Position numbers and translations under genes: made by a program
Origin: an uncultured Muribaculaceae bacterium
GTDB taxonomy: Bacteria > Bacteroidota > Bacteroidia > Bacteroidales > Muribaculaceae
NCBI GenBank assembly: GCA_947627615.1
Contig: CANQWS010000002.1
Location: 62,001 to 126,000 of the forward strand
Direction: 5' to 3'
Length of the DNA stretch: 64,000 nucleotides
Shown here: in pieces, positions 1-64,000 of the stretch
Position numbering within the stretch: the first letter of the stretch is position 1
Layout of the letters: the number at the start of each line of letters is the position of its first letter
Notes under the pieces: model-generated
Seen by the model: the letters and a program-made list of their open reading frames with translations, nothing else
Told to the model about the DNA's origin: nothing
The model's database searches: none

Positions 1-603
1 TATTGACAGGCCTTCCTGCTGGCCGGTGCTGACGAGCTGCGGACGATAGACCTCTATGCCGTTGATGTACACCGAGTTCTCGTCATACGTTCCGCCCCTG
101 ACGGAGTATTGCGCCGAGAGCTCGTTGCTTGAGCTGACGCCCGGCATGGTCGTTATCATGGACTCCACGGCATTGCCCGAGGCGTCGGCGGCTCCCTTGC
201 GGTAGTCGTCCACATCCAGCTTCTGCATCGAGCCTGTCTGTTTCTTGATCTCGGTTACCTCCACTCCCTGAAGCTCGCGCGAGGACTCGCGCATGCGCAT
301 GTTGAGCGTAATGTCGCCCTTGGCATTGATCAGGGTGCGGCGTTCTTCGTTGTAGCCTATGCAGGTGAATATCACCACAATAGTGTCGCGCTGCGCGGTT
401 GTCAGGCGGTAGTCGCCTTCGAGTCCCGTGGTGGCTCCCAGAGCCGTGCCCTTTATCCGCACGGTGGCAAACTCCACCGGCTTTGAATTCTGGTCGGTCA
501 CCTTTCCGTGGATGGTCACGCCGGCGGCGTCGGCCATGGCCATGAGCGGAACAAGCAACGCGGCCAGAAGAGTCAGAATATGTCGCAAAGGATGTTTCAT
601 CAT
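1..603 (-). CDS. TonB-dependent receptor with carboxypeptidase-like N-terminal domain (partial)
   Basis: The gene starts at 603 or 600 (two consecutive ATG codons) and runs off the left edge, so only about 200 N-terminal residues are visible. A signal peptide (MKHPLRHILTLLAALLVPL...) is followed by a carboxypeptidase-D-like beta-sandwich domain (VTIHGKVTDQNSKPVEFATV, then IGYNEERRTL) and the start of a plug domain (MPGVSSSNELSAQYSVRGG, YINGIEVYRPQ). This order is typical of Bacteroidota outer-membrane receptors that import ligands with TonB energy. The substrate cannot be judged because the barrel and any SusD partner lie outside the window. Confidence 0.9.
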   Translation of the reverse strand, partial: MMKHPLRHILTLLAALLVPLMAMADAAGVTIHGKVTDQNSKPVEFATVRIKGTALGATTGLEGDYRLTTAQRDTIVVIFTCIGYNEERRTLINAKGDITLNMRMRESSRELQGVEVTEIKKQTGSMQKLDVDDYRKGAADASGNAVESMITTMPGVSSSNELSAQYSVRGGTYDENSVYINGIEVYRPQLVSTGQQEGLSI

Positions 604-687
604 TACTTCAACGTCAAAAAAGCCCTTTAATTATATATAAGGTGAGATTTTGGACCGCCGGAACCGCGCTTTGCCGAAATAATTCCG

Positions 688-695
688 TAATTTTG
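688..695 (+). promoter_or_regulatory. Putative -7 box for ugd
   Basis: TAATTTTG matches the Bacteroidota -7 consensus TAnnTTTG, 33 bp before the ugd start codon. The nearest upstream TTTG (670-673) is only 14 bp away, shorter than the usual spacing of about 20, so the -33 part is weak. Confidence 0.45.
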
Positions 696-727
696 CACCG
701 CAACAAAATCTCACACCAAGAAAAAAA

Positions 728-2038
728 ATGAACATAGCAATTGTAGGCACCGGTTACGTAGGTCTGGTCAGTGGCGCCTGTTTCGCCGAAGTGGGCATCG
801 ACGTGACCTGCGTGGACATCGACGCCGCAAAAATAGAGCGGCTGCGTCAGGGCGTGATCCCCATCTACGAACCGGGACTCGACGATCTGGTGCGCCGCAA
901 CTCCCAGGCAGGCCGCCTGCACTTCACCACGGACCTCGCCGGCTGCATCGACAGTGTCGACGTGGTGTTCTGCGCCGTGGGCACTCCCCCCGACGAGGAC
1001 GGCAGCGCCGACCTGAAATACGTGGAGGCCGTGGCCCGCACATTCGGCTCGCTCATCAACCGCTACACCATCTTCGTGACCAAGAGCACGGTGCCCGTGG
1101 GCACATCGCGCCGCGTCAGGCACGTCATTGACCAGGAACTGGCCCGGAGGGGCTGCAAGGTGGACTTCGACATGGCCTCCAACCCCGAATTCCTCAAGGA
1201 AGGCGCCGCCATAAAGGACTTCATGTCGCCTGACCGCGTGGTCATCGGCACGGACTCGCCCCGCGCACGCAAGGTCATGGAGCGCCTCTACCGCCCCTTC
1301 CTGCTCAACAACTTCCGCGTCATCTTCATGGACATAGCCTCGGCCGAGATGACCAAATATGCCGCCAACTCCATGCTCGCCACCCGCATCTCGTTCATGA
1401 ATGACATAGCCAACCTCTGCGAGCTCGTGGGCGCCGACGTCAACATGGTCCGCAAAGGCATAGGCACCGACGCCCGCATAGGCACCAAATTCCTCTATCC
1501 CGGCTGCGGCTACGGCGGCAGCTGCTTCCCCAAGGACGTGAAGGCCCTGTCCAGGACGGGACGGGACAACGGCTACCGCATGCGCATCATCGAAGCCGTG
1601 GAGGAAGTCAACGAGCTGCAGAAACGGGTGGTGTTCGACAAGCTCCGCCGTCAGCTCGGCGACCTCCGCGACAAGCGCATAGCCGTGTGGGGACTCGCCT
1701 TCAAGCCCGAGACCGACGACATGCGCGAGGCTCCCTCGCTCGTGGTCATTGACCTGCTGCTCAGGGAAGGAGCCAAAGTGACGGTCTACGACCCCGTGGC
1801 CATGGACGAATGCCGGCGCCGCTTGGGCGACCGCGTAACCTACGCCCGCGACATGTACGACGCCACAATCGACGCCGACGCCCTGGCGCTGCTCACGGAA
1901 TGGAAACAGTTCCGCATGCCATCATGGCGCGTGGTGCGCAAAGCCATGAAAGGCGACCTCGTGGTGGACGGACGCAACATCTACGAAGCCTCCGAGCTGG
2001 CCGAGGAAGGCCTCGTCTACAAATGCATAGGAAAATGA
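728..2038 (+). CDS. ugd: UDP-glucose 6-dehydrogenase
   Basis: A protein of 436 residues, the usual length for this family, which oxidises UDP-glucose to UDP-glucuronate with two NAD+ in the cytoplasm. The N-terminal NAD-binding motif GTGYVGLVSGACFAEVG, the central NPEFLKEGAA motif and the catalytic cysteine in GCGYGGSCFPKD (Cys266) are all present; the C-terminal UDP-binding domain begins near residue 315. UDP-glucuronate feeds capsule, exopolysaccharide or lipid A decoration. A DegT-type aminotransferase follows after 25 bp, so the two probably share a transcript and a cell-surface sugar role. Confidence 0.95.
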   Translation: MNIAIVGTGYVGLVSGACFAEVGIDVTCVDIDAAKIERLRQGVIPIYEPGLDDLVRRNSQAGRLHFTTDLAGCIDSVDVVFCAVGTPPDEDGSADLKYVEAVARTFGSLINRYTIFVTKSTVPVGTSRRVRHVIDQELARRGCKVDFDMASNPEFLKEGAAIKDFMSPDRVVIGTDSPRARKVMERLYRPFLLNNFRVIFMDIASAEMTKYAANSMLATRISFMNDIANLCELVGADVNMVRKGIGTDARIGTKFLYPGCGYGGSCFPKDVKALSRTGRDNGYRMRIIEAVEEVNELQKRVVFDKLRRQLGDLRDKRIAVWGLAFKPETDDMREAPSLVVIDLLLREGAKVTVYDPVAMDECRRRLGDRVTYARDMYDATIDADALALLTEWKQFRMPSWRVVRKAMKGDLVVDGRNIYEASELAEEGLVYKCIGK

Positions 2039-2063
2039 CAATCAACCGCTTAACCACACATAT

Positions 2064-3197
2064 ATGAACGAATGGATAAAGCTGTCGCTGCCCCACAAGA
2101 GCGGCAACGAGATGAAATGGATTGAAGAAGCCTACCGCGACGACTGGTTCGTGCCCCTCGGCCCTGCGGTCGACGAATTCGAGCGCCGTCTGCAGCGGTT
2201 TCTCGGCACCGACCGCCCCGTAGTGGCCCTCTCGGCCGGCACGGCAGCCATACACCTCGGCCTCATAATGCTCGGCGTCAAGGCCGGCGACGAGGTTATC
2301 TGCCAGGACCTCACCTTCGCCGCCTCGGCCAACCCTATATGCTATCAGGGCGCGCAGCCCGTGTTCGTGGACTCGGAGACCGATTCCTGGAACATGTCGC
2401 CCGAGCTGCTCCGGCTGGCCATAGAGAAGCGTCTGGAAGTGACCGGACGTCTGCCCCGCGCAATAGTGGCCGTGGACCTCTACGGAATGCCCGCTCGCCT
2501 CGACGAGATCCGCACCATAGCCGCCAATTACGGAATCCCCGTTCTCGAAGACTCGGCCGAAGCCATGGGCTCGGAATACAAGGGCGTCAGATGCGGCCTC
2601 TGGGGCGATTACGGCGTCATGAGCTTCAACGGCAACAAGATGATCACCACCTCCGGAGGCGGAGCCCTCATCTGCCCCGACGAGGAAGCCGCCCGCCGCG
2701 TCAAGTTCCTCTCCACCCAGGCTCGCGAGGACCGGCCCTACTACTATCATAAGGTGATAGGCTACAACTACCGCCTCTCCAACATATCGGCCGCCATAGG
2801 CTGCGGACAGATCGAGACCATTGACAGCCGCATTGCCCGCCGCCGCGAAATCCACCGCATCTACAGCGAGCACCTCGCCGACGTGGCCTCCGTCACCGTC
2901 CACGACAACGTATCGGCCGATTACGCATCCAACTTCTGGCTCACCACCATACTCATAGACCCCGCATGCGGACTCACCCCCGATCAGGTGCGCCTCCAGC
3001 TGCTCGACCGCCGCATTGAAACCCGCCTGCTCTGGCGCCCAATGCATCTCATGCCCGTGTTCGAGCGTGCGCCTTACTACGGCGGAGGTGCCGGTCAGGC
3101 CCTCTTCGAGCGTGGACTCTGCCTGCCCTCCGGCTCGTCGCTGACCGATGCACAGATCAGCCGCGTCATAGAAGCTCTGAAGGACATCCTCGGCTGA
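2064..3197 (+). CDS. DegT/DnrJ/EryC1/StrS family PLP-dependent aminotransferase
   Basis: A protein of 377 residues with the fold-type I aminotransferase pattern of nucleotide-sugar aminotransferases: ALSAGTAAIHLGL binds PLP phosphate, VLEDSAEAMGS holds the ring-binding aspartate, and SFNGNKMITTSGGGAL contains the Schiff-base lysine (Lys192). Members transfer an amino group from glutamate to a keto sugar during surface polysaccharide synthesis. The position 25 bp behind ugd suggests they work on related nucleotide sugars, but the exact keto-sugar substrate cannot be read from the sequence. Lys192 is intact, so a catalytic role is more likely than a regulatory one. Confidence 0.9.
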   Translation: MNEWIKLSLPHKSGNEMKWIEEAYRDDWFVPLGPAVDEFERRLQRFLGTDRPVVALSAGTAAIHLGLIMLGVKAGDEVICQDLTFAASANPICYQGAQPVFVDSETDSWNMSPELLRLAIEKRLEVTGRLPRAIVAVDLYGMPARLDEIRTIAANYGIPVLEDSAEAMGSEYKGVRCGLWGDYGVMSFNGNKMITTSGGGALICPDEEAARRVKFLSTQAREDRPYYYHKVIGYNYRLSNISAAIGCGQIETIDSRIARRREIHRIYSEHLADVASVTVHDNVSADYASNFWLTTILIDPACGLTPDQVRLQLLDRRIETRLLWRPMHLMPVFERAPYYGGGAGQALFERGLCLPSGSSLTDAQISRVIEALKDILG

Positions 3198-3256
3198 ACA
3201 TTTCAGGGCCGCAATCGTTTACATCTCAGTAAATCATCCGTTAAAACGAAACTGAA

Positions 3257-3697
3257 ATGAACAAGATTCTGACCACACTGCTCATGGCGCTTATAGCCGT
3301 CATGCCCATGGCCGCACGTGACCGCGTGTCACGCAACGTCAACGACCTCCCCGCAACCGCCCAGGCCACACTCAACAAATATTTCGCCAAATCCAACGTG
3401 AACCACATCAAAATCGATTCCAAGACCTTCGGCGGAAAAGAATATGACGTGATTCTCGATGACGGAACCGAGATTGAATTCGACAGCAAGGGCAACATGA
3501 AGGACATAGACGCCGGCACCAGGGGAATCCCCTCGGCAATGATTCTCAAACCCATCAGAGACTACATCAAAGCCAACTTCAAGGGCCAGAAGATAGTGAG
3601 CATGGAAGTGAAAAGCAACAAGTACGAGATTGAGCTCTCCAACGGAGTTGACCTCGAATTTGACCGCAACGGCAACTTCCGCAAGGTCGATTATTAG
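3257..3697 (+). CDS. PepSY-like (DUF2874-type) secreted protein
   Basis: A protein of 146 residues with a signal peptide ending near AAR (residues 1-20), then two similar halves of about 60 residues. Each half pairs a helix (ATLNKYFAKSNV; PIRDYIKANFKG) with a strand pattern of the type YDVILDDGTEIEFDSKGN / YEIELSNGVDLEFDRNGN. This duplicated layout is that of the PepSY-like, putative beta-lactamase-inhibitor-type proteins common in Bacteroidota. They are periplasmic or surface proteins of unknown function. The gene stands alone, 59 bp after the aminotransferase. Confidence 0.75.
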   Translation: MNKILTTLLMALIAVMPMAARDRVSRNVNDLPATAQATLNKYFAKSNVNHIKIDSKTFGGKEYDVILDDGTEIEFDSKGNMKDIDAGTRGIPSAMILKPIRDYIKANFKGQKIVSMEVKSNKYEIELSNGVDLEFDRNGNFRKVDY

Positions 3698-3725
3698 CAC
3701 TCCCCCAACTTATCCCCTTCTACGG

Positions 3726-3759
3726 TCGCCGCTCCGCACTCCAAGAGTCAGGGCGGCGA
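3726..3759 (+). terminator. Possible terminator after the PepSY-like gene
   Basis: TCGCCGC (3726-3732) pairs with GCGGCGA (3753-3759) across a 20-nt loop that itself contains ACTC/GAGT. It begins 28 bp after the stop codon and is followed by a T-containing stretch, but there is no clean poly-U tract. Confidence 0.35.
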
Positions 3760-3788
3760 TTGCTGTTCATTCCCCTCAACCAATTTGT

Positions 3789-3815
3789 CTGATTGGCCCA
3801 ATTTAGTCCAATCAG
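3789..3815. repeat. Perfect 8-bp inverted repeat
   Basis: CTGATTGG (3789-3796) and CCAATCAG (3808-3815) are exact reverse complements with an 11-nt loop. They sit between the convergent PepSY-like gene and rpmH, just before a GGGACA array, and could be part of a terminator or of the repeat element. Confidence 0.5.
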
Positions 3816-3820
3816 CCCCC

Positions 3821-3852
3821 CGGGACACCGGGACACTGGGACAGCGGGACAT
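3821..3852. repeat. GGGACA array, four direct copies at 8-bp period
   Basis: GGGACA starts at 3822, 3830, 3838 and 3846, each followed by two variable bases. This is the most regular member of a family of GGGACA/TGTCCC arrays seen at about eight other places in this window. It lies in the gap between the PepSY-like gene and rpmH. A nearby imperfect inverted repeat (GACCGG ... CCGGTC, 3875-3900) may extend the structure. Confidence 0.8.
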
Positions 3853-3937
3853 CGCCCGGGATAATAGCGCAACGACCGGCTCCATCTGATGGGACCGGTC
3901 ATCGGTAAGGGTTCACAGAAATGTTAGCCCGTAATGC

Positions 3938-4093
3938 TTATTTGCTGGCTATAGAGCAGCTAACAGTGAGGCGCAGACGGCCTTTGGCACGACGGCGGGC
4001 AAGCACCTTGCGGCCATTGGCTGTTGACATACGTTCACGGAATCCATGCTTGTTGACTCTCTTTCTGTTAGAAGGTTGAAATGTTCTTTTCAT
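3938..4093 (-). CDS. rpmH: Ribosomal protein bL34
   Basis: A short reading frame of 51 residues starting [20 protein letters not shown] and continuing [19 protein letters not shown], an unmistakable bL34 signature: basic, conserved over its whole length, part of the large ribosomal subunit. The C-terminal tail ([12 protein letters not shown]) is a little longer than in Proteobacteria, as is usual in Bacteroidota. A strong promoter lies upstream at 4140-4170. No rnpA follows it here, unlike the rpmH-rnpA order of many bacteria. Confidence 0.97.
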
Positions 4094-4139
4094 TGCCGTA
4101 ACTTATTTTTTCGTTTTTGATTATTCACAATTCGGAGTG

Positions 4140-4170
4140 CAAATTTAGGCATTTTTCCCAACACCTGCAA
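4140..4170 (-). promoter_or_regulatory. rpmH promoter
   Basis: On the minus strand TAAATTTG (4140-4147) is a perfect TAnnTTTG -7 box, and TTG (4168-4170) lies exactly 20 bp upstream. This is the canonical Bacteroidota spacing; the -7 box ends 46 bp before the rpmH start codon. Confidence 0.75.
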
Positions 4171-4219
4171 CATTCCGCCCCCCAAATCTGCGGTTCTGCT
4201 CTGAAAAACACTGAAAAAA

Positions 4220-4253
4220 TGTCCCGTCTGTCCCCTGCGTCCCGGCGGGACAG
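4220..4253. repeat. TGTCCC/GGGACA array with inverted arms
   Basis: TGTCCC at 4220 and 4229, GTCCC at 4239, then GGGACA at 4247. The outer CTGTCCC (4228-4234) and GGGACAG (4247-4253) can pair. It lies in the gap between rpmH and the end of mutB and belongs to the dispersed family described in the findings. Confidence 0.75.
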
Positions 4254-4277
4254 CTTTCAGGCCCCTGCCCCAAAGCA

Positions 4278-4310
4278 TCGGCCCGGATACCGCGATGGAC
4301 CCCGGGCCGA
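4278..4310 (-). terminator. Stem-loop downstream of mutB
   Basis: TCGGCCCGG (4278-4286) and CCGGGCCGA (4302-4310) form a perfect 9-bp GC-rich stem with a 15-nt loop, 37 bp beyond the mutB stop codon. There is no clear U tract on the minus strand, so termination activity is inferred from position and stem strength. Confidence 0.5.
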
Positions 4311-4346
4311 TTTATTGTGACACTGATGTCGGTGATTCAGCGGAGC

Positions 4347-6482
<2,136 letters not shown>

Positions 6483-6521
6483 TGTTTGATATTCGATAAT
6501 GGATGGGGTGAAACTGACGGA

Positions 6522-8375
6522 TTATTTGAGAAGACGCTTGTTGAAGTCACGAAGCACATCAAGCACATTGCAGCGTACATGCACGTAATCGTTGATGCCG
6601 AGGGCCTTGAGCTCGTCCATGCAGGCGGGAGCGCCGGCAACCACGAACTCTGCGCGGCCGTTGAGATACTTGTAAGCTTCGGGAGCGAGGGTGGCGTATT
6701 CGTCATCGCTGGAGCAGAGCACAACCACGTCGGCGCCCTTTTCCATAGCGGCATCTATGCCCTGTTCCACGGTATCGAAACCGAGATTGTCAATGATTTC
6801 GTAGCCGGCACAGCCGAAGAAGTTGGTGGAGAACTGTGCGCGGGCCAGACGCATGGCCAGATTGCCTATTGTGAGCATGAACACCTTCGGACGGTTGGAT
6901 GCAGCCTCGGTGGCCAGACGAAGGGCCTCGAAATCGCTTGCAGCACGGGCCACGGGCAGACCGCCTTCGGCCTTTTCGCCCTCATCGCCGTGGTGACAGC
7001 CGCATCCGCAGCCGGCGCCGGTTTCAATCTTGTCGGCGGCCATTTCGTTGATGTTGGGATACTGGTTGGTTCCGAGAAGGATTTCCTTGCGACGGGCCAC
7101 GTCCGTGTGACGTTTCTCCGAAGTCTCGCGCACGGCTTTCTGTATCGAGCCGTCGTTGAGCTGAGCGAGGAAACCGCCGTTGTCCTCCACACCGATGAAC
7201 ACTTTCCAAGCCTGTTCGGCTATGGCCACGGTGAGGGTCTCCACGTAGTAGCTTCCGCCGGCGGGGTCAACCACCTTGTCCAGATGGCTCTCTTCCTTGA
7301 GAAGGAACTGCTGGTTGCGGGCTATGCGCTCCGAGAATTCATCCGGTTTCTTATAAGGAGTGTCGAAGGGGGTGACTGTGATGGAGTCAACGCCTGCCAG
7401 GGCGGCCGACATACATTCGGTCTGGCTGCGGAGCAGGTTCACGTAGGCGTCGTAGATGGTCTGGTTGAAGCGCGAGGTGGCTGCATGCACGGCCATCTTG
7501 CAGTCGGCATCGTCCACGCCGTACTGCTTCACAACCTGCGCCCAGAGCATGCGGGCGGCACGGAATTTGGCAAGCTCCATGAAGTAGTTGCTCGAAACGC
7601 CCATGTTGAATTTGATGCTGCGAGCCACTTCGGCTGCGTCCACGCCCTTGTCAGTGAGCATGGTGAGCCATTCGGCGCCCCAGGTCAGAGCGTAGCCGAG
7701 TTCCTGATAGATGTAGGCGCCGGCGTTGGAGAGCATAACGCTGTCAACGGCGAGCACCTTCAGTCCGGGCACGTCCTTCACGTCGTTGAGCAGCTCCACG
7801 GCCATTGCGGCGATGTCGCCGGGGAATTCGGTGCCGTGCTTGAGGGCCTTGCGGAAGGGATTGAAGTCAATCGAGCCGCGGAATTCCATCTCTGCGCCTG
7901 CGGCCTTGATGTAGTCCACGAGAACCTTTGCGAATGCGAGGGCCTTTTTGGGGCAGCAGTTGAAGTTGAGTTCCACAGCACCCACGGCTATATCTTTGAG
8001 CAGGGTGTCGAGTTCTTCCTTTGTAGCGTCTTTAATACTGAATCCCAGTGAGTTCACGCCTTTATTGAGCACATCGAGGGCAATTTTGTTGGCCTCTTCG
8101 GCGCTGTCGGCAACGATTTCCTGACGGGTGAGCCAGTCATTGTCGGCGCGTGTGCCGCGCACGTAGGGATACTCGCCGGGGAGCGAGTCGGTTGTTTTCA
8201 GATCGGCTATGTCCTCCGCACGGTACATGGGCTGGACATTGAAACCTTCGTTTGTGCGCCAGACCAGTTTCTTTTCAAACGGGGCGCCCTTGAGGTCGGC
8301 CTCTACTTTCGCACGCCATTCTTCAGTGCTGACGGGCGGAAATTGGTCGAACAGTAACTCTTTCTTTTCTGTCAT
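6522..8375 (-). CDS. mutA: Methylmalonyl-CoA mutase, small subunit
   Basis: A protein of 617 residues, homologous to MutB along its length but without the DxHxxG cobalamin motif in its C-terminal Rossmann-like domain, as expected for the non-catalytic partner of the heterodimer. It starts MTEKKELLFDQFPPVSTEEW and precedes mutB by 39 bp. The linker between the barrel and the cobalamin-like domain contains a short cysteine/histidine cluster, CGCGCHH, at residues 456-462 followed by acidic residues. That cluster is not part of the catalytic fold and could bind a metal. Confidence 0.95.
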   Translation of the reverse strand: MTEKKELLFDQFPPVSTEEWRAKVEADLKGAPFEKKLVWRTNEGFNVQPMYRAEDIADLKTTDSLPGEYPYVRGTRADNDWLTRQEIVADSAEEANKIALDVLNKGVNSLGFSIKDATKEELDTLLKDIAVGAVELNFNCCPKKALAFAKVLVDYIKAAGAEMEFRGSIDFNPFRKALKHGTEFPGDIAAMAVELLNDVKDVPGLKVLAVDSVMLSNAGAYIYQELGYALTWGAEWLTMLTDKGVDAAEVARSIKFNMGVSSNYFMELAKFRAARMLWAQVVKQYGVDDADCKMAVHAATSRFNQTIYDAYVNLLRSQTECMSAALAGVDSITVTPFDTPYKKPDEFSERIARNQQFLLKEESHLDKVVDPAGGSYYVETLTVAIAEQAWKVFIGVEDNGGFLAQLNDGSIQKAVRETSEKRHTDVARRKEILLGTNQYPNINEMAADKIETGAGCGCGCHHGDEGEKAEGGLPVARAASDFEALRLATEAASNRPKVFMLTIGNLAMRLARAQFSTNFFGCAGYEIIDNLGFDTVEQGIDAAMEKGADVVVLCSSDDEYATLAPEAYKYLNGRAEFVVAGAPACMDELKALGINDYVHVRCNVLDVLRDFNKRLLK

Positions 8376-8434
8376 GATTAAGGTTAATGTATGGTAATAT
8401 TAATATATTATTGTGTTGTTGCAGATTCGGGTGC

Positions 8435-9313
8435 TCAGACAAATTTCTTTCTGTTAAACATGAATCCCCTGCCGAGATATTTTTCTCTGACCACGGGGTT
8501 CTCGGCCAGCTCTTCCGACGTTCCCTGGAAAAGAATCTTACCGTCGAAGAGCAGATAGGCCCTGTCGGTGATGTTCAGGGTCTCGTTGGCGTTATGGTCG
8601 GTGATGAGGATTCCTATGTTCTTGGCCTTCAGCTTGTGGACCACGGACTGGATGTCCTCCACAGCTATGGGGTCTACTCCGGCGAAAGGTTCGTCGAGCA
8701 TTATGAACTTGGGGTTGATGGCCAGACAGCGGGCTATCTCCGTTCGCCGCCGTTCGCCGCCGGAGAGGCGATCGCCGCAGTTGCGGCGCACTTTCTGGAG
8801 CGAGAATTCCTCTATGAGGGTCTCAAGCTTTTCCTTCTGTTCGGCTTTGGTCAGCGGGGTCATCTCGAGTACGGCGCGGATGTTGTCCTCCACGGTCATT
8901 TTGCGGAAAACGGAGGCTTCCTGCGCCAGATAGCCAATGCCGTTCTGTGCGCGGCGATACACGGGATAGTTCGTCAGGTCCTTGTCGTTGAGGTAGATGC
9001 GGCCCTCGTTGGGGGTGATAAGCCCCACTGTCATATAGAATGTGGTGGTCTTGCCGGCTCCGTTGGGTCCGAGCAGACCCACGATTTCGCCCTGGGTCAC
9101 GTTGATCGACACGTGGTTCACAACGGTTCGGCGGCCGTATTTCTTGACGAGGTTGTCCGTGCGCAGCACCATTTTCTCGGGTTCGCCCTGGGCGGGAACC
9201 GTTTCGGCGACTTCGGTGCTCTCCGCGCCTGTGGAGAGCTCGAAACCGGCTGCGTCGGCCACTTCACGGCGGGCTTCCCCGATGGGGTCTATGTCGGTGT
9301 TCTTGTCAGACAT
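8435..9313 (-). CDS. lptB: LptB-type LPS export ABC transporter ATP-binding protein
   Basis: The ATPase of the LptB2FGC machine that moves lipopolysaccharide from the inner membrane. Walker A (GPNGAGKTT), Q-loop ([18 protein letters not shown]), signature (LSGGERRR), Walker B (FIMLDEPF) and H-loop (LITDH) are intact. I place the start at 9313 (MSDKNTD), which overlaps the udk stop by 8 bp; this gives 292 residues. An internal ATG at 9172 ([13 protein letters not shown]) would give the classic LptB length of about 245, so the first 47 acidic residues are either a genuine extension or untranslated. The permease genes are not nearby. Confidence 0.9.
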
Positions 9314-9959
9314 TTTCGGATTCCGGTTGCTGTGATTTTTTCTGATGCTCCTTGCGCAGACGTCCTTCAATGTAGTCCGTAAGGAGGTTTATGGCCACGG
9401 TGTTGTTGCCGCCCTGAGGCACTATGAGGTCGGCGTAGCGCTTGGAGGGCTCGATGTACATGTTGTGCATCGGTTTGAGCACTTCCTCGTAGCGGTCGAT
9501 GACCATTTTGGGTGTGCGGCCGCGTTCCACGCAGTCGCGGGCTATGACGCGGATGAGGCGGTCGTCGGCATCGGCGTCCACGAACACCTTCACGTCCATC
9601 CTTTTGCGGAGTTCAGGCACTCCGAGCACGAGGATTCCCTCGACTATGACCACGTCGCGGGGCTCCACCCTGACGGTCTCGCTCTGGCGGGTGCAGGTCA
9701 GATAAGAGTACGTGGGCATCTCCACGGCCCGGCCCTGCCGGAGCATGTCGAGATGCTTTTCGAGAAGCGTCCACTCAATGGCGGCGGGCTCGTCGAAGTT
9801 GATTTTGCAGCGCTCTTCCGGCGGAATGTGGCTGGAATCCTTGTAATAAGAGTCCTGAGGCAGCACGGCCACTTCGCCTATGGGCAGACTGTTGATGATT
9901 TTGTTGACCACTGTGGTCTTACCCGAGCCGGTGCCTCCGGCTATACCGATTATTAGCAT
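9306..9959 (-). CDS. udk: Uridine kinase
   Basis: A protein of 217 residues with the uridine/cytidine kinase P-loop at the very N terminus ([12 protein letters not shown]), the substrate-site LPQDSYYKD motif and the [13 protein letters not shown] lid-region motif. It phosphorylates uridine and cytidine with ATP or GTP in pyrimidine salvage. Its 3' end overlaps the lptB start, so the two are translationally coupled although functionally unrelated. The C-terminal tail ([14 protein letters not shown]) is low complexity. Confidence 0.95.
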
Positions 9960-9990
9960 AGTTCTATTTTCAGTGCTTTTAAGGTTGCCA

Positions 9991-9998
9991 CAAAGTTA
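9991..9998 (-). promoter_or_regulatory. Putative -7 box for udk-lptB
   Basis: TAACTTTG on the minus strand matches TAnnTTTG, 31 bp before the udk start codon. No TTG is found at the expected 20-bp distance. Confidence 0.45.
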
Positions 9999-10072
9999 GT
10001 CCATTTTATGCAAAATCCGAAATTATTATCCGTTTTTTGACTCCGGAGCGTGCTTTGGTGCGGAAAAAATCG

Positions 10073-10080
10073 TAGATTTG
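10073..10080 (+). promoter_or_regulatory. Putative -7 box for nfo
   Basis: TAGATTTG matches TAnnTTTG, 37 bp before the nfo start. TTTG at 10054-10057 lies 15 bp upstream, closer than usual. Confidence 0.45.
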
Positions 10081-10117
10081 CCCCGATGTTTCACTTTAAA
10101 GATGATTTTAACAGACT

Positions 10118-10963
10118 ATGAAATATGTAGGAGCCCACGTTTCGACCGGCACGGGCGTCAGTGCCGCGCCCGTCAATGCCCACGAGATTGGCGCGCGGGC
10201 GTTTGCCCTTTTCACCCGCAATCCGTCGCGCTGGCAGTCAAAGCCCATATCGGCCAAGGAGGCGGCGAAGTTCAAGGAGAAATGCGCCGAATTCGGCTAC
10301 ACGGCGGCCCAGATTCTGCCCCACGACAGTTATCTGATCAATCTCGGCTCGCCCGACGAAGAGGGGCTGGCCAAGTCGCGGGCTGCGTTTCTGGACGAGA
10401 TGCGGCGCTGCGAGCAGCTGGGGCTGACAATGCTCAATTTCCACCCGGGGTCGCACCTGCGCCGCATGGAGACCGACGAGTGTCTGGACCGGATAGCCGA
10501 ATCGATCAATCTGGTGCTGGCCGAGACCGAGGGCGTCAGGGCGGTGATTGAGAACACTGCCGGCCAGGGGTCAAATCTGGGATTCACTTTCGGGCAGATA
10601 GCGCGCATTATCGACGGGGTGACGGACAAGGAGCGCGTGGGTGTGTGCATCGATTCGTGCCATGCTTTCGCCGCGGGCTACGGCCTGAGCCGGCGTGAGG
10701 GCTACGAGGCGATGTGGCGGGAGTTTGACCGCGAGATCGGACTGAAATACCTGTCAGGGATGCACGTCAACGATTCAAAGCGGGAGCTTGGCTCACACGT
10801 TGACCGCCACGAGTCGCTGGGCCGAGGCATGATAGGGCCTGATTTCTTCAGCTTCATGATGAACGATGCGCGTCTCGACGGCATTCCCCTGATTCTCGAG
10901 ACTCCTGACGAGAGCCTGTGGCCTCATGAAATCGAGTGGCTCTACTCGCTCGTGGAGAGCTGA
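10118..10963 (+). CDS. nfo: Endonuclease IV (AP endonuclease)
   Basis: A protein of 281 residues, the usual length of the TIM-barrel zinc enzyme that cuts the backbone 5' to abasic sites in base-excision repair. Metal-ligand motifs are present in order: [28 protein letters not shown] and [20 protein letters not shown]. It is a single gene, convergent with the OmpA-type lipoprotein gene and separated from it by a GGGACA array and a strong stem-loop. Confidence 0.96.
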
Positions 10964-10970
10964 AAGGAGC

Positions 10971-11000
10971 GTCCCGGTGTCCCACTGTCCCATTTGTCCA
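10971..11000. repeat. TGTCCC array
   Basis: GTCCC at 10971, TGTCCC at 10978 and 10986, and TGTCC at 10995, a spacing of 8-9 bp. It begins 8 bp after the nfo stop codon and belongs to the dispersed GGGACA/TGTCCC family. Confidence 0.75.
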
Positions 11001-11018
11001 ACTTGCTGAAAATAACGG

Positions 11019-11064
11019 ACGGGCTGCGGAGTGTTCTCTGAGCGAGATTGCCTCCGCGGCCCGT
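11019..11064. terminator. Bidirectional terminator between nfo and the OmpA-type gene
   Basis: ACGGGCTGCGGAG (11019-11031) pairs with CTCCGCGGCCCGT (11052-11064), a 13-bp stem with one G-U pair and a 20-nt loop, between two convergent genes. The right side continues AACGTTGTTATATT. It can serve either direction. Confidence 0.65.
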
Positions 11065-11107
11065 AACGTTGTTATATTCTGAGGTCTTTCGCCTGACCGA
11101 ATGGGAA

Positions 11108-11815
11108 TCAGTTCACGGCGAGAGTGCCGTTTTCAGCGGCCTTGATCATGTTCTGGTCGGCTGTGATGTAGATTTCAACCCTGCGGTTCTGCGCGCGTCC
11201 TTCGGCTGTGTCGTTGGAAGCCACATAGTCCTGCATTGGAAGTCCCTGGGCTGTGATACGGCTGCCTGCCACACCGCTGTTGACGAGGTAGTTGCGCACT
11301 GCGTCGGCACGACCGTCCGATACTCTCTGGTTCACTGCCATGGAGCCGGTGTTGTCGGTGAAGCCGAATACCTGCACGTTGGTCTGCGGGTTGTTGATGA
11401 GGCTGGTTGCGAATTTGGTGAGGTCGGTCTTGGCGCCTGCGCTGAGGGTGGTTCCGTTAGTGGGGAAGAGGATTCCGCCGTTGAATGTCACCTTTATGGC
11501 CTGAAGTCCGTTCTGGTCGGTCACCTGGCTCACTTCGGCCGAGTTGGCGAGCTGCTTCTGGAGTTCCTGCTGCTGCTTGTCCATCTTGCGTCCGATGAGG
11601 GCACCTGCTCCCGCACCTACGGCTGCGCCTATGGCCGAGCCGATTCCTGCGCCTTTGCCGCCGCCTATGAGGGCTCCGATGCCTGCGCCGAGGGCTCCGC
11701 CGCCACCGCCGCCTATGAGGGCGCCCTTACCTGTGTTGTTCATGCTGCCGCAACCTGATGATGCGAGAAGCGAAAGTGCCAGGGCACTGATTACGAATAG
11801 TCTTGATCTTTTCAT
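11108..11815 (-). CDS. OmpA-family lipoprotein with glycine-zipper segment
   Basis: A protein of 235 residues starting MKRSRLFVISALALSLLASSGC, a signal peptide with a lipid-attachment cysteine at residue 22. A glycine-zipper segment (about residues 30-80, GALIGG/GAGIGALIGG repeats) can insert in or span a membrane. The C-terminal OmpA domain (GFTDNTGSMAVNQRVSDGRADAVRNYL) binds peptidoglycan. An upstream extension of the frame to 12025 is rejected because the lipoprotein signal starts here. Likely role: anchoring the outer membrane to the cell wall. Confidence 0.9.
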   Translation of the reverse strand: MKRSRLFVISALALSLLASSGCGSMNNTGKGALIGGGGGGALGAGIGALIGGGKGAGIGSAIGAAVGAGAGALIGRKMDKQQQELQKQLANSAEVSQVTDQNGLQAIKVTFNGGILFPTNGTTLSAGAKTDLTKFATSLINNPQTNVQVFGFTDNTGSMAVNQRVSDGRADAVRNYLVNSGVAGSRITAQGLPMQDYVASNDTAEGRAQNRRVEIYITADQNMIKAAENGTLAVN

Positions 11816-11927
11816 TTCGGTTATGTTTAAAGTTTCACATTCATGAATTAACGCTACATATCCATGCACTCCGCAGCGGGATACGGCATTATTAATATTA
11901 TACAACCAAGAGATTTCTTTTGTTTGG

Positions 11928-11957
11928 TTGCGGTTTACAAAAATATGATTAATTTTG
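11928..11957 (+). promoter_or_regulatory. Promoter of the EamA-type transporter
   Basis: TAATTTTG (11950-11957) preceded by TTG (11928-11930) with a 19-bp spacer, ending 24 bp before the start codon at 11982. Confidence 0.7.
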
Positions 11958-11981
11958 CAGACGACAAAATTTGCATGAAAA

Positions 11982-12908
11982 ATGAATAACGACCGCAATT
12001 CCGGCATAGGTTCCACCCGCCTCAACTCGAAGCTCGCGTTTCACGTCGGGGCCTTTCTGGCAGTCACCGCATGGGGTGTTGCGTTCATTAACACCAAAAT
12101 CCTGCTGCAGCACGGACTGACTGCCGTAGAAATTTATATTTACCGGTTTTTTATAGCATATTTATGCGTGCTCATCCTCTGCCCGAAGCCGCTGCGAAGC
12201 CATTCGTGGAGCGACGAGTTCAAATTTCTGCTCTGCGGTCTGTGCGGCAACTCCATCTATTTCATTGCGGAGAACACGGCCGTGAAGTACACTCTGGTGA
12301 CCAACGTGTCGCTCATAGTGACCCTCTCCCCCATCATCACGGCGCTCATCATAGGGCTGATCTACAGGAGCCAGTGCCCGGGCCGCGGATTCATGACCGG
12401 CTCGCTTGTGGCGTTCATGGGTGTGGCATGCGTGATTTTCAACAGCAGTTTCGTCATGAAAATCAACCCCCTGGGCGACCTTCTGGCGCTTCTGGCGGCC
12501 ATCTGCTTCTCGGTCTATTCGATTCTGCTGAAGCCGCTCAACGCGGAGTATAACGTGTGGTTCATCACCCGCAAGACGTTTTTGTACGGCCTCGTGACCG
12601 GGCTTCCGTTCCTTGCCGTTGAGCCGGCCATCACGCCGTGGAGCGTGCTGACGGAGCCGGCCGTCATGGGCAATCTGGTTTTCCTGGGCGTGGTGCCCTC
12701 GATGGCGGCCTACGTGCTGTGGGCGCAGTCAGTGAAGAGACTGGGCATCATAAGCTCCAACAATTACCTCTACATCAGCCCCATCATGACCCTGATAGCC
12801 TCCTACATCGTGCTCCACGAGAAGATTTCGGCCGTGGGCTACATTGGCTGCGCCATGATTCTGGCGGGTGTGATTCTGAGCGAGAAGCTGGCGGCAAAGG
12901 GAAGGTGA
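11982..12908 (+). CDS. EamA/DMT-family transporter (RhaT/YdcZ-like exporter)
   Basis: A protein of 308 residues with about ten hydrophobic segments and two EamA repeats (residues about 15-145 and 160-300), the pattern of drug/metabolite transporters. Typical landmarks are AVTAWGVAFINTK near the N terminus and VPSMAAYVLWAQSVKRLG in the second repeat. Such proteins usually export amino acids or other small metabolites across the inner membrane; the substrate is unknown. It is transcribed alone, divergent from the OmpA-type gene and convergent with the next gene. Confidence 0.88.
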   Translation: MNNDRNSGIGSTRLNSKLAFHVGAFLAVTAWGVAFINTKILLQHGLTAVEIYIYRFFIAYLCVLILCPKPLRSHSWSDEFKFLLCGLCGNSIYFIAENTAVKYTLVTNVSLIVTLSPIITALIIGLIYRSQCPGRGFMTGSLVAFMGVACVIFNSSFVMKINPLGDLLALLAAICFSVYSILLKPLNAEYNVWFITRKTFLYGLVTGLPFLAVEPAITPWSVLTEPAVMGNLVFLGVVPSMAAYVLWAQSVKRLGIISSNNYLYISPIMTLIASYIVLHEKISAVGYIGCAMILAGVILSEKLAAKGR

Positions 12909-12934
12909 CGGTCTGTCACTGCCGCAGAATAAAG

Positions 12935-13483
12935 CTACTCTTCGCGCATGAACTCTATTTCATCGACAATCTGACGGGCCGGCTGCAGGGTCAGCGGGCA
13001 TTGGCGCGAGGCTTCGCTGCGGGCCAGGGCGAGTGTCTGTTCCTGCGTGTGGCCACCGATGAAGTGCCATAGCAGGCGCATGGCGGCGTAGCGCCGCATG
13101 TCCGATTGGCTCCGTGCCAGTCCGCAGGCGAGCTGAAAGGCATCGGGAGCGTGGCGGAGCAGGCGGTGGCAGAGCATGTCGGTCACTTCGGCGCAGGGTG
13201 ACCGGTCAATCATTCCGGCGGCCCTTTCCGGGGTCACGGCGGCGGGGTCCATGAGCATGGGGGCAAGGAGCATGCTCTCGCGGGTGGAAGTGTTGTTCCA
13301 CAGTGCGCGGGCAAGGTCCTCGTCGGGGCCTGTCTCGCGGGCTATGTCGGCAATCTGGGGCACGTTGAGCCCGAAAATGATACGGAACGGGGAGCCGCCC
13401 TTGCGGAGCGTGTCGGCTATGACGCCGTTGCGCAGCGCGAAGAACCGGCGTTTGATCTGCTGGAGTGGGTTGAATTCTGTCAT
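12935..13483 (-). CDS. DNA alkylation repair-like (HEAT-repeat) protein
   Basis: A protein of 182 residues built of helical HEAT-like repeats (DLARALWNNTSTRESMLLAPML, CGLARSQSDMRRYAAMRLLW). This matches the AlkC/AlkD-like DNA alkylation repair family, whose best known members excise bulky or cationic alkylated bases. The protein is shorter than AlkD (about 230), so activity should not be assumed. It lies tail to tail with the EamA transporter, 26 bp apart. Confidence 0.7.
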   Translation of the reverse strand: MTEFNPLQQIKRRFFALRNGVIADTLRKGGSPFRIIFGLNVPQIADIARETGPDEDLARALWNNTSTRESMLLAPMLMDPAAVTPERAAGMIDRSPCAEVTDMLCHRLLRHAPDAFQLACGLARSQSDMRRYAAMRLLWHFIGGHTQEQTLALARSEASRQCPLTLQPARQIVDEIEFMREE

Positions 13484-13490
13484 GATGCTG

Positions 13491-13498
13491 CAAAGTTA
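13491..13498 (-). promoter_or_regulatory. Putative -7 box for the alkylation repair-like gene
   Basis: TAACTTTG on the minus strand, only 7 bp upstream of the start codon at 13483, which would give a nearly leaderless mRNA. No good -33 element is visible at the normal distance. Confidence 0.4.
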
Positions 13499-13552
13499 CG
13501 AATTATTAACGGAATGGTAAACAGTCAGGGCGGCGGGAATGGCTCCGCGCCA

Positions 13553-13583
13553 TTGCATAATTCAGCCAATATGTCTAAATTTG
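13553..13583 (+). promoter_or_regulatory. Promoter of the LysM protein operon
   Basis: TAAATTTG (13576-13583) with TTG (13553-13555) 20 bp upstream; the -7 box ends 32 bp before the start codon. Confidence 0.7.
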
Positions 13584-13615
13584 CATGATATTTACGGACC
13601 AACCAATAGCATCTG

Positions 13616-15634
13616 ATGATGATTTCTAACAGACTCAAGCGATATGTGCATGGCACTCTGATGATTGCAGCCGCGCTGACGGCGTTTTCGTCGGAACTGA
13701 CCGACCTTCCGGTAAAGACTGTCAAGGGCGTCACCTACCACTACTATATAGTGAAGAAAAGCGAGACCATCTATGCCCTGTGCAAGCGTTTCGGCGTGAG
13801 CGAGGCGCAGCTGGTGAAGCTCAACCCCGACGTGGCCGCCGGACTTAAGGCCGGTCAGGAGATTCTGCTGCTTCCGTCAAAAGCCGCGCCGGCGCCCAAG
13901 GCGGCACCTGCCGCGAGCGCTTCAGGAGCCGGAGCAACGGCCGGCGACAACACCGTCAACGGCCATTACGCCGTGAAGAAGAACGACACCGCTTTCGGCA
14001 TCAGCAAGCGGTTCGGGCTGACTCTGGAGGAATTCTACGGGCTTAACCCGGGTGTGCGCGACGGAGTGAAAGAGGGCCAGATTGTGATTGTGAGCGGCGC
14101 CTCGAAGAGCGCGGGAAACGCGGCTGAGGCCAATAGTCCCGTGTCCCGGACGGGGACGGGCGGGACAACTGTCCCAACTGCCCAGACTGCCGCCGGCGCC
14201 GGACGCACCCACGTCATAGGCGACTACGAGACCCTCTATCAGATTGCGCGCGACAACGGTCTGCCCCTCTCCGACCTGCTCAAGGCCAATCCCGGACTCG
14301 ACCCCGCCCGCTACGAGGCAGGCACCGTGATAAACCTCCCCGCCGGAGCCAAGCCGGCAGCCGCACCCGCCTCACCTGCGGCGCAGTCCGGCTCGACCTA
14401 CACCGTGAAGGCCGGCGACACGTTCTACGGCATTGCCACGCGCCACGGCATTGAGGTCAACAGCCTCTACGAGGCCAACCCCGACATTGACATACTCCGC
14501 GAAGGCACCGTGATCCAGCTCCCGCAGGGAGTGACCGCCGTGGAGGAACAGACCGTGAACCCGGCCAACGCCCCGGCGCGGGTTACAATAGCCGTGATGC
14601 TCCCCTTTGACCTTGAGAACAAGGGCAAGCACAACCGGAGCGCCACGGAATTCTACCGCGGAGTGCTCATGGCCGTCGACACCATGCGCCACGCCGGACA
14701 ACCCATACGCATCCTGACCTACGACACCCGCTCGTCATCGGCCACCGTGGCCGACATCCTGGCGCGGCCCGAAATGGCCGAGGCTCAGGCCATCATAGCC
14801 CCCGACAACATGGACCAGCTCTCGGAAATCAACGCCTTCGGGCGCACGAGGGGCATAGCCGTGGTGAACCCGTTCAACAACCGAGACTCGGCCTATCTGA
14901 CCAACCCCGCTGCCATGCAGCTGGCCCTGCCCCGCGACGAGATGTATGCCCGCGCGGCCAGGGACTTCACCGCCTCGTTCCAGGACTTCACCCCGGTGTT
15001 TCTCATCAGCAACGACGGCCGCAAGGACAAGCTGGAGTTCGTTGACGTGGTCAAAGCCGAGCTCAACCGCGCCGGACGCACGTTCAAGGAGATAGGCTAT
15101 TCGGGCACGCTGTCGGCCGACGTGCTGCGGCAGCACCTTGCCTCCGACGGCCGCTACGCCTTCCTGCCCGCATCGTCGCACCGCGAGGAATTCGACAAGG
15201 TGGCTCCCGCCATCCAGGAGGTCAAGGACGCCCGAGACTTCAAGGACGACATAGTGGTGTGGGGCTATCCGGAATGGCTCGCCAACCGTCAGGCCTACAG
15301 CAAGATGCACGAGCTTGACTGCTACATCTACTCCCGCACCGACCTGCCGGAGAAATTCACCACCGAGAGCGTTGACGACGCCTACGAGAAATGGTTCGGC
15401 CCCGAAATGATGGCCAACTACCCGCGCCGCTACTACATGGGCTTCGACATAGGCATGTACCTCATAAAGGCCCTGAGCGTGAACGGCGGCGACTTCTCCA
15501 CCTACTCGCCCTATCTCTCCGGAATCACCATACCCCTCTCCATGCGCCGCGTTCCCGGCGCTGGATGGTACAACAACGAGCTCCTGATGATCAATCTGGC
15601 CCCGGGCGAGACCATCAGCAAGCGCACCATCTGA
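13616..15634 (+). CDS. Envelope protein with four LysM domains and a periplasmic-binding-protein-like domain
   Basis: A protein of 672 residues. After a signal peptide (to about residue 25) come four LysM modules, at about 41-88, 117-161, 198-243 and 261-304, each of the form YxVKKxDTxxGIxxRFG ... LxxxNP ... I.LP, joined by Ala/Pro-rich linkers. From about residue 321 (RVTIAVMLPFDLENKGKHNRSATEFYRGVLMAVD) the chain resembles a type I periplasmic binding fold. LysM modules bind peptidoglycan, so it is probably a wall-attached periplasmic protein. The linker between modules 2 and 3 (residues 171-190) is encoded by a GGGACA/TGTCCC array. A small beta-barrel gene follows 41 bp later. Confidence 0.88.
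   Translation: MMISNRLKRYVHGTLMIAAALTAFSSELTDLPVKTVKGVTYHYYIVKKSETIYALCKRFGVSEAQLVKLNPDVAAGLKAGQEILLLPSKAAPAPKAAPAASASGAGATAGDNTVNGHYAVKKNDTAFGISKRFGLTLEEFYGLNPGVRDGVKEGQIVIVSGASKSAGNAAEANSPVSRTGTGGTTVPTAQTAAGAGRTHVIGDYETLYQIARDNGLPLSDLLKANPGLDPARYEAGTVINLPAGAKPAAAPASPAAQSGSTYTVKAGDTFYGIATRHGIEVNSLYEANPDIDILREGTVIQLPQGVTAVEEQTVNPANAPARVTIAVMLPFDLENKGKHNRSATEFYRGVLMAVDTMRHAGQPIRILTYDTRSSSATVADILARPEMAEAQAIIAPDNMDQLSEINAFGRTRGIAVVNPFNNRDSAYLTNPAAMQLALPRDEMYARAARDFTASFQDFTPVFLISNDGRKDKLEFVDVVKAELNRAGRTFKEIGYSGTLSADVLRQHLASDGRYAFLPASSHREEFDKVAPAIQEVKDARDFKDDIVVWGYPEWLANRQAYSKMHELDCYIYSRTDLPEKFTTESVDDAYEKWFGPEMMANYPRRYYMGFDIGMYLIKALSVNGGDFSTYSPYLSGITIPLSMRRVPGAGWYNNELLMINLAPGETISKRTI
14136..14175. 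repeat. GGGACA/TGTCCC array inside the LysM gene
   Basis: GTCCC (14136), TGTCCC (14142), GGGACA (14162) and TGTCCC (14170) fall within the reading frame and encode a Ser/Thr/Gly-rich stretch between LysM modules 2 and 3. This is a tolerant linker, so an insertion here would cost little. Confidence 0.7.
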
Positions 15635-15675
15635 CCCTTTCTTCAACACCCCCCCACACACAGAACCCGCAACCG

Positions 15676-16371
15676 ATGAAACCATTCATTCGCCTCCTGA
15701 CGGCAGCCGCCGCATGCATCATAATAGCCTCGGCCACGGCCACGGCACAGCGAAAATACGAGCCGCACTTCGCCATTGGCGGAAAGGCCGGAGTCACCAT
15801 GAGCAGCATGGCTTTCTCGCCCGACGTGGAGCAGTCCATGGTCCAGGGGTTCACGTTCGGCGCCGTGGCCCGCTACACCGAGGAAAAGTTCTTCGGGCTC
15901 ATAGCCGAGCTCAACGTTGACCAGCGCGGATGGAAAGAGACCTTCGACGAGACCCATTTCAGCTATCAGCGCCGCCTGACCTACATACAGCTACCCGTGA
16001 TGACCCACATCTATTTCGGCAGCGACCGCATGAAGGGATTCGTGAATCTCGGTCCCTCGGTGGGCTACATGATTTCCGAGAGCATCAGCTCCAATTTCGA
16101 TTACCGCAACCCCGGGGCAGTAGAAGGCTTCCCCATAGCCAACCGCCATGTCAACCAGATGTCTATGGACATCAAGAACCGCTTTGACTACGGCATCACG
16201 GCCGGTGCAGGAGTGGAATTCATTATCAGGAAGAAACATTCGGTGATGCTCGAAGGGCGCTACTACTACGGTCTGGGCAACATTTTCCCCTCCAACAAGC
16301 GCGATGAGTTCTCGGCATCGAGAGGCACCTCCATCCAGGTGACTCTGGGCTATCTTTTCCACCTCAAATAA
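15676..16371 (+). CDS. Porin-family outer-membrane beta-barrel protein (OMP_b-brl_2 type)
   Basis: A protein of 231 residues starting MKPFIRLLTAAAACIIIASATATAQ, a signal peptide cut after AQ. The mature part alternates strands typical of small 8-stranded barrels: PHFAIGGKAGVTMSSMAF, FTFGAVARYTEEKFFGLIAELNVDQRGWK, LTYIQLPVMTHIYFG, GFVNLGPSVGYMI and a terminal TSIQVTLGYLFHLK. These are PorT/opacity-type outer-membrane proteins of unknown substrate. The longer frame upstream overlaps the LysM gene out of frame and is not used. Co-transcription with the LysM protein suggests an envelope structural role. Confidence 0.85.
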   Translation: MKPFIRLLTAAAACIIIASATATAQRKYEPHFAIGGKAGVTMSSMAFSPDVEQSMVQGFTFGAVARYTEEKFFGLIAELNVDQRGWKETFDETHFSYQRRLTYIQLPVMTHIYFGSDRMKGFVNLGPSVGYMISESISSNFDYRNPGAVEGFPIANRHVNQMSMDIKNRFDYGITAGAGVEFIIRKKHSVMLEGRYYYGLGNIFPSNKRDEFSASRGTSIQVTLGYLFHLK

Positions 16372-16374
16372 GAA

Positions 16375-16412
16375 CTGTCCCACTGTCCCAGAGGTGGAAC
16401 AAATGGGACAGT
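16375..16412. repeat. TGTCCC/GGGACA array forming a 9-bp hairpin
   Basis: TGTCCC at 16376 and 16384, then GGGACA at 16405. ACTGTCCCA (16382-16390) and TGGGACAGT (16404-16412) are exact reverse complements with a 13-nt loop. It starts 4 bp after the beta-barrel stop codon, so it may also act as its terminator. Confidence 0.8.
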
Positions 16413-16435
16413 ACGTTCAGCCAGCAATCCTGCTC

Positions 16436-16500
16436 TGATACTGTTACCGGAGACTTTGCTCTGATACTGTTACCGGATTATTTGCCTTGATACTGTTACC
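16436..16500. repeat. Three exact 13-bp direct repeats at 26-bp period
   Basis: TGATACTGTTACC occurs at 16436-16448, 16462-16474 and 16488-16500. The two 13-bp spacers also resemble each other (GGAgacTTTGCtc and GGAttaTTTGCct), so the real unit is about 26 bp. It is not the GGGACA family. Confidence 0.85.
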
Positions 16501-16526
16501 TGCATGTAAGGTATCGGGACCTGCTG

Positions 16527-16561
16527 ATATCACATACGTCAGTCATGACGGATTGTGATAT
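16527..16561. repeat. Inverted repeat ATATCACA ... TGTGATAT
   Basis: Arms at 16527-16534 and 16554-16561 are exact reverse complements around a 19-nt centre that contains CGTCAGTCATGACG, itself partly self-complementary. This could be a regulator site or a decayed element end. Confidence 0.5.
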
Positions 16562-16692
16562 ATGTGGGGGTTCGGGCTGTTTGGGTATGTCAGTCCGGAA
16601 AAAAGAAAAGTACTGCAAAGTTACGCACGGAGAGACCGGAGAGTGTGTCAATTTCTAAATTCGCTCCACACTGAATCAGTCTGTCAGCCGTA

Positions 16693-16735
16693 CTGTCCCA
16701 CTGTCCCAGGGTGAGACAAGTGGGACACCGGGACA
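16693..16735. repeat. TGTCCC/GGGACA array, two copies in each orientation
   Basis: TGTCCC at 16694 and 16702 (8-bp period), then GGGACA at 16722 and 16730 (8-bp period), giving two facing half-arrays. It lies just upstream of the ABC-F promoter. Confidence 0.8.
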
Positions 16736-16759
16736 TACCGGCCCGGAATCCGCAGCCTC

Positions 16760-16790
16760 TTGCCGGGGTGAAGGAAAATTCGTAAATTTG
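16760..16790 (+). promoter_or_regulatory. Promoter of the ABC-F gene
   Basis: TAAATTTG (16783-16790) with TTG (16760-16762) 20 bp upstream; the start codon is at 16826. Confidence 0.7.
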
Positions 16791-16822
16791 CACCCTGAAA
16801 AAATTTAAGGTAAAAAAGATAA

Positions 16823-18911
<2,089 letters not shown>

Positions 18912-18912
<1 letters not shown>

Positions 18913-18966
18913 TTGGCTGTTCTGGAAATAATGCGTAAATTTACAACAAAATTTCCACCTCCGCAA
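18912..18966. promoter_or_regulatory. Divergent promoters sharing one palindromic -7 box
   Basis: GTAAATTTAC (18935-18944) is a perfect palindrome, so TAAATTTA reads as a -7 box on both strands (one mismatch to TAnnTTTG). TTTG (18912-18915) lies 20 bp away on the plus side for holA, and TTG on the minus strand (18964-18966) lies 20 bp away for the HsdR-N-like gene. The two polymerase footprints would exclude each other. Confidence 0.6.
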
Positions 18967-18980
18967 TTCCCCCTTAAGCC

Positions 18981-20021
18981 ATGGCAACAGCTCCGCAGCC
19001 CTCGTTCACAGACTTAGTCAAGCAAATCCGTCAGGGACGGCTCAGTCCGGTCTACATTCTCCACGGCGAGGAAGGCTTTTTCATCGACGAACTGGCCCGC
19101 GAGCTCGAACAGACGGTGCCCGAAGCGGAGCGTGACTTCAACCTCTACACCTTCTACGCCCCCGAGACCAAAGCCGAGACCATCATCGCGGCCTGCCGCC
19201 GCTACCCCATGATGGCCGAGCGCCAGATGGTAATAGTCAAGGAGGCACAGGCCGCCAGAGCCGACGAAATCAACAAACTCCACGCCTACGTGGCCACGCA
19301 GAACCCCTCGACGGTGCTCGCCGTCTGCTTCCGCGGCGACAAGGCCAAGGGCAAGGACCTCATGGCAGCCGCACGCAAGCACGGAGCCGTGATCTACGAG
19401 TCAAAGCGCCCCACCGGCCGCAACGTGGACTCCATAATCACCTCCATGGTGCGCTCCAAAGGCCTCAACATCGAAGCCAAAGGCCTGGCAATGCTCTGCG
19501 AATATCTCGGCACCGACGCAGCCAAAATCTACAACGAAGTCTCCAAAATGGCCATGGTGCTCGGCCCCGGAGCAATGATCACGCCCGAAAGCATAGAGGT
19601 GAACATTGGCGTCAGCAAGGACTACAACGACTTCGAACTGGTCGACGCCATAGCCGCCCGCGACGCGGCCAAAATGTTCCGCATCCTCGACTACTTCCGC
19701 CGCAACCCCAAGAACTGCCCCGCGGCACGCACGGCATCGAACATCTTCGCCTACTTCGCCTCGCTGCTCACGGCCCAGTTCACCCGCGACAAGTCACCCG
19801 CCTCGCTCAAGGCGGCCCTGGGACTGAAATGGGACATGCAGCTCAACCGCTTCATGACCGGCATGCGCAACTACAACGCCTTCCAGTCCATTGAAATCAT
19901 CAGCGCCCTGCGCACGTTTGACGCCAACATCAAGGGCATCGGCAGCCGCCAGAACGAGTATGACCTGCTCCACGCCCTGCTCTTCCGCATCCTCACCGCC
20001 CGCGGCGACATCGCCGTCTGA
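18981..20021 (+). CDS. holA: DNA polymerase III delta subunit
   Basis: A protein of 346 residues matching the clamp-loader delta subunit, which opens the beta clamp during replication. N-terminal landmarks are PVYILHGEEGFFIDELARELEQ and RRYPMMAERQMVIVKEAQ; the middle has the lid region TDAAKIYNEVSKMAMVLG and VGVSKDYNDFELVDAIAARD-like segments; the C terminus carries the collar domain. The delta-prime partner is encoded separately at 51175. Confidence 0.93.
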   Translation: MATAPQPSFTDLVKQIRQGRLSPVYILHGEEGFFIDELARELEQTVPEAERDFNLYTFYAPETKAETIIAACRRYPMMAERQMVIVKEAQAARADEINKLHAYVATQNPSTVLAVCFRGDKAKGKDLMAAARKHGAVIYESKRPTGRNVDSIITSMVRSKGLNIEAKGLAMLCEYLGTDAAKIYNEVSKMAMVLGPGAMITPESIEVNIGVSKDYNDFELVDAIAARDAAKMFRILDYFRRNPKNCPAARTASNIFAYFASLLTAQFTRDKSPASLKAALGLKWDMQLNRFMTGMRNYNAFQSIEIISALRTFDANIKGIGSRQNEYDLLHALLFRILTARGDIAV

Positions 20022-20031
20022 ACCACCAATC

Positions 20032-20085
20032 AGCTATTATAGCTATCTTAGCTAAATTAGCTATTTTAGCTAACTTAGCTAAAAC
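20032..20085. repeat. Six tandem 9-bp units with palindromic TAGCTA core
   Basis: AGCTA starts at 20032, 20041, 20050, 20059, 20068 and 20077, each followed by four A/T/C bases; most junctions read TTAGCTAA, an 8-bp palindrome. The array lies between the convergent holA and hppA genes, immediately before a GC-rich stem-loop. Confidence 0.85.
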
Positions 20086-20088
20086 ACA

Positions 20089-20119
20089 GCGGACTCCCCC
20101 GTCAACCGGAGGAATCCGC
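20089..20119. terminator. Terminator between holA and hppA
   Basis: GCGGACTCCCCCG pairs imperfectly with CCGGAGGAATCCGC around a TCAA loop (20089-20119). Convergent neighbours on both sides make a bidirectional terminator likely. Confidence 0.55.
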
Positions 20120-20150
20120 CGCTAATCAGTTTAGGTCTTTTGCCGGAGTG

Positions 20151-22346
<2,196 letters not shown>

Positions 22347-22393
22347 TGCGATTTACTGAATTTTGGAATTGAATTTAAGGATAAAACTGTCGG

Positions 22394-22424
22394 TAAAGTT
22401 ACGCAAATCCGCGCACACGGCCAA
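22394..22424 (-). promoter_or_regulatory. hppA promoter
   Basis: On the minus strand TAACTTTA (22394-22401, one mismatch) with TTG (22422-22424) 20 bp upstream; the -7 box lies 47 bp before the start codon. Confidence 0.5.
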
Positions 22425-22451
22425 GCCCTTCGGCCGGAATCAGGGAGAGAA

Positions 22452-23753
22452 TCAGAGAATATGTTCCAGAAGCTTCTGCATCTTCAGCGCAATGGCCTCG
22501 GTGCAGAGATTGCCTATGGAGCCTGTGTGGGTGTGGTTCACGCTGCGGTCAGGCACGTACTCGCCGTGCTGCACCTGCATGCCAACGGTGCGGTAGGCCT
22601 CGCGGAACGGCATTCCGCCGAGCGTCAGGCGGTTCACGTCCTCCACGGTGAACAGATAGTCATAGCGCGGGTCGGAGAGAATGTCGCGGTTCACGCGGAT
22701 GTGGTGCAGCATGAAAGTGCACATGTCCAGACACCCGGCTATCTCCGTCGTGGCGGGGAATATGATGTCCTTGAGCAGCTGCAGGTCGCGGTTGTAGCCC
22801 AGCGGCAGGTTGGCGGTGAGCAGCGCTATCTCGTTGGGCACGCTCTGCAGGCGGTTGCACTTGCCGCGCATGATCTCGAACACGTCGGGGTTCTTCTTGT
22901 GGGGCATGATTGACGAGCCGGTGGTGTACTCGTCGGGAAACGAGATGAAACCGAAGTTCTGGCACATGTACATGCACACGTCCATGGCGAAATGGCCCAG
23001 CGTGGAGGCTATGGAGGCTATGGCCATGGCGGCGGCCCGCTCCGTCTTTCCGCGGCTCATCTGGGCGGCCACAACGTTGTAGTGTAACGTGGCGAATCCC
23101 AGCTCGCGGGTGGTCATCTCACGGTCGAGCGGGAACGACGAGCCGTAGCCCGCGGCCGAGCCGAGCGGATTCTGGTCGGCGGTATCGTAAGCCGCCACAA
23201 GCATCCTCACGTCATCGACAAGGCTCTCGGCGTAGGCCCCGAACCACAGTCCGAACGACGACGGCATGGCCACCTGCAGATGCGTGTAGCCCGGCATGAG
23301 CACATCCTTGTGCTGTTCGCTCAGAGACTGGAGCATGTCGAACGTACGCTTCACGGCGCGGGCCACGTTCTTCAGCTCGTCACGCATGAACAGCTTCAGG
23401 TCAACGAGCACCTGGTCGTTGCGCGAACGCCCCGAATGGATTTTCTTGCCTGTGTCGCCCAGACGCTCCGTCAGCATGAACTCCACCTGCGAGTGCACGT
23501 CCTCAATTCCCGGCTCTATGACGAACTCGCCGCGGTCAATCACGTCCATAATGCGCTGCAGCTCAGCGGTGAGCGTCTGCAACTCGGCGGCCGTCAGCAG
23601 CCCTATGCTCTCAAGCATCTTTATGTGGGCCATGGAGCCCTGCACGTCGTAACGCGCCAGACGCAGGTCAAGCACGCGGTCCTGGCCCACGGTGAATTGT
23701 TCAATCATTTTATCAGGCTCGAAGTCCTTGCTCCAGAGTTTGGATGGTTTCAT
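22452..23753 (-). CDS. argH: Argininosuccinate lyase
   Basis: A protein of 433 residues that splits argininosuccinate into arginine and fumarate, the last step of arginine synthesis. The superfamily signature TTGSSIMPHKKNPDVFE, with the flexible serine loop and catalytic serine, is intact, as are SGRSRNDQV (residues about 105-115) and HTHTGSIGN near the C terminus. It is the last gene of the arginine operon; its start overlaps the argE stop by 4 bp. Confidence 0.96.
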   Translation of the reverse strand: MKPSKLWSKDFEPDKMIEQFTVGQDRVLDLRLARYDVQGSMAHIKMLESIGLLTAAELQTLTAELQRIMDVIDRGEFVIEPGIEDVHSQVEFMLTERLGDTGKKIHSGRSRNDQVLVDLKLFMRDELKNVARAVKRTFDMLQSLSEQHKDVLMPGYTHLQVAMPSSFGLWFGAYAESLVDDVRMLVAAYDTADQNPLGSAAGYGSSFPLDREMTTRELGFATLHYNVVAAQMSRGKTERAAAMAIASIASTLGHFAMDVCMYMCQNFGFISFPDEYTTGSSIMPHKKNPDVFEIMRGKCNRLQSVPNEIALLTANLPLGYNRDLQLLKDIIFPATTEIAGCLDMCTFMLHHIRVNRDILSDPRYDYLFTVEDVNRLTLGGMPFREAYRTVGMQVQHGEYVPDRSVNHTHTGSIGNLCTEAIALKMQKLLEHIL

Positions 23754-24844
23754 TGTCGTAGAAGGTCAGAGAGGTTGTTAAGATATGAGATATAATCGTT
23801 TATGGCCGATTCGATTTCGCTCGTGAGCACGAATTCATCGGCGCTGTGGCTTCGTGATGACTGCCCCGGACCCATCTTCACGGCCGGACAGTGGGACAGT
23901 TGTCCCGCCTGTCCCGGGTGGGACAGCTGGGACATGTCAGAGGTGGTGGGCGACACGAAAGGTGTTTTTCCGAGCGCCACAGCCGCCTGCACCAGCGGAT
24001 GCGACACTTCCAGAGCCGAAGCCCTGACACGGAACGAGCGGGGCACCGCTTCCGATTCAATGGCCTGCTGCAGCATGGCGGCTGTCTCTTCGTTGGAATA
24101 GGCGTCGGTGGTGCGCACGTCGACCACCCACCGGCACTCGTCGGGAACCACATTGTGCTGCCTTCCGGCCTGAATCTGCGTGACCTGCAGGCCGACAGGG
24201 CCGAGCAGCTCGCTCTGGCGGGGGAAAGTGAACGCCCGCAGCCGCTCAATGTCGGCCATGGCCTTGTAGATGGCATTGACGCCCTCGTTGCGGGCGGCAT
24301 GTCCGGTCACTCCGCGGCTTGTGCAGTCAAGCACCAGCAGCCCGCGCTCGCCTATGGCCGGCTGCATCCCCGTAGGCTCCCCCACCACGGCCATGTCCGG
24401 CCCGTAGCCCAGTTCACGGACGTGAGGCAGAAAGGCTCGCATTCCGTTCTCGCCGGTCACCTCTTCCTCGGCCGTAATGGCCAGCATCAGGTTGAAAGGC
24501 AGCGCAGCTCCGCGCATGCGGCGGAACGTCTCGGTCAGGGCCACTACGGACGCTCCCGCATCGTTGCTGCCCAGGCCGTAGAGGCGGTCGCCCTCCGTTA
24601 CCGGCTCGAAAGGGTTGCGGGTATAGGCATCCGACGGGCGCACCGTGTCATGATGCGAATTGAGCATGAGCGTTAGCCGCGAGGCATCGAACCCCTCGCT
24701 GACAGCCCACACATTGTTCCGGAAACGCCTGGGACCGAAACCCATGCCGGCAAATGCGTCGAAGAGCAGTGCGGCCGTGGCGTCCTCGCTGCGGGAGAAC
24801 GACGGCGTTGAAATAAGTTGCCGGAGAAGTTCTACAGGGCTCAT
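23750..24844 (-). CDS. argE: M20-family N-acyl-ornithine deacylase (ArgE type) with repeat-encoded insertion
   Basis: A protein of 364 residues of the M20 metallopeptidase family. Metal and catalytic motifs are LNSHHDTVRP, GSNDAGASVVAL, ITAEEEVTGENG and the C-terminal RSHSADEF. By position in this operon it should remove the succinyl (or acetyl) group to give ornithine or citrulline. Between FVSPTTSD and PAVKMGPG, normally joined by only a few residues, lie residues 304-319 (MSQLSHPGQAGQLSHC), encoded by a GGGACA/TGTCCC array. The insertion is in frame and next to an active-site motif. The start overlaps the argB stop by 4 bp. Confidence 0.88.
   Translation of the reverse strand: MSPVELLRQLISTPSFSRSEDATAALLFDAFAGMGFGPRRFRNNVWAVSEGFDASRLTLMLNSHHDTVRPSDAYTRNPFEPVTEGDRLYGLGSNDAGASVVALTETFRRMRGAALPFNLMLAITAEEEVTGENGMRAFLPHVRELGYGPDMAVVGEPTGMQPAIGERGLLVLDCTSRGVTGHAARNEGVNAIYKAMADIERLRAFTFPRQSELLGPVGLQVTQIQAGRQHNVVPDECRWVVDVRTTDAYSNEETAAMLQQAIESEAVPRSFRVRASALEVSHPLVQAAVALGKTPFVSPTTSDMSQLSHPGQAGQLSHCPAVKMGPGQSSRSHSADEFVLTSEIESAINDYISYLNNLSDLLRQ
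23885..23935. repeat. GGGACA/TGTCCC array inside argE
   Basis: GGACA (23886), GGGACA (23893), TGTCCC (23901 and 23910) and GGGACA (23920 and 23929): six units in about 50 bp, spacing 7-10, in both orientations. It lies wholly within the argE reading frame without breaking it. Confidence 0.85.
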
Positions 24845-25632
24845 TCCGAGGGTTTTCTTATGGTGGTGCCCGACATCGGAGCCAGAAGGCTGGATGCGGA
24901 CTTTATTATCACGTGCCTCACGCCGTTGGCAATGGCGGCGAAGGCATTGTCAATCTTCGGTATCATTCCGCCGCTAACGGCTCCGCACTCCTTGAGCTGC
25001 AGATAGTTGGCAGGCGTAATTTCGGGTATAACGGAACTATCGTCGGCCGGGTCGGCAAGCACTCCGGGCTTCTCGAAGCAGTAGATCAGGTCAGTAGCCG
25101 TTATTCTGGAAGCCGCGCATGCCACTGCCTGGGCCACGGTGTCGGCATTGCAGTTGAGCAGCTGGCCGTGGCCGTCGTGGGTTATGGCGCAGAAAACCGG
25201 CACAATATCGGACTTCAGCAGCATCGCTATCACGCTCTCCGACACCGAATCGGCCAGAATGTCGCCCACATAGCCGAAATCCACAGGCTGGGCCGGACGT
25301 CTGACGGCACGAATCACATCGGCATCGGCTCCCGTCAGCCCTATGCAGTCACAGCCAAGTGCCTGCAGCTGCGACACTATGCGCTTGTTGACCAGGCCGG
25401 CATAGACCATGGTGACCACGTCGAGAGTCTCGCGGTCCGTGACCCTGCGGCCGTCGATCATGCAGGTCTCTATCCCCAGGGCCGCGCTGAGCCGCGTTGC
25501 CTCGCACCCGCCGCCATGCACCAGAATCTTAGGCTTCTCCAGACGCGCGAAATCGCTCAGGAACATTTTCAGGGCCTCGGGGTCGTTGACCACGTTGCCG
25601 CCAATCTTGACTACTTTTATGGTTCTTCTCAT
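24841..25632 (-). CDS. argB: N-acyl-glutamate kinase (ArgB), probably acting on N-succinylglutamate
   Basis: A protein of 263 residues of the amino acid kinase family. KIGGNVV near the N terminus is the phosphate-binding loop, HGGGCEATRLSAALG binds the acyl-glutamate, and the later NCNADTVAQAVACAASRITATDLIYCFEKPGVL matches the nucleotide-binding region. It phosphorylates the gamma-carboxylate of the N-acylated glutamate. Because the operon encodes the Bacteroidales succinyl-type transcarbamylase, succinylglutamate is the likelier substrate. It overlaps both neighbours by 4 bp. Confidence 0.93.
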   Translation of the reverse strand: MRRTIKVVKIGGNVVNDPEALKMFLSDFARLEKPKILVHGGGCEATRLSAALGIETCMIDGRRVTDRETLDVVTMVYAGLVNKRIVSQLQALGCDCIGLTGADADVIRAVRRPAQPVDFGYVGDILADSVSESVIAMLLKSDIVPVFCAITHDGHGQLLNCNADTVAQAVACAASRITATDLIYCFEKPGVLADPADDSSVIPEITPANYLQLKECGAVSGGMIPKIDNAFAAIANGVRHVIIKSASSLLAPMSGTTIRKPSE

Positions 25633-26582
25633 AGTGACTCCAACAGGCGCTTAATGACGGTCTGGGCTGAAATCTCACGGTTGGCGGCCTCGGGAATCAC
25701 AATGCTGCGTTCGGATTCAATGACGTCGTCCGTCACAATCATGTTGCGTCTCACGGGAAGGCAGTGCATGAAGAAAGCATTGTCGGTCAGGCCCATCTTT
25801 TCGGCGTCAACGGTCCACGAACGGTCCGTCGACAGCACCTTGCCGTAATTCGGATCAGCGTAGGCCGACCAGTTCTTGGCATAGACGAAATCGGCGCCCT
25901 CCAGGGCCTTGCGCTGGTCATATTCTATGACAGCACGGCCGGTGAACGTGGGGTCAAGCTCATAGCCATGCGGATGGGTGATCACAAACTCGTAATCGGT
26001 CATGTTCATCCATTCGGCAAACGAGTTGGGCACGGCCTGAGGCAACGCCTTGGGATGCGGAGCCCATGTCATGACCACTTTCGGGCGCTCCTTGGTCTTG
26101 TATTCCTCTATGGTGATGAGGTCGGCGAAGCTCTGCAGCGGATGCCGGGTAGCTGCCTCCATGCTGAACACCGGACGGCCCGAATGGCGGATGAACTGCT
26201 CGATGACACGTTCCTCGTAATCGGCCTTCTTGTCGGTCAGCCCGGCGAAGGAGCGCACGCCAATCAGGTCGCAGTACGAGCCCATGACCGGTATGGCCTC
26301 AAGCAGATGCTCGGCCTTGTCGCCGTCCATCAGCACCCCGCGCTCGGTCTCGAGCTTCCATGCGCCCTGGTTCACATCGAGCACCATCACGTTCATGCCC
26401 AGGTTCATGGCCGCTTTCTGTGTGCTCAGACGCGTACGCAGCGAAGAGTTGAAAAATATCATCAGAAGCGTGCGGTTACGCCCCAGTTCAGTGTAAGCGA
26501 ATCGGTTGGCTTTTATGTCGAGGGCCTCTTTCACGGCCTCGCGCCAAGGGCCTATGTCGGCCGCGCAGGTAAATTTCTTCAT
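25629..26582 (-). CDS. argF': N-succinyl-ornithine transcarbamylase (ArgF-prime)
   Basis: A protein of 317 residues very similar, as I recall it, to the Bacteroides fragilis enzyme that carbamoylates N-succinyl-L-ornithine rather than ornithine. Carbamoyl-phosphate motifs FFNSSLRTRLS and FSMEAATRHPLQSFADL, and the HCLPVRRNM segment, are present. The residue known to set succinyl versus acetyl preference (Pro90 in B. fragilis, Glu92 in the Xanthomonas acetyl enzyme) aligns with Ala90 here (GDKAEHL). Published swaps indicate that small residues at this site favour the succinyl substrate, so the succinyl assignment holds but the residue is unusual. Confidence 0.93.
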   Translation of the reverse strand: MKKFTCAADIGPWREAVKEALDIKANRFAYTELGRNRTLLMIFFNSSLRTRLSTQKAAMNLGMNVMVLDVNQGAWKLETERGVLMDGDKAEHLLEAIPVMGSYCDLIGVRSFAGLTDKKADYEERVIEQFIRHSGRPVFSMEAATRHPLQSFADLITIEEYKTKERPKVVMTWAPHPKALPQAVPNSFAEWMNMTDYEFVITHPHGYELDPTFTGRAVIEYDQRKALEGADFVYAKNWSAYADPNYGKVLSTDRSWTVDAEKMGLTDNAFFMHCLPVRRNMIVTDDVIESERSIVIPEAANREISAQTVIKRLLESL

Positions 26583-27766
26583 TTGTTCCGGAGTAATTCA
26601 GTCAGTGCGTTGATAAATACGTCGGCCTGACCGGTGGTGATGCCCAGAGCCGGAAGCAGACGAACGGTGGAGGCACCGGCCCCACCCGTGAATATTTTCT
26701 TTTCAAACAGCAGGCGCTTACGCAGTTCCGAGCCTGAGCCTTCGACATCGAACCCGATCATCAGTCCGCGTCCGCGCACGTCGAGCAGCGGGAGTGTCCC
26801 ACCCTGTCCATTTTGTCCCGCCCCCGGGACTGCGGGACAGCGGGACAATGCCGACAGCCGCTCAAGCAGGTATTCGCCGGTGCGGCGTGCGTTCTCCATC
26901 AGATTCTCGCTCTCCATGACATCAAGCACGGCTATTGCGGCCGCACATGCCAGATGGTTGCCGCCGAAAGTGGTTCCGAGCATGCCCTTGCGGGCCTCTA
27001 TGGCCGGAGAGATCAGCACGGCCCCCATCGGAAATCCGTTGGCTATGCCTTTGGCGCAGGTTATCAGGTCGGGCCTGATACCGTTATACTGATGGGCGAA
27101 GAACTTGCCCGTGCGGCCGTAACCGCTCTGGATTTCATCGGCAATGAGCAGAGTGCCGTATTTTTTTGTCAGCTCGCGCAGGGCCTTCATGAATTCGTCG
27201 GACGGAACCCTGATGCCGGCCACGCCCTGGATTCCTTCTATGATAGCCGCCGCGAACTCGCCCGTCGAGAGCAGCCGCTCGGCCTCGGAAATGTCATCAA
27301 GCGGGCAGAAGACCACCTTGTCGGTAGCGTTGAACGGCGACACTATGGCCGGATTGTCGGTTGCCGCCACAGCTCCGGATGTGCGTCCGTGGAAAGCCTT
27401 GCTGAAAGCCAGTATGCGGCTGCGGCCCGTGACGAACGAGGCGAGCTTCATGGCGTTCTCGTTGGCCTCGGCCCCTGAATTGCACAGAAACAGCCGGTAA
27501 TCCTCGTAGCCCGAAGCCTTGCCGAGCTTTTCGGCCAGAGTCTGCTGCAGTGAATTGCGCACTGAATTGGAGTAGAATCCGAGCTTCGACACCTGCTCGG
27601 CTATGGCGCTCACATACTGCGGATGAGCATGGCCTATGGAGATGACGGCATGGCCGCCGTAGAGGTCCAGATAACGGGTGCCGTCGGCGGTGAACACATA
27701 GCTGCCCTCTCCGCGCACCGGCTCTATATCGTAAAGCGAATAAACGTCAAACAGTTCCATATTCAA
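26579..27766 (-). CDS. argD: N-acyl-ornithine aminotransferase (ArgD type) with repeat-encoded insertion
   Basis: A protein of 395 residues, a class III PLP aminotransferase. Landmarks are CNSGAEANENAMKLA, AFHGRTSGAVAAT, LLIADEIQSGYGRTGKFFAHQ (the aspartate that holds PLP) and the Schiff-base lysine in ITCAKGIANGFPMGA. It makes N-acyl-ornithine from the semialdehyde. Before the conserved DVRGRGLMIGF motif there are about 19 unusual residues (about 307-325, SRCPAVPGAGQNGQGGTLPL), encoded by a GGGACA/TGTCCC array. Overlap with argF-prime is 4 bp. Confidence 0.9.
   Translation of the reverse strand: MNMELFDVYSLYDIEPVRGEGSYVFTADGTRYLDLYGGHAVISIGHAHPQYVSAIAEQVSKLGFYSNSVRNSLQQTLAEKLGKASGYEDYRLFLCNSGAEANENAMKLASFVTGRSRILAFSKAFHGRTSGAVAATDNPAIVSPFNATDKVVFCPLDDISEAERLLSTGEFAAAIIEGIQGVAGIRVPSDEFMKALRELTKKYGTLLIADEIQSGYGRTGKFFAHQYNGIRPDLITCAKGIANGFPMGAVLISPAIEARKGMLGTTFGGNHLACAAAIAVLDVMESENLMENARRTGEYLLERLSALSRCPAVPGAGQNGQGGTLPLLDVRGRGLMIGFDVEGSGSELRKRLLFEKKIFTGGAGASTVRLLPALGITTGQADVFINALTELLRNK
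26794..26848. repeat. TGTCCC/GGGACA array inside argD
   Basis: TGTCCC at 26795 and 26814 with TGTCC at 26805, then GGGAC at 26826 and GGGACA at 26834 and 26842. It is a two-sided array with inverted halves of 8-10 bp period, in frame within argD. Confidence 0.85.
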
Positions 27767-27790
27767 TTTGTTGCGTTACGTTGTTCAAAA

Positions 27791-28753
27791 TCAGAATGCC
27801 GACGGTTTCAGGCGCAGTCCCTCCTTCTGGTCCAGCCCGAACATAAGGTTCATATTCTGCACGGCCTGACCCGAAGCTCCCTTAAGGAGATTGTCGATTG
27901 CGCTGATGGCCAGCAGCTTGTCGCCATGCTTCTCTACCCAGAGAAGGCACTTGTTGGTGTTGACCACCTGCTTCAGGTCAGGATTTTTAAGGGCCATGAA
28001 GGTGAATGCCGCGTCCTTGTAGAAATCGGCATAGAGAGAGCGGGCCTCTTCCTCGGTCAGGTCACAGTCTGTGTAGGCCGTCACGAAGATTCCGCGCGCG
28101 AAATCGCCGCGCATGGGAATGAAATTGATTTCAGCCCCGGTTTCAGGCATCAGCCCGCGAATCGAACGGTTTATTTCAAGCAGATGCTGGTGGGAGAAAG
28201 CCTTGTAGACCGACATATTGGAGTTCCTCCAGCTGAAATGGGTTGTGGCCGAAGGCCTTACACCTGCTCCGGTCGACCCCGTTATGCCGGTCACATGAAC
28301 GTCCGACGTCAGTTTGCCGGCCGCGGCCAGAGGCAGCAGTGCGAGCTGCACGGCCGTTGCGAAACAGCCGGGATTGGCCACAAGGTTTGCCCCGCTTATC
28401 CGGTCGAGGTTCAACTCCGGCAGCCCGTAGACGTAGCCGCAGCTCTCGTCGCGGAAATCCTGCGCCAGATCCACCACCCTTAGTCCTTCGGGACGCTTGT
28501 TGTGCTTCCAGAACTCCGTGCTGGCGCCATGGCCCGAACAGAGAAACAGGCAGTCTATCGCCTCCAGGTCATAGCTGTCCGAGAAACGGAGGTCGGTTTC
28601 GCCGGTAAGTCCCTCGTGGACTTCGGCCACCGGATTGCCCGCATTGCTCGACGAATGCACGAACACAATCTCAGCCTGCGGGTGGTTAAGGAGGATACGT
28701 ATGAGTTCGCCGGCAGTGTATCCCGCACCGCCTATTATTCCTGTCCTTATCAT
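27791..28753 (-). CDS. argC: N-acyl-gamma-glutamyl-phosphate reductase
   Basis: A protein of 320 residues. The start at 28753 (MIRTGIIGGAGYTAGELIRIL) is preferred over one three codons upstream because it gives the ATGA overlap with argG seen elsewhere in this operon. The NADP-binding motif GIIGGAGYTAGE and the active-site cysteine in ANPGCFATA are present. It reduces the acylglutamyl phosphate to the semialdehyde. A 24-bp gap separates it from argD, the widest gap inside the operon apart from the one after the GNAT gene, which is of similar order. Confidence 0.95.
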   Translation of the reverse strand: MIRTGIIGGAGYTAGELIRILLNHPQAEIVFVHSSSNAGNPVAEVHEGLTGETDLRFSDSYDLEAIDCLFLCSGHGASTEFWKHNKRPEGLRVVDLAQDFRDESCGYVYGLPELNLDRISGANLVANPGCFATAVQLALLPLAAAGKLTSDVHVTGITGSTGAGVRPSATTHFSWRNSNMSVYKAFSHQHLLEINRSIRGLMPETGAEINFIPMRGDFARGIFVTAYTDCDLTEEEARSLYADFYKDAAFTFMALKNPDLKQVVNTNKCLLWVEKHGDKLLAISAIDNLLKGASGQAVQNMNLMFGLDQKEGLRLKPSAF

Positions 28754-29964
28754 TTCTCGCACTTGTCGCCGCGGCGGGTTACATTGTAATATATCTTCAT
28801 GGGGTTGCCTATGATGGTAGTGAAGCCCTTCACGTCATCGGCGCTCCATGCCTTGTTGATTTCGCCGTATTCGCCGAAATCGGTCTTCATCAGGTCGTAA
28901 GGTGAGTCCACGCCCACAAGCGTGTAGCTGTAGGGACGCAGCTCAATCTCCACCGTTCCGGTCACATGCTCCTGCGAGTGCTCGAGGAAAGCCTCCATGT
29001 CGCGCATCACCGGATCGAGATACTGGGCTTCGTGAAGGAACATTCCGTACCAGGTACCTATCTGGTCCTTCCAGTAGAGCTGCCATTTGGTCAGGGTGTG
29101 CTTCTCCAGCATCTTGTGGGCGTTGATGAGCAGAATAGGAGCTGCGGCCTCGAAGCCCACACGGCCCTTTATGCCTATTATGGTATCGCCTATGTGCATG
29201 TCGCGGCCAATGCCGTACTTAGCGCCGATGCTTTCCACCAGACGGATTATTTCAATCGGGTCGGCTATTTCGCGGCCGTTCACGGCCACCGGCTCTCCCT
29301 TGTGGAATCCTATGGTAAGCTTCTCGGGGCCCTGTGCAGTCACCTGGCTCGGATAGGCCTCTTCCGGCAGTGTCTTTTCGGAGCAGAGAGTCTCCTTGCC
29401 GCCGATGCTTGTGCCCCAGAGACCTTTGTTTATGGAGTATTCGAGCTTCTTGTAATCGGCCTCTATGCCATGCTCCTTCAGGTAGTTTATCTCGTAATCG
29501 CGGGTGAGCACCATGTCGCGGGTGGGAGTGATGATTTCGATCTCGGGAGCGAGAATCTGGAATGTGAGGTCAAAACGCACCTGGTCGTTTCCGGCGCCTG
29601 TCGAACCGTGGGCCACGGCGTCGGCACCGATTTTCTTAGCGTATTCGATTATGGCCATGGCCTGGAATATTCGCTCGGACGACACTGAAATAGGATAGGT
29701 TCCGTTACGCAGCACGTTACCGGCTATCATGTAGCGGATGCTCTTGTCATAGTAGTCTCTGGTCACGTCAAGCACGGCGTGGCTTTCGGCGCCGAGGGCC
29801 TTGGCGCGTGCGGCTATTTTTTCAAGTTCCTCATCGGAGAAGCCTCCGGTATTGGCAATGGCGGTGTGGACTTCATAGCCCAGATCGGCCGAGAGATATT
29901 TGGCACAGAATGATGTATCAAGACCGCCGCTGAAGGCGAGGACCACTTTCTTTTTCTTTTCCAT
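28750..29964 (-). CDS. argG: Argininosuccinate synthase
   Basis: A protein of 404 residues. The N-terminal ATP pyrophosphatase P-loop (VVLAFSGGLDTSFCAKYL), the citrulline/aspartate region STGAGNDQVRFD and YSINKGLWGTSIGGKE are in the expected order. It joins citrulline and aspartate at the cost of ATP. It follows the GNAT gene by 13 bp and is the first recognised arginine enzyme of the operon. Confidence 0.97.
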   Translation of the reverse strand: MEKKKKVVLAFSGGLDTSFCAKYLSADLGYEVHTAIANTGGFSDEELEKIAARAKALGAESHAVLDVTRDYYDKSIRYMIAGNVLRNGTYPISVSSERIFQAMAIIEYAKKIGADAVAHGSTGAGNDQVRFDLTFQILAPEIEIITPTRDMVLTRDYEINYLKEHGIEADYKKLEYSINKGLWGTSIGGKETLCSEKTLPEEAYPSQVTAQGPEKLTIGFHKGEPVAVNGREIADPIEIIRLVESIGAKYGIGRDMHIGDTIIGIKGRVGFEAAAPILLINAHKMLEKHTLTKWQLYWKDQIGTWYGMFLHEAQYLDPVMRDMEAFLEHSQEHVTGTVEIELRPYSYTLVGVDSPYDLMKTDFGEYGEINKAWSADDVKGFTTIIGNPMKIYYNVTRRGDKCEK

Positions 29965-29977
29965 AGTAAATGGTGGA

Positions 29978-30598
29978 TTAGTGTTTTATTCTGAAAATTT
30001 TGGATATCTTGTTTTTAAGGAGCATGAGGTAGGGAGTGGCAGCGTTGTTGGCGGGCAAGGGCTGTCCCGGGTCGAACAGCATGCCGGTACACAGACACAT
30101 GCGGCGATTGTTGCGCTGCAGGATGTCGAAATTCACACACCCCTTGCAGCCCTGCCAGAATTCCTCGTCGTCAGTCAGTTCCGAGAAAGTCACCGGCTTG
30201 TAGCCCATTCGCGAGTTGAGCTTCATGACCGGAAGCGAGGTAGTGATACTGAAAATCTTGGCGTAAGGGAAACGCATGCGCGCCAGTTCAAAGGTCTTTT
30301 CCTTTATGCGGCCGGCCAGACCTAAATGCCGGTATTCGGGATCCACGATCAGACCGGAGGTTGCTACATAATCTCCATGTCCCCAGCATTCTATGTAACT
30401 GAATCCCACAAGCTTCTCTCCATCGAGAGCCACTACGGCCTTTCCGCCGGTAATCTTTGATGAAATGTAATCATTGGAGCGGCGTGCTATGCCTGTTCCG
30501 CGCTGCAGTGCCGACTCATATATCAGATTGCAGATACGTTCGGCATGCACGGCGTGCTCTTCACGTGCAAACTCCACTGTCACCTTGTCTGGTTTCAT
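29978..30598 (-). CDS. GNAT-family N-acyltransferase heading the arginine operon
   Basis: A protein of 206 residues with a GNAT core: VVALDGEKLVGFSYIECWG (strand 4) and the acyl-CoA-binding loop VDPEYRHLGLAGRIKEKTFE. It is the first gene of the eight-gene operon that otherwise lacks ArgA or ArgJ, so it may be the enzyme that acylates glutamate to start the pathway, here perhaps with succinyl-CoA. A cluster of cysteines near the C terminus (CKGCVNF, CLC) is unusual for GNATs. The assignment rests on context and fold only. Confidence 0.75.
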   Translation of the reverse strand: MKPDKVTVEFAREEHAVHAERICNLIYESALQRGTGIARRSNDYISSKITGGKAVVALDGEKLVGFSYIECWGHGDYVATSGLIVDPEYRHLGLAGRIKEKTFELARMRFPYAKIFSITTSLPVMKLNSRMGYKPVTFSELTDDEEFWQGCKGCVNFDILQRNNRRMCLCTGMLFDPGQPLPANNAATPYLMLLKNKISKIFRIKH

Positions 30599-30644
30599 TG
30601 AAAAATTCTCTTTAACGGATAAATATTCGCATTAAATTCAGCCA

Positions 30645-30652
30645 CAAAGTTA
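30645..30652 (-). promoter_or_regulatory. Putative -7 box of the arginine operon
   Basis: TAACTTTG on the minus strand, 46 bp upstream of the GNAT start codon. No TTG is found at 19-21 bp. No ARG-box-like palindrome was recognised by eye between it and the start. Confidence 0.45.
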
Positions 30653-30790
30653 CCACATTATTTTAGTATTTTTATTCATTTATGCAAATCGCCTATATTT
30701 TTTCACGTTTTTTTCACTTTCTGAATCCAAATTATCATCATTTTTGGGAGCGACATGCCCTCAGGCAGCGAAATTTTAAATTTAATTTCG

Positions 30791-30798
30791 TAATTTTG
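30791..30798 (+). promoter_or_regulatory. Putative -7 box of the esterase-hisS-aromatic operon
   Basis: TAATTTTG, 37 bp before the esterase start codon. The region upstream is AT-rich but shows no TTG at the normal spacing. Confidence 0.45.
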
Positions 30799-30835
30799 TC
30801 GGATAAACCCTGTTTTCACCTCCGTAGCTCTGAAA

Positions 30836-31630
30836 ATGAAACGTCAGTTACTCTTACTCATAGCAGCAATGGCCTCACTCCTTTCATCGGCGGCACAGCC
30901 TCCGCGCACTTTCCGGTTCACCGATCCCGATGTCCGGGTCTATCTGCCTCCGGGCGACCTCAACACCGGCACGGCGCTCGTGATTCTCCCCGGCGGAGGT
31001 TACGGCATGACGGCCATGGACCATGAAGGTTACGACTGGGCGCCTTGGTTCAACGAACGTGGCATAACTGTAGCCGTGGTCAACTACACCCTGCCCGGCG
31101 GAGACCGCGAAAAGCCAATGGCCGATGTGGAAGCCGCTTTCAGCCTATTGGCCGACAGCGCTGCAGTCTGGGGCATCGACCCGACGCGTATAGGCATAAT
31201 GGGATCATCGGCCGGCGGACATCTGGCATCGACAATGGCCACTCACCCGCGGGGAAACTGCCGCCCTGCGTTTCAGATTCTGCTCTACCCCGTCATTTCT
31301 CTTGACCTTGACATCACCCACAGGGGCACCCGCAACGGATTTCTCGGCGAGAACCCCGACGAAGCCCTGGTGAAAGAATTTTCTTCCGACAACAAAGTAA
31401 CTCCCGCCACTCCCCCGGCCATAATGCTCCTTTCAGGCGATGACCGGACTGTTCCGGTGGAAAACTCTCTCAGATATTACCGCTCGCTTATTAATAATGG
31501 TGTAAACGCCACAATGATGATATACCCGTCAGGCGGTCACGGGTGGGGATACAGACCCCAATTCCGCCATCACAGGCAGATGCTGACCGACCTCGATTAC
31601 TGGATTAGAACAATAACAGCCAAGAAATGA
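30836..31630 (+). CDS. Secreted alpha/beta-hydrolase (esterase-like)
   Basis: A protein of 264 residues with a signal peptide ([21 protein letters not shown]). The alpha/beta-hydrolase elements are clear: oxyanion loop [10 protein letters not shown], nucleophile elbow [11 protein letters not shown], acid in [14 protein letters not shown] and base in SGGHGWG. Similar proteins are annotated as acetyl-xylan or carbohydrate esterases, but the substrate is unknown. Its stop overlaps the hisS start by 4 bp, an odd pairing of a periplasmic esterase with a tRNA synthetase. Confidence 0.85.
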
Positions 31631-32997
31631 AACCATCCATTCCCAAAGGAACTCGTGATTTCGGACCTGTAGAAATGGCCCGCCGCAACTACATCTTCTC
31701 CACCATACGCTCTGTTTTCGCTCTCTACGGATTCAGCCAGATAGAAACTCCGGCCATGGAAAACCTGTCGACACTGATGGGCAAATACGGAGAAGAAGGC
31801 GATAAACTTCTTTTCAAGATATTGAATTCCGGCGATTTTCTCCGCGGCATCGACCCGGAACTGCTCTCCGGTGCCGAATCTCAGAAACTCGTATCCAAGA
31901 TATGCGAGAAAGGACTGCGCTATGACCTGACCGTTCCGTTCGCAAGATTCGTGGTGCAGCACCGCAACGAGCTCCAGATGCCGTTCAAACGCTTCCAGAT
32001 TCAGCCCGTATGGCGCGCCGACCGTCCGCAGAAAGGACGCTACAGAGAGTTCTATCAGTGCGATGCCGACATTGTCGGTTCCGATTCGCTCATCAACGAG
32101 ATTGAGCTCATAGAGCTTGTCGACGAGGTGTTCGCCCGTCTGGGAATCAACATAATCATCAAGCTCAACAACCGCAAGGTGCTCTCGGGAATAGCCGAGC
32201 TGATAGGCGAACCCGACAAGCTGACGGACATCACCGTAGCCATTGACAAAATCGACAAGATCGGCATGGAGAATGTCAAGGAGGAACTCCGCGGCCGCGG
32301 ACTCCCCGAACAGGCCATTGCCGCCCTCGAACCCATCCTTGCCATCAGCGGGACAACGGATGAACGTCTGTCCCGGCTCGGGACACTTCTTCAGGCAAGC
32401 GAAACCGGGACACTCGGAGTCAAGGAGCTTAAGGAGGTGATTGACGGAGTCAAGGCGCTGGGACTGCGTGCCGAACTCGACCTCGACGTCTCGCTTGCCC
32501 GCGGACTCAACTACTACACCGGAACCATCATCGAGGTCAAGGCCCGCGATGTGGCCATAGGCAGCATAACCGGTGGCGGACGATATGACAACCTGACCGG
32601 AGTGTTCGGAATGCCGGGACTCTCTGGTGTGGGCATCTCCTTCGGCGCCGACCGCATCTATGACGTGCTCAACACCCTCGACCTCTACCCTGCCGAATCC
32701 GCCTCAGCCACCCAGATAATGTTCGTCAACTTCGGCGAGGCCGAAGCCGCCGCCTCCATGCGCATGCTGAAAACAATGCGTCAGGCCGGCATCAGAGGCG
32801 AGATCTATCCCGATGCAGCCAAGATGAAGAAACAGATGGGACGCGCCGATGCGCTCAACATCCCATTTGTGGCCATTGTAGGAGAATCGGAGATGCAGCA
32901 GGGCTGCCTCACTCTTAAAAACATGGCCACGGGACAGCAGCAGCTCGTCAGCCCCGACGAGGCCATCGCCATAATAAACGAATCGACCCGAGAATGA
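31627..32997 (+). CDS. hisS: Histidyl-tRNA synthetase
   Basis: A protein of 456 residues, a class II synthetase that charges tRNA-His. Motif 1 region [18 protein letters not shown], motif 2 ([30 protein letters not shown], given by position about 118-147), the histidine-A motif [12 protein letters not shown] and motif 3 [11 protein letters not shown] are intact, with an anticodon-binding domain after about residue 355. A cluster of GGGACA/TGTCCC motifs falls at 32350-32412 but the protein length is normal there. It overlaps both neighbours by 4 bp. Confidence 0.96.
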
Positions 32998-33854
32998 ACC
33001 GCACGGTAACCATACAGGGCGTTGCCGGATGCTATCACGATGCCGCGGCGCGTCAGTACTTCAGTCTCCACCATCCTCAGGATGAACTGACCACCCTGCC
33101 CTGCGACAGCTTTCCCGAGATGATGGACCGGCTCGACACCGATCCCTCTCTGATCGGCATAATGGCTATTGAGAACACCATTGCCGGCGCTCTCCTTCAG
33201 AATCACGAACTGCTCCGCCGGAGTTCTCTAACAATTGTGGGCGAGCACAAAATGCGCATAAGCCACTCTCTGGCAGCACTTCCCGGACAGACAATCGATG
33301 ACATATTCGAGGTCAACTCCCACCCCATGGCCCTGATGCAGTGCGAACAATACCTTCGCCGCCACCCCTCCATGCGCATGATCGAGACGTTCGACACCGC
33401 CGGAAGCGCCGAAATGATTGCCCGTGAGAAACTCATGGGACATGCGGCCGTCTGCGGCCGTTATGCGGCTGAAATCTACGGCCTTGAAGTCCTTGACGAA
33501 AGCATTGAGACCAACAAACGGAATTTCACCCGTTTCCTGATTCTCGCCGACCCGCTGACCGCGCCCGAGCTGAAACCGCGTGAAGAGAATCTGGACAAGG
33601 CCTCGATTGTGTTCACCCTGCCCCACACTCAGGGAGCGCTCTCAAAAGTCCTTACAATATTATCCTTCTATGAAATCAACCTCTCCAAAATACAGTCCAT
33701 ACCAATCATCGGACGCGAATGGCAATACCGCTTCTACGTTGACCTGACATTCGGAAGCTATGCCCGCTATCTGCAGGCCATCGATGCCGTCCGCCCGCTG
33801 ATTACTGACTTTAAAACCCTCGGCGAATACTGCCAGTGCACCAATGAATACTGA
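32994..33854 (+). CDS. pheA: Prephenate dehydratase
   Basis: A protein of 286 residues that turns prephenate into phenylpyruvate. It has a two-lobed dehydratase domain ([36 protein letters not shown], conserved [11 protein letters not shown]) and a C-terminal ACT domain ([21 protein letters not shown] ... [11 protein letters not shown]), the usual phenylalanine-sensing module. The mutase domain of the E. coli enzyme is absent; here it is fused to DAHP synthase two genes downstream. It overlaps the aminotransferase gene by 11 bp. Confidence 0.94.
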
Positions 33855-35064
33855 AACATTACAACCGGCCAAAGAGATTATTCCCGCCGACAGAGTGAAT
33901 GACATCCGCGAATATTACTTCTCCGGGAGGCTTCGCGAAGTGGCCCGTCTCAACGCCGAAGGCCGGGACATAGTCTCGCTCGGCATAGGCGGCCCCGACC
34001 GTCCGCCCCATGAGGAAGTTATAGAAACCCTCTGCCAGCAGGCATCGCGCCCCGACACGCACTCCTATCAGATTTCCACCGGATTGCCGGAACTCCGCAA
34101 GGCGTTCGCCGACTGGTACATGAAGTCCTACGGCGTGGAACTTGACCCTGCCTGCGAGATCCTCCCGCTGATAGGCTCCAAGGAAGGAATCATGCACATT
34201 GACCTGACTTTCCTCAATCCCGGCGACGGAGTCCTCGTACCGGACCCCGGCTACCCCACATACACTTCCGCCGCCAAGCTCGTGCAGGCCGAGATCTACA
34301 AATATGACCTTACGGAGGAAAACGGCTGGATGCCCGATTTTGACGCGCTCGAGAAGTTGCCCCTTGACAGGATAAAGCTGATGTGGGTCAACTATCCCCA
34401 CATGCCCACTGGTACTCCCGCGTCGAAGGAACTTTTTGAAAGGCTGGTTGAGTTCGGAAAACGTCACGGAATAATAATAGCCCATGACAACCCCTACAGC
34501 TTCATCCTCAACGATCCGGCCAACCGGATGAGCATAATGCAGGTACCCGGAGCCAAGGAGATAGCCATTGAACTCAACTCCCTGAGCAAGAGCCACAACA
34601 TGGCCGGATGGCGTGTCGCCATGCTCACATCCAGTCCACGCTTCGTCAGCTGGATTCAGAAAGTCAAATCCAACATTGACTCCGGACAGTTCCGCCCCGT
34701 CATGCTCGCGGCTGCGAAAGCCCTCACCCTCGGCGAGGAATGGTTTGCCGAGGTCAATGGCGAATACCGCCGCCGCAGAGCCGTCGCAGAGGAAATCATG
34801 ACGGAACTCGGATGCCGTTTCGACCCCAGACAGACTGGCCTTTTCCTCTGGGGACGCATCCCCGACAGCGAGGAAAGCAGCGAGAAACTTGCCGACAGAC
34901 TTCTCTATCAGGCACGTGTGTTCATTGCCCCCGGATTCATCTTCGGCAATAACGGCGACAGATACATCCGCATCTCGCTCTGCGCCACCGAACCGAATCT
35001 GCGCAAGGCGCTCGATAGAATACGAAATTACAAATCTCCCCTTAACACCCCCACAACCTTATGA
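33844..35064 (+). CDS. Class I/II aminotransferase, probably for aromatic amino acids
   Basis: A protein of 406 residues of PLP fold type I. Visible are VPDPGYPTYTSAAKL, VNYPHMPTGTPASKELFE (Asn of the canonical NPxNPTG changed in part to YPHMPTG) and the Schiff-base lysine in ELNSLSKSHNMAGWRVA. Its place between prephenate dehydratase and DAHP synthase suggests it makes phenylalanine and/or tyrosine from the keto acids. Sequence alone could also fit other keto-acid aminotransferases. Confidence 0.85.
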   Translation: MNTETLQPAKEIIPADRVNDIREYYFSGRLREVARLNAEGRDIVSLGIGGPDRPPHEEVIETLCQQASRPDTHSYQISTGLPELRKAFADWYMKSYGVELDPACEILPLIGSKEGIMHIDLTFLNPGDGVLVPDPGYPTYTSAAKLVQAEIYKYDLTEENGWMPDFDALEKLPLDRIKLMWVNYPHMPTGTPASKELFERLVEFGKRHGIIIAHDNPYSFILNDPANRMSIMQVPGAKEIAIELNSLSKSHNMAGWRVAMLTSSPRFVSWIQKVKSNIDSGQFRPVMLAAAKALTLGEEWFAEVNGEYRRRRAVAEEIMTELGCRFDPRQTGLFLWGRIPDSEESSEKLADRLLYQARVFIAPGFIFGNNGDRYIRISLCATEPNLRKALDRIRNYKSPLNTPTTL

Positions 35065-36143
35065 CTGACATTGAACCCATCCTGTTCCCCCAGCTTGAAA
35101 TAGAGGGACCTCTCGTGATAGCCGGCCCCTGCAGCGCCGAAACCCGCGAACAGCTGCTCGACACCGCCCGTGAACTAGCATCGAACGGAATCAAAGTGTT
35201 CCGTGCCGGAATCTGGAAACCGCGCACCAAACCCGGAGGTTTCGAGGGCGTAGGTTCCGAAGGTCTCGAATGGATGAAGGAAGTCCGCGAAGAGACCGGG
35301 ATGCTTCTGGCAACCGAAGTAGCCAACAAAAATCACGTTGAAGAAGCCCTGAAAGCCGGCATAGATCTGCTGTGGCTCGGAGCACGTACTTCGGCCAACC
35401 CGTTCGCCGTGCAGGAGATCGCCGACACTCTGGCCGAGCATAAGGCCGACGTCACCGTTATCGTGAAGAATCCGGTGAATCCGGATCTGGAACTGTGGAT
35501 AGGCGCCATGCAACGCATCTACAACGCAGGAATCCGCCGTCTCGGCGCCATTCACCGCGGCTTCTCGTCCTACGGAAAGCACCTCTACCGCAACATGCCC
35601 GAATGGCACATACCTATCGAACTGCGTCTGCGCTACCCCTGGCTCCCCATTATATGCGACCCGTCACACATAGGCGGAAAGCGCGAGCTGATAGCCCCTC
35701 TCTCGCAGCAGGCCATGGATATGGGATTCAACGGTCTCATCGTGGAAAGCCACTGCAACCCTGACTGCGCCTGGAGCGATGCCGCACAGCAGATAACCCC
35801 GGAAATACTCAACTTCATTCTCGGCACTCTGGTAATACGTGACTCCAAGCAGACCACGGAGAGCCTCACTCTCCTGCGCCAGCAGATTGACCGCATTGAC
35901 AACGACCTGCTCGAGATTCTTGGCAAACGAATGGGTGTGAGCCGCGAAATCGGACGCTACAAACGCGAGCACCGCATGTCGGTAGTCCAGGCCGGACGCT
36001 ACAACGATGTCATGCGCACCCGCGTCAAGCTCGGAGCCGAGATGGGAATGGGCGAGGAATTCCTCCGCACTGTGCTTCTGGCCATCCATGACGAATCCGT
36101 CCGTCAGCAGATTGAAGTAATCAACGACCGCTCGAAAATATGA
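35061..36143 (+). CDS. Bifunctional DAHP synthase / chorismate mutase
   Basis: A protein of 360 residues. Residues 1-260 are a DAHP synthase of the AroF/KDO8P-like type (VIAGPCSAETREQL, KPRTKPGGFEGVG, GAIHRGFSSYG, CDPSHIGGKREL), the first step of the shikimate pathway. Residues about 275-350 are an AroQ chorismate mutase (LLRQQIDRIDNDLLEILGKRMGVSREIGRYKRE). This fusion order (synthase first) is usual in Bacteroidota and lets the mutase domain carry feedback control. Starts overlap neighbours by 4 bp. Confidence 0.95.
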   Translation: MTDIEPILFPQLEIEGPLVIAGPCSAETREQLLDTARELASNGIKVFRAGIWKPRTKPGGFEGVGSEGLEWMKEVREETGMLLATEVANKNHVEEALKAGIDLLWLGARTSANPFAVQEIADTLAEHKADVTVIVKNPVNPDLELWIGAMQRIYNAGIRRLGAIHRGFSSYGKHLYRNMPEWHIPIELRLRYPWLPIICDPSHIGGKRELIAPLSQQAMDMGFNGLIVESHCNPDCAWSDAAQQITPEILNFILGTLVIRDSKQTTESLTLLRQQIDRIDNDLLEILGKRMGVSREIGRYKREHRMSVVQAGRYNDVMRTRVKLGAEMGMGEEFLRTVLLAIHDESVRQQIEVINDRSKI

Positions 36144-36913
36144 AAATTCTCATTCTCGGAGCCGGCAAAATGGGGTCGTTCTTCTGTGACCTGCTGCAAC
36201 CGGACCATGAAGTGGCAGTTCTCGACACTGTTCCGGAAAAGCTGCGGTTCACATACGGCGTGCAGCGGTTCGATTCTCCGGATCAGGCCGATGAGTTTGC
36301 CCCTGACATGGTCATCAATGCCGTGACAGTCAAGCACACACTCCCCGCCTTCCGCTCCATACTGCCGCACCTGCCGGCCACGTGTATCCTCAGCGATATC
36401 GCGTCGGTAAAGACAGGCCTGCCCGAATTCTACAGGGAATGCGGGCATCCGTTCGTATCAACCCACCCCATGTTCGGCCCTACGTTCGCCTCCCTGTCCA
36501 ATCTTGCCAGCGAGAACGCCATAATCATCTCAGAAGGCTCGCATCTGGGACAATGCTTCTTCCGCGACCTCTACAGCAGGCTCAAGCTCAACATTGTGGA
36601 CTACACCTTTGACGAGCATGACCTTACGATAGCCTACTCGCTGTCCATACCGTTCGCCTCCACCCTCGTGTTCGGCTCGGTGATGAAACATCAGGACGCT
36701 CCCGGAACCACTTTCAAACGCCACATGGCTATTGCGAGCGGCCTCATGTCCGAGGACGATTATCTGCTTTCGGAGATTCTGTTCAACCCCAACACCCCTG
36801 AGCAGCTCGCCCTGATAAGCGAAAAGCTCGCCGAACTGCAGGAAATTGTCAAAGAGCGTGATGCAGGCAAAATGAAACGGTTCCTGGACCGTGTGCGCGA
36901 AAACATACGCTAA
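36140..36913 (+). CDS. tyrA: Prephenate dehydrogenase
   Basis: A protein of 257 residues with an N-terminal NAD-binding motif (ILILGAGKMGSFFCDLL) and the family motifs CILSDIASVKTGL and VSTHPMFGPTFASL, which hold the catalytic histidine. It makes 4-hydroxyphenylpyruvate for tyrosine. It is the last gene of the operon that begins with the esterase at 30836. No ACT domain is present at the C terminus. Confidence 0.93.
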   Translation: MKILILGAGKMGSFFCDLLQPDHEVAVLDTVPEKLRFTYGVQRFDSPDQADEFAPDMVINAVTVKHTLPAFRSILPHLPATCILSDIASVKTGLPEFYRECGHPFVSTHPMFGPTFASLSNLASENAIIISEGSHLGQCFFRDLYSRLKLNIVDYTFDEHDLTIAYSLSIPFASTLVFGSVMKHQDAPGTTFKRHMAIASGLMSEDDYLLSEILFNPNTPEQLALISEKLAELQEIVKERDAGKMKRFLDRVRENIR

Positions 36914-36920
36914 TCGTGGA

Positions 36921-36956
36921 ATCGCCCTGCATTAACATACGAAAAGGTTGGGCGAT
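36921..36956. promoter_or_regulatory. Inverted repeat between tyrA and fur
   Basis: ATCGCCC (36921-36927) pairs with GGGCGAT (36950-36956). It could terminate the aromatic operon. It also overlaps the -33 element of the fur promoter, so an operator role is equally possible. Confidence 0.35.
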
Positions 36957-36979
36957 GTCGGATTTAATTGCTAACTTTG
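36948..36979 (+). promoter_or_regulatory. fur promoter
   Basis: TAACTTTG (36972-36979) with TTG (36948-36950) 21 bp upstream. The -7 box ends 7 bp before the ATG at 36987, implying a nearly leaderless mRNA. Confidence 0.65.
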
Positions 36980-36986
36980 CTGCGTT

Positions 36987-37502
36987 ATGACTGACGACAA
37001 AGCAAAGACAGCGGCCATGGCTACCTTCACACAGTATATGATTTCACATAGACTGCGCAAAACTCCTGAACGCTATGCGATTCTGGAGAAGGTGTTCGGC
37101 ACCGCTTCCCATTTCTCCATCGACACTCTCCACTCGCTTGTCGACGCCGACGGCTACCACGTGAGCCGCGCCACGGTCTATAACACCATAGAGCTGCTGA
37201 TTGACGCCGGACTTGTCCGACGGCACACCTTCGGTTCGCAGGCTCCGCAATATGAAAAAATAGCGGGTCTGTCAAAGCATTACCATCTGGTGTGCACTTC
37301 GTGCGGCAAAATCAAGGAAATCAAGGACCCGGAAATTGACGCCATGCTCAATACACGCCGTTTCGGCAAGTTTCATCCAGCATACATGGACCTGAACGTC
37401 TACGGTTTGTGTGCCACGTGCATCCGACGTAGCCGTTCGGCTTCGTCACGCCGTACCGATTCCGGCAGACGGTCCCCGAAAAAACAAAAAACAGGAATTT
37501 AA
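36987..37502 (+). CDS. fur: Fur-family transcriptional regulator
   Basis: A protein of 171 residues. The winged-helix region (RLRKTPERYAILEKVF ... VSRATVYNTIELLIDAGLV) is followed by the metal and dimer domain with HYHLVCTSCGKIKEI and YGLCATCIRR, two CxxC pairs for a structural zinc. Such proteins repress iron (Fur), zinc (Zur) or peroxide (PerR) genes; which one cannot be told from the sequence. The basic C-terminal tail (SRRTDSGRRSPKKQKTGI) is longer than usual. purA follows after 43 bp. Confidence 0.9.
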   Translation: MTDDKAKTAAMATFTQYMISHRLRKTPERYAILEKVFGTASHFSIDTLHSLVDADGYHVSRATVYNTIELLIDAGLVRRHTFGSQAPQYEKIAGLSKHYHLVCTSCGKIKEIKDPEIDAMLNTRRFGKFHPAYMDLNVYGLCATCIRRSRSASSRRTDSGRRSPKKQKTGI

Positions 37503-37545
37503 TTCACATCATCCCGATAGTATCCCAATCAATCTTTAAAAAAGC

Positions 37546-38829
37546 ATGAAAGTAGATGTACTGCTCGGCCTCCAGTGGGGCGATGAAGGAAAAGGAAAAG
37601 TTGTTGACGTGCTTACTCCGAAATATGACGTCGTGGCCCGCTTCCAGGGCGGCCCCAACGCCGGTCACACTCTGGAGTTCGAAGGCAAGAAATATGTGCT
37701 CAGGTCCATTCCCTCGGGCATATTCCAGCACGGACAGACCAACATAATTGGCAACGGTGTGGTTCTTGACCCCGTTCTTTTCCGCGAAGAAGCCGAAAGT
37801 CTGGAACGTTCCGGCGTAGACCTCAGGTCAATCCTCAAGATATCAAAGAAAGTCCATCTGATAATGCCCACCCATCGCCTGCTTGACGCAGCCAACGAAC
37901 GGGCCAAGGGCGGCTCCAAGATAGGTACCACAGGTAAAGGCATCGGCCCTACATACACTGACAAGATTTCCCGCAACGGTATCCGTCTGGGCGACACTTT
38001 GCATAACTTCAAGGACAAATACACAGCCGCGCGCAACCGCCATCTGGCCCAGCTGCATGCACTTGGCGAGGACCCCGACATAACCGAACTCGAAAAGAGA
38101 TGGCTCGAAGCGATTGATTATCTGCTCACCTTTGACATCATAGATTCAGAGCACTTCATCAACCGCTGCCTCAGAGACGGCAAATCAGTCCTCTGCGAGG
38201 GCGCTCAGGGAACCATGCTCGACATTGACTTCGGCTCCTATCCCTTTGTCACATCGTCAAACACCATAACCGCCGGCGCCTGCTCGGGACTCGGAGTGGC
38301 TCCCAATAAAATCGGCGAAGTGTTCGGTATCTTCAAAGCCTACTGCACACGTGTGGGCAGCGGACCGTTCCCCACGGAGCTGTTCGACGAAACCGGCAAG
38401 GCCATCCGCGACAAAGGCCATGAATACGGCGCTGTTACAGGACGCGAACGCCGCTGTGGCTGGATTGACCTTGTTGCCTTACGTTACGCTATAATGGTCA
38501 ACGGTGTGACCCAGCTCATCATGATGAAGAGCGACGTGCTCGATGATTTCGACACCATCAAGGCATGTGTGGCCTACGAAATCAACGGCGAGACCATCAC
38601 TGACTTCCCCTACTCCATCGAGGAAGAGGACCTGAAACCTGTCTATGTGGAAATCCCCGGCTGGAAGACCGACATGACCGGAATGAAATCCACCGACGAG
38701 TTCCCCAAGGAATTCAACGATTACATCGCATTCCTCGAACGCGAGCTGATGACTCCGATTTCAATCGTTTCCATCGGTCCGGACCGCGAGCAGACAATCC
38801 TGCGCAAATCACCGCTCCTGAATAAATAA
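37546..38829 (+). CDS. purA: Adenylosuccinate synthetase
   Basis: A protein of 427 residues, the standard length. It joins IMP and aspartate with GTP on the way to AMP. The N-terminal LLGLQWGDEGKGKVVD P-loop and the NAGHTLEFEGKKY, TTGKGIGPTY and later RVGSGPFPTE motifs are intact. It follows fur by 43 bp and is followed by the DUF1015 gene after 23 bp. Confidence 0.97.
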   Translation: MKVDVLLGLQWGDEGKGKVVDVLTPKYDVVARFQGGPNAGHTLEFEGKKYVLRSIPSGIFQHGQTNIIGNGVVLDPVLFREEAESLERSGVDLRSILKISKKVHLIMPTHRLLDAANERAKGGSKIGTTGKGIGPTYTDKISRNGIRLGDTLHNFKDKYTAARNRHLAQLHALGEDPDITELEKRWLEAIDYLLTFDIIDSEHFINRCLRDGKSVLCEGAQGTMLDIDFGSYPFVTSSNTITAGACSGLGVAPNKIGEVFGIFKAYCTRVGSGPFPTELFDETGKAIRDKGHEYGAVTGRERRCGWIDLVALRYAIMVNGVTQLIMMKSDVLDDFDTIKACVAYEINGETITDFPYSIEEEDLKPVYVEIPGWKTDMTGMKSTDEFPKEFNDYIAFLERELMTPISIVSIGPDREQTILRKSPLLNK

Positions 38830-38852
38830 CCCGGTAACAGCTTTAAACTGCA

Positions 38853-40100
38853 ATGGCAAAAATACGTCCGTTCAGAGGTCTCAGACCGCCACGCGAACTT
38901 GTGACTCAGGTAGCGTCCCGTCCCTACGACGTGCTTAACTCCGAAGAGGCCAGAACCGAGGCAGAGGGCAATCTGCGCTCTCTCTACCACATCATCAAGC
39001 CTGAAATAGACTTTGACTGCACGGTTGACGAACACGATCCCTGCGTCTATGAACGCGCCCGGATGAATTTCGAGAAGTTCCAGAAAGAGGGATGGCTTGT
39101 GGAGGACCCGGAGCCCCGCTATTACATCTATGCGCAGACCATGGAAGGCCGCACCCAGTACGGAATTGTGGTGGCAGCCAACGTGGAGGACTACATGGAA
39201 GGGCGCATCAAAAAGCATGAGCTGACCCGACGGGACAAAGAGGAAGACCGCATGAAGCATGTCAGGGTCAATGATGCCAACATTGAGCCGGTATTCTTCG
39301 CTTTCCCTGACAATGAACGCCTCGAACAGATAATAAAGGAGGTGACATCGGCCGCGCCCGAATATGACTTCACCGCGCCCGACGGTTTCGGCCATCATTT
39401 CTGGGTAATCGACAATCCCGACACCATAAATGAGATAACCGAAGAGTTCAGCCATATACCTTATTTATATATAGCCGACGGACATCACCGCACGGCCGCC
39501 GCGGCTCTGGTGGGCGATGAAAAAGCCAAGGCCAACGCGAACCACACCGGAGATGAGGAATACAACTATTTCCTTGCTGTGGCCTTCCCTGCATCGCACC
39601 TGAAAATCATAGACTACAACAGAGTTGTCAAGGATCTCAACGGACTCACCCCCGATCAGTTCCTCAAGGCTCTCGAGAAGGATTTCATTGTAGAAGACAA
39701 AGGCGCCGAAACCTACCGTCCATCGGGGCTTCACAACTTCTCCATGTACCTCGGCGGAAAATGGTATTCGCTTACCGCCCGCGAAGGGCGCTATGACGAC
39801 AGTGACCCCATAGGCGTTCTTGACGTGACCATCTCTTCCGACCTGATTCTGCGCGACATTCTCGGCATCCATGACCTCCGGTCCGACAAACGGATTGACT
39901 TCGTGGGAGGCATACGTGGTCTCGGCGAGCTTAAACGTAGAGTGGATTCAGGCGAAATGGCCATGGCGCTGGCCCTCTATCCGGTGTCGATGCAGCAGCT
40001 GATAAACATTGCCGATACCGGCAACATCATGCCGCCCAAGACCACCTGGTTCGAGCCTAAACTCCGCAGCGGGCTTGTAATCCATAAACTCTCGGACTGA
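38853..40100 (+). CDS. DUF1015 family protein
   Basis: A protein of 415 residues starting MAKIRPFRGLRPPRELVTQVASRPYDVLNSEEA, the typical DUF1015 opening, with the conserved YIADGHHRTAAAAL in the middle. Function is not established with certainty; some members have been linked to serine kinase (SbnI-like) activity, and the ADGHHR motif is shared. It sits in a purA-linked cluster. Confidence 0.85.
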   Translation: MAKIRPFRGLRPPRELVTQVASRPYDVLNSEEARTEAEGNLRSLYHIIKPEIDFDCTVDEHDPCVYERARMNFEKFQKEGWLVEDPEPRYYIYAQTMEGRTQYGIVVAANVEDYMEGRIKKHELTRRDKEEDRMKHVRVNDANIEPVFFAFPDNERLEQIIKEVTSAAPEYDFTAPDGFGHHFWVIDNPDTINEITEEFSHIPYLYIADGHHRTAAAALVGDEKAKANANHTGDEEYNYFLAVAFPASHLKIIDYNRVVKDLNGLTPDQFLKALEKDFIVEDKGAETYRPSGLHNFSMYLGGKWYSLTAREGRYDDSDPIGVLDVTISSDLILRDILGIHDLRSDKRIDFVGGIRGLGELKRRVDSGEMAMALALYPVSMQQLINIADTGNIMPPKTTWFEPKLRSGLVIHKLSD

Positions 40101-40104
40101 AACA

Positions 40105-40689
40105 ATGACATCACACGGCACATCAGCGACACCACCTTGCGGCATGACTGAAGTGCCGCGTGACGTTAATGGGGTATCGGGTGACGGACCTTTCGTCACG
40201 GAATGTTTCCGCATAACGCCCGCCACTTATCTCAGGGCCTCGTCAGGCAAAGCTCTCCTGTGGTCGCTGGCCATAATGGCATTGCCGCTGGCAGCCTGCC
40301 TGATTGCATCGTTTTTCGACATCCGCTGGGGCTTTGTGGCTCTCATACTCCTGTTTCTCGTGTTCCCCATGGCCATGACCTACATTTACTTTGACCGGCT
40401 TCTCACCGCCGGCGCCCGACGCGCGCTCTCGCCGAAACATCTGTCAATCCACCCCGAAGGCTCTATCGCCATCATCTACGAAAGCGCCGATGAGGAAAAC
40501 CGGCCGCCGGAAACCGAACTGGTCCGGTTCGGCGACATTTCGGACGTCACGGTCATGGGCCGGTATCTCGTCATTTCAGTCTCCGGCATGGACCATCAGC
40601 TCATCATACCGCTTGAACACTGGCCACGTGAATATGACTGGAATAAAATATGCCCCCATGATGGCAACAGCTATTGTCAGCCATCATAA
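40105..40689 (+). CDS. Small membrane protein with two hydrophobic segments (YcxB-like)
   Basis: A frame of 194 residues. Hydrophobic segments lie at about 49-69 and 72-92 (LWSLAIMALPLAACLIASFF; WGFVALILLFLVFPMAMTYIYF), followed by a soluble domain of about 100 residues that resembles YcxB-like C-terminal domains. The first 30 or so codons lie in a region of inverted repeats (40108-40166 and 40187-40199), so the true start may be downstream, for instance at ATG 40144. The gene begins 4 bp after the DUF1015 stop. Confidence 0.65.
   Translation: MTSHGTSATPPCGMTEVPRDVNGVSGDGPFVTECFRITPATYLRASSGKALLWSLAIMALPLAACLIASFFDIRWGFVALILLFLVFPMAMTYIYFDRLLTAGARRALSPKHLSIHPEGSIAIIYESADEENRPPETELVRFGDISDVTVMGRYLVISVSGMDHQLIIPLEHWPREYDWNKICPHDGNSYCQPS
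40108..40166. repeat. Imperfect inverted repeat over the 5' end of the membrane protein gene
   Basis: ACATCACACGGCACATCA (40108-40125) and the reverse complement of 40149-40166 agree at 15 of 18 positions. A second hairpin, GTGACG ... CGTCAC, follows within 35 bp. The pair overlaps the predicted start codon region. Confidence 0.6.
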
Positions 40690-40704
40690 AAATTAGTAAT
40701 TTTG
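40674..40704 (+). promoter_or_regulatory. purL promoter
   Basis: TAATTTTG (40697-40704) with TTG (40674-40676) 20 bp upstream. It leaves an 83-bp leader before the start codon at 40788. Confidence 0.7.
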
Positions 40705-40787
40705 CACTTTAATTTCACGCATAGAAGTGATTTTATCCATTTGAATCAGAACTAATCTCCTATCACATACCTCAACGCTTCCCCATT

Positions 40788-43700
40788 ATGGTAATCTACT
40801 TCAAAAAAGGAGCCTCAGAAATCATAGCCGTAGAGTCGACCCATAAATTTTCCGATTCGGAAAAGGAGAAACTCTCGTGGCTGTTCGGAGGCGCCAAGCC
40901 TCTTGCATCCACTTCGGTCAAAGGACGGTTCATCGGTCCCCGTAAGGAAATGATAACCCCTTGGAGCACCAATGCGGTGGAAATCACCCAGAACATGGGC
41001 ATAGAGGGAATCAGCCGCATCGAACAGTTCAAATTGACCAGAGAGGAATCACCCCGCTATGACCGCATGCTCGAACGTTTGTATGACGGACTGAACTCTC
41101 GTGTGTTTGATGTGTCCCGCACTCCCGAACCCATTGTCTACATCGAGGATATTTCCGAATACAACCGCTCCGAAGGTCTTGCACTGAGCGCTGACGAGGA
41201 ACAGTATCTGCGTGAACTCTCCGAAAAACTCGGACGTCCGCTGACTGACAGCGAAGTCTTCGGATTCTCGCAGGTCAACTCCGAGCATTGCCGTCACAAA
41301 ATCTTCAACGGCACCTTCATTATTGATGGCGAAGAAAAACCGCTCTCCCTCTTCAAGCTCATCAAGAAAACCTCACAGGAAAATCCCAACAAACTCGTGT
41401 CGGCCTACAAAGACAACGTTGCCTTTGTCAAAGGACCCCGCATAGAGCAGTTCGCTCCCAAGAACCCCGACAGGCCCGACATGTTTGACATCTGTCCCAT
41501 CGACACCGTCATCTCTCTCAAAGCCGAGACCCACAACTTCCCTACCACGGTCGAGCCCTTCAACGGCGCCGCAACCGGCACCGGAGGCGAAATCCGCGAC
41601 CGTCTCGGAGGCGGCCGTGCATCGCTCCCCATAGCCGGTACCGCCGTCTACATGACATCATATCCGCGCATGAGCCCGGAACACAGATGGGAACTCATGA
41701 GCAATCCCCGTGTATGGCTCTACCAGACTCCCTGCGACATCCTCATCAAAGCATCCAACGGTGCCTCGGACTTCGGAAACAAATTCGGTCAGCCGCTCAT
41801 CTGCGGCTCTCTGCTCACATTCGAGCATGACGAGAACGGACGTCTCTATGCCTACGACAAGGTGATCATGCTCGCCGGCGGAGTAGGTTTCGCAGCAAGC
41901 AAGGATGCAATAAAAGGCACCCCCAAGCCCGGCGAGAAAGTCGTGGTGATGGGTGGTGACAACTACCGCATCGGCATGGGCGGCGGCGCCGTATCGTCCG
42001 TAGAGACCGGCCAATATGACAACTCCATAGAGCTCAACGCCGTACAGCGTGCCAATCCGGAAATGCAGAAGCGCGTGAGCAACGTTATCCGCGCTCTGGC
42101 CGAGGCCGAGGAAAATCCCATTGTTTCAATCCATGACCACGGCGCTGGCGGTCACCTGAACGCACTGTCGGAACTCGTGGAAGCCACAGGCGGACACATC
42201 GATCTCGATGCCCTCCCCGTAGGCGATCCCACCCTCTCGGCCAAGGAAATCGTAGGCAACGAAAGTCAGGAACGCATGGGCTTTGTCATCGACGAGCAGC
42301 ACATAGAATATGTTAACCGCGTGGCCGAGCGCGAGCGCGCTCCCATGTATGTCGTAGGTGAAACCACCGGCGACGACCGCTTCGTATTCTCCCGCAAGGA
42401 CGGCGTGAAACCCATAGATCTGGCCATGGCCGACATGTTCGGCAACTCGCCCAAGACCGTAATGACTGACAGCACTGTCAACCTGAGCTATCTCCCCGTC
42501 GATGCCGTTGAATCCGACATAGAGAACTATCTGCGCGATGTGCTCAGCCTTGAAGCCGTTGCCTGCAAGGACTGGCTGACCAACAAGGTTGACCGTTCGG
42601 TTACCGGCAAGATAGCCCGCCAGCAGTGTCAGGGTGAAATCCAGCTGCCGCTGTCGGACTGCGGCGTCGTAGCCCTCGATTACCGCGGCAAGGAAGGCAT
42701 AGCCACCTCGATAGGCCACGCGCCTCAGGTAGCGCTCATTGATTCCGCCCGCGGATCGGTGATGGCTATTGCCGAGGCCCTTACCAACATAGCCGGCGCC
42801 CCCATAGCCGACGGCCTGAAAGGCATCTCGTTGAGCGCCAACTGGATGTGGCCATGCAAGAACCCGGGTGAGGACGCAGCCCTGTATCGTGCGGTCGAAG
42901 CATGCAGCAACTTCGCTTGCGCTCTCGGAATCAACATCCCCACGGGTAAAGACTCCCTGTCAATGACCCAGAAATACGGCGATGATAAAGTTTTTGCCCC
43001 TGGCACCATCATCATATCGGCCGCAGGTGAGGTTACCGACGTGAGAAAAACGGTTACTCCCGTGCTCTCCAACACCAAATCACGCATTTATTATATTGAC
43101 TTCTCGTCAACGGCCCTGAGCCTCGGCGGCTCCGCTCTGGCTCAGTCACTCAACCGTCTCGGCGACGAAGCTCCCACGGTTGCCGACGCCGACAGATTCG
43201 CCGCCGCGTTCAACGCCGTGCAGCGTCTTGTGAAACGCGGCTCTCTGCTCGCCATGCACGATGTTGCCGCCGGAGGTCTCGTCACAACACTGCTTGAAAT
43301 GACATTCGCCAATGTCAACGGCGGTATCGAGATGAACACCGAGGCATTTGCCGCCAAGGACGAGAAAGACCTTGTCAAGATACTCTTCGCTGAAAATCCC
43401 GCGATTGTAATTCAGGTAGCCGAAAGCAAAGCCGATTCCGCCGAGCGCCTGCTCAGGGAGGCCGGCGTTGACTTCCGCTACATAGGCAAGCCTGTCGACG
43501 AACGCGCGCTGATCATAAATCATGAAGGCACCGAACGCCTCATAGGCATTGACCACATGCGCGATGTCTGGTTCCGCTCTTCATACCTCCTTGATGCCGT
43601 GCAGAGCGGAGAACAGTGCGCCCGCATGCGATTCGAGAACTACAAGCGTCAGCCTCTGCGCTACCGTCTGCCCAAAGGATTCAACGGCTCGCTCGCCTCG

Positions 43701-44498
43701 CGTGGGCTTGTCAACGGAAATCACGGCACAACGGGAGTACGCGCCGCCATTATCCGCGAAAAAGGCGTCAACGGCGACCGCGAAATGGCTTATTCGCTCT
43801 ACCTTGCCGGATTTGACGTGAAGGACGTGCACATGACCGATCTCATGAGCGGACGCGAAACTCTTGACGACGTCAACATGATAGTGTTCTGCGGCGGATT
43901 CTCCAACTCCGATGTCCTCGGTTCGGCCAAAGGATGGGCCGGCGGATTCCTCTGGAATGAAAAAGCCAACGAATCGCTGCGCAGATTCTATGCACGCGAG
44001 GATACACTCTCGCTCGGCGTCTGCAACGGTTGCCAGCTTATGATGGAACTCAACCTGATTTGCCCAGAGATGCCCAAGAAAGCAACCATGGAGCATAACA
44101 TCAGCCACAAGTTTGAATCGCAGTTCGTAGGCGTGACCATTCCGGAAAACAATTCCGTGATGTTCGGCCCGCTCGCGGGCATGAAGACCGGTATCTGGGT
44201 GGCCCACGGCGAAGGCCGCTTCCACCTGCCCATGCCGCTTAGTGACTACAACGTAGTGCTCAAGTACAACTACTCGTCCTATCCCGGCAACCCCAACGGC
44301 TCGCGCGGCGCTGTGGCCGGCCTCTGCTCTGCCGACGGACGCCATCTTGCAATGATGCCCCATCTCGAACGCGCTATCTTTCCCTGGCAGTGTGCCTACT
44401 ATCCCTCTTCGCGGCGAAACGATGATGTCACCCCCTGGATTGACGCATTCATCAACGCCCGGCGCTGGATTGAACAGCACACCGGAAAGAGCAAATGA
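40788..44498 (+). CDS. purL: Phosphoribosylformylglycinamidine synthase, single-chain
   Basis: A protein of 1236 residues, the large single-chain type that uses glutamine to make FGAM in purine synthesis. In order it shows the N-terminal domain, the linker (SQVNSEHCRHKIFNG), two ATP/substrate domains (SLKAETHNFPTTVEPFNGAATGTGGEIRD by position about 243-271; NIPTGKDSLSM) and the C-terminal class I glutaminase with nucleophile in LGVCNGCQLMMEL and the His/Glu pair in VAHGEGRFH. It has its own promoter. A stem-loop separates it from the next gene. Confidence 0.97.
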   Translation: MVIYFKKGASEIIAVESTHKFSDSEKEKLSWLFGGAKPLASTSVKGRFIGPRKEMITPWSTNAVEITQNMGIEGISRIEQFKLTREESPRYDRMLERLYDGLNSRVFDVSRTPEPIVYIEDISEYNRSEGLALSADEEQYLRELSEKLGRPLTDSEVFGFSQVNSEHCRHKIFNGTFIIDGEEKPLSLFKLIKKTSQENPNKLVSAYKDNVAFVKGPRIEQFAPKNPDRPDMFDICPIDTVISLKAETHNFPTTVEPFNGAATGTGGEIRDRLGGGRASLPIAGTAVYMTSYPRMSPEHRWELMSNPRVWLYQTPCDILIKASNGASDFGNKFGQPLICGSLLTFEHDENGRLYAYDKVIMLAGGVGFAASKDAIKGTPKPGEKVVVMGGDNYRIGMGGGAVSSVETGQYDNSIELNAVQRANPEMQKRVSNVIRALAEAEENPIVSIHDHGAGGHLNALSELVEATGGHIDLDALPVGDPTLSAKEIVGNESQERMGFVIDEQHIEYVNRVAERERAPMYVVGETTGDDRFVFSRKDGVKPIDLAMADMFGNSPKTVMTDSTVNLSYLPVDAVESDIENYLRDVLSLEAVACKDWLTNKVDRSVTGKIARQQCQGEIQLPLSDCGVVALDYRGKEGIATSIGHAPQVALIDSARGSVMAIAEALTNIAGAPIADGLKGISLSANWMWPCKNPGEDAALYRAVEACSNFACALGINIPTGKDSLSMTQKYGDDKVFAPGTIIISAAGEVTDVRKTVTPVLSNTKSRIYYIDFSSTALSLGGSALAQSLNRLGDEAPTVADADRFAAAFNAVQRLVKRGSLLAMHDVAAGGLVTTLLEMTFANVNGGIEMNTEAFAAKDEKDLVKILFAENPAIVIQVAESKADSAERLLREAGVDFRYIGKPVDERALIINHEGTERLIGIDHMRDVWFRSSYLLDAVQSGEQCARMRFENYKRQPLRYRLPKGFNGSLASRGLVNGNHGTTGVRAAIIREKGVNGDREMAYSLYLAGFDVKDVHMTDLMSGRETLDDVNMIVFCGGFSNSDVLGSAKGWAGGFLWNEKANESLRRFYAREDTLSLGVCNGCQLMMELNLICPEMPKKATMEHNISHKFESQFVGVTIPENNSVMFGPLAGMKTGIWVAHGEGRFHLPMPLSDYNVVLKYNYSSYPGNPNGSRGAVAGLCSADGRHLAMMPHLERAIFPWQCAYYPSSRRNDDVTPWIDAFINARRWIEQHTGKSK

Positions 44499-44504
44499 CA
44501 CAAG

Positions 44505-44550
44505 GCGGGAGCTTGCCGAGGGAACAACAACCCAAGGGCATAGCTCCCGC
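44505..44550 (+). terminator. Stem-loop between purL and the PurF-like gene
   Basis: GCGGGAGCT (44505-44513) and AGCTCCCGC (44542-44550) are perfect reverse complements, extended inward by TGCC/GGCA. It begins 7 bp after the purL stop codon and is followed by CTTATC rather than a U tract, so it could equally be a regulatory leader of the next gene. Confidence 0.5.
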
Positions 44551-44621
44551 ACTCCTTATCTCACTCAAAAGTTTCCAATTCTTTACACATATTCCTCAAT
44601 TTCTAATCACTTCATCAAGAT

Positions 44622-46025
44622 ATGGGAGGTTTTTTCGGCGTAACAGCCAGACACAAATGTATTGACGAGCTATTCTATGGAGTAGACTACAACAGTCACA
44701 TGGGTACCAAACGTGCCGGTATGGTCACTGTGGACGGTGGCGTCTTCAGCCGGTCTATCCACAACATAGAGAGCAACTACTTCCGCACGAAATTCCAGAA
44801 CGAGCTGCGTGACTTCACCGGCAACTCGGGCATTGGAGTCATATCCGACACCGACGCCCAGCCCATCATTGTCAACTGCCATCTCGGAAAATTCGCCATT
44901 GTCACGGTAGCCCGCATCAACAACATCTCCGAACTCGAGAAGAAACTGCTTGAAAAAGGACATCATTTCTGCGAACACAGCTATGACATAATCAACCCCA
45001 CAGAGATGATTGCCTCTTTGATCAGCGAAGGAAAGGACGTTGTCGACGGCATAACCAACATGTTCAACCATCTCCGCGGTTCCTGTTCGTTGCTTCTGCT
45101 TCTTGAGGACCGTATCATAGCCGCGCGTGACCACTACGGACGCACTCCGGTGCTCGTGGCCAAAAAGGACGATGCCTACGCCGTTTCGTCGGAATCCTGC
45201 TCGTTCCCCAATCTGGGATTCGAACTCTGCTATGAGCTCGGGCCGTCCGAAATAGTGGAAATAAAGCCCGACGGCATCAGGCAGCTCAAGGCGCCTGGTG
45301 AAGAAATGCAGATATGCTCCTTCCTCTGGACCTACTACGGCTATCCCGTGTGTCAGTACGAGGGCCGCAACGTTGACCGCATGCGCTACGTCGATGGCCG
45401 CGACATGGCCCGCGAGGACGACACCGAGGTGGATTTCGTTAGCGCCATACCTGACTCCGGCATCGGAATGGCCCTCGGATATGCCCAGGGTAAAGGCGTG
45501 CCGTATCTGCGCGGAATATGCAAATACACCCCCACCTGGCCCAGAAGCTTCACTCCCAGCACCCAGGAGCGCCGCGAACTCGTGGCGAAAATGAAACTGA
45601 TAGCCAACAAATCGCTGCTCAAAGGTCGCAAAGTGATTTTCTGCGACGATTCAATAGTGCGCGGCACCCAGCTCCGCGACAATGTGACCGACCTCCGCGA
45701 TGCGGGAATCAAGGAAATCCACATGCGCATATCCTGCCCGCCCCTCATTTATCCGTGCAAGTTCCTGAACTTCACGTCGTCGAAGAGCGAGCTTGACTAT
45801 ATCACACGCCGCGTGATCCAGAAACTCGAAGGCCGTCACGACGCGCACCTTGACGAGTATGCCACACACGGCTCCGAACGCTACAACCGCATGGTCGAGG
45901 AAATACGCACCGAACTCGGTCTCGATTCTCTGAAATTCAGCTCCATGGAGAACATGGTCAATGCAATCGGACTGCCCAAATGCCGTATCTGCACCCATTG
46001 CTTCGACGGATCATCCCATGACTGA
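44622..46025 (+). CDS. Amidophosphoribosyltransferase-like protein with degenerate glutaminase domain
   Basis: A protein of 467 residues aligning over its length with PurF. The C-terminal phosphoribosyltransferase half keeps the PRPP loop (VIFCDDSIVRGTQLRDNV) and the VSAIPDSGIGMALGYA segment. The N-terminal half should begin MCGI with Cys as the glutaminase nucleophile, but here it starts MGGFFGVTARHKC; the HRGQDAAG motif is HMGTKRAGM and the NGN oxyanion segment is ARINNIS. The glutaminase should therefore be inactive. The protein may use free ammonia, pair with another subunit, or do something else. Similar second copies occur in other Bacteroidota, as far as I recall. Confidence 0.88.
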   Translation: MGGFFGVTARHKCIDELFYGVDYNSHMGTKRAGMVTVDGGVFSRSIHNIESNYFRTKFQNELRDFTGNSGIGVISDTDAQPIIVNCHLGKFAIVTVARINNISELEKKLLEKGHHFCEHSYDIINPTEMIASLISEGKDVVDGITNMFNHLRGSCSLLLLLEDRIIAARDHYGRTPVLVAKKDDAYAVSSESCSFPNLGFELCYELGPSEIVEIKPDGIRQLKAPGEEMQICSFLWTYYGYPVCQYEGRNVDRMRYVDGRDMAREDDTEVDFVSAIPDSGIGMALGYAQGKGVPYLRGICKYTPTWPRSFTPSTQERRELVAKMKLIANKSLLKGRKVIFCDDSIVRGTQLRDNVTDLRDAGIKEIHMRISCPPLIYPCKFLNFTSSKSELDYITRRVIQKLEGRHDAHLDEYATHGSERYNRMVEEIRTELGLDSLKFSSMENMVNAIGLPKCRICTHCFDGSSHD

Positions 46026-46093
46026 CCGGCGCACACGGGCGCAAACACCCCCGTTAACTAAATTTAAGCTATCAGCCAAACAGTTACTATCAT

Positions 46094-46125
46094 AATTGCA
46101 CATGACGGATTTGTCATGTGCAATT
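46094..46125 (+). terminator. Terminator after the PurF-like gene
   Basis: AATTGCACATGAC (46094-46106) pairs perfectly with GTCATGTGCAATT (46113-46125), a 13-bp stem with a 6-nt loop, followed by CTTTATTATT. This is the clearest intrinsic terminator in the window. Confidence 0.85.
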
Positions 46126-46234
46126 CTTTATTATTCGCTGACTTGCATCCGGCCCGGAAACGGGACCTGCCGCTGACCACTGCCCCGGTAAATGCCTTAA
46201 AGTTATATAATCAAGCTGTTAAGCAAGTTTAGGC

Positions 46235-46265
46235 TTGTGAATTTCAGATGAATTGTGTACCTTTG
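46235..46265 (+). promoter_or_regulatory. etfB-etfA-acd promoter
   Basis: TACCTTTG (46258-46265) with TTG (46235-46237) 20 bp upstream; the leader before the start codon at 46343 is about 75 nt. Confidence 0.7.
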
Positions 46266-46342
46266 CAGTGATAACCCCAGCCGTGTGGCTGTGATTACCT
46301 GAAACCGATCGAAAACATTAACTATCCCAATAATTTAATCTT

Positions 46343-47215
46343 ATGAGTTATAACATCATTGTGCTCGCAAAGCAGGTACCTGACACCCGCAACGTGGGCA
46401 AAGATGCGATGAAAGAAGATGGCACGATCAACCGTGCCGCCCTGCCGGCAATCTTCAACCCAGAAGACCTGAACGCCCTTGAGCAAGCCCTCCGCATCAA
46501 AGATGCCAACCCCGGCACCACTGTGACAATTCTTACCATGGGACTCCCGAGAGCTGCCGAAGTGATTCGTGAAGCTATGTACCGCGGCGCTGACGCCGGA
46601 ATCGTTCTTACAGACCGTGTGCTCGGTGGTGCCGATACTCTTGCCACCTCATACTCTCTGGCTCGTGCGGTCAACAAATTCGGCAACTATGACCTCATTC
46701 TCGGCGGCCGTCAGGCCATCGACGGCGATACCGCTCAGGTTGGCCCCCAGATAGCTGAAAAGCTCGGCCTTCCTCAGGTTACATACGCCGAGGAAATCCT
46801 TGATATCAACCCCAAGAACATAACCGTGAAACGCCGTCTGGAAAACGGTGTCGAGACTCTCCGTGCGCCTCTCCCCTGCGTGGTGACCGTCAACGGCTCT
46901 GCCGCCGAATGCCGCCCCAGAAACGCAATGCGTCTCCAGAAATACAAATATGCGGCCTCCACTTCCGAAAAAGCAAAACTCAGCGAGGAACGTCAGGCCC
47001 TTCTTGACAAACGCGACTATCTCAACATTCCCGAATGGAGCGCAGCCTACGTTGAGGCCGATCCCGAACAGATAGGTCTGCCCGGCTCGCCCACAAAGGT
47101 AAAGGCAATTGAAAACGTTGTTTTCACAGCCAAGGAAAGCCGCTGCGTGGAAAACAACGACGAGCAGCTCGAAGAACTCATCAAAGAGCTCATAGCCAAC
47201 CATACAATCGGTTAA
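46343..47215 (+). CDS. etfB: Electron transfer flavoprotein, beta subunit
   Basis: A protein of 290 residues starting MSYNIIVLAKQVPDT, with the AMP/FAD-binding region IDGDTAQVGPQIAEKLGLPQVTYAEEI and the recognition-loop area LRAPLPCVVTVNGSAAECRPRNAM. It pairs with EtfA to move electrons from an acyl-CoA dehydrogenase. The gene order etfB-etfA-dehydrogenase within 70 bp of gaps says the three act as one complex. Whether it bifurcates electrons is not clear from the sequence. Confidence 0.94.
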   Translation: MSYNIIVLAKQVPDTRNVGKDAMKEDGTINRAALPAIFNPEDLNALEQALRIKDANPGTTVTILTMGLPRAAEVIREAMYRGADAGIVLTDRVLGGADTLATSYSLARAVNKFGNYDLILGGRQAIDGDTAQVGPQIAEKLGLPQVTYAEEILDINPKNITVKRRLENGVETLRAPLPCVVTVNGSAAECRPRNAMRLQKYKYAASTSEKAKLSEERQALLDKRDYLNIPEWSAAYVEADPEQIGLPGSPTKVKAIENVVFTAKESRCVENNDEQLEELIKELIANHTIG

Positions 47216-47244
47216 TCACCCTCACTCACAACCCATCATCAATC

Positions 47245-48273
47245 ATGACTGACAATAACAACCTTATAGTTTACTGTGAGTTTGACGAAGGCCATGTGGC
47301 CGACGTCAGCCTCGAGCTCCTTACAAAAGGCCGCCAGCTCGCTACCAAGCTCGGCGTGAAACTTGAAGCAATCGTCATTGGCGACAATCTTGAAGGCATT
47401 GAAAACCAGCTCTTCCCCTACGGTGTCGACACCGTTTACAAAGTTGCTGACAAGCGCCTTTATCCCTATACTTCCAATCCCCATTCAGCTGTGCTCATCA
47501 ACCTTTTCCGCGAAATCAAACCGCAGATTTGCCTGATGGGCGCTACATGTATCGGACGTGACCTCGGTCCTCGCGTTTCATCATGCCTCCACAGCGGTCT
47601 GACCGCTGACTGCACGGCTCTTGAAATCGGCGACCACAAGGATCCCAAGACCGGCAAGGAATACACCGACTTGCTCTATCAGATCCGCCCCGCTTTCGGC
47701 GGCAACATCGTGGCTACAATCGTCAACCCCGACTGCCGTCCCCAGATGGCCACAGTGCGTGAAGGCGTCATGAAGAAAGAAATCTTCGACCCCGAACACA
47801 AAGGCACCGTTGTGGAGCTTGACGCCTCGAAATATGTCAAGCCCGAGGATTTCGCCGTTGAAATCATTGACCGCCACATCGAGAAATCCAAAACCAACAT
47901 CAAAGGCGCTCCCATCATCGTGGCCGGAGGTTACGGAATGGGCTCACGTGAAAACTTCGACCTTCTCTATCAGCTTGCCGAAACACTCGGCGGCGAGGTA
48001 GGCGCTTCACGTGCAGCCGTCGATGCCGGATTCTGCGAGCATGACCGCCAGATAGGCCAGACAGGTGTGACCGTTCGTCCGAAACTCTACATTGCATGTG
48101 GCATTTCAGGTCAGATCCAGCATATTGCCGGCATGCAGGAGAGCTCCATCATAATCTCCATCAACAACGACCCCGATGCCCCCATCAACACAATCGCCGA
48201 TTTTGTAATCACCGGCAATGTCGAGGATGTCGTTCCTAAACTCATCAAGTATTACAAGAAAAACTCCAAGTAA
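47245..48273 (+). CDS. etfA: Electron transfer flavoprotein, alpha subunit
   Basis: A protein of 342 residues. The C-terminal FAD-binding domain is complete: IIVAGGYGMGSRENFDLLYQLAETLGGEVGASRAAVDAGF, then RQIGQTGVTVRPKLYIACGISGQIQHIAGM (both cited by position about 225-295). It carries the transferred flavin. It lies 29 bp after etfB and 8 bp before the acyl-CoA dehydrogenase gene. Confidence 0.94.
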   Translation: MTDNNNLIVYCEFDEGHVADVSLELLTKGRQLATKLGVKLEAIVIGDNLEGIENQLFPYGVDTVYKVADKRLYPYTSNPHSAVLINLFREIKPQICLMGATCIGRDLGPRVSSCLHSGLTADCTALEIGDHKDPKTGKEYTDLLYQIRPAFGGNIVATIVNPDCRPQMATVREGVMKKEIFDPEHKGTVVELDASKYVKPEDFAVEIIDRHIEKSKTNIKGAPIIVAGGYGMGSRENFDLLYQLAETLGGEVGASRAAVDAGFCEHDRQIGQTGVTVRPKLYIACGISGQIQHIAGMQESSIIISINNDPDAPINTIADFVITGNVEDVVPKLIKYYKKNSK

Positions 48274-48281
48274 ATTCAGCT

Positions 48282-49982
48282 ATGGCTAACTTCTATACTG
48301 ACAATCCCGAATTAAAGCATCATCTGAATCATCCTCTGATGCAAAAAATCGTGGCTCTCAAAGAACGCGATTTCTCAGATGCGGAAAAATATGACTATGC
48401 TCCCCTGAACTTCGACGACGCCATGGATTCCTACGACAAGGTTCTTGAAATCGTAGGTGAAATCTGCGGCACCACTATAGCCGACAATGCCGAAGGCGTT
48501 GACCATGAAGGTCCCCGTGTTGTTGACGGCCATGTGGAATATGCCGAAGGCACCAAAGCCAACCTCGATCTCTGCCGCAAGGCCGGTCTGATGGGCATGT
48601 CGATGCCCCGTCGTCTCGGAGGTCTGAATTTCCCCATCACTCCCTACATCATGGCCGCTGACATTGTGAGCCGTGCCGATACAGGTTTCGAGAACCTCTG
48701 GGGTCTTCAGGACTGCGCCGAGACAATCTATGAATTCGCTTCCGACGAACAGAAGGAGCGCTTCATTCCCCGCGTATGCAAAGGCGAGACCATGTCAATG
48801 GACCTTACCGAACCCGATGCCGGTTCTGACCTCCAGTCAGTCATGCTCAAGGCAACCGAGCAGCCTGACGGCACCTGGCGCCTGAACGGCGTGAAACGCT
48901 TCATCACCAACGGCGACAGCGACATCCATCTCGTTCTCGCCCGCTCAGAGGATGGCACCCGCGACGGCCGTGGCCTCTCGATGTTCATCTATGACAAGCG
49001 CGATGGCGGTGTGACAGTGCGCCGCATCGAGAACAAGATGGGTATCAAGGGTTCACCCACTTGCGAACTCGTCTATAAGAACGCCAAAGCAGAACTCTGC
49101 GGCTCCCGCCGTATGGGTCTTATAAAATATGTGATGGCTCTCATGAACGGCGCCCGTCTCGGTATCGCCGCTCAGTCTGTAGGTGTCAGCGAACGCGCCT
49201 ATCGCGAGGCTCTGGCCTACGCCAAAGACCGCAAGCAGTTCGGCAAAGCCATCATCGAATTCCCGGCAGTCTACGAAATGCTCGCCGTGATGAAAGCCAA
49301 GCTCGACGCTTCGCGCGCACTTCTCTACGAGACTTCCCGTTTTGTCGACGTCTACAAGATTTATGAGGACATAGCCAAAGAGCGCAGCCTCACTCCGGAG
49401 GAACGCAAGGAGATGAAAGCCTACTCCAAGCTGGCCGACGCCTGCACCCCGCTGGTAAAAGGCATGGGCAGCGAATACTGCAACCAGAACGCATACGACT
49501 GTATCCAGATCCACGGCGGTTCAGGTTTCATGAAGGACTATGCCTGCGAACGTCTCTACCGCGACGCACGCATCACCTCCATCTACGAAGGAACAACCCA
49601 GCTCCAGGTTGTGGCAGCCATCCGCCACGTCACCACCGGCACTTATCTGAGCATGATCCGCAACTACGAGCTTCAGCCTTTCGCCGAAGAACTGTCTGCT
49701 GTTCACGCACAGCTCATGGACATGACATCGACCTACGAGGCCGCCGTCAACAAGGTGCTCGAAGCCAAAGACCAGACCGTGACCGATTTCATGGCACGTC
49801 GCATGGTTGAAATGGCCGGCAACATCATCATGGGTTATCTCCTTCTCCAGGATGCAAGCCGCAACGGCGAGTTCAAGAAATCAGCCGAAGTTTACTGCAA
49901 GCTCGCTCAGGCCGAAGTGGCCAAGCACGCCGATTTCATTGCCAACTTCTCTGTTGCCGATGTCGAGGCCTACAAGGCATAA
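48282..49982 (+). CDS. Acyl-CoA dehydrogenase
   Basis: A protein of 566 residues, longer than the usual 380 because of about 60 extra residues at the N terminus and about 110 at the C terminus, as in the large FadE-like group of Bacteroidota. Motifs are MDLTEPDAGSDLQSVMLKA (FAD/substrate), GVKRFITNGD, YALA-like AYAKDRKQFGKAI and IYEGTTQLQ with the catalytic Glu. It oxidises or, with EtfAB, reduces acyl-CoA; the chain length is unknown. In a propionate-making anaerobe it could work in acryloyl- or branched acyl-CoA turnover. Confidence 0.9.
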   Translation: MANFYTDNPELKHHLNHPLMQKIVALKERDFSDAEKYDYAPLNFDDAMDSYDKVLEIVGEICGTTIADNAEGVDHEGPRVVDGHVEYAEGTKANLDLCRKAGLMGMSMPRRLGGLNFPITPYIMAADIVSRADTGFENLWGLQDCAETIYEFASDEQKERFIPRVCKGETMSMDLTEPDAGSDLQSVMLKATEQPDGTWRLNGVKRFITNGDSDIHLVLARSEDGTRDGRGLSMFIYDKRDGGVTVRRIENKMGIKGSPTCELVYKNAKAELCGSRRMGLIKYVMALMNGARLGIAAQSVGVSERAYREALAYAKDRKQFGKAIIEFPAVYEMLAVMKAKLDASRALLYETSRFVDVYKIYEDIAKERSLTPEERKEMKAYSKLADACTPLVKGMGSEYCNQNAYDCIQIHGGSGFMKDYACERLYRDARITSIYEGTTQLQVVAAIRHVTTGTYLSMIRNYELQPFAEELSAVHAQLMDMTSTYEAAVNKVLEAKDQTVTDFMARRMVEMAGNIIMGYLLLQDASRNGEFKKSAEVYCKLAQAEVAKHADFIANFSVADVEAYKA

Positions 49983-50023
49983 TCGCCTTTAATACAGACC
50001 GACTAACTTACTCCATATTCAGG

Positions 50024-50051
50024 CGGCCGTCGCTTTCAGAAGCGGCGGCCG
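50024..50051 (+). terminator. Terminator after the acyl-CoA dehydrogenase gene
   Basis: CGGCCGTCGCTT (50024-50035) pairs with AAGCGGCGGCCG (50040-50051), 12 bp with one G-T position and a TCAG loop, followed by TCAACTTTATC. Confidence 0.75.
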
Positions 50052-50091
50052 TCAACTTTATCTATCCGTCAGAAATTTGGAGTCTGACGGA

Positions 50092-50123
50092 TTTTGAAAA
50101 GTGAGCATTTTTCGCTATGTTTG
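50092..50123 (+). promoter_or_regulatory. metF promoter
   Basis: TATGTTTG (50116-50123) with TTTTG (50092-50096) 19 bp upstream; the leader to the ATG at 50199 is about 70 nt. Confidence 0.65.
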
Positions 50124-50198
50124 CATTATGAAGTGGCCTAATCCCTGTTTTGACCGGATTTGAATCGCGAAGTCACTTCAGATAACAACCACTGTCAG

Positions 50199-51155
50199 AT
50201 GACAATTCCGCAAATCATATCATCAGGATCTGAAAAGAAATTTTCCCTTGAAGTACTGCCGCCGCTCAAAGGCAACGGTGCCGGACGCCTTTTCGAACGT
50301 CTGGACCGCCTCGTGGATTTTGGCCCGAGTTACATCAACATCACCACCCACCGCAGTGAGCTTGTCTATAAATCCACCTCCGACGGCCTCTACCAGAGAG
50401 TGTCACAGCGTGTGCGCCCCGGAACAGTTGCGCTTGCAGCGGCCATTCAGCAGCGCTACCGCCTGCCTGCGGTCCCGCATATAATCTGCAGCGGATACAG
50501 CCGTCTGGAAACCGAATACGCCCTCATTGACCTTAGCTTTCTCGGAATCACGAACCTGCTGGTGCTCCGCGGCGACAAAGCCAAACACGAGAACCGCTTC
50601 ACCCCGGTCGATGGCGGCCATTCCCACGCTTGCCAGCTCCAGAACCAGATTTCGGATTTCAACCGCGGAATGTTCATTGACGGTACCCACATGGACATCG
50701 TAGCCGACACGCCGTTTGACTACGGCGTGGCCGGATACCCCGAGAAACACGAGGAATCGCCCAACGCGGAAATGGACATGATGTATCTAAGGCAGAAAAT
50801 AGATGCCGGTGCAAGTTACATTGTGACACAGATGTTTTTTGACAATGCCAGATACTTTGACTTTGTCAGCCGGTGCCGCAATGCCGGAATAAACGTACCG
50901 ATAATTCCCGGAATAAAACCCATCGTCAGCCGCTCGCAACTGACGGTTCTTCCGAAAGTGTTCCATGTAGACCTCCCCACGCCTCTGGCCTCGGCTCTGA
51001 TGAATGCCGCTGACGATGACCGGGCCAAAGCCATTGGAATAGAATGGTGCGCCATGCAGATGCGGGAGCTTTATTCCTCCGGTGTAAAATCAATCCACAT
51101 ATACTCCCACAACGCTTCGGCAAGTGTGGAATCCATATTAAAGCAGGTTCTCTAA
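50199..51155 (+). CDS. metF: Methylenetetrahydrofolate reductase
   Basis: A protein of 318 residues from the ATG at 50199. A TTG codon at 50160 would add 13 residues, but the ATG start matches the usual N terminus (IPQIISSGSEKKFSLEVLPPLKG). It reduces 5,10-methylene-THF to methyl-THF for methionine synthesis, using FAD. Motifs include the Glu in FSLEVLPP, NLLVLRGDKAK and DAGASYIVTQMFFDNARYF. The delta-prime subunit gene follows after 19 bp. Confidence 0.93.
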   Translation: MTIPQIISSGSEKKFSLEVLPPLKGNGAGRLFERLDRLVDFGPSYINITTHRSELVYKSTSDGLYQRVSQRVRPGTVALAAAIQQRYRLPAVPHIICSGYSRLETEYALIDLSFLGITNLLVLRGDKAKHENRFTPVDGGHSHACQLQNQISDFNRGMFIDGTHMDIVADTPFDYGVAGYPEKHEESPNAEMDMMYLRQKIDAGASYIVTQMFFDNARYFDFVSRCRNAGINVPIIPGIKPIVSRSQLTVLPKVFHVDLPTPLASALMNAADDDRAKAIGIEWCAMQMRELYSSGVKSIHIYSHNASASVESILKQVL

Positions 51156-51174
51156 CCGCCAACAATAGTCCGTT

Positions 51175-52305
51175 ATGAAATTCAGTGAAATACCGGGACA
51201 TGACAATGTAAAGGAACGCATGCGCCTGATGGCGTCGTCCGACAGACTCCCCCACGCTCTTCTGCTTGAAGGACCGGAGGGTGTGGGCAAACTCGCTCTT
51301 GCCAGAGCTTTCGCTCAATACATCCACTGCGAGAACCCCGGTCCGGACGGTGACGCCTGCGGCGAGTGCAGAAACTGCCGGCTCCATCAGTCAATGAACC
51401 ATGTCGACACCCATTACTCGTTTCCGGTAGTGAAGCTTGACGGTATGACCAACGCCCCCATTTCCGATGATTTCTATAAGGAATGGACCGAATTCACCGC
51501 CGGCCGTATCTACACCGACATCGAATCATGGGCCTCCACATTCAACAAGCGCAACGCCAATCCTCAGATCTACGTGACCGAGAGCGACGAGCTGGTCAAA
51601 CAGCTTGCATTCACCTCCCACGTAACCCGGTATAAAATCGTGATCATGTGGCTGCCGGAACGCCTCAACGAAACAGCTGCCAACAAACTGCTGAAGATGA
51701 TTGAGGAACCGTTCGAGGACACCATCTTCATCCTCGTCAGCAACAACCCTGCCGGAATTCTGCCTACGATCTATTCCCGTGTGCAGCGTCTGTCGCTCAA
51801 GCGTCTGCCCGATGCTACAGTAGCCGAGAACCTCATGAAGCGTGGAGGCCTTGACCGGGCCGATGCCATGGCCATAGCCCACAATGCGGCCGGAAACATG
51901 ATAGCGGCCCTGCGGCTTCTTGAATCCGACAAGGAAATCGCCACCTACTTTGACTTCTTCGTCACGCTGATGCGCCTGGCCTATCTGCGCGATGTGAAGA
52001 AACTGCGGGAATGGACCGAGGACCTCACCGCGCTCGGCAGGGAAAAAGAAATATCTTTCTACGAATATGCGTCACGGATGATACGTGAAAATTTCATGCT
52101 CAATTTCAATGTCCCCGCCCTGAGCTATCTTTCGGCGACGGAACATAATTTCGCCGTGAGATTCTCGCGCTTCATAACCGTGAGAAATGTCGAGAAACTC
52201 ATGGAGGTATTCGGAAACGCCATACGCGACATTGCCGGCAACGGAAACGGAAAGATAGTGAACTTCGACGTAGCCATCAAAACCATACTCCTTCTCAAGC
52301 AATGA
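51175..52305 (+). CDS. holB: DNA polymerase III delta-prime subunit
   Basis: A protein of 376 residues. The AAA+ N-terminal domain shows LPHALLLEGPEGVGKLALARAFA (P-loop variant GPEGVGK), a four-cysteine zinc site (CENPGPDGDACGECRNC by position about 53-69) and the sensor segment NETAANKLLKMIEEPFEDTIFILVSN. It is the clamp-loader delta-prime subunit, partner of holA at 18981 and of DnaX elsewhere. Its stop overlaps the next gene's start by 4 bp. Confidence 0.92.
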   Translation: MKFSEIPGHDNVKERMRLMASSDRLPHALLLEGPEGVGKLALARAFAQYIHCENPGPDGDACGECRNCRLHQSMNHVDTHYSFPVVKLDGMTNAPISDDFYKEWTEFTAGRIYTDIESWASTFNKRNANPQIYVTESDELVKQLAFTSHVTRYKIVIMWLPERLNETAANKLLKMIEEPFEDTIFILVSNNPAGILPTIYSRVQRLSLKRLPDATVAENLMKRGGLDRADAMAIAHNAAGNMIAALRLLESDKEIATYFDFFVTLMRLAYLRDVKKLREWTEDLTALGREKEISFYEYASRMIRENFMLNFNVPALSYLSATEHNFAVRFSRFITVRNVEKLMEVFGNAIRDIAGNGNGKIVNFDVAIKTILLLKQ

Positions 52306-55253
52306 GCATTCCGTTTCTGAAACAGGTAGCCGAAATCTATCTCGCCAACGAGCGTGATAACCTTCAGGACTATTGCTTCGTGTTTCCCAACAAACGAAGC
52401 GCCACTTTTTTCAGCGATTTTCTGAGAGAAGCGGCCGGAAGCACCATCATATCACCGCCTGCCACAACCATATCGGATTTCGTGGCCTCGTTCTCCGATC
52501 TGATAGAGGCCAACCGCTACGAGCAGTTATTCACCCTCTACAACGAATACAGCAAAAAGCCCGGCGTTGACATCAGTTTTGACCGTTTCCTGTTCTGGGG
52601 CGAGATGCTGATAAGTGATTTCAACGACGTTGACCGCTATCTTGTCAATCCGCAGTCATTATTTGTCAATGTCAGGAATCTCAGGGAAATATCCACGGAT
52701 TATTTCACCGATGAACAGCGCTACGTGATTGAACGGTTCTGGGGCGAACAGAATCCGCGGGCCCACATTGACCACTTCTGGAATCACCTTGACTACGGCG
52801 ACGGCAAGGATACAAGCCGTCAGGAAAAATTCCTCAGACTTTGGGAAGTACTTTTCCCGCTCTATGACGATTTCAACCGCAGCCTCGCCGAACGCGGACT
52901 CGCAAGCAGCGGAAGGCTATACCGGAATGCGGCCGACTGCCTCAAAAACCGCGAGGATTCGGCCCTCGTCTACAAACGCTACATTTTTGTCGGATTCAAC
53001 GTCCTGTCAACTTCCGAGATTGCTATCTTTTCCCGCCTGCAGAAACGCGGATTGGCCGATTTCTACTGGGATTTCAACTCGCCTGCCCTCAGGACTCCCG
53101 GCAACAGAGCCCGACGCTTCATATTGAAGAACCTTCAGGAATTTCCTTCGCTCTATCAGCTTGAAGAACCTGAAATCACCTCAATGCCGGCCATACGTAT
53201 AATCGGCGTGCCGTCGGCTATCGGACAGGTCAAGGAAGCCGCGTCGCAGATTTCGGAGTGGATCGGCTCAAAGACCATAGCGAATCCGGCGAATGCCATT
53301 GATACCGCTGTGGTCCTCCCCGATGAAAGCCTGTTCATCCCCCTCATCCATTCTCTGCCTCAGGAAATAACCAATCTGAACGTGACCATGGGATTCCCGC
53401 TGAAGATAGGTCCGGTGGCATCGTTGCTGCGCTCCCTGGTTAGACTCCAGCTCCGTGTTGGGAAATCCCATGGAAAGGCATCGTTTTTCCATGACGATGT
53501 CATCCCGCTTCTGTCAACGCCTTTGATTTTCGAATCGGACCCCGAGGGATGCACGGCTCTTGAAAAGCTCATACGTGATCAGAGACTCTTCCAGATTCCG
53601 GCCGAAACAATCTGCGGGACAGCGCCCGGCATAGCTCCGGTTTTCCGCCCCATAGGCAATCTCGCCTCCATAGAATCCGTAAGGGAATATATCGACACCC
53701 TGTGTGACTTCCTTGATGAGCGGGTCAAACCGACCGACCGTATGGGCCGCCATTTCATAAATGCTTACCGTACGTCAGTCCGACGGCTCTGCGATGCCGC
53801 CGATGAATTTGCTGTCTCCATATCGGGTTATCCTCTTTTCCAGATGGTTGAAAGAGCCGTCAACTCCGATTCCGTCCAGTTCGTCGGCGAGCCTCTTTCC
53901 GGCCTGCAGGTCATGGGCGTTCTGGAGACGAGAGCTCTTGATTTCGACAATATCATCATGCTTTCCATGAACGAGCGCATATTCCCGCGAAAGCACTACA
54001 CACGTTCATTCATCCCCGACACTCTGCGCCGGGGCTATGGAATGGCCACCCTCGATTTTCAGGAAAGCATCTACGCTTATTATTTCTATCGCCTTATATC
54101 GCGGGCCAGAAACGTCACGCTTATCTATGACGCCCGCCGGGTAGGCGGAGCGCGGTCCAATGAAATGTCACGCTATCTCGCCCAGCTACTTTATGTGTTC
54201 GGTAAAAAGAATGTGACACACAGCATAGGCGTCTATGATTCATTACCGTTTGAAATCCCGCCCATAGGAATTAGAAAGGACGAACGGATAATGAATCTCC
54301 TTAAGGAATTCACTCCTGAAGGCGGCAGCCGCAGCCTCTCGGCATCATCCATAAACACCTACATAAATTGTCCGCTTGAGTTCTATCTGCGCTATGTCGA
54401 GGGCTATGACGCCTACGATGAAATGACCGATTATGTGGATTTCTCCACCTTCGGAAACATTCTGCATAGTGTGATGCAGTCAATCTATCAGGACTTCCAG
54501 ACCGTCAACGAAAAGGGAGAGCGCAAGCCCGTGGAAATTTCCGCAAGGATGCTCGATCCGTTCATTGAAAACAAACTGACGCCGAAACTTGACCGCCTGA
54601 TTCTCCGAACCATCAACAAATGTTTCAACAAATACAAGGGCGACAAACTCGACACACCTCTGGCGGGAGAAACAATTGTGCTCAGCCGCATATTCAAGGA
54701 GGCTGTGATTGAAATCCTCAGAATTGACCGCAGCCTCACTCCCTTTGTGTTCGATTCCGCGGAATACCGCATGGAGGGATGTCTGGAAATCAACGACCAC
54801 CTGAAGGTCAACGTCAAGCAGTTCATTGACCGCATAGACCATGTGGACGGCAACATGCGCTTTGTCGATTACAAGACCGGAAGCGATGAAATGTCGTCGC
54901 CGTCAATCGACGAGCTTTTCAACGGAGCCAGCGTCAAGCGCCCGAAAGCCATAATGCAGCTTATGCTCTATTGCCATATCTACAACCGCCTGACCGGCGA
55001 CAACTGTCCTATCCGCCCATCCATCTACAAAATCAGGTCCATAATGGTGGAAGGCCTCAAGCCCCTGAGCATAGGCACCCGCGGTAACAAATCAGACCTT
55101 AATGACTATCATGACTTCTACGATGAATTCATTGCCGGGCTCAATTCCAAGATAGAGGAAATATTCAACCCCGATGTCCCGTTCACTCAGGCCATGACCG
55201 ACCATTCATGCAAATTCTGTAATTTCAAAACCATCTGTTCTAGGGAAGCATAA
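52302..55253 (+). CDS. AddB-like PD-(D/E)xK nuclease with Fe-S cysteines
   Basis: A protein of 983 residues. The N-terminal part resembles a UvrD-type helicase core (CFVFPNKRSATFFSDFL, MGVLETRALDFDNIIMLSMNERIFP, INLY-type SFIPDTLRRGYGM) but has no Walker A lysine motif, as in AddB. The C-terminal nuclease has the core VKQFIDRIDHVDGNMRFVDYKTG. Cysteines in INCPLEFYLRYVEG and the C-terminal CKFCNFKTIC give the four ligands of an AddB-like [4Fe-4S] cluster. It is expected to process double-strand breaks with a helicase-nuclease AddA, which is not next to it. Confidence 0.88.
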   Translation: MSIPFLKQVAEIYLANERDNLQDYCFVFPNKRSATFFSDFLREAAGSTIISPPATTISDFVASFSDLIEANRYEQLFTLYNEYSKKPGVDISFDRFLFWGEMLISDFNDVDRYLVNPQSLFVNVRNLREISTDYFTDEQRYVIERFWGEQNPRAHIDHFWNHLDYGDGKDTSRQEKFLRLWEVLFPLYDDFNRSLAERGLASSGRLYRNAADCLKNREDSALVYKRYIFVGFNVLSTSEIAIFSRLQKRGLADFYWDFNSPALRTPGNRARRFILKNLQEFPSLYQLEEPEITSMPAIRIIGVPSAIGQVKEAASQISEWIGSKTIANPANAIDTAVVLPDESLFIPLIHSLPQEITNLNVTMGFPLKIGPVASLLRSLVRLQLRVGKSHGKASFFHDDVIPLLSTPLIFESDPEGCTALEKLIRDQRLFQIPAETICGTAPGIAPVFRPIGNLASIESVREYIDTLCDFLDERVKPTDRMGRHFINAYRTSVRRLCDAADEFAVSISGYPLFQMVERAVNSDSVQFVGEPLSGLQVMGVLETRALDFDNIIMLSMNERIFPRKHYTRSFIPDTLRRGYGMATLDFQESIYAYYFYRLISRARNVTLIYDARRVGGARSNEMSRYLAQLLYVFGKKNVTHSIGVYDSLPFEIPPIGIRKDERIMNLLKEFTPEGGSRSLSASSINTYINCPLEFYLRYVEGYDAYDEMTDYVDFSTFGNILHSVMQSIYQDFQTVNEKGERKPVEISARMLDPFIENKLTPKLDRLILRTINKCFNKYKGDKLDTPLAGETIVLSRIFKEAVIEILRIDRSLTPFVFDSAEYRMEGCLEINDHLKVNVKQFIDRIDHVDGNMRFVDYKTGSDEMSSPSIDELFNGASVKRPKAIMQLMLYCHIYNRLTGDNCPIRPSIYKIRSIMVEGLKPLSIGTRGNKSDLNDYHDFYDEFIAGLNSKIEEIFNPDVPFTQAMTDHSCKFCNFKTICSREA

Positions 55254-55269
55254 TCCACACCCACGCTAA

Positions 55270-56373
55270 ATGTCAGGGCTATACCTACATATACCGTTCT
55301 GTCACTCAAAGTGCGCCTACTGTGACTTCTTTTCAACACCGAACAGAACGCGCGTTGAGGAATATGTCGATGCTCTCGAAAAGGAGTTCCACGCGAGAAA
55401 AGGAGAACTGAACGGACCGGTCACCACCGTCTATCTCGGAGGCGGCACTCCGTCAGCGTTACCTTTAAATCTGCTTGAACGCATCCTGGAATTCATTCCT
55501 CTTGAAAATGCCCGGGAGATAACCATGGAAGTCAATCCGGAGGATGTGACGGACGATCTGGCCTCATGGATTGCAGCGTCGGAAATCAACAGAGTCAGCA
55601 TGGGCATTCAGTCTCTTATCGACAGTGAGCTGAAAATAATAGGACGCCGCCACAGCGCCCGCGATGCCATGGACGCATTCGCGCGTCTGCGGCATGCCGG
55701 GATTGAGAATATAAGCGTGGACCTTATATTCGGTTTGCCCGGTCAGACCCACGCAAGCTGGCTTCATTCGCTTGACTCGGTTCTTGAAATGAAACCGGAT
55801 CATCTTTCGGCGTACTCGCTTATGCTCGAACCGGGCACAAGACTGTGGGCCATGCGTCAGGCGGGGAAATTCCGAGAGACCGACGAGGCCGAGGTTGAAA
55901 ACATGTACCGCTCCCTCTGCGATAAAGCCGCCGGCGCCGGCATGGAACACTATGAGATTTCCAATTTCGCCATGCCCGGAAAACAGTCTCTCCACAATTC
56001 ATCGTACTGGAATCTGACACCCTATCTCGGACTTGGCACCGGCGCACACAGTTTCGACGGCTCCACACGCCGCTTCAATCCGCCCGACATAAAGTCCTAC
56101 ATAGCAACCGGGGGCCTTATCACGGAGACGGACAGCGAGACCGTGACCGAAAAAATCAATGACTACATAATGATCCGTCTCCGCACTTCCGCCGGACTGT
56201 CAACGGCTGCTTTCCGCGAGCTGTTTGGCCATGAAGCCACTGAGTCACTGATGGCCAATGCTTCACGTCAGCTGGCGGGAGGCCTGTTGAAACAGACGGC
56301 CGCCGGAGTTCTGTATATTCCGGAGCGGCATTTTCTTGTTTCCGACACCGTGATTTCCGACCTGATGCTTTAG
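55270..56373 (+). CDS. hemW: HemW-like radical SAM protein
   Basis: A protein of 367 residues starting MSGLYLHIPFCHSKCAYCDFFS, where the CxxxCxYC cysteines bind the radical-SAM [4Fe-4S] cluster and the extra Phe-type residues follow HemW rather than HemN. YLGGGTPSALP and GIQSLIDSELKIIGRRH are also typical. HemW is a heme chaperone in the organisms studied, although such genes are often named coproporphyrinogen oxidase. The gene lies 17 bp after the nuclease gene and converges with rlmH. Confidence 0.92.
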   Translation: MSGLYLHIPFCHSKCAYCDFFSTPNRTRVEEYVDALEKEFHARKGELNGPVTTVYLGGGTPSALPLNLLERILEFIPLENAREITMEVNPEDVTDDLASWIAASEINRVSMGIQSLIDSELKIIGRRHSARDAMDAFARLRHAGIENISVDLIFGLPGQTHASWLHSLDSVLEMKPDHLSAYSLMLEPGTRLWAMRQAGKFRETDEAEVENMYRSLCDKAAGAGMEHYEISNFAMPGKQSLHNSSYWNLTPYLGLGTGAHSFDGSTRRFNPPDIKSYIATGGLITETDSETVTEKINDYIMIRLRTSAGLSTAAFRELFGHEATESLMANASRQLAGGLLKQTAAGVLYIPERHFLVSDTVISDLML

Positions 56374-56376
56374 AGC

Positions 56377-56850
56377 TTAGTCATGATGATAGGGCTCGCC
56401 CCGCAGAATGGTCATGGCCCTGTAGATCTGCTCCACAAAAAATAGACGCACCATCTCATGCGAGAACGTCATACGCGAGAGTGACAGCTTGGCGTCAGCC
56501 CTGTCATAAACAGCCTTTGAAAATCCATACGGTCCTCCTATGATGAATACAAGTCTCTTGAGGCCCGACGTCATTCGCCGCTGCAGTGACTCTGAAAATT
56601 CCCGTGACGTCATTTCCCGCCCCTTCTCGTCGAGAAGCACCACGCAGTCACCCGGCTGAAGCGCTGCGAGCATCATGGCCCCCTCCCGTTCCTTCTGCTG
56701 GTCCTGGGTTAATTTTGAGGTTGCCTTGACATCCGGCAGGATTACTGTCTCGAAATTTACATAGTGGCTGATTCTTGAGGCATAGCGTTCTATTCCCTGG
56801 GTAAGGAGTGCATCCCTTGTCCGGCCTACGCAAAGCATTACTATTTTCAT
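56377..56850 (-). CDS. rlmH: 23S rRNA (pseudouridine1915-N3)-methyltransferase
   Basis: A protein of 157 residues, exactly the RlmH length, starting MKIVMLCVGRTRDALLTQGIERYASRI. The SPOUT knot motifs VVLLDEKGREMTSREFSE, FIIGGPYGFSKAVYDRADAKLSLSRMT (by position about 105-131) and the terminal HEMVRLFFVEQIYRAMTILRGEPYHH are intact. It methylates a helix 69 pseudouridine. The longer upstream frame would overlap nadC and is rejected. Confidence 0.96.
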   Translation of the reverse strand: MKIVMLCVGRTRDALLTQGIERYASRISHYVNFETVILPDVKATSKLTQDQQKEREGAMMLAALQPGDCVVLLDEKGREMTSREFSESLQRRMTSGLKRLVFIIGGPYGFSKAVYDRADAKLSLSRMTFSHEMVRLFFVEQIYRAMTILRGEPYHHD

Positions 56851-56861
56851 TTGATTTAGAC

Positions 56862-56892
56862 TTGCAGAGTTACGGGTAAGTTTGTAATTTTG
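56862..56892 (+). promoter_or_regulatory. nadC promoter, interleaved with the rlmH promoter
   Basis: TAATTTTG (56885-56892) with TTG (56862-56864) 20 bp upstream. On the minus strand TAACTCTG (56865-56872, one mismatch) with TTTG (56895-56898) could serve rlmH, with a 22-bp spacer. The two promoters overlap fully. Confidence 0.65.
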
Positions 56893-56914
56893 TACAAATT
56901 TAACCAAAAGACTG

Positions 56915-57760
56915 ATGAAATCAAAAGATGAACTCATTGACGACCTGCTCACACTGGCATTTGCCGAGGATGTAGGCGACGGAGACCACACTACACTGTC
57001 AACTATCCCGGCTGATGAGATGGGACGTCAGCGGCTGATTGTCAAGGAAGAAGGCATCCTTGCCGGTGTCGATATAGCCCGCAAGGTATTCGAGAAATTC
57101 GACCCCTCTCTGAAAATGACTGTAATGATCGGCGACGGCGCCCATGTCAAGCCCGGTGACGTGGCTTTCATCGTAGAGGGCCCCGTGAGGTCTCTCCTGC
57201 AGACCGAGCGCACCATGCTCAACATAATGCAGCGCATGAGCGGAATTGCCACGACCACAGCCCGCTATCAGAAAGAGCTTGAAGGCCTCAAGACCAAAGT
57301 GCTCGATACCCGCAAGACCACTCCGGGAATGCGCCTACTTGAAAAAGAAGCCGTAAAGATTGGCGGAGGCGAGAACCACCGCATCGGACTGTTCGACATG
57401 ATTCTGATCAAGGACAACCATGTTGACTTTGCCGGAGGAATACCTCAGGCCGTAAAAGCTGCCAAAGACTATTGCAAAGCCAACGGCAAAGACCTCAGGA
57501 TTGAAGTTGAAGTGCGTGACAACGATGAAATCCGCCAGGCACTCGAAGCCGGAGTTGACCGCATCATGCTTGACAATTTCACTCCGGAGCGCACAGCCGA
57601 GGCCGTAAAATTGATCAACGGCGCCTGCGAGATTGAGTCATCGGGTGGCATCACCCTGAAAAATCTCCGCGAATATGGCGAATGCGGAGTGGATTTCATC
57701 TCTGTGGGAGCACTGACCCATTCCGTCAAGGGACTCGATATGAGTTTCAAGGCCTGCTAA
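56915..57760 (+). CDS. nadC: Nicotinate-nucleotide pyrophosphorylase (quinolinate phosphoribosyltransferase)
   Basis: A protein of 281 residues of normal length. It converts quinolinate and PRPP to nicotinate mononucleotide in NAD synthesis. Motifs are EDVGDGDHTTLSTIP near the N terminus, TERTMLNIMQRMSGIAT, DTRKTTPGMRLLEKEAVKIGGGENHRIGLFD (by position about 131-162) and the C-terminal IESSGGITLKNLREY. nadA and nadB are not adjacent. It meets the HAD gene tail to tail with a 4-bp overlap. Confidence 0.96.
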   Translation: MKSKDELIDDLLTLAFAEDVGDGDHTTLSTIPADEMGRQRLIVKEEGILAGVDIARKVFEKFDPSLKMTVMIGDGAHVKPGDVAFIVEGPVRSLLQTERTMLNIMQRMSGIATTTARYQKELEGLKTKVLDTRKTTPGMRLLEKEAVKIGGGENHRIGLFDMILIKDNHVDFAGGIPQAVKAAKDYCKANGKDLRIEVEVRDNDEIRQALEAGVDRIMLDNFTPERTAEAVKLINGACEIESSGGITLKNLREYGECGVDFISVGALTHSVKGLDMSFKAC

Positions 57761-58404
57761 TCTGCGGCAGCCCTGACAACTTTCAGCATATCCTCTACGG
57801 TGAAGCCGTCAAGAGTGTCGATTATCGCATCGGCAAGCGGCCTCACCTTTTCGTAGGGGTAGGTTGTTGTAAGGCCTATCACCGTAGCCCCTGCGGCCCT
57901 GCCCGCGCGGAGTCCCTGCAGTGAATCCTCGAACACGAAACAGTCCGACGAGTCCGCTCCGATAGCCTTGGCGGCAAGAAGATAGCCCTGCGGATCGGGC
58001 TTTGATCTGGTTACCTGCGACGCGTCGATTATGGCGCCGAAATAATCACGCAGTCCCGGATGCTGGCTGAAAAGCATTGACATCTTGCGGTCATCGCTGC
58101 TGGTTACAATAGCCGCGGGAATCCCGTTGGCCGTAAGGTCGGATAGGAATGTCTCCACACCGGGAAAAATCTCATAGACCATCGAAGCCTGAAACTCGTC
58201 AATCCTGCGCAGTATGTCATCACGCACCGCCTCATCCTCATATACTTTCATGATTTCCGGTAGTGTAGTGCCCTTGATGGCTATGGCATAGTTCTCGACT
58301 CCGCTCGGATAGATATGGTCTATCTCGTCCCAGAATCTCGTATAGGCTGTCTCGCTGTCAATCAGCACTCCGTCAAGGTCAAAAAGAACCGCTCTCTTTC
58401 TCAT
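57757..58404 (-). CDS. HAD-superfamily sugar-phosphate phosphatase or phosphomutase
   Basis: A protein of 215 residues with the HAD motifs: FDLDGVLIDSE (motif I, nucleophile Asp), VTSSDDRKM (motif II), the lysine in RSKPDPQGYLLAAKAIG and DCFVFEDSLQGLRAGRAAGATVIGL (motif III, by position about 155-180). The alpha-helical cap of the beta-phosphoglucomutase subfamily is present between motifs I and II. The substrate cannot be predicted. Confidence 0.88.
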   Translation of the reverse strand: MRKRAVLFDLDGVLIDSETAYTRFWDEIDHIYPSGVENYAIAIKGTTLPEIMKVYEDEAVRDDILRRIDEFQASMVYEIFPGVETFLSDLTANGIPAAIVTSSDDRKMSMLFSQHPGLRDYFGAIIDASQVTRSKPDPQGYLLAAKAIGADSSDCFVFEDSLQGLRAGRAAGATVIGLTTTYPYEKVRPLADAIIDTLDGFTVEDMLKVVRAAAD

Positions 58405-58417
58405 ATCATAATTTTTT

Positions 58418-58447
58418 CAAAAATATCACGCGAATTTACTACGCCAA
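58418..58447 (-). promoter_or_regulatory. Promoter of the HAD gene
   Basis: On the minus strand TATTTTTG (58418-58425) with TTG (58445-58447) 19 bp upstream, 13 bp before the start codon. Confidence 0.6.
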
Positions 58448-58464
58448 CCGATAAAAACTACCAG

Positions 58465-58494
58465 AAAAAACGTTAAAACTTCAAAACGTTTTTT
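58465..58494. promoter_or_regulatory. Perfect inverted repeat upstream of the MATE gene
   Basis: AAAAAACG (58465-58472) and CGTTTTTT (58487-58494) are reverse complements with a 14-nt centre; AACGTT occurs on each side. It ends 17 bp before the MATE start codon and could be an operator. Confidence 0.4.
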
Positions 58495-58511
58495 TGCCCA
58501 ACAGAATTCCA

Positions 58512-59906
58512 ATGAAGCAAGGCCAACAATCATCGCCGCTTGATTTGGGCACGCTGTCCATTAGCCGTCTGCTTGTGCGTTACTCCGTACCGGCTATCAT
58601 AGCCAGTGTGGCCACATCGCTATATAACATTGTCGACAGCATTTTCATAGGCCGCGGTGTTGGTCCCATGGCCATTGCCGGTCTGGCCATCACCTTTCCG
58701 CTGATGAACCTCGTGGCCGCGTTCTGTACGCTTATTGCGGTAGGCGGTGCCACCATCTCGTCCATCTTTCTCGGTCAGAACAACTCGGCGCGGGCCACCG
58801 ACACGGTCAACAATGTGATGACGCTCTGTCTCATTCACTCGGCTGTTTTCGGAGGTGTCACCCTGCTTTTTCTCGACGAGATTCTGACTTTCTTCGGCGC
58901 CACACCCGAAACGCTGCCCTACGCCAGAGAATTCATGGAGATAATCCTTTACGGAACTCCCATATCATATATCCTCATCGGCCTGAACAATGTGATGAGG
59001 GCCACCGGCTACCCGGCCAAGGCCATGATAACGGCACTTATTTCCGTTGTTGTAAACGTTATCTTGTGTCCCATACTGATTTTCAAACTGGGCTGGGGCA
59101 TCAAAGGCGCCGCCATAGCCACTATATGCGGGCAGGCGGTCGGAGCCGTATGGGTCATCTGGCATTTCTTCTCAAAGAAATCCTACATCAGGTTCGGATT
59201 CCATGGCAGCTGGCTGAAAGGAAAGATTGTAAGAAGCATCTACGCCATCGGTCTCTCTCCGTTTCTGATGAACGTGTGCGCCTGCGTGGTGGTGGTGTTC
59301 ATCAACAAGGCACTGCTTGACTATGGCGGTTCTTCGGCCGGAAACCTCGCCATTGGCGCCTACGGCATAATCAACCGCGCCACAATGTTCTTCATCATGA
59401 TAGTGTTCGGCGTGACCCAGGGCATGCAGCCTATCCTGGGATTCAACTATGGCGCCGGAAATCATGAGAGAGTCATGCGTACGTTGAAGATAGGTATATG
59501 GATTGGTGTGGCCATAACCTCTGTCGGGTGGCTCATAACCGAACTGGCCCCGGGCATGGTGAGCGGACTGTTCACTGTTGACCCGGCCCTTATAGAGATT
59601 GCCAACCGTGGCGCCCGGATTTACTTCATCGTATATCCTCTGGTAGGCTGCCAGATTGTCATACAGAACTATTTCCAGTCTGTCGGAAAGCCGCGGATTT
59701 CGATATTCCTCTCTTTGACCCGCCAGCTTATATTCCTGCTGCCGTTCCTGTTCATCCTGCCGCGCCATTTCGGCATTGACGGCGTATGGGCAAGCATGTC
59801 GGCCTCTGACTTCATCTCATTTTTCCTCGCCATAATCACCCTCTCCATCGTCTCACGCAGAAATAAAAAAGAATTGTCCGCAACCCCTCGGTCCTCCGGC
59901 CAGTGA
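58512..59906 (+). CDS. MATE-family multidrug exporter
   Basis: A protein of 464 residues from the ATG at 58512 (MKQGQQSSPLDLGTLSISRLL); a TTG 18 bp upstream is less likely. Twelve membrane helices are arranged in two bundles, with typical loops YNIVDSIFIGRGVGPMAIAG, ISYILIGLNNVMRATGYPAKAM and the second-half GVTQGMQPILGFNYGAG. It uses Na+ or H+ to export cationic compounds. It is transcribed on its own. Confidence 0.92.
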   Translation: MKQGQQSSPLDLGTLSISRLLVRYSVPAIIASVATSLYNIVDSIFIGRGVGPMAIAGLAITFPLMNLVAAFCTLIAVGGATISSIFLGQNNSARATDTVNNVMTLCLIHSAVFGGVTLLFLDEILTFFGATPETLPYAREFMEIILYGTPISYILIGLNNVMRATGYPAKAMITALISVVVNVILCPILIFKLGWGIKGAAIATICGQAVGAVWVIWHFFSKKSYIRFGFHGSWLKGKIVRSIYAIGLSPFLMNVCACVVVVFINKALLDYGGSSAGNLAIGAYGIINRATMFFIMIVFGVTQGMQPILGFNYGAGNHERVMRTLKIGIWIGVAITSVGWLITELAPGMVSGLFTVDPALIEIANRGARIYFIVYPLVGCQIVIQNYFQSVGKPRISIFLSLTRQLIFLLPFLFILPRHFGIDGVWASMSASDFISFFLAIITLSIVSRRNKKELSATPRSSGQ

Positions 59907-60005
59907 TGTCAGCCATCCCGCTTATCCGGACAGAACCAACGTTTCCCTCAATTCTTTTTTCCCTAATTAGTAACAAGCTTTAGCAACTCCTCTCAACAGC
60001 AGACT

Positions 60006-61574
60006 ATGATTCATGAACTCGACCTGCGGATTGAACCCGCCGTAGCTTACAACGATTTGCGGCTCAAAGCCGAGGTCAGCACCAGACTGAAAGTCGATGC
60101 CAACAGAATAAAAGATATTGTGACATGCCGTCGTTCCATCGATGCGCGTCAGCGCAAGGTTATGGTACAGCTCTCCGTAAAGATCTATATCGATGAACCG
60201 GCTCCCGCGGTTTCCTACACCCCCGTCACCTACCCGAAGCTTCCGTCCGACGCTCCTTCGGCAATAATCGTCGGGGCCGGCCCTGCCGGACTTTTTGCGG
60301 CTCTCGAACTCATCGAATTCGGCATAAAGCCCATAGTCATTGAGCGCGGAAAAGATGTTGACTCCCGTCGCAAGGACATGGCCGCCATAGCCCGCGAAGG
60401 CAAAGTGAATCCGGATTCCAACTACTGCTTCGGCGAAGGCGGGGCCGGAGCCTATTCCGACGGCAAACTCTACACCCGCAGCAAAAAACGCGGTCCGGTT
60501 GACAAGGTGCTCCGTGTGTTCCATCAGCACGGCGCCCAGGACTCGATTCTCATCGACGCCCATCCCCACATCGGCTCCGACCGCCTGCCGGAAGTGATCA
60601 AGCGGATTCGCACAACCATTCTTGACAGCGGGGGCGAAGTCCATTTCAACGAGCGCGTCACAGGCCTTGTCATGACACCGGAAAAAGAGATTTCCGGCGT
60701 AGTGACAGAGAACGGCAAGGAGTTCCGCGGACCGGTGATTCTTGCAACCGGACATTCCGCAAGAGACGTCTATCATCTCCTGAATGACAGAGGCATCCTC
60801 CTTGAACCTAAGGGAATAGCCGTGGGAGTCAGACTGGAGCATCCGCAGAAAGTCATTGACACCATCCGCTATCATTCTCCGGCCGGCAGGGGAAAATATC
60901 TTCCGGCAGCGGAGTACACCATGCTTACCCGCATCGAGGACCGTGCCGTCTATTCATTCTGCATGTGCCCCGGCGGCGTTATCATTCCTGCCGCATCGGC
61001 GCCGGGCGAGATTGTGGTCAACGGAATGTCGGCATCCGGTCGCTCCGGCCGATGGGCCAACGCCGGAATGGTGGTGGAAGTCCTGCCTGAGGACGTAAGT
61101 TCCGGCGATGACGGCGACCCGCTCAGAATGATGAAGTTCCAGCAGGACATCGAACGCCGTTTCTACGAGGAATCCGGAAACACCCAGAACGCGCCGGCCC
61201 AGAGAATGACCGATTTCGTGGCCGGACGTCCGTCGGAATCATTGCCCCCCACCTCTTATGCCCCGGGCATTCATCCCGCCCGTGTCGACAAATTGCTTCC
61301 GGAGGGAATAGCACGCCGCCTGCAGAAAGGTTTCGAGGAATTCGGAAGGAAAAACCGCGGATTTATTACACATGAGGCCGTCCTGATAGGCGACGAGACC
61401 CGCACATCGTCACCTGTGAGAATACCCCGTGACAGCGAGACTCTTGTTCATCTGGAATGCAAAGACCTCTATCCCTGCGGCGAAGGTGCCGGCTATGCGG
61501 GTGGAATAGTTTCCGCCGCTATCGATGGTATCCGTTGCGCGCGTGCTCTTTCGGAGTCTTTGAATCAGGGCTGA
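60006..61574 (+). CDS. FAD-dependent oxidoreductase (COG2509-like)
   Basis: A protein of 522 residues. After an N-terminal domain of about 75 residues (LDLRIEPAVAYNDLRLKAEVS) comes the FAD Rossmann motif IIVGAGPAGLFAALELIEFG with the acidic VIERG, then YCFGEGGAGAYSDGKLYTR, VILATGHSARDVY and a C-terminal FAD motif GEGAGYAGGIVSAAIDG. Such proteins are common in anaerobes and are annotated as putative flavin-dependent dehydrogenases; the substrate is not known. Its end overlaps the ABC ATPase gene by 10 bp, tail to tail. Confidence 0.88.
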   Translation: MIHELDLRIEPAVAYNDLRLKAEVSTRLKVDANRIKDIVTCRRSIDARQRKVMVQLSVKIYIDEPAPAVSYTPVTYPKLPSDAPSAIIVGAGPAGLFAALELIEFGIKPIVIERGKDVDSRRKDMAAIAREGKVNPDSNYCFGEGGAGAYSDGKLYTRSKKRGPVDKVLRVFHQHGAQDSILIDAHPHIGSDRLPEVIKRIRTTILDSGGEVHFNERVTGLVMTPEKEISGVVTENGKEFRGPVILATGHSARDVYHLLNDRGILLEPKGIAVGVRLEHPQKVIDTIRYHSPAGRGKYLPAAEYTMLTRIEDRAVYSFCMCPGGVIIPAASAPGEIVVNGMSASGRSGRWANAGMVVEVLPEDVSSGDDGDPLRMMKFQQDIERRFYEESGNTQNAPAQRMTDFVAGRPSESLPPTSYAPGIHPARVDKLLPEGIARRLQKGFEEFGRKNRGFITHEAVLIGDETRTSSPVRIPRDSETLVHLECKDLYPCGEGAGYAGGIVSAAIDGIRCARALSESLNQG

Positions 61575-62278
61575 TGACTGCCGCATTCGCAGTCGTCACA
61601 GCATTCGTAATGGATGAAATGGTTCTCGGAATGGCATGCCTCCACCCTGCTGTGGTCCACGATAAGATGCCTGTTGGCCATTGAAGCTATAGTGCTCATG
61701 TCGTGCGACACGAGTATTACGGTGGTGCCTTCTGTCAGGCTGTCTATTATTTCATAAACCCTGTGCTCGAAATGGCGGTCAAGATAACTCAGAGGTTCGT
61801 CAAGCACCAACAGTTCCGGCGACGATATTATTGACCTCGCCAGAAGCGCTCTCTGCAACTGGCCCCCCGATAGCGTTCCTATGCCTGACCCCGTATATGC
61901 CTCAAGCCCTACCTTGGCTATGGTTTCCTCCACGAGTTTCTTTTCCTCGGCCGAACTGAGTTTCTGGCTTTTGGCGATTCCGAGCCGCACCATCTCGCCC
62001 ACTGTTATGGGAAATCTGGAATCTATCATGTTTTTCTGCGGAAGATAACCAACCGCGAGCTTTCCGGTCACATCTCCGTCGGAGTCAAAATATCGTACGG
62101 ACCCGGTGGTAGGTTTCATCAATCTGAGAATCACGCGGAGCAGGGTGGTTTTTCCGCCCCCGTTCGGACCGGTGACAGCCACGAAATCGCCGCGGTTTAT
62201 TCGGAGACTTACGTCGGAAAGTATCTTCCGGTTTTCACGCCTGACGCTTATATCTGATAATTCTATGATGGGATTCAT
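61565..62278 (-). CDS. znuC: Metal ABC transporter ATP-binding protein (ZnuC type)
   Basis: A protein of 237 residues. Walker A (VTGPNGGGKTTLL), Q-loop (VGYLPQKNMIDSRFPITVGEMV), signature (LSGGQLQRALLARSI), Walker B (LLVLDEPLSYLD) and H-loop (LVSHDMS) are intact; the sequence groups with Zn/Mn importers. It ends in a short metal-ligand-rich tail (HYECCDDCECGSHQP), fitting a metal system. It overlaps the binding-protein gene by 4 bp. No permease gene follows. Confidence 0.88.
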   Translation of the reverse strand: MNPIIELSDISVRRENRKILSDVSLRINRGDFVAVTGPNGGGKTTLLRVILRLMKPTTGSVRYFDSDGDVTGKLAVGYLPQKNMIDSRFPITVGEMVRLGIAKSQKLSSAEEKKLVEETIAKVGLEAYTGSGIGTLSGGQLQRALLARSIISSPELLVLDEPLSYLDRHFEHRVYEIIDSLTEGTTVILVSHDMSTIASMANRHLIVDHSRVEACHSENHFIHYECCDDCECGSHQP

Positions 62279-63183
62279 CGGTTCTTGGATTGGGCTTTAA
62301 TGATTTCTGATATTCTCAACAGTTCCGACGGCAGGGAATAGGCCATGGTATTAACCGTCACGCTCTCCACTCCGGCTGCGCCGGCTATCGAGGCTGAGCG
62401 TCCGTTGTCAAATTCCGGCTGGACCAGAAACACCATGGCTCCTTTGTCACGTGCCTCGTCGATTTTCTGACGGAACGAACGGGCCGAGAGCTCTTTGTTG
62501 TCCATACCTATCGAAATCTGGTCAAGGCCGTAGTCACGGGCAAAATAGCTCAGCGATGGATGCCACACCATGAATGACTTCCCGGAAAGGCCCGAAAGCT
62601 GACTGCTGATTGCGGCATCGGTCTCATTCAGTTCCGACATCAGTGACTCATAGTTTCTTCTGTATTCCGGAGCATTTTCCGGATCTATTCTTTCCAGCGT
62701 ACGGAGCATGTTTCCTGCCATTATGCCGCAATTCCTGACTGAAGCCCACACATGAGGGTCTGTTTCATGCTCATGGTACTCACCTTCGCCATGTCCGTGG
62801 TGCGCGTGATGGTGGGCATGATTATGAGCATGGCATTCGCCGTGTGTCCCTTCCAGAAGTTTTATCCCTTCGGAAGTGTCGGTGAATTCCACATCGTCAC
62901 CGGTCAGATTACTGAGTTTTTCCTCAAACGGAAGATAACCTGTGGCGAAGTATGCTTTGGAATCGGCCATCAGTCTGAAATCGGCTATTGACGGGTCAAA
63001 ACTCTCCGGATCCTCGCCCCGGGCAAGCAACGAGTTGACGGTCCAGCGGTCGCCTGCGATTTTCTCAAGCAGATAGCGCTGAGGCTCTATGCTGACCGTA
63101 AGCACATTATCGGGATTCTTTCTCCCGCATGAGAAAGTTACGGCCAACAGTACCGTAAATATTACTGTCTTGAAGTTTAGCAT
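62275..63183 (-). CDS. znuA: Zinc ABC transporter substrate-binding lipoprotein (ZnuA type)
   Basis: A protein of 302 residues from the ATG at 63183 (MLNFKTVIFTVLLAVTFSC), a lipoprotein signal with the cysteine at residue 19. It has the cluster A-I fold of zinc/manganese binding proteins: SIEPQRYLLEKIAGDRW, DPESFDPS, a histidine-rich loop (about residues 115-140, HAHNHAHHHAHHGHG), TDPHVWASVRN and MVWHPSLSYFARDYGL. The histidine loop points to zinc. A TTG 12 bp upstream is an alternative start. Confidence 0.92.
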   Translation of the reverse strand: MLNFKTVIFTVLLAVTFSCGRKNPDNVLTVSIEPQRYLLEKIAGDRWTVNSLLARGEDPESFDPSIADFRLMADSKAYFATGYLPFEEKLSNLTGDDVEFTDTSEGIKLLEGTHGECHAHNHAHHHAHHGHGEGEYHEHETDPHVWASVRNCGIMAGNMLRTLERIDPENAPEYRRNYESLMSELNETDAAISSQLSGLSGKSFMVWHPSLSYFARDYGLDQISIGMDNKELSARSFRQKIDEARDKGAMVFLVQPEFDNGRSASIAGAAGVESVTVNTMAYSLPSELLRISEIIKAQSKNR

Positions 63184-63192
63184 ATTTAACAG

Positions 63193-63225
63193 CAAAAATA
63201 TAAAAAATCATGTTCATTTCCTCAA
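63193..63225 (-). promoter_or_regulatory. Promoter of znuA-znuC
   Basis: On the minus strand TATTTTTG (63193-63200) with TTG (63223-63225) 22 bp upstream, slightly long. No clear Zur-type palindrome was recognised. Confidence 0.45.
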
Positions 63226-63233
63226 AAATTACT

Positions 63234-63241
63234 TATTTTTG
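63234..63241 (+). promoter_or_regulatory. Putative -7 box of the right-edge gene
   Basis: TATTTTTG, 15 bp before the ATG at 63257; no good -33 element. It is divergent from the znuA promoter. Confidence 0.4.
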
Positions 63242-63256
63242 CATTGAAGCTACTTT

Positions 63257-64000
63257 ATGCATAAACTTTTACCCTTCATATTGATTGTTCTTTTCTGTCA
63301 GGGAATCAAGGCCCAGACGGAAACGCCGGTAATTACACCGGGAAAGGACAGACCGGCTGACTCCATACCCTCCTACATGAGGCCGGTTCCGGCTGTACTC
63401 CCTGATTCCTCGGCAGCGGAAATCAACGCCGCTGTTGACCCGAGGCTGGAGTGCATACGGTCAACACTTGAAATGAAATCCATTTTCTCGCCTCGCGTCA
63501 GTCCACGCAGATATGTATCCGGCCCGGTCACGGCACCCGGACTGGTTGCATTTCCTGTTTTTGACGGCGCCCTGACTTTCGCCGGCTCGTCGAACTCGCT
63601 TCCCGGAATGATGGGCATTGAGACAGGAAGCGTTTCCTTTACACGTCAGTTCGGAAATCTCACCGTATCGGCCTACGCCGACGCCTCCCATTACGGATAC
63701 TTCCGCGGCATGCAGACCTCATGGGGATTCGGCGGAAGTCTCACCTACAGAGTCAATGAACGGCTTGCCTTTACGGCTTTCGGTTCCTACTCTTCGCCTC
63801 TGAGACCTGTAAATCCGGCCATGGCTTCTTATATGTCCGTCCCCTCTTTCGGCGGCTATGCCTCGATTGAACTCAACGAACACTGGGGAGTCAACGTAGG
63901 AGCACAGGCCAACAGATCGCTTGTGACAAACCGCTGGGAGGCGCAGCCCATTGTGGAACCATTTTACAAAATCAACGGCAAAGCGGCCATAGGAGTCGAT
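63257..64000 (+). CDS. Secreted, probably outer-membrane protein (partial)
   Basis: The frame is open for 248 codons to the right edge. It starts MHKLLPFILIVLFCQGIKAQ, a signal peptide. From about residue 115 the sequence alternates aromatic and polar residues as in beta-barrel proteins (GSVSFTRQFGNLTVSAYADAS, WGFGGSLTYRVNERLAFTAFGSY, FGGYASIELNEHWGVNVGAQ by position). I do not recognise a named family. The C terminus is outside the window. Confidence 0.75.
   Translation, partial: MHKLLPFILIVLFCQGIKAQTETPVITPGKDRPADSIPSYMRPVPAVLPDSSAAEINAAVDPRLECIRSTLEMKSIFSPRVSPRRYVSGPVTAPGLVAFPVFDGALTFAGSSNSLPGMMGIETGSVSFTRQFGNLTVSAYADASHYGYFRGMQTSWGFGGSLTYRVNERLAFTAFGSYSSPLRPVNPAMASYMSVPSFGGYASIELNEHWGVNVGAQANRSLVTNRWEAQPIVEPFYKINGKAAIGVD

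Follow-up and report, generated by a model that had tools for sequence, protein, structure and literature searches.

In SaPI and SCCmec elements, the sections of PMC7581432 that treat the layout of the Rep system place the origin directly downstream of the gene, describe iterons in it and assign binding to the C-terminal part of the protein. For the mobilizable elements of Bacteroides, replication of the excised form has never been studied, according to the corresponding part of a review (PMC5704250). Here we analyze a 64,000-nucleotide stretch of a Muribaculaceae genome (G000; C2:62,001-126,000, hereafter the window) containing dispersed arrays of the hexamer GGGACA. We propose, with a probability of roughly 0.6, that a mobile replicon of the Bacteroidales has a copy of its replication module integrated in this chromosome, and that the arrays scattered around that copy are the replicon's iteron-type origin sequences.

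Results

A sequence-only reading of the window had described at least eight short arrays of GGGACA or its complement TGTCCC, with units mostly every 8-9 bp and a clustering beyond that of a random hexamer. All eight arrays are present (Table 1), their exact units lying 1-8 bp from the positions it gave, and same-strand spacing is mostly 8-9 bp. Between window positions 3000 and 33000, GGGACA forms 11 same-strand pairs 7-10 bp apart, compared to a mean of 0.017 and a maximum of 1 in 300 dinucleotide shuffles, and the hexamer itself occurs 37 times (shuffle mean 16.5, maximum 28); the reversed sequence of this interval contains 10 hexamers and no pairs. Across the whole window, GGGACA ranks first among 2016 non-palindromic hexamers with its 11 pairs, and the next-best hexamer unrelated to it, AGCTAA, has 4. 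The GGGACA arrays are real, with a density so far above expectation that an explanation from base composition fails. A ninth cluster at 32350-32412 (HisZ-like), absent from the sequence-only reading, was rejected as ordinary conserved coding sequence without an insertion.

Table 1. Arrays and associated features (window coordinates unless prefixed C2; unit orientation in the first column)
Feature	Position	Strand	Units and context
Array ++++	3822..3851	+	GGGACA at 3822/3830/3838/3846, exactly 8 bp apart; intergenic; 0.04 kb downstream of ATTGG/CCAAT-type repeat
Array --+	4220..4252	.	4220/4229 (-), 4247 (+); intergenic; fold z -1.8
Array --	10970..10991	-	10978/10986 (-); degenerate CGTCCC 8 bp before; 15 bp past gene end
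Array -+-	14142..14175	.	14142 (-), 14162 (+), 14170 (-); within LysM-protein gene 13616-15634
Array --+	16376..16410	.	16376/16384 (-), 16405 (+); intergenic; fold z -4.1
Three CTGATACTGTTACC-containing units	16435..16500	+	26 bp apart; 14-mer also just upstream of AAA_25 gene (C2:51900)
Array --++	16694..16735	.	16694/16702 (-), 16722/16730 (+); intergenic
Array +--++	23893..23934	.	23893 (+), 23901/23910 (-), 23920/23929 (+); within M20-peptidase gene 23750-24844 (-)
Array --++	26795..26847	.	26795/26814 (-), 26834/26842 (+); within class-III aminotransferase gene 26579-27766 (-)
Replication module	C2:51,962-54,059		AAA_25 and DUF6371/Zn-ribbon genes

The suggestion that arrays with units in both orientations could fold holds for the six inverted arrays, whose single-strand folding is better than that of shuffles to a varying degree (z -1.4 to -4.1), but the one-sided arrays at 3822 and 10978 fold no better than shuffles (z -0.5 and +0.7). 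Within G000, the array cores are dissimilar to one another. Rfam searches of positions 3000-33000 (E up to 0.5) returned no match on the eight arrays and one chance-level match away from them, at 20041-20091. By eye, the four-unit repeat (GGGACANN)4 is compatible with the G-quadruplex pattern G3N5, and several arrays neighbour other short repeats.

Relative to homologs, the array in the M20-peptidase gene accounts for 9 extra residues, facing a 9-10 residue gap in all seven homolog rows shown (6 distinct contigs), and that in the class-III aminotransferase gene for about 17 extra residues when set against the seven rows shown (6 distinct contigs). As judged from these alignments, the arrays in both genes are in-frame insertions absent from the homologs compared, which upholds for these two genes the earlier claim of arrays in frame within coding sequence; the arrays are not conserved at orthologous sites in relatives. 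Some M20 homologs carry ATGTCGCAGATGTC where the array lies in G000, which may have served as a seed.

The arrays are confined to one zone rather than distributed genome-wide. In a search of the whole 3.36-Mb genome, 20 of 21 GGGACANNGGGACA sites fell within one 55-kb stretch; when spacers of 1-4 bp were allowed, 31 of 45 sites fell within 62 kb. The array field extends beyond the left edge of the window, spanning C2:26,862 to 88,847. This zone coincides with a peak in GC3, which exceeds 0.8 in 16/48 genes of the zone, compared to 0/68 elsewhere on C2 and 9/348 on other sampled contigs. Array presence is patchy between species, and triple arrays occur in only 3 of 397 family genomes.

A replication module sits close to the centre of the array zone, some 8-10 kb to the left of the window. 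It encodes an AAA_25 helicase and then a DUF6371/Zn-ribbon protein, with a GGGACA array between both genes. The module is inserted relative to two congeners: the flanking genes are 2.5 kb apart in G000, and their alignments are about 0.2 kb (G024) and 0.1 kb (G029) apart. The C-terminal part of the helicase is likely an HTH, a reading favoured by a PHROG match (phrog_5497, E 1.1e-7), with Pfam HTH_38 scoring 20.7 bits, below its curated cut-off of 27 bits; the DUF6371/Zn-ribbon protein is probably a primase. The 14-mer CTGATACTGTTACC is found upstream of the AAA_25 gene and again in the interval separating two window arrays; the 653 kb of G000 examined contain no further copy, and none occurs in 729 kb of congener sequence or in 12 mobile-element loci checked. 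The gene pair was seen alone, no integrase or relaxase being noted beside it, and the G000 sequence examined gave no VapE match.

Module relatives carried by plasmids of Bacteroides and Butyricimonas (Tn4555 type) or found in viral contigs have GGGACA arrays at the helicase/DUF6371 junction. All nine mobile-element records whose examined part includes an AAA_25 homolog have a hexamer array at the end of that gene or no more than about 200 bp from it; these records represent about five distinct elements, several being copies (one element type in L357, L362 and L384, another in L365, L366 and L385). L355 and L356 are contigs of L365 and L366, and L050 and L076 are one contig; the plasmid matches H7, H8, H9 and H11 (doubles H13, H15, H16 and H18) lie outside this comparison, and H10/H14 cover the DUF6371 side only. 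The junction hexamer is GGGACA in 8/9 records, including L386, which has only three one-strand units, and GTTCAA in L378. GGGACA is found with helicases 52% identical, GTTCAA with the 43% identical helicase of L378, and GGGACA-type units again with the 31% partial homolog of L386. A chromosomal copy in a second genome, G063, aligns with the B. fragilis array (83% over 64 bp, E 7e-11), which has no match in congener sequence. No junction array is present in 15/20 viral DUF6371 loci, most of which lack an AAA_25 partner, in plasmids L359 and L360 (DUF3987 partner) or in L363.

When the viral contigs were searched with a single protein, neither the G031 VapE-like protein nor the G000 DUF6371 protein retrieved a relative; alignment-based searches recovered VapE-like and DUF6371 relatives that these queries missed. 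Among the best 80 of 589 VapE-like candidates, 62 loci carry a hexamer array, 55 of them within 300 bp after the match, compared to 2/80 after shuffling; this independently supports the placement of such arrays behind the helicase-primase genes of mobile elements. The hexamer is usually not GGGACA, which occurs near the gene in 1/80. Generic array scans excluded low-complexity hexamers and arrays under a set unit number. Ten large ORFs beside viral arrays, picked for size, comprise nine VapE/DUF5906 proteins (7 VapE-like, 2 mainly DUF5906) and one portal; ten further proteins beside such arrays include one D5/DUF5906 protein, two terminases and seven without a Pfam match.

One part of G063 contains about 46 GGGACA copies, and further contigs carry different repeat units (TTGACA/TTCTCA and CTCTGAT); this is a non-random sample, part of the contigs having been chosen for GGGACA content. 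The GGGACA copies are palindromic, about 50-60 bp long and 71-95% alike where they align; 40/47 are intergenic. The array contigs of G063 lack a GC3 peak, and such a peak was discarded as a general companion of arrays. Searches for AAA_25/DUF6371 relatives (E up to 1) in the G063 and G104 sequence examined, G063 array contigs included, yielded one chance-level match. A common ancestral zone was likewise rejected, marker order being scrambled across five genomes. In the parts compared (G000 partial), the zones of G000 and G063 have gyrA, lytB and one neighbouring gene in common.

Discussion

Among the three explanations first offered for the arrays, a protein-binding array is best supported because the same hexamer sits at the replication-gene-pair junction in independent mobile elements; the REP/RAYT version and slippage alone were not sustained. 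We infer that the module's initiator binds the arrays and that these act as origins. By analogy with SaPI Rep, its C-terminal part would be expected to bind inverted sets of GGGACA units spaced at 8-9 bp, and the bound initiator would load the helicase, giving a local replication start. Against the proposal stand the lack of an AAA_25 or DUF6371 relative in the G063 and G104 sequence examined, the sub-threshold HTH_38 score, the dissimilar array cores, the DUF6371 loci and plasmids devoid of a junction array and the absence of the 14-mer from the mobile-element loci checked. The iteron arrangement, a short-repeat array at or just after the initiator gene, is seen for the module's own array and not for the scattered copies. 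For the latter, we would favour local spread by re-replication in situ, combined with template switching, or else by local gene conversion. Taken together, these data suggest that origin signals of a mobile element can spread from it into the surrounding chromosome, and in part into genes. Mobility of the arrays is supported in a restricted sense, the insertions being absent from the homologs compared and array presence patchy between species.

Slippage and fold-back template switching could also build short repeats in a region prone to mutation or recombination, without any element. Such a local hot zone would fit the coincidence with the GC3 peak in G000, the possible ATGTCGCAGATGTC seed and the short repeats adjoining several arrays. 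We consider it improbable: among perfect and single-mismatch units, 52 adjacent units are perfect and 14 carry a single mismatch while their spacers vary, the G063 array contigs have no such peak, and a hot zone does not predict that independent replication modules share one hexamer at their junctions. Slippage alone, as proposed earlier, leaves this link to replication genes unexplained. Very improbable, in our view, are REP/BIME-like palindromic repeats moved by RAYT (Y1 transposase) or a similar enzyme and devoid of origin function. The similar, mostly intergenic palindromes of G063 resemble such repeats, and REP elements are known in coding regions too, as parts of PMC3733652 describe; however, PF01797 matches number 0 in G063, where the palindromic copies are clearest, 2 in G000 and 4 in G104. 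On these counts and the confinement to a zone, RAYT-driven movement was set aside; it also leaves the junction arrays of the replication module unexplained.

An equally remote prospect is that the arrays are matS- or parS-like chromosome-organising sites for a host protein, confined to one domain. Their restriction to one chromosome part in G000 and G063, within scrambled gene surroundings, would agree with this, but triple arrays are too rare in the family (see above), and no dif site was found. A parS/ParB centromere was rejected, the parS motif not being recovered at the arrays, as was an origin or centromere in G000, where dnaA (C48) and parS-like sites (C5, C71 and C72) lie off the array contig. 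In G063, a parS-like site is on C79, also off the array contigs named, and dnaA is on array contig C123. Nor did dif searches, one with too loose a pattern, reveal a convincing site for a replication terminus; strand-skew estimates were confounded by gene orientation.

Extending the proposal of dispersed origin sequences, it is conceivable, though doubtful, that a captured replication module painted the chromosome around it with origin iterons of its own, and that different modules in other species painted other parts with other hexamers. Repeated local firing and repair (as in escape or run-off replication) would place array copies between nearby genes and, with the reading frame kept, within genes; the GC3 peak around the module would be a by-product. 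Chromosomes would thus bear element-specific iteron codes, such as GGGACA, TTGACA/TTCTCA and CTCTGAT in G063. Extra iterons hinder iteron plasmids by titration, and scattered iterons may hinder incoming replicons of the same type in this way.

If the main proposal is right, the arrays point to the cis-acting origin used by one class of mobilizable elements in Bacteroides, and origin arrays are able to spread across a chromosomal zone and into coding sequence. Furthermore, hindrance of incoming replicons by chromosomal iterons and local re-replication raising bacterial chromosome GC content both become testable.

Several known systems share features with this locus. BrickBuilt of P. gingivalis, reportedly a MITE-borne minisatellite, resembles the arrays as a dispersed repeat, by description only. 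VapE-like/DUF5906 primase-helicase replicons in viral contigs also have hexamer arrays soon after the gene, but differ in the hexamer and in the lack of a VapE counterpart in the G000 sequence examined. REP/BIME palindromes, in the portions of PMC3733652 concerned with them, are dispersed palindromic or tandem repeats lying partly in genes, whereas the arrays described here are zone-confined and not tied to RAYT. Tn4555-type elements of Bacteroides (NZ_CP103154.1 annotation) share the AAA ATPase and DUF6371 genes and the GGGACA array at their junction, but the window genome shows the gene pair alone, at 52% identity. Compared to the SaPI/SCCmec Rep system, the module encodes AAA_25 and DUF6371 proteins instead of SaPI Rep, and many arrays without a gene are spread across 60 kb of the chromosome, the inside of genes included; as in that system, short repeats, which may be element-specific, lie right after the helicase-initiator gene, and C-terminal DNA binding would be expected by analogy.

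Arrays of GGGACA form a zone on one contig

The window contains 50 GGGACA/TGTCCC hexamers in 64 kb, and all eight arrays claimed by the sequence-only reading were found in its sequence. That reading had also asked for copy counts to be set against shuffled sequence: window 3000-33000 holds 11 same-strand pairs at 7-10 bp, whereas 300 dinucleotide shuffles of this interval average 0.017 and never exceed 1, and its reversed sequence has 0; GGGACA ranks top among 2016 hexamers by this statistic.

Across the genome of the window (G000; 3.36 Mb in 118 contigs, with the window on the 152-kb contig C2), 20 of 21 exact GGGACANNGGGACA sites fall in C2:33,779-88,847, and the reversed pattern yields 0 sites. 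When sites with 1-4 bp spacers are counted by hand over the whole genome, 31 of 45 fall in C2:26,862-88,847. The G000 arrays form a zone, which is also a GC3 peak: GC3 exceeds 0.8 in 16 of the 48 genes inside it, in 0 of 68 on the rest of C2 and in 9 of 348 genes on the other contigs sampled. Ordinary genes of C2:31,000-95,000, the right half of which is window 1-33,000, reach a GC3 of 0.83 per 5 kb, while the 348 genes elsewhere average 0.67; several genes of the peak have orthologs in the congener G024 with GC3 near 0.45. The array contigs of G063, a genome of another genus, show no such peak, so that it is not a necessary companion of the arrays.

Array anatomy and placement

Typical inverted G000 arrays consist of TGTCCC-NN-TGTCCC, often followed by ~14 nt, and then GGGACA-NN-GGGACA. 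This middle contains degenerate units, its inner lengths vary widely, and the cores are dissimilar to one another. Perfect units have perfect neighbours 52 times and single-mismatch neighbours 14 times, with two-base spacers of GC (8), CC (7), GT (3), CT (1) and CA (1). ATTGG/CCAAT-type repeats with a period of ~9-10 bp abut some arrays (Table).

C2:26,862-94,350 has 18 array places: 11 were called intergenic, 6 of them flanked by convergent gene pairs, and 7 genic. The array between the AAA_25 and DUF6371 genes, called genic, is intergenic once the sequence is read, and the cluster at C2:94350 (window 32350), one of the 7, is ordinary coding sequence. Compared with the 7 homolog rows listed for each protein (6 distinct contigs), the M20 peptidase has 9 additional residues and the class-III aminotransferase ~17; the nearest relatives of the M20 protein are Paramuribaculum MAG proteins (64-66% identity), which would place G000 in the Muribaculaceae.

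Table. Features of G000 associated with the arrays
Feature	Position	Remark
AAA_25 gene, then Zn-ribbon/DUF6371 gene	C2:51,962-54,059	domain matches
Array preceding the module genes	C2:51631	
Array between AAA_25 and DUF6371 genes	C2:52976-53016	
CTGATACTGTTACC, one copy		directly upstream of AAA_25 gene
CTGATACTGTTACC, three copies	window 16435-16500	between arrays at 16376 and 16694
TTAGCT arrays	window 20028-20083 (C2:82,048); C1:167878; C20:160; C20:58921	9-bp period
ATTGG/CCAAT-type repeats	C2:26900, 47257, 55507; window 3780-3815	

A helicase module within the zone

The AAA_25 protein carries the PHROG annotation primase/helicase, and its likely C-terminal HTH matches phrog_5497 and, below the cut-off of 27, Pfam HTH_38 (20.7 bits). 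The gene pair was most likely inserted in G000, since its flanking genes lie 2.5 kb apart there, as against alignments ~0.2 kb and ~0.1 kb apart in the congeners G024 and G029. With at most 1 mismatch, CTGATACTGTTACC occurs four times in 653 kb of G000; 729 kb of congener sequence contains no copy, nor do the 12 mobile-element loci checked. The window site thus has two unrelated cis sequences in common with the module, CTGATACTGTTACC and the arrays.

Plasmids of Bacteroides, Phocaeicola and Butyricimonas carry relatives of both module proteins, in one case annotated beside Tn4555 TnpC, as do viral contigs. A hexamer array lies at, or within ~200 bp of, the AAA_25 homolog end in all nine mobile-element records whose examined stretch includes such a homolog (L357, L361, L362, L365, L366, L378, L384, L385 and L386; ~five distinct elements). 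The junction hexamer is GGGACA in eight, with only three units on one strand in L386, and GTTCAA in L378. The L357 array lies within the annotated helicase gene, coding for its C-terminal tail, and is another case of GGGACA-type arrays in frame; its alignment to a G063 chromosomal copy reaches 83% over 64 bp (E 7e-11), and the congener sequence (729 kb) gives no alignment. Among DUF6371 genes with a DUF3987 partner, L358 has a CTGAAA array and L359 and L360 have none; 15 of 20 viral DUF6371 loci lack an array, and shuffled loci have one in 0 of 20.

Arrays in other genomes and of other hexamers

One or two GGGACA pairs occur in 9 of 60 relatives, and triple arrays in 3 of 397 family genomes: G000 (7 matches), G063 (9) and G104 (1), the last from a third genus. 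In G063, all 83 pairs lie on 7 of ~130 contigs (275 kb in sum), as palindromes of ~50-60 bp that are 71-95% alike in aligned pieces and intergenic in 40 of 47 cases; some end in the flank TTCAGGCATAA, common to G104. Five G104 contigs (C50, C86, C103, C105 and C137) have a GACTGTCCCA hairpin with a second array ~57-80 bp beyond. A separate ~48-bp repeat at G063 C81:166-213 recurs on C1, C8, C10, C20, C70, C113 and others and, unlike the zone-confined arrays, is spread over many contigs.

A generic scan of G063 revealed similarly built arrays of other hexamers on other contigs. Those of TTGACA and TTCTCA are mostly on C17 and C58, where GGGACA arrays are interleaved with them, and those of CTCTGAT, which have a 9-bp period, lie on ten contigs, including C125. 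Nearest arrays were of the same family in 48 of 60 cases (permuted mean 24.3, maximum 43), in a sample partly selected for GGGACA content. For TTAGCT pairs, G000 gave 12 matches and the reversed control 6; exact pairs occupy four places only, three of them contig ends (C1 end, both C20 ends).

VapE-like loci carry element-specific hexamers

Triple arrays are present in 57 viral contigs; 9 of 10 large adjoining ORFs tested are VapE-like or DUF5906, as is 1 of ten further, mostly smaller, array-side ORFs. Gathering VapE-like loci of viral contigs by protein only (L275-L354, the best 80 of 589) avoided selection by array. Of these best 80, 62 contain at least 5 copies of one hexamer in 160 bp, compared with 2 of 80 shuffled loci, and 55 of the 62 clusters lie no more than 300 bp after the VapE-like match end (hand count). 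The hexamers vary by element, many being by eye of the GNNACA kind, including TTGACA (L291, L292). Only L283 of the best 80 loci has GGGACA near the gene, and its contig is identical to that of L158 from the first set. In the congener G031, GGGACA repeats, their halves separated by an AT-rich stretch, follow a VapE-like gene by ~40 bp. No VapE match came from 653 kb of G000 or from the G063 and G104 sequence searched.

Proposed origin sequences of an integrated replicon

Taken together, we favor, with a probability of about 0.6, the reading that the arrays are origin sequences of the iteron type that belong to an AAA_25/DUF6371 replicon and lie scattered around its integrated module. The AAA_25 initiator would bind the arrays, which would fire as origins and would spread around the module. 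Two observations count against this reading: the G063 and G104 sequence searched contains no module relative, and the G000 array cores are dissimilar. Among the papers listed, no published work on DUF6371 with GGGACA/TGTCCC arrays or iterons was found by title, nor any on zone-confined hexamer arrays in the Bacteroidales repeat literature by title and abstract opening, in coverage mostly outside subscription journals.

A catalogue of VapE-like hexamers set against the DNA-binding part of each protein could yield a recognition code. SaPI-type elements are described in PMC7581432 as having their origin immediately downstream of rep, built of iterons to which the C-terminal part of Rep binds.
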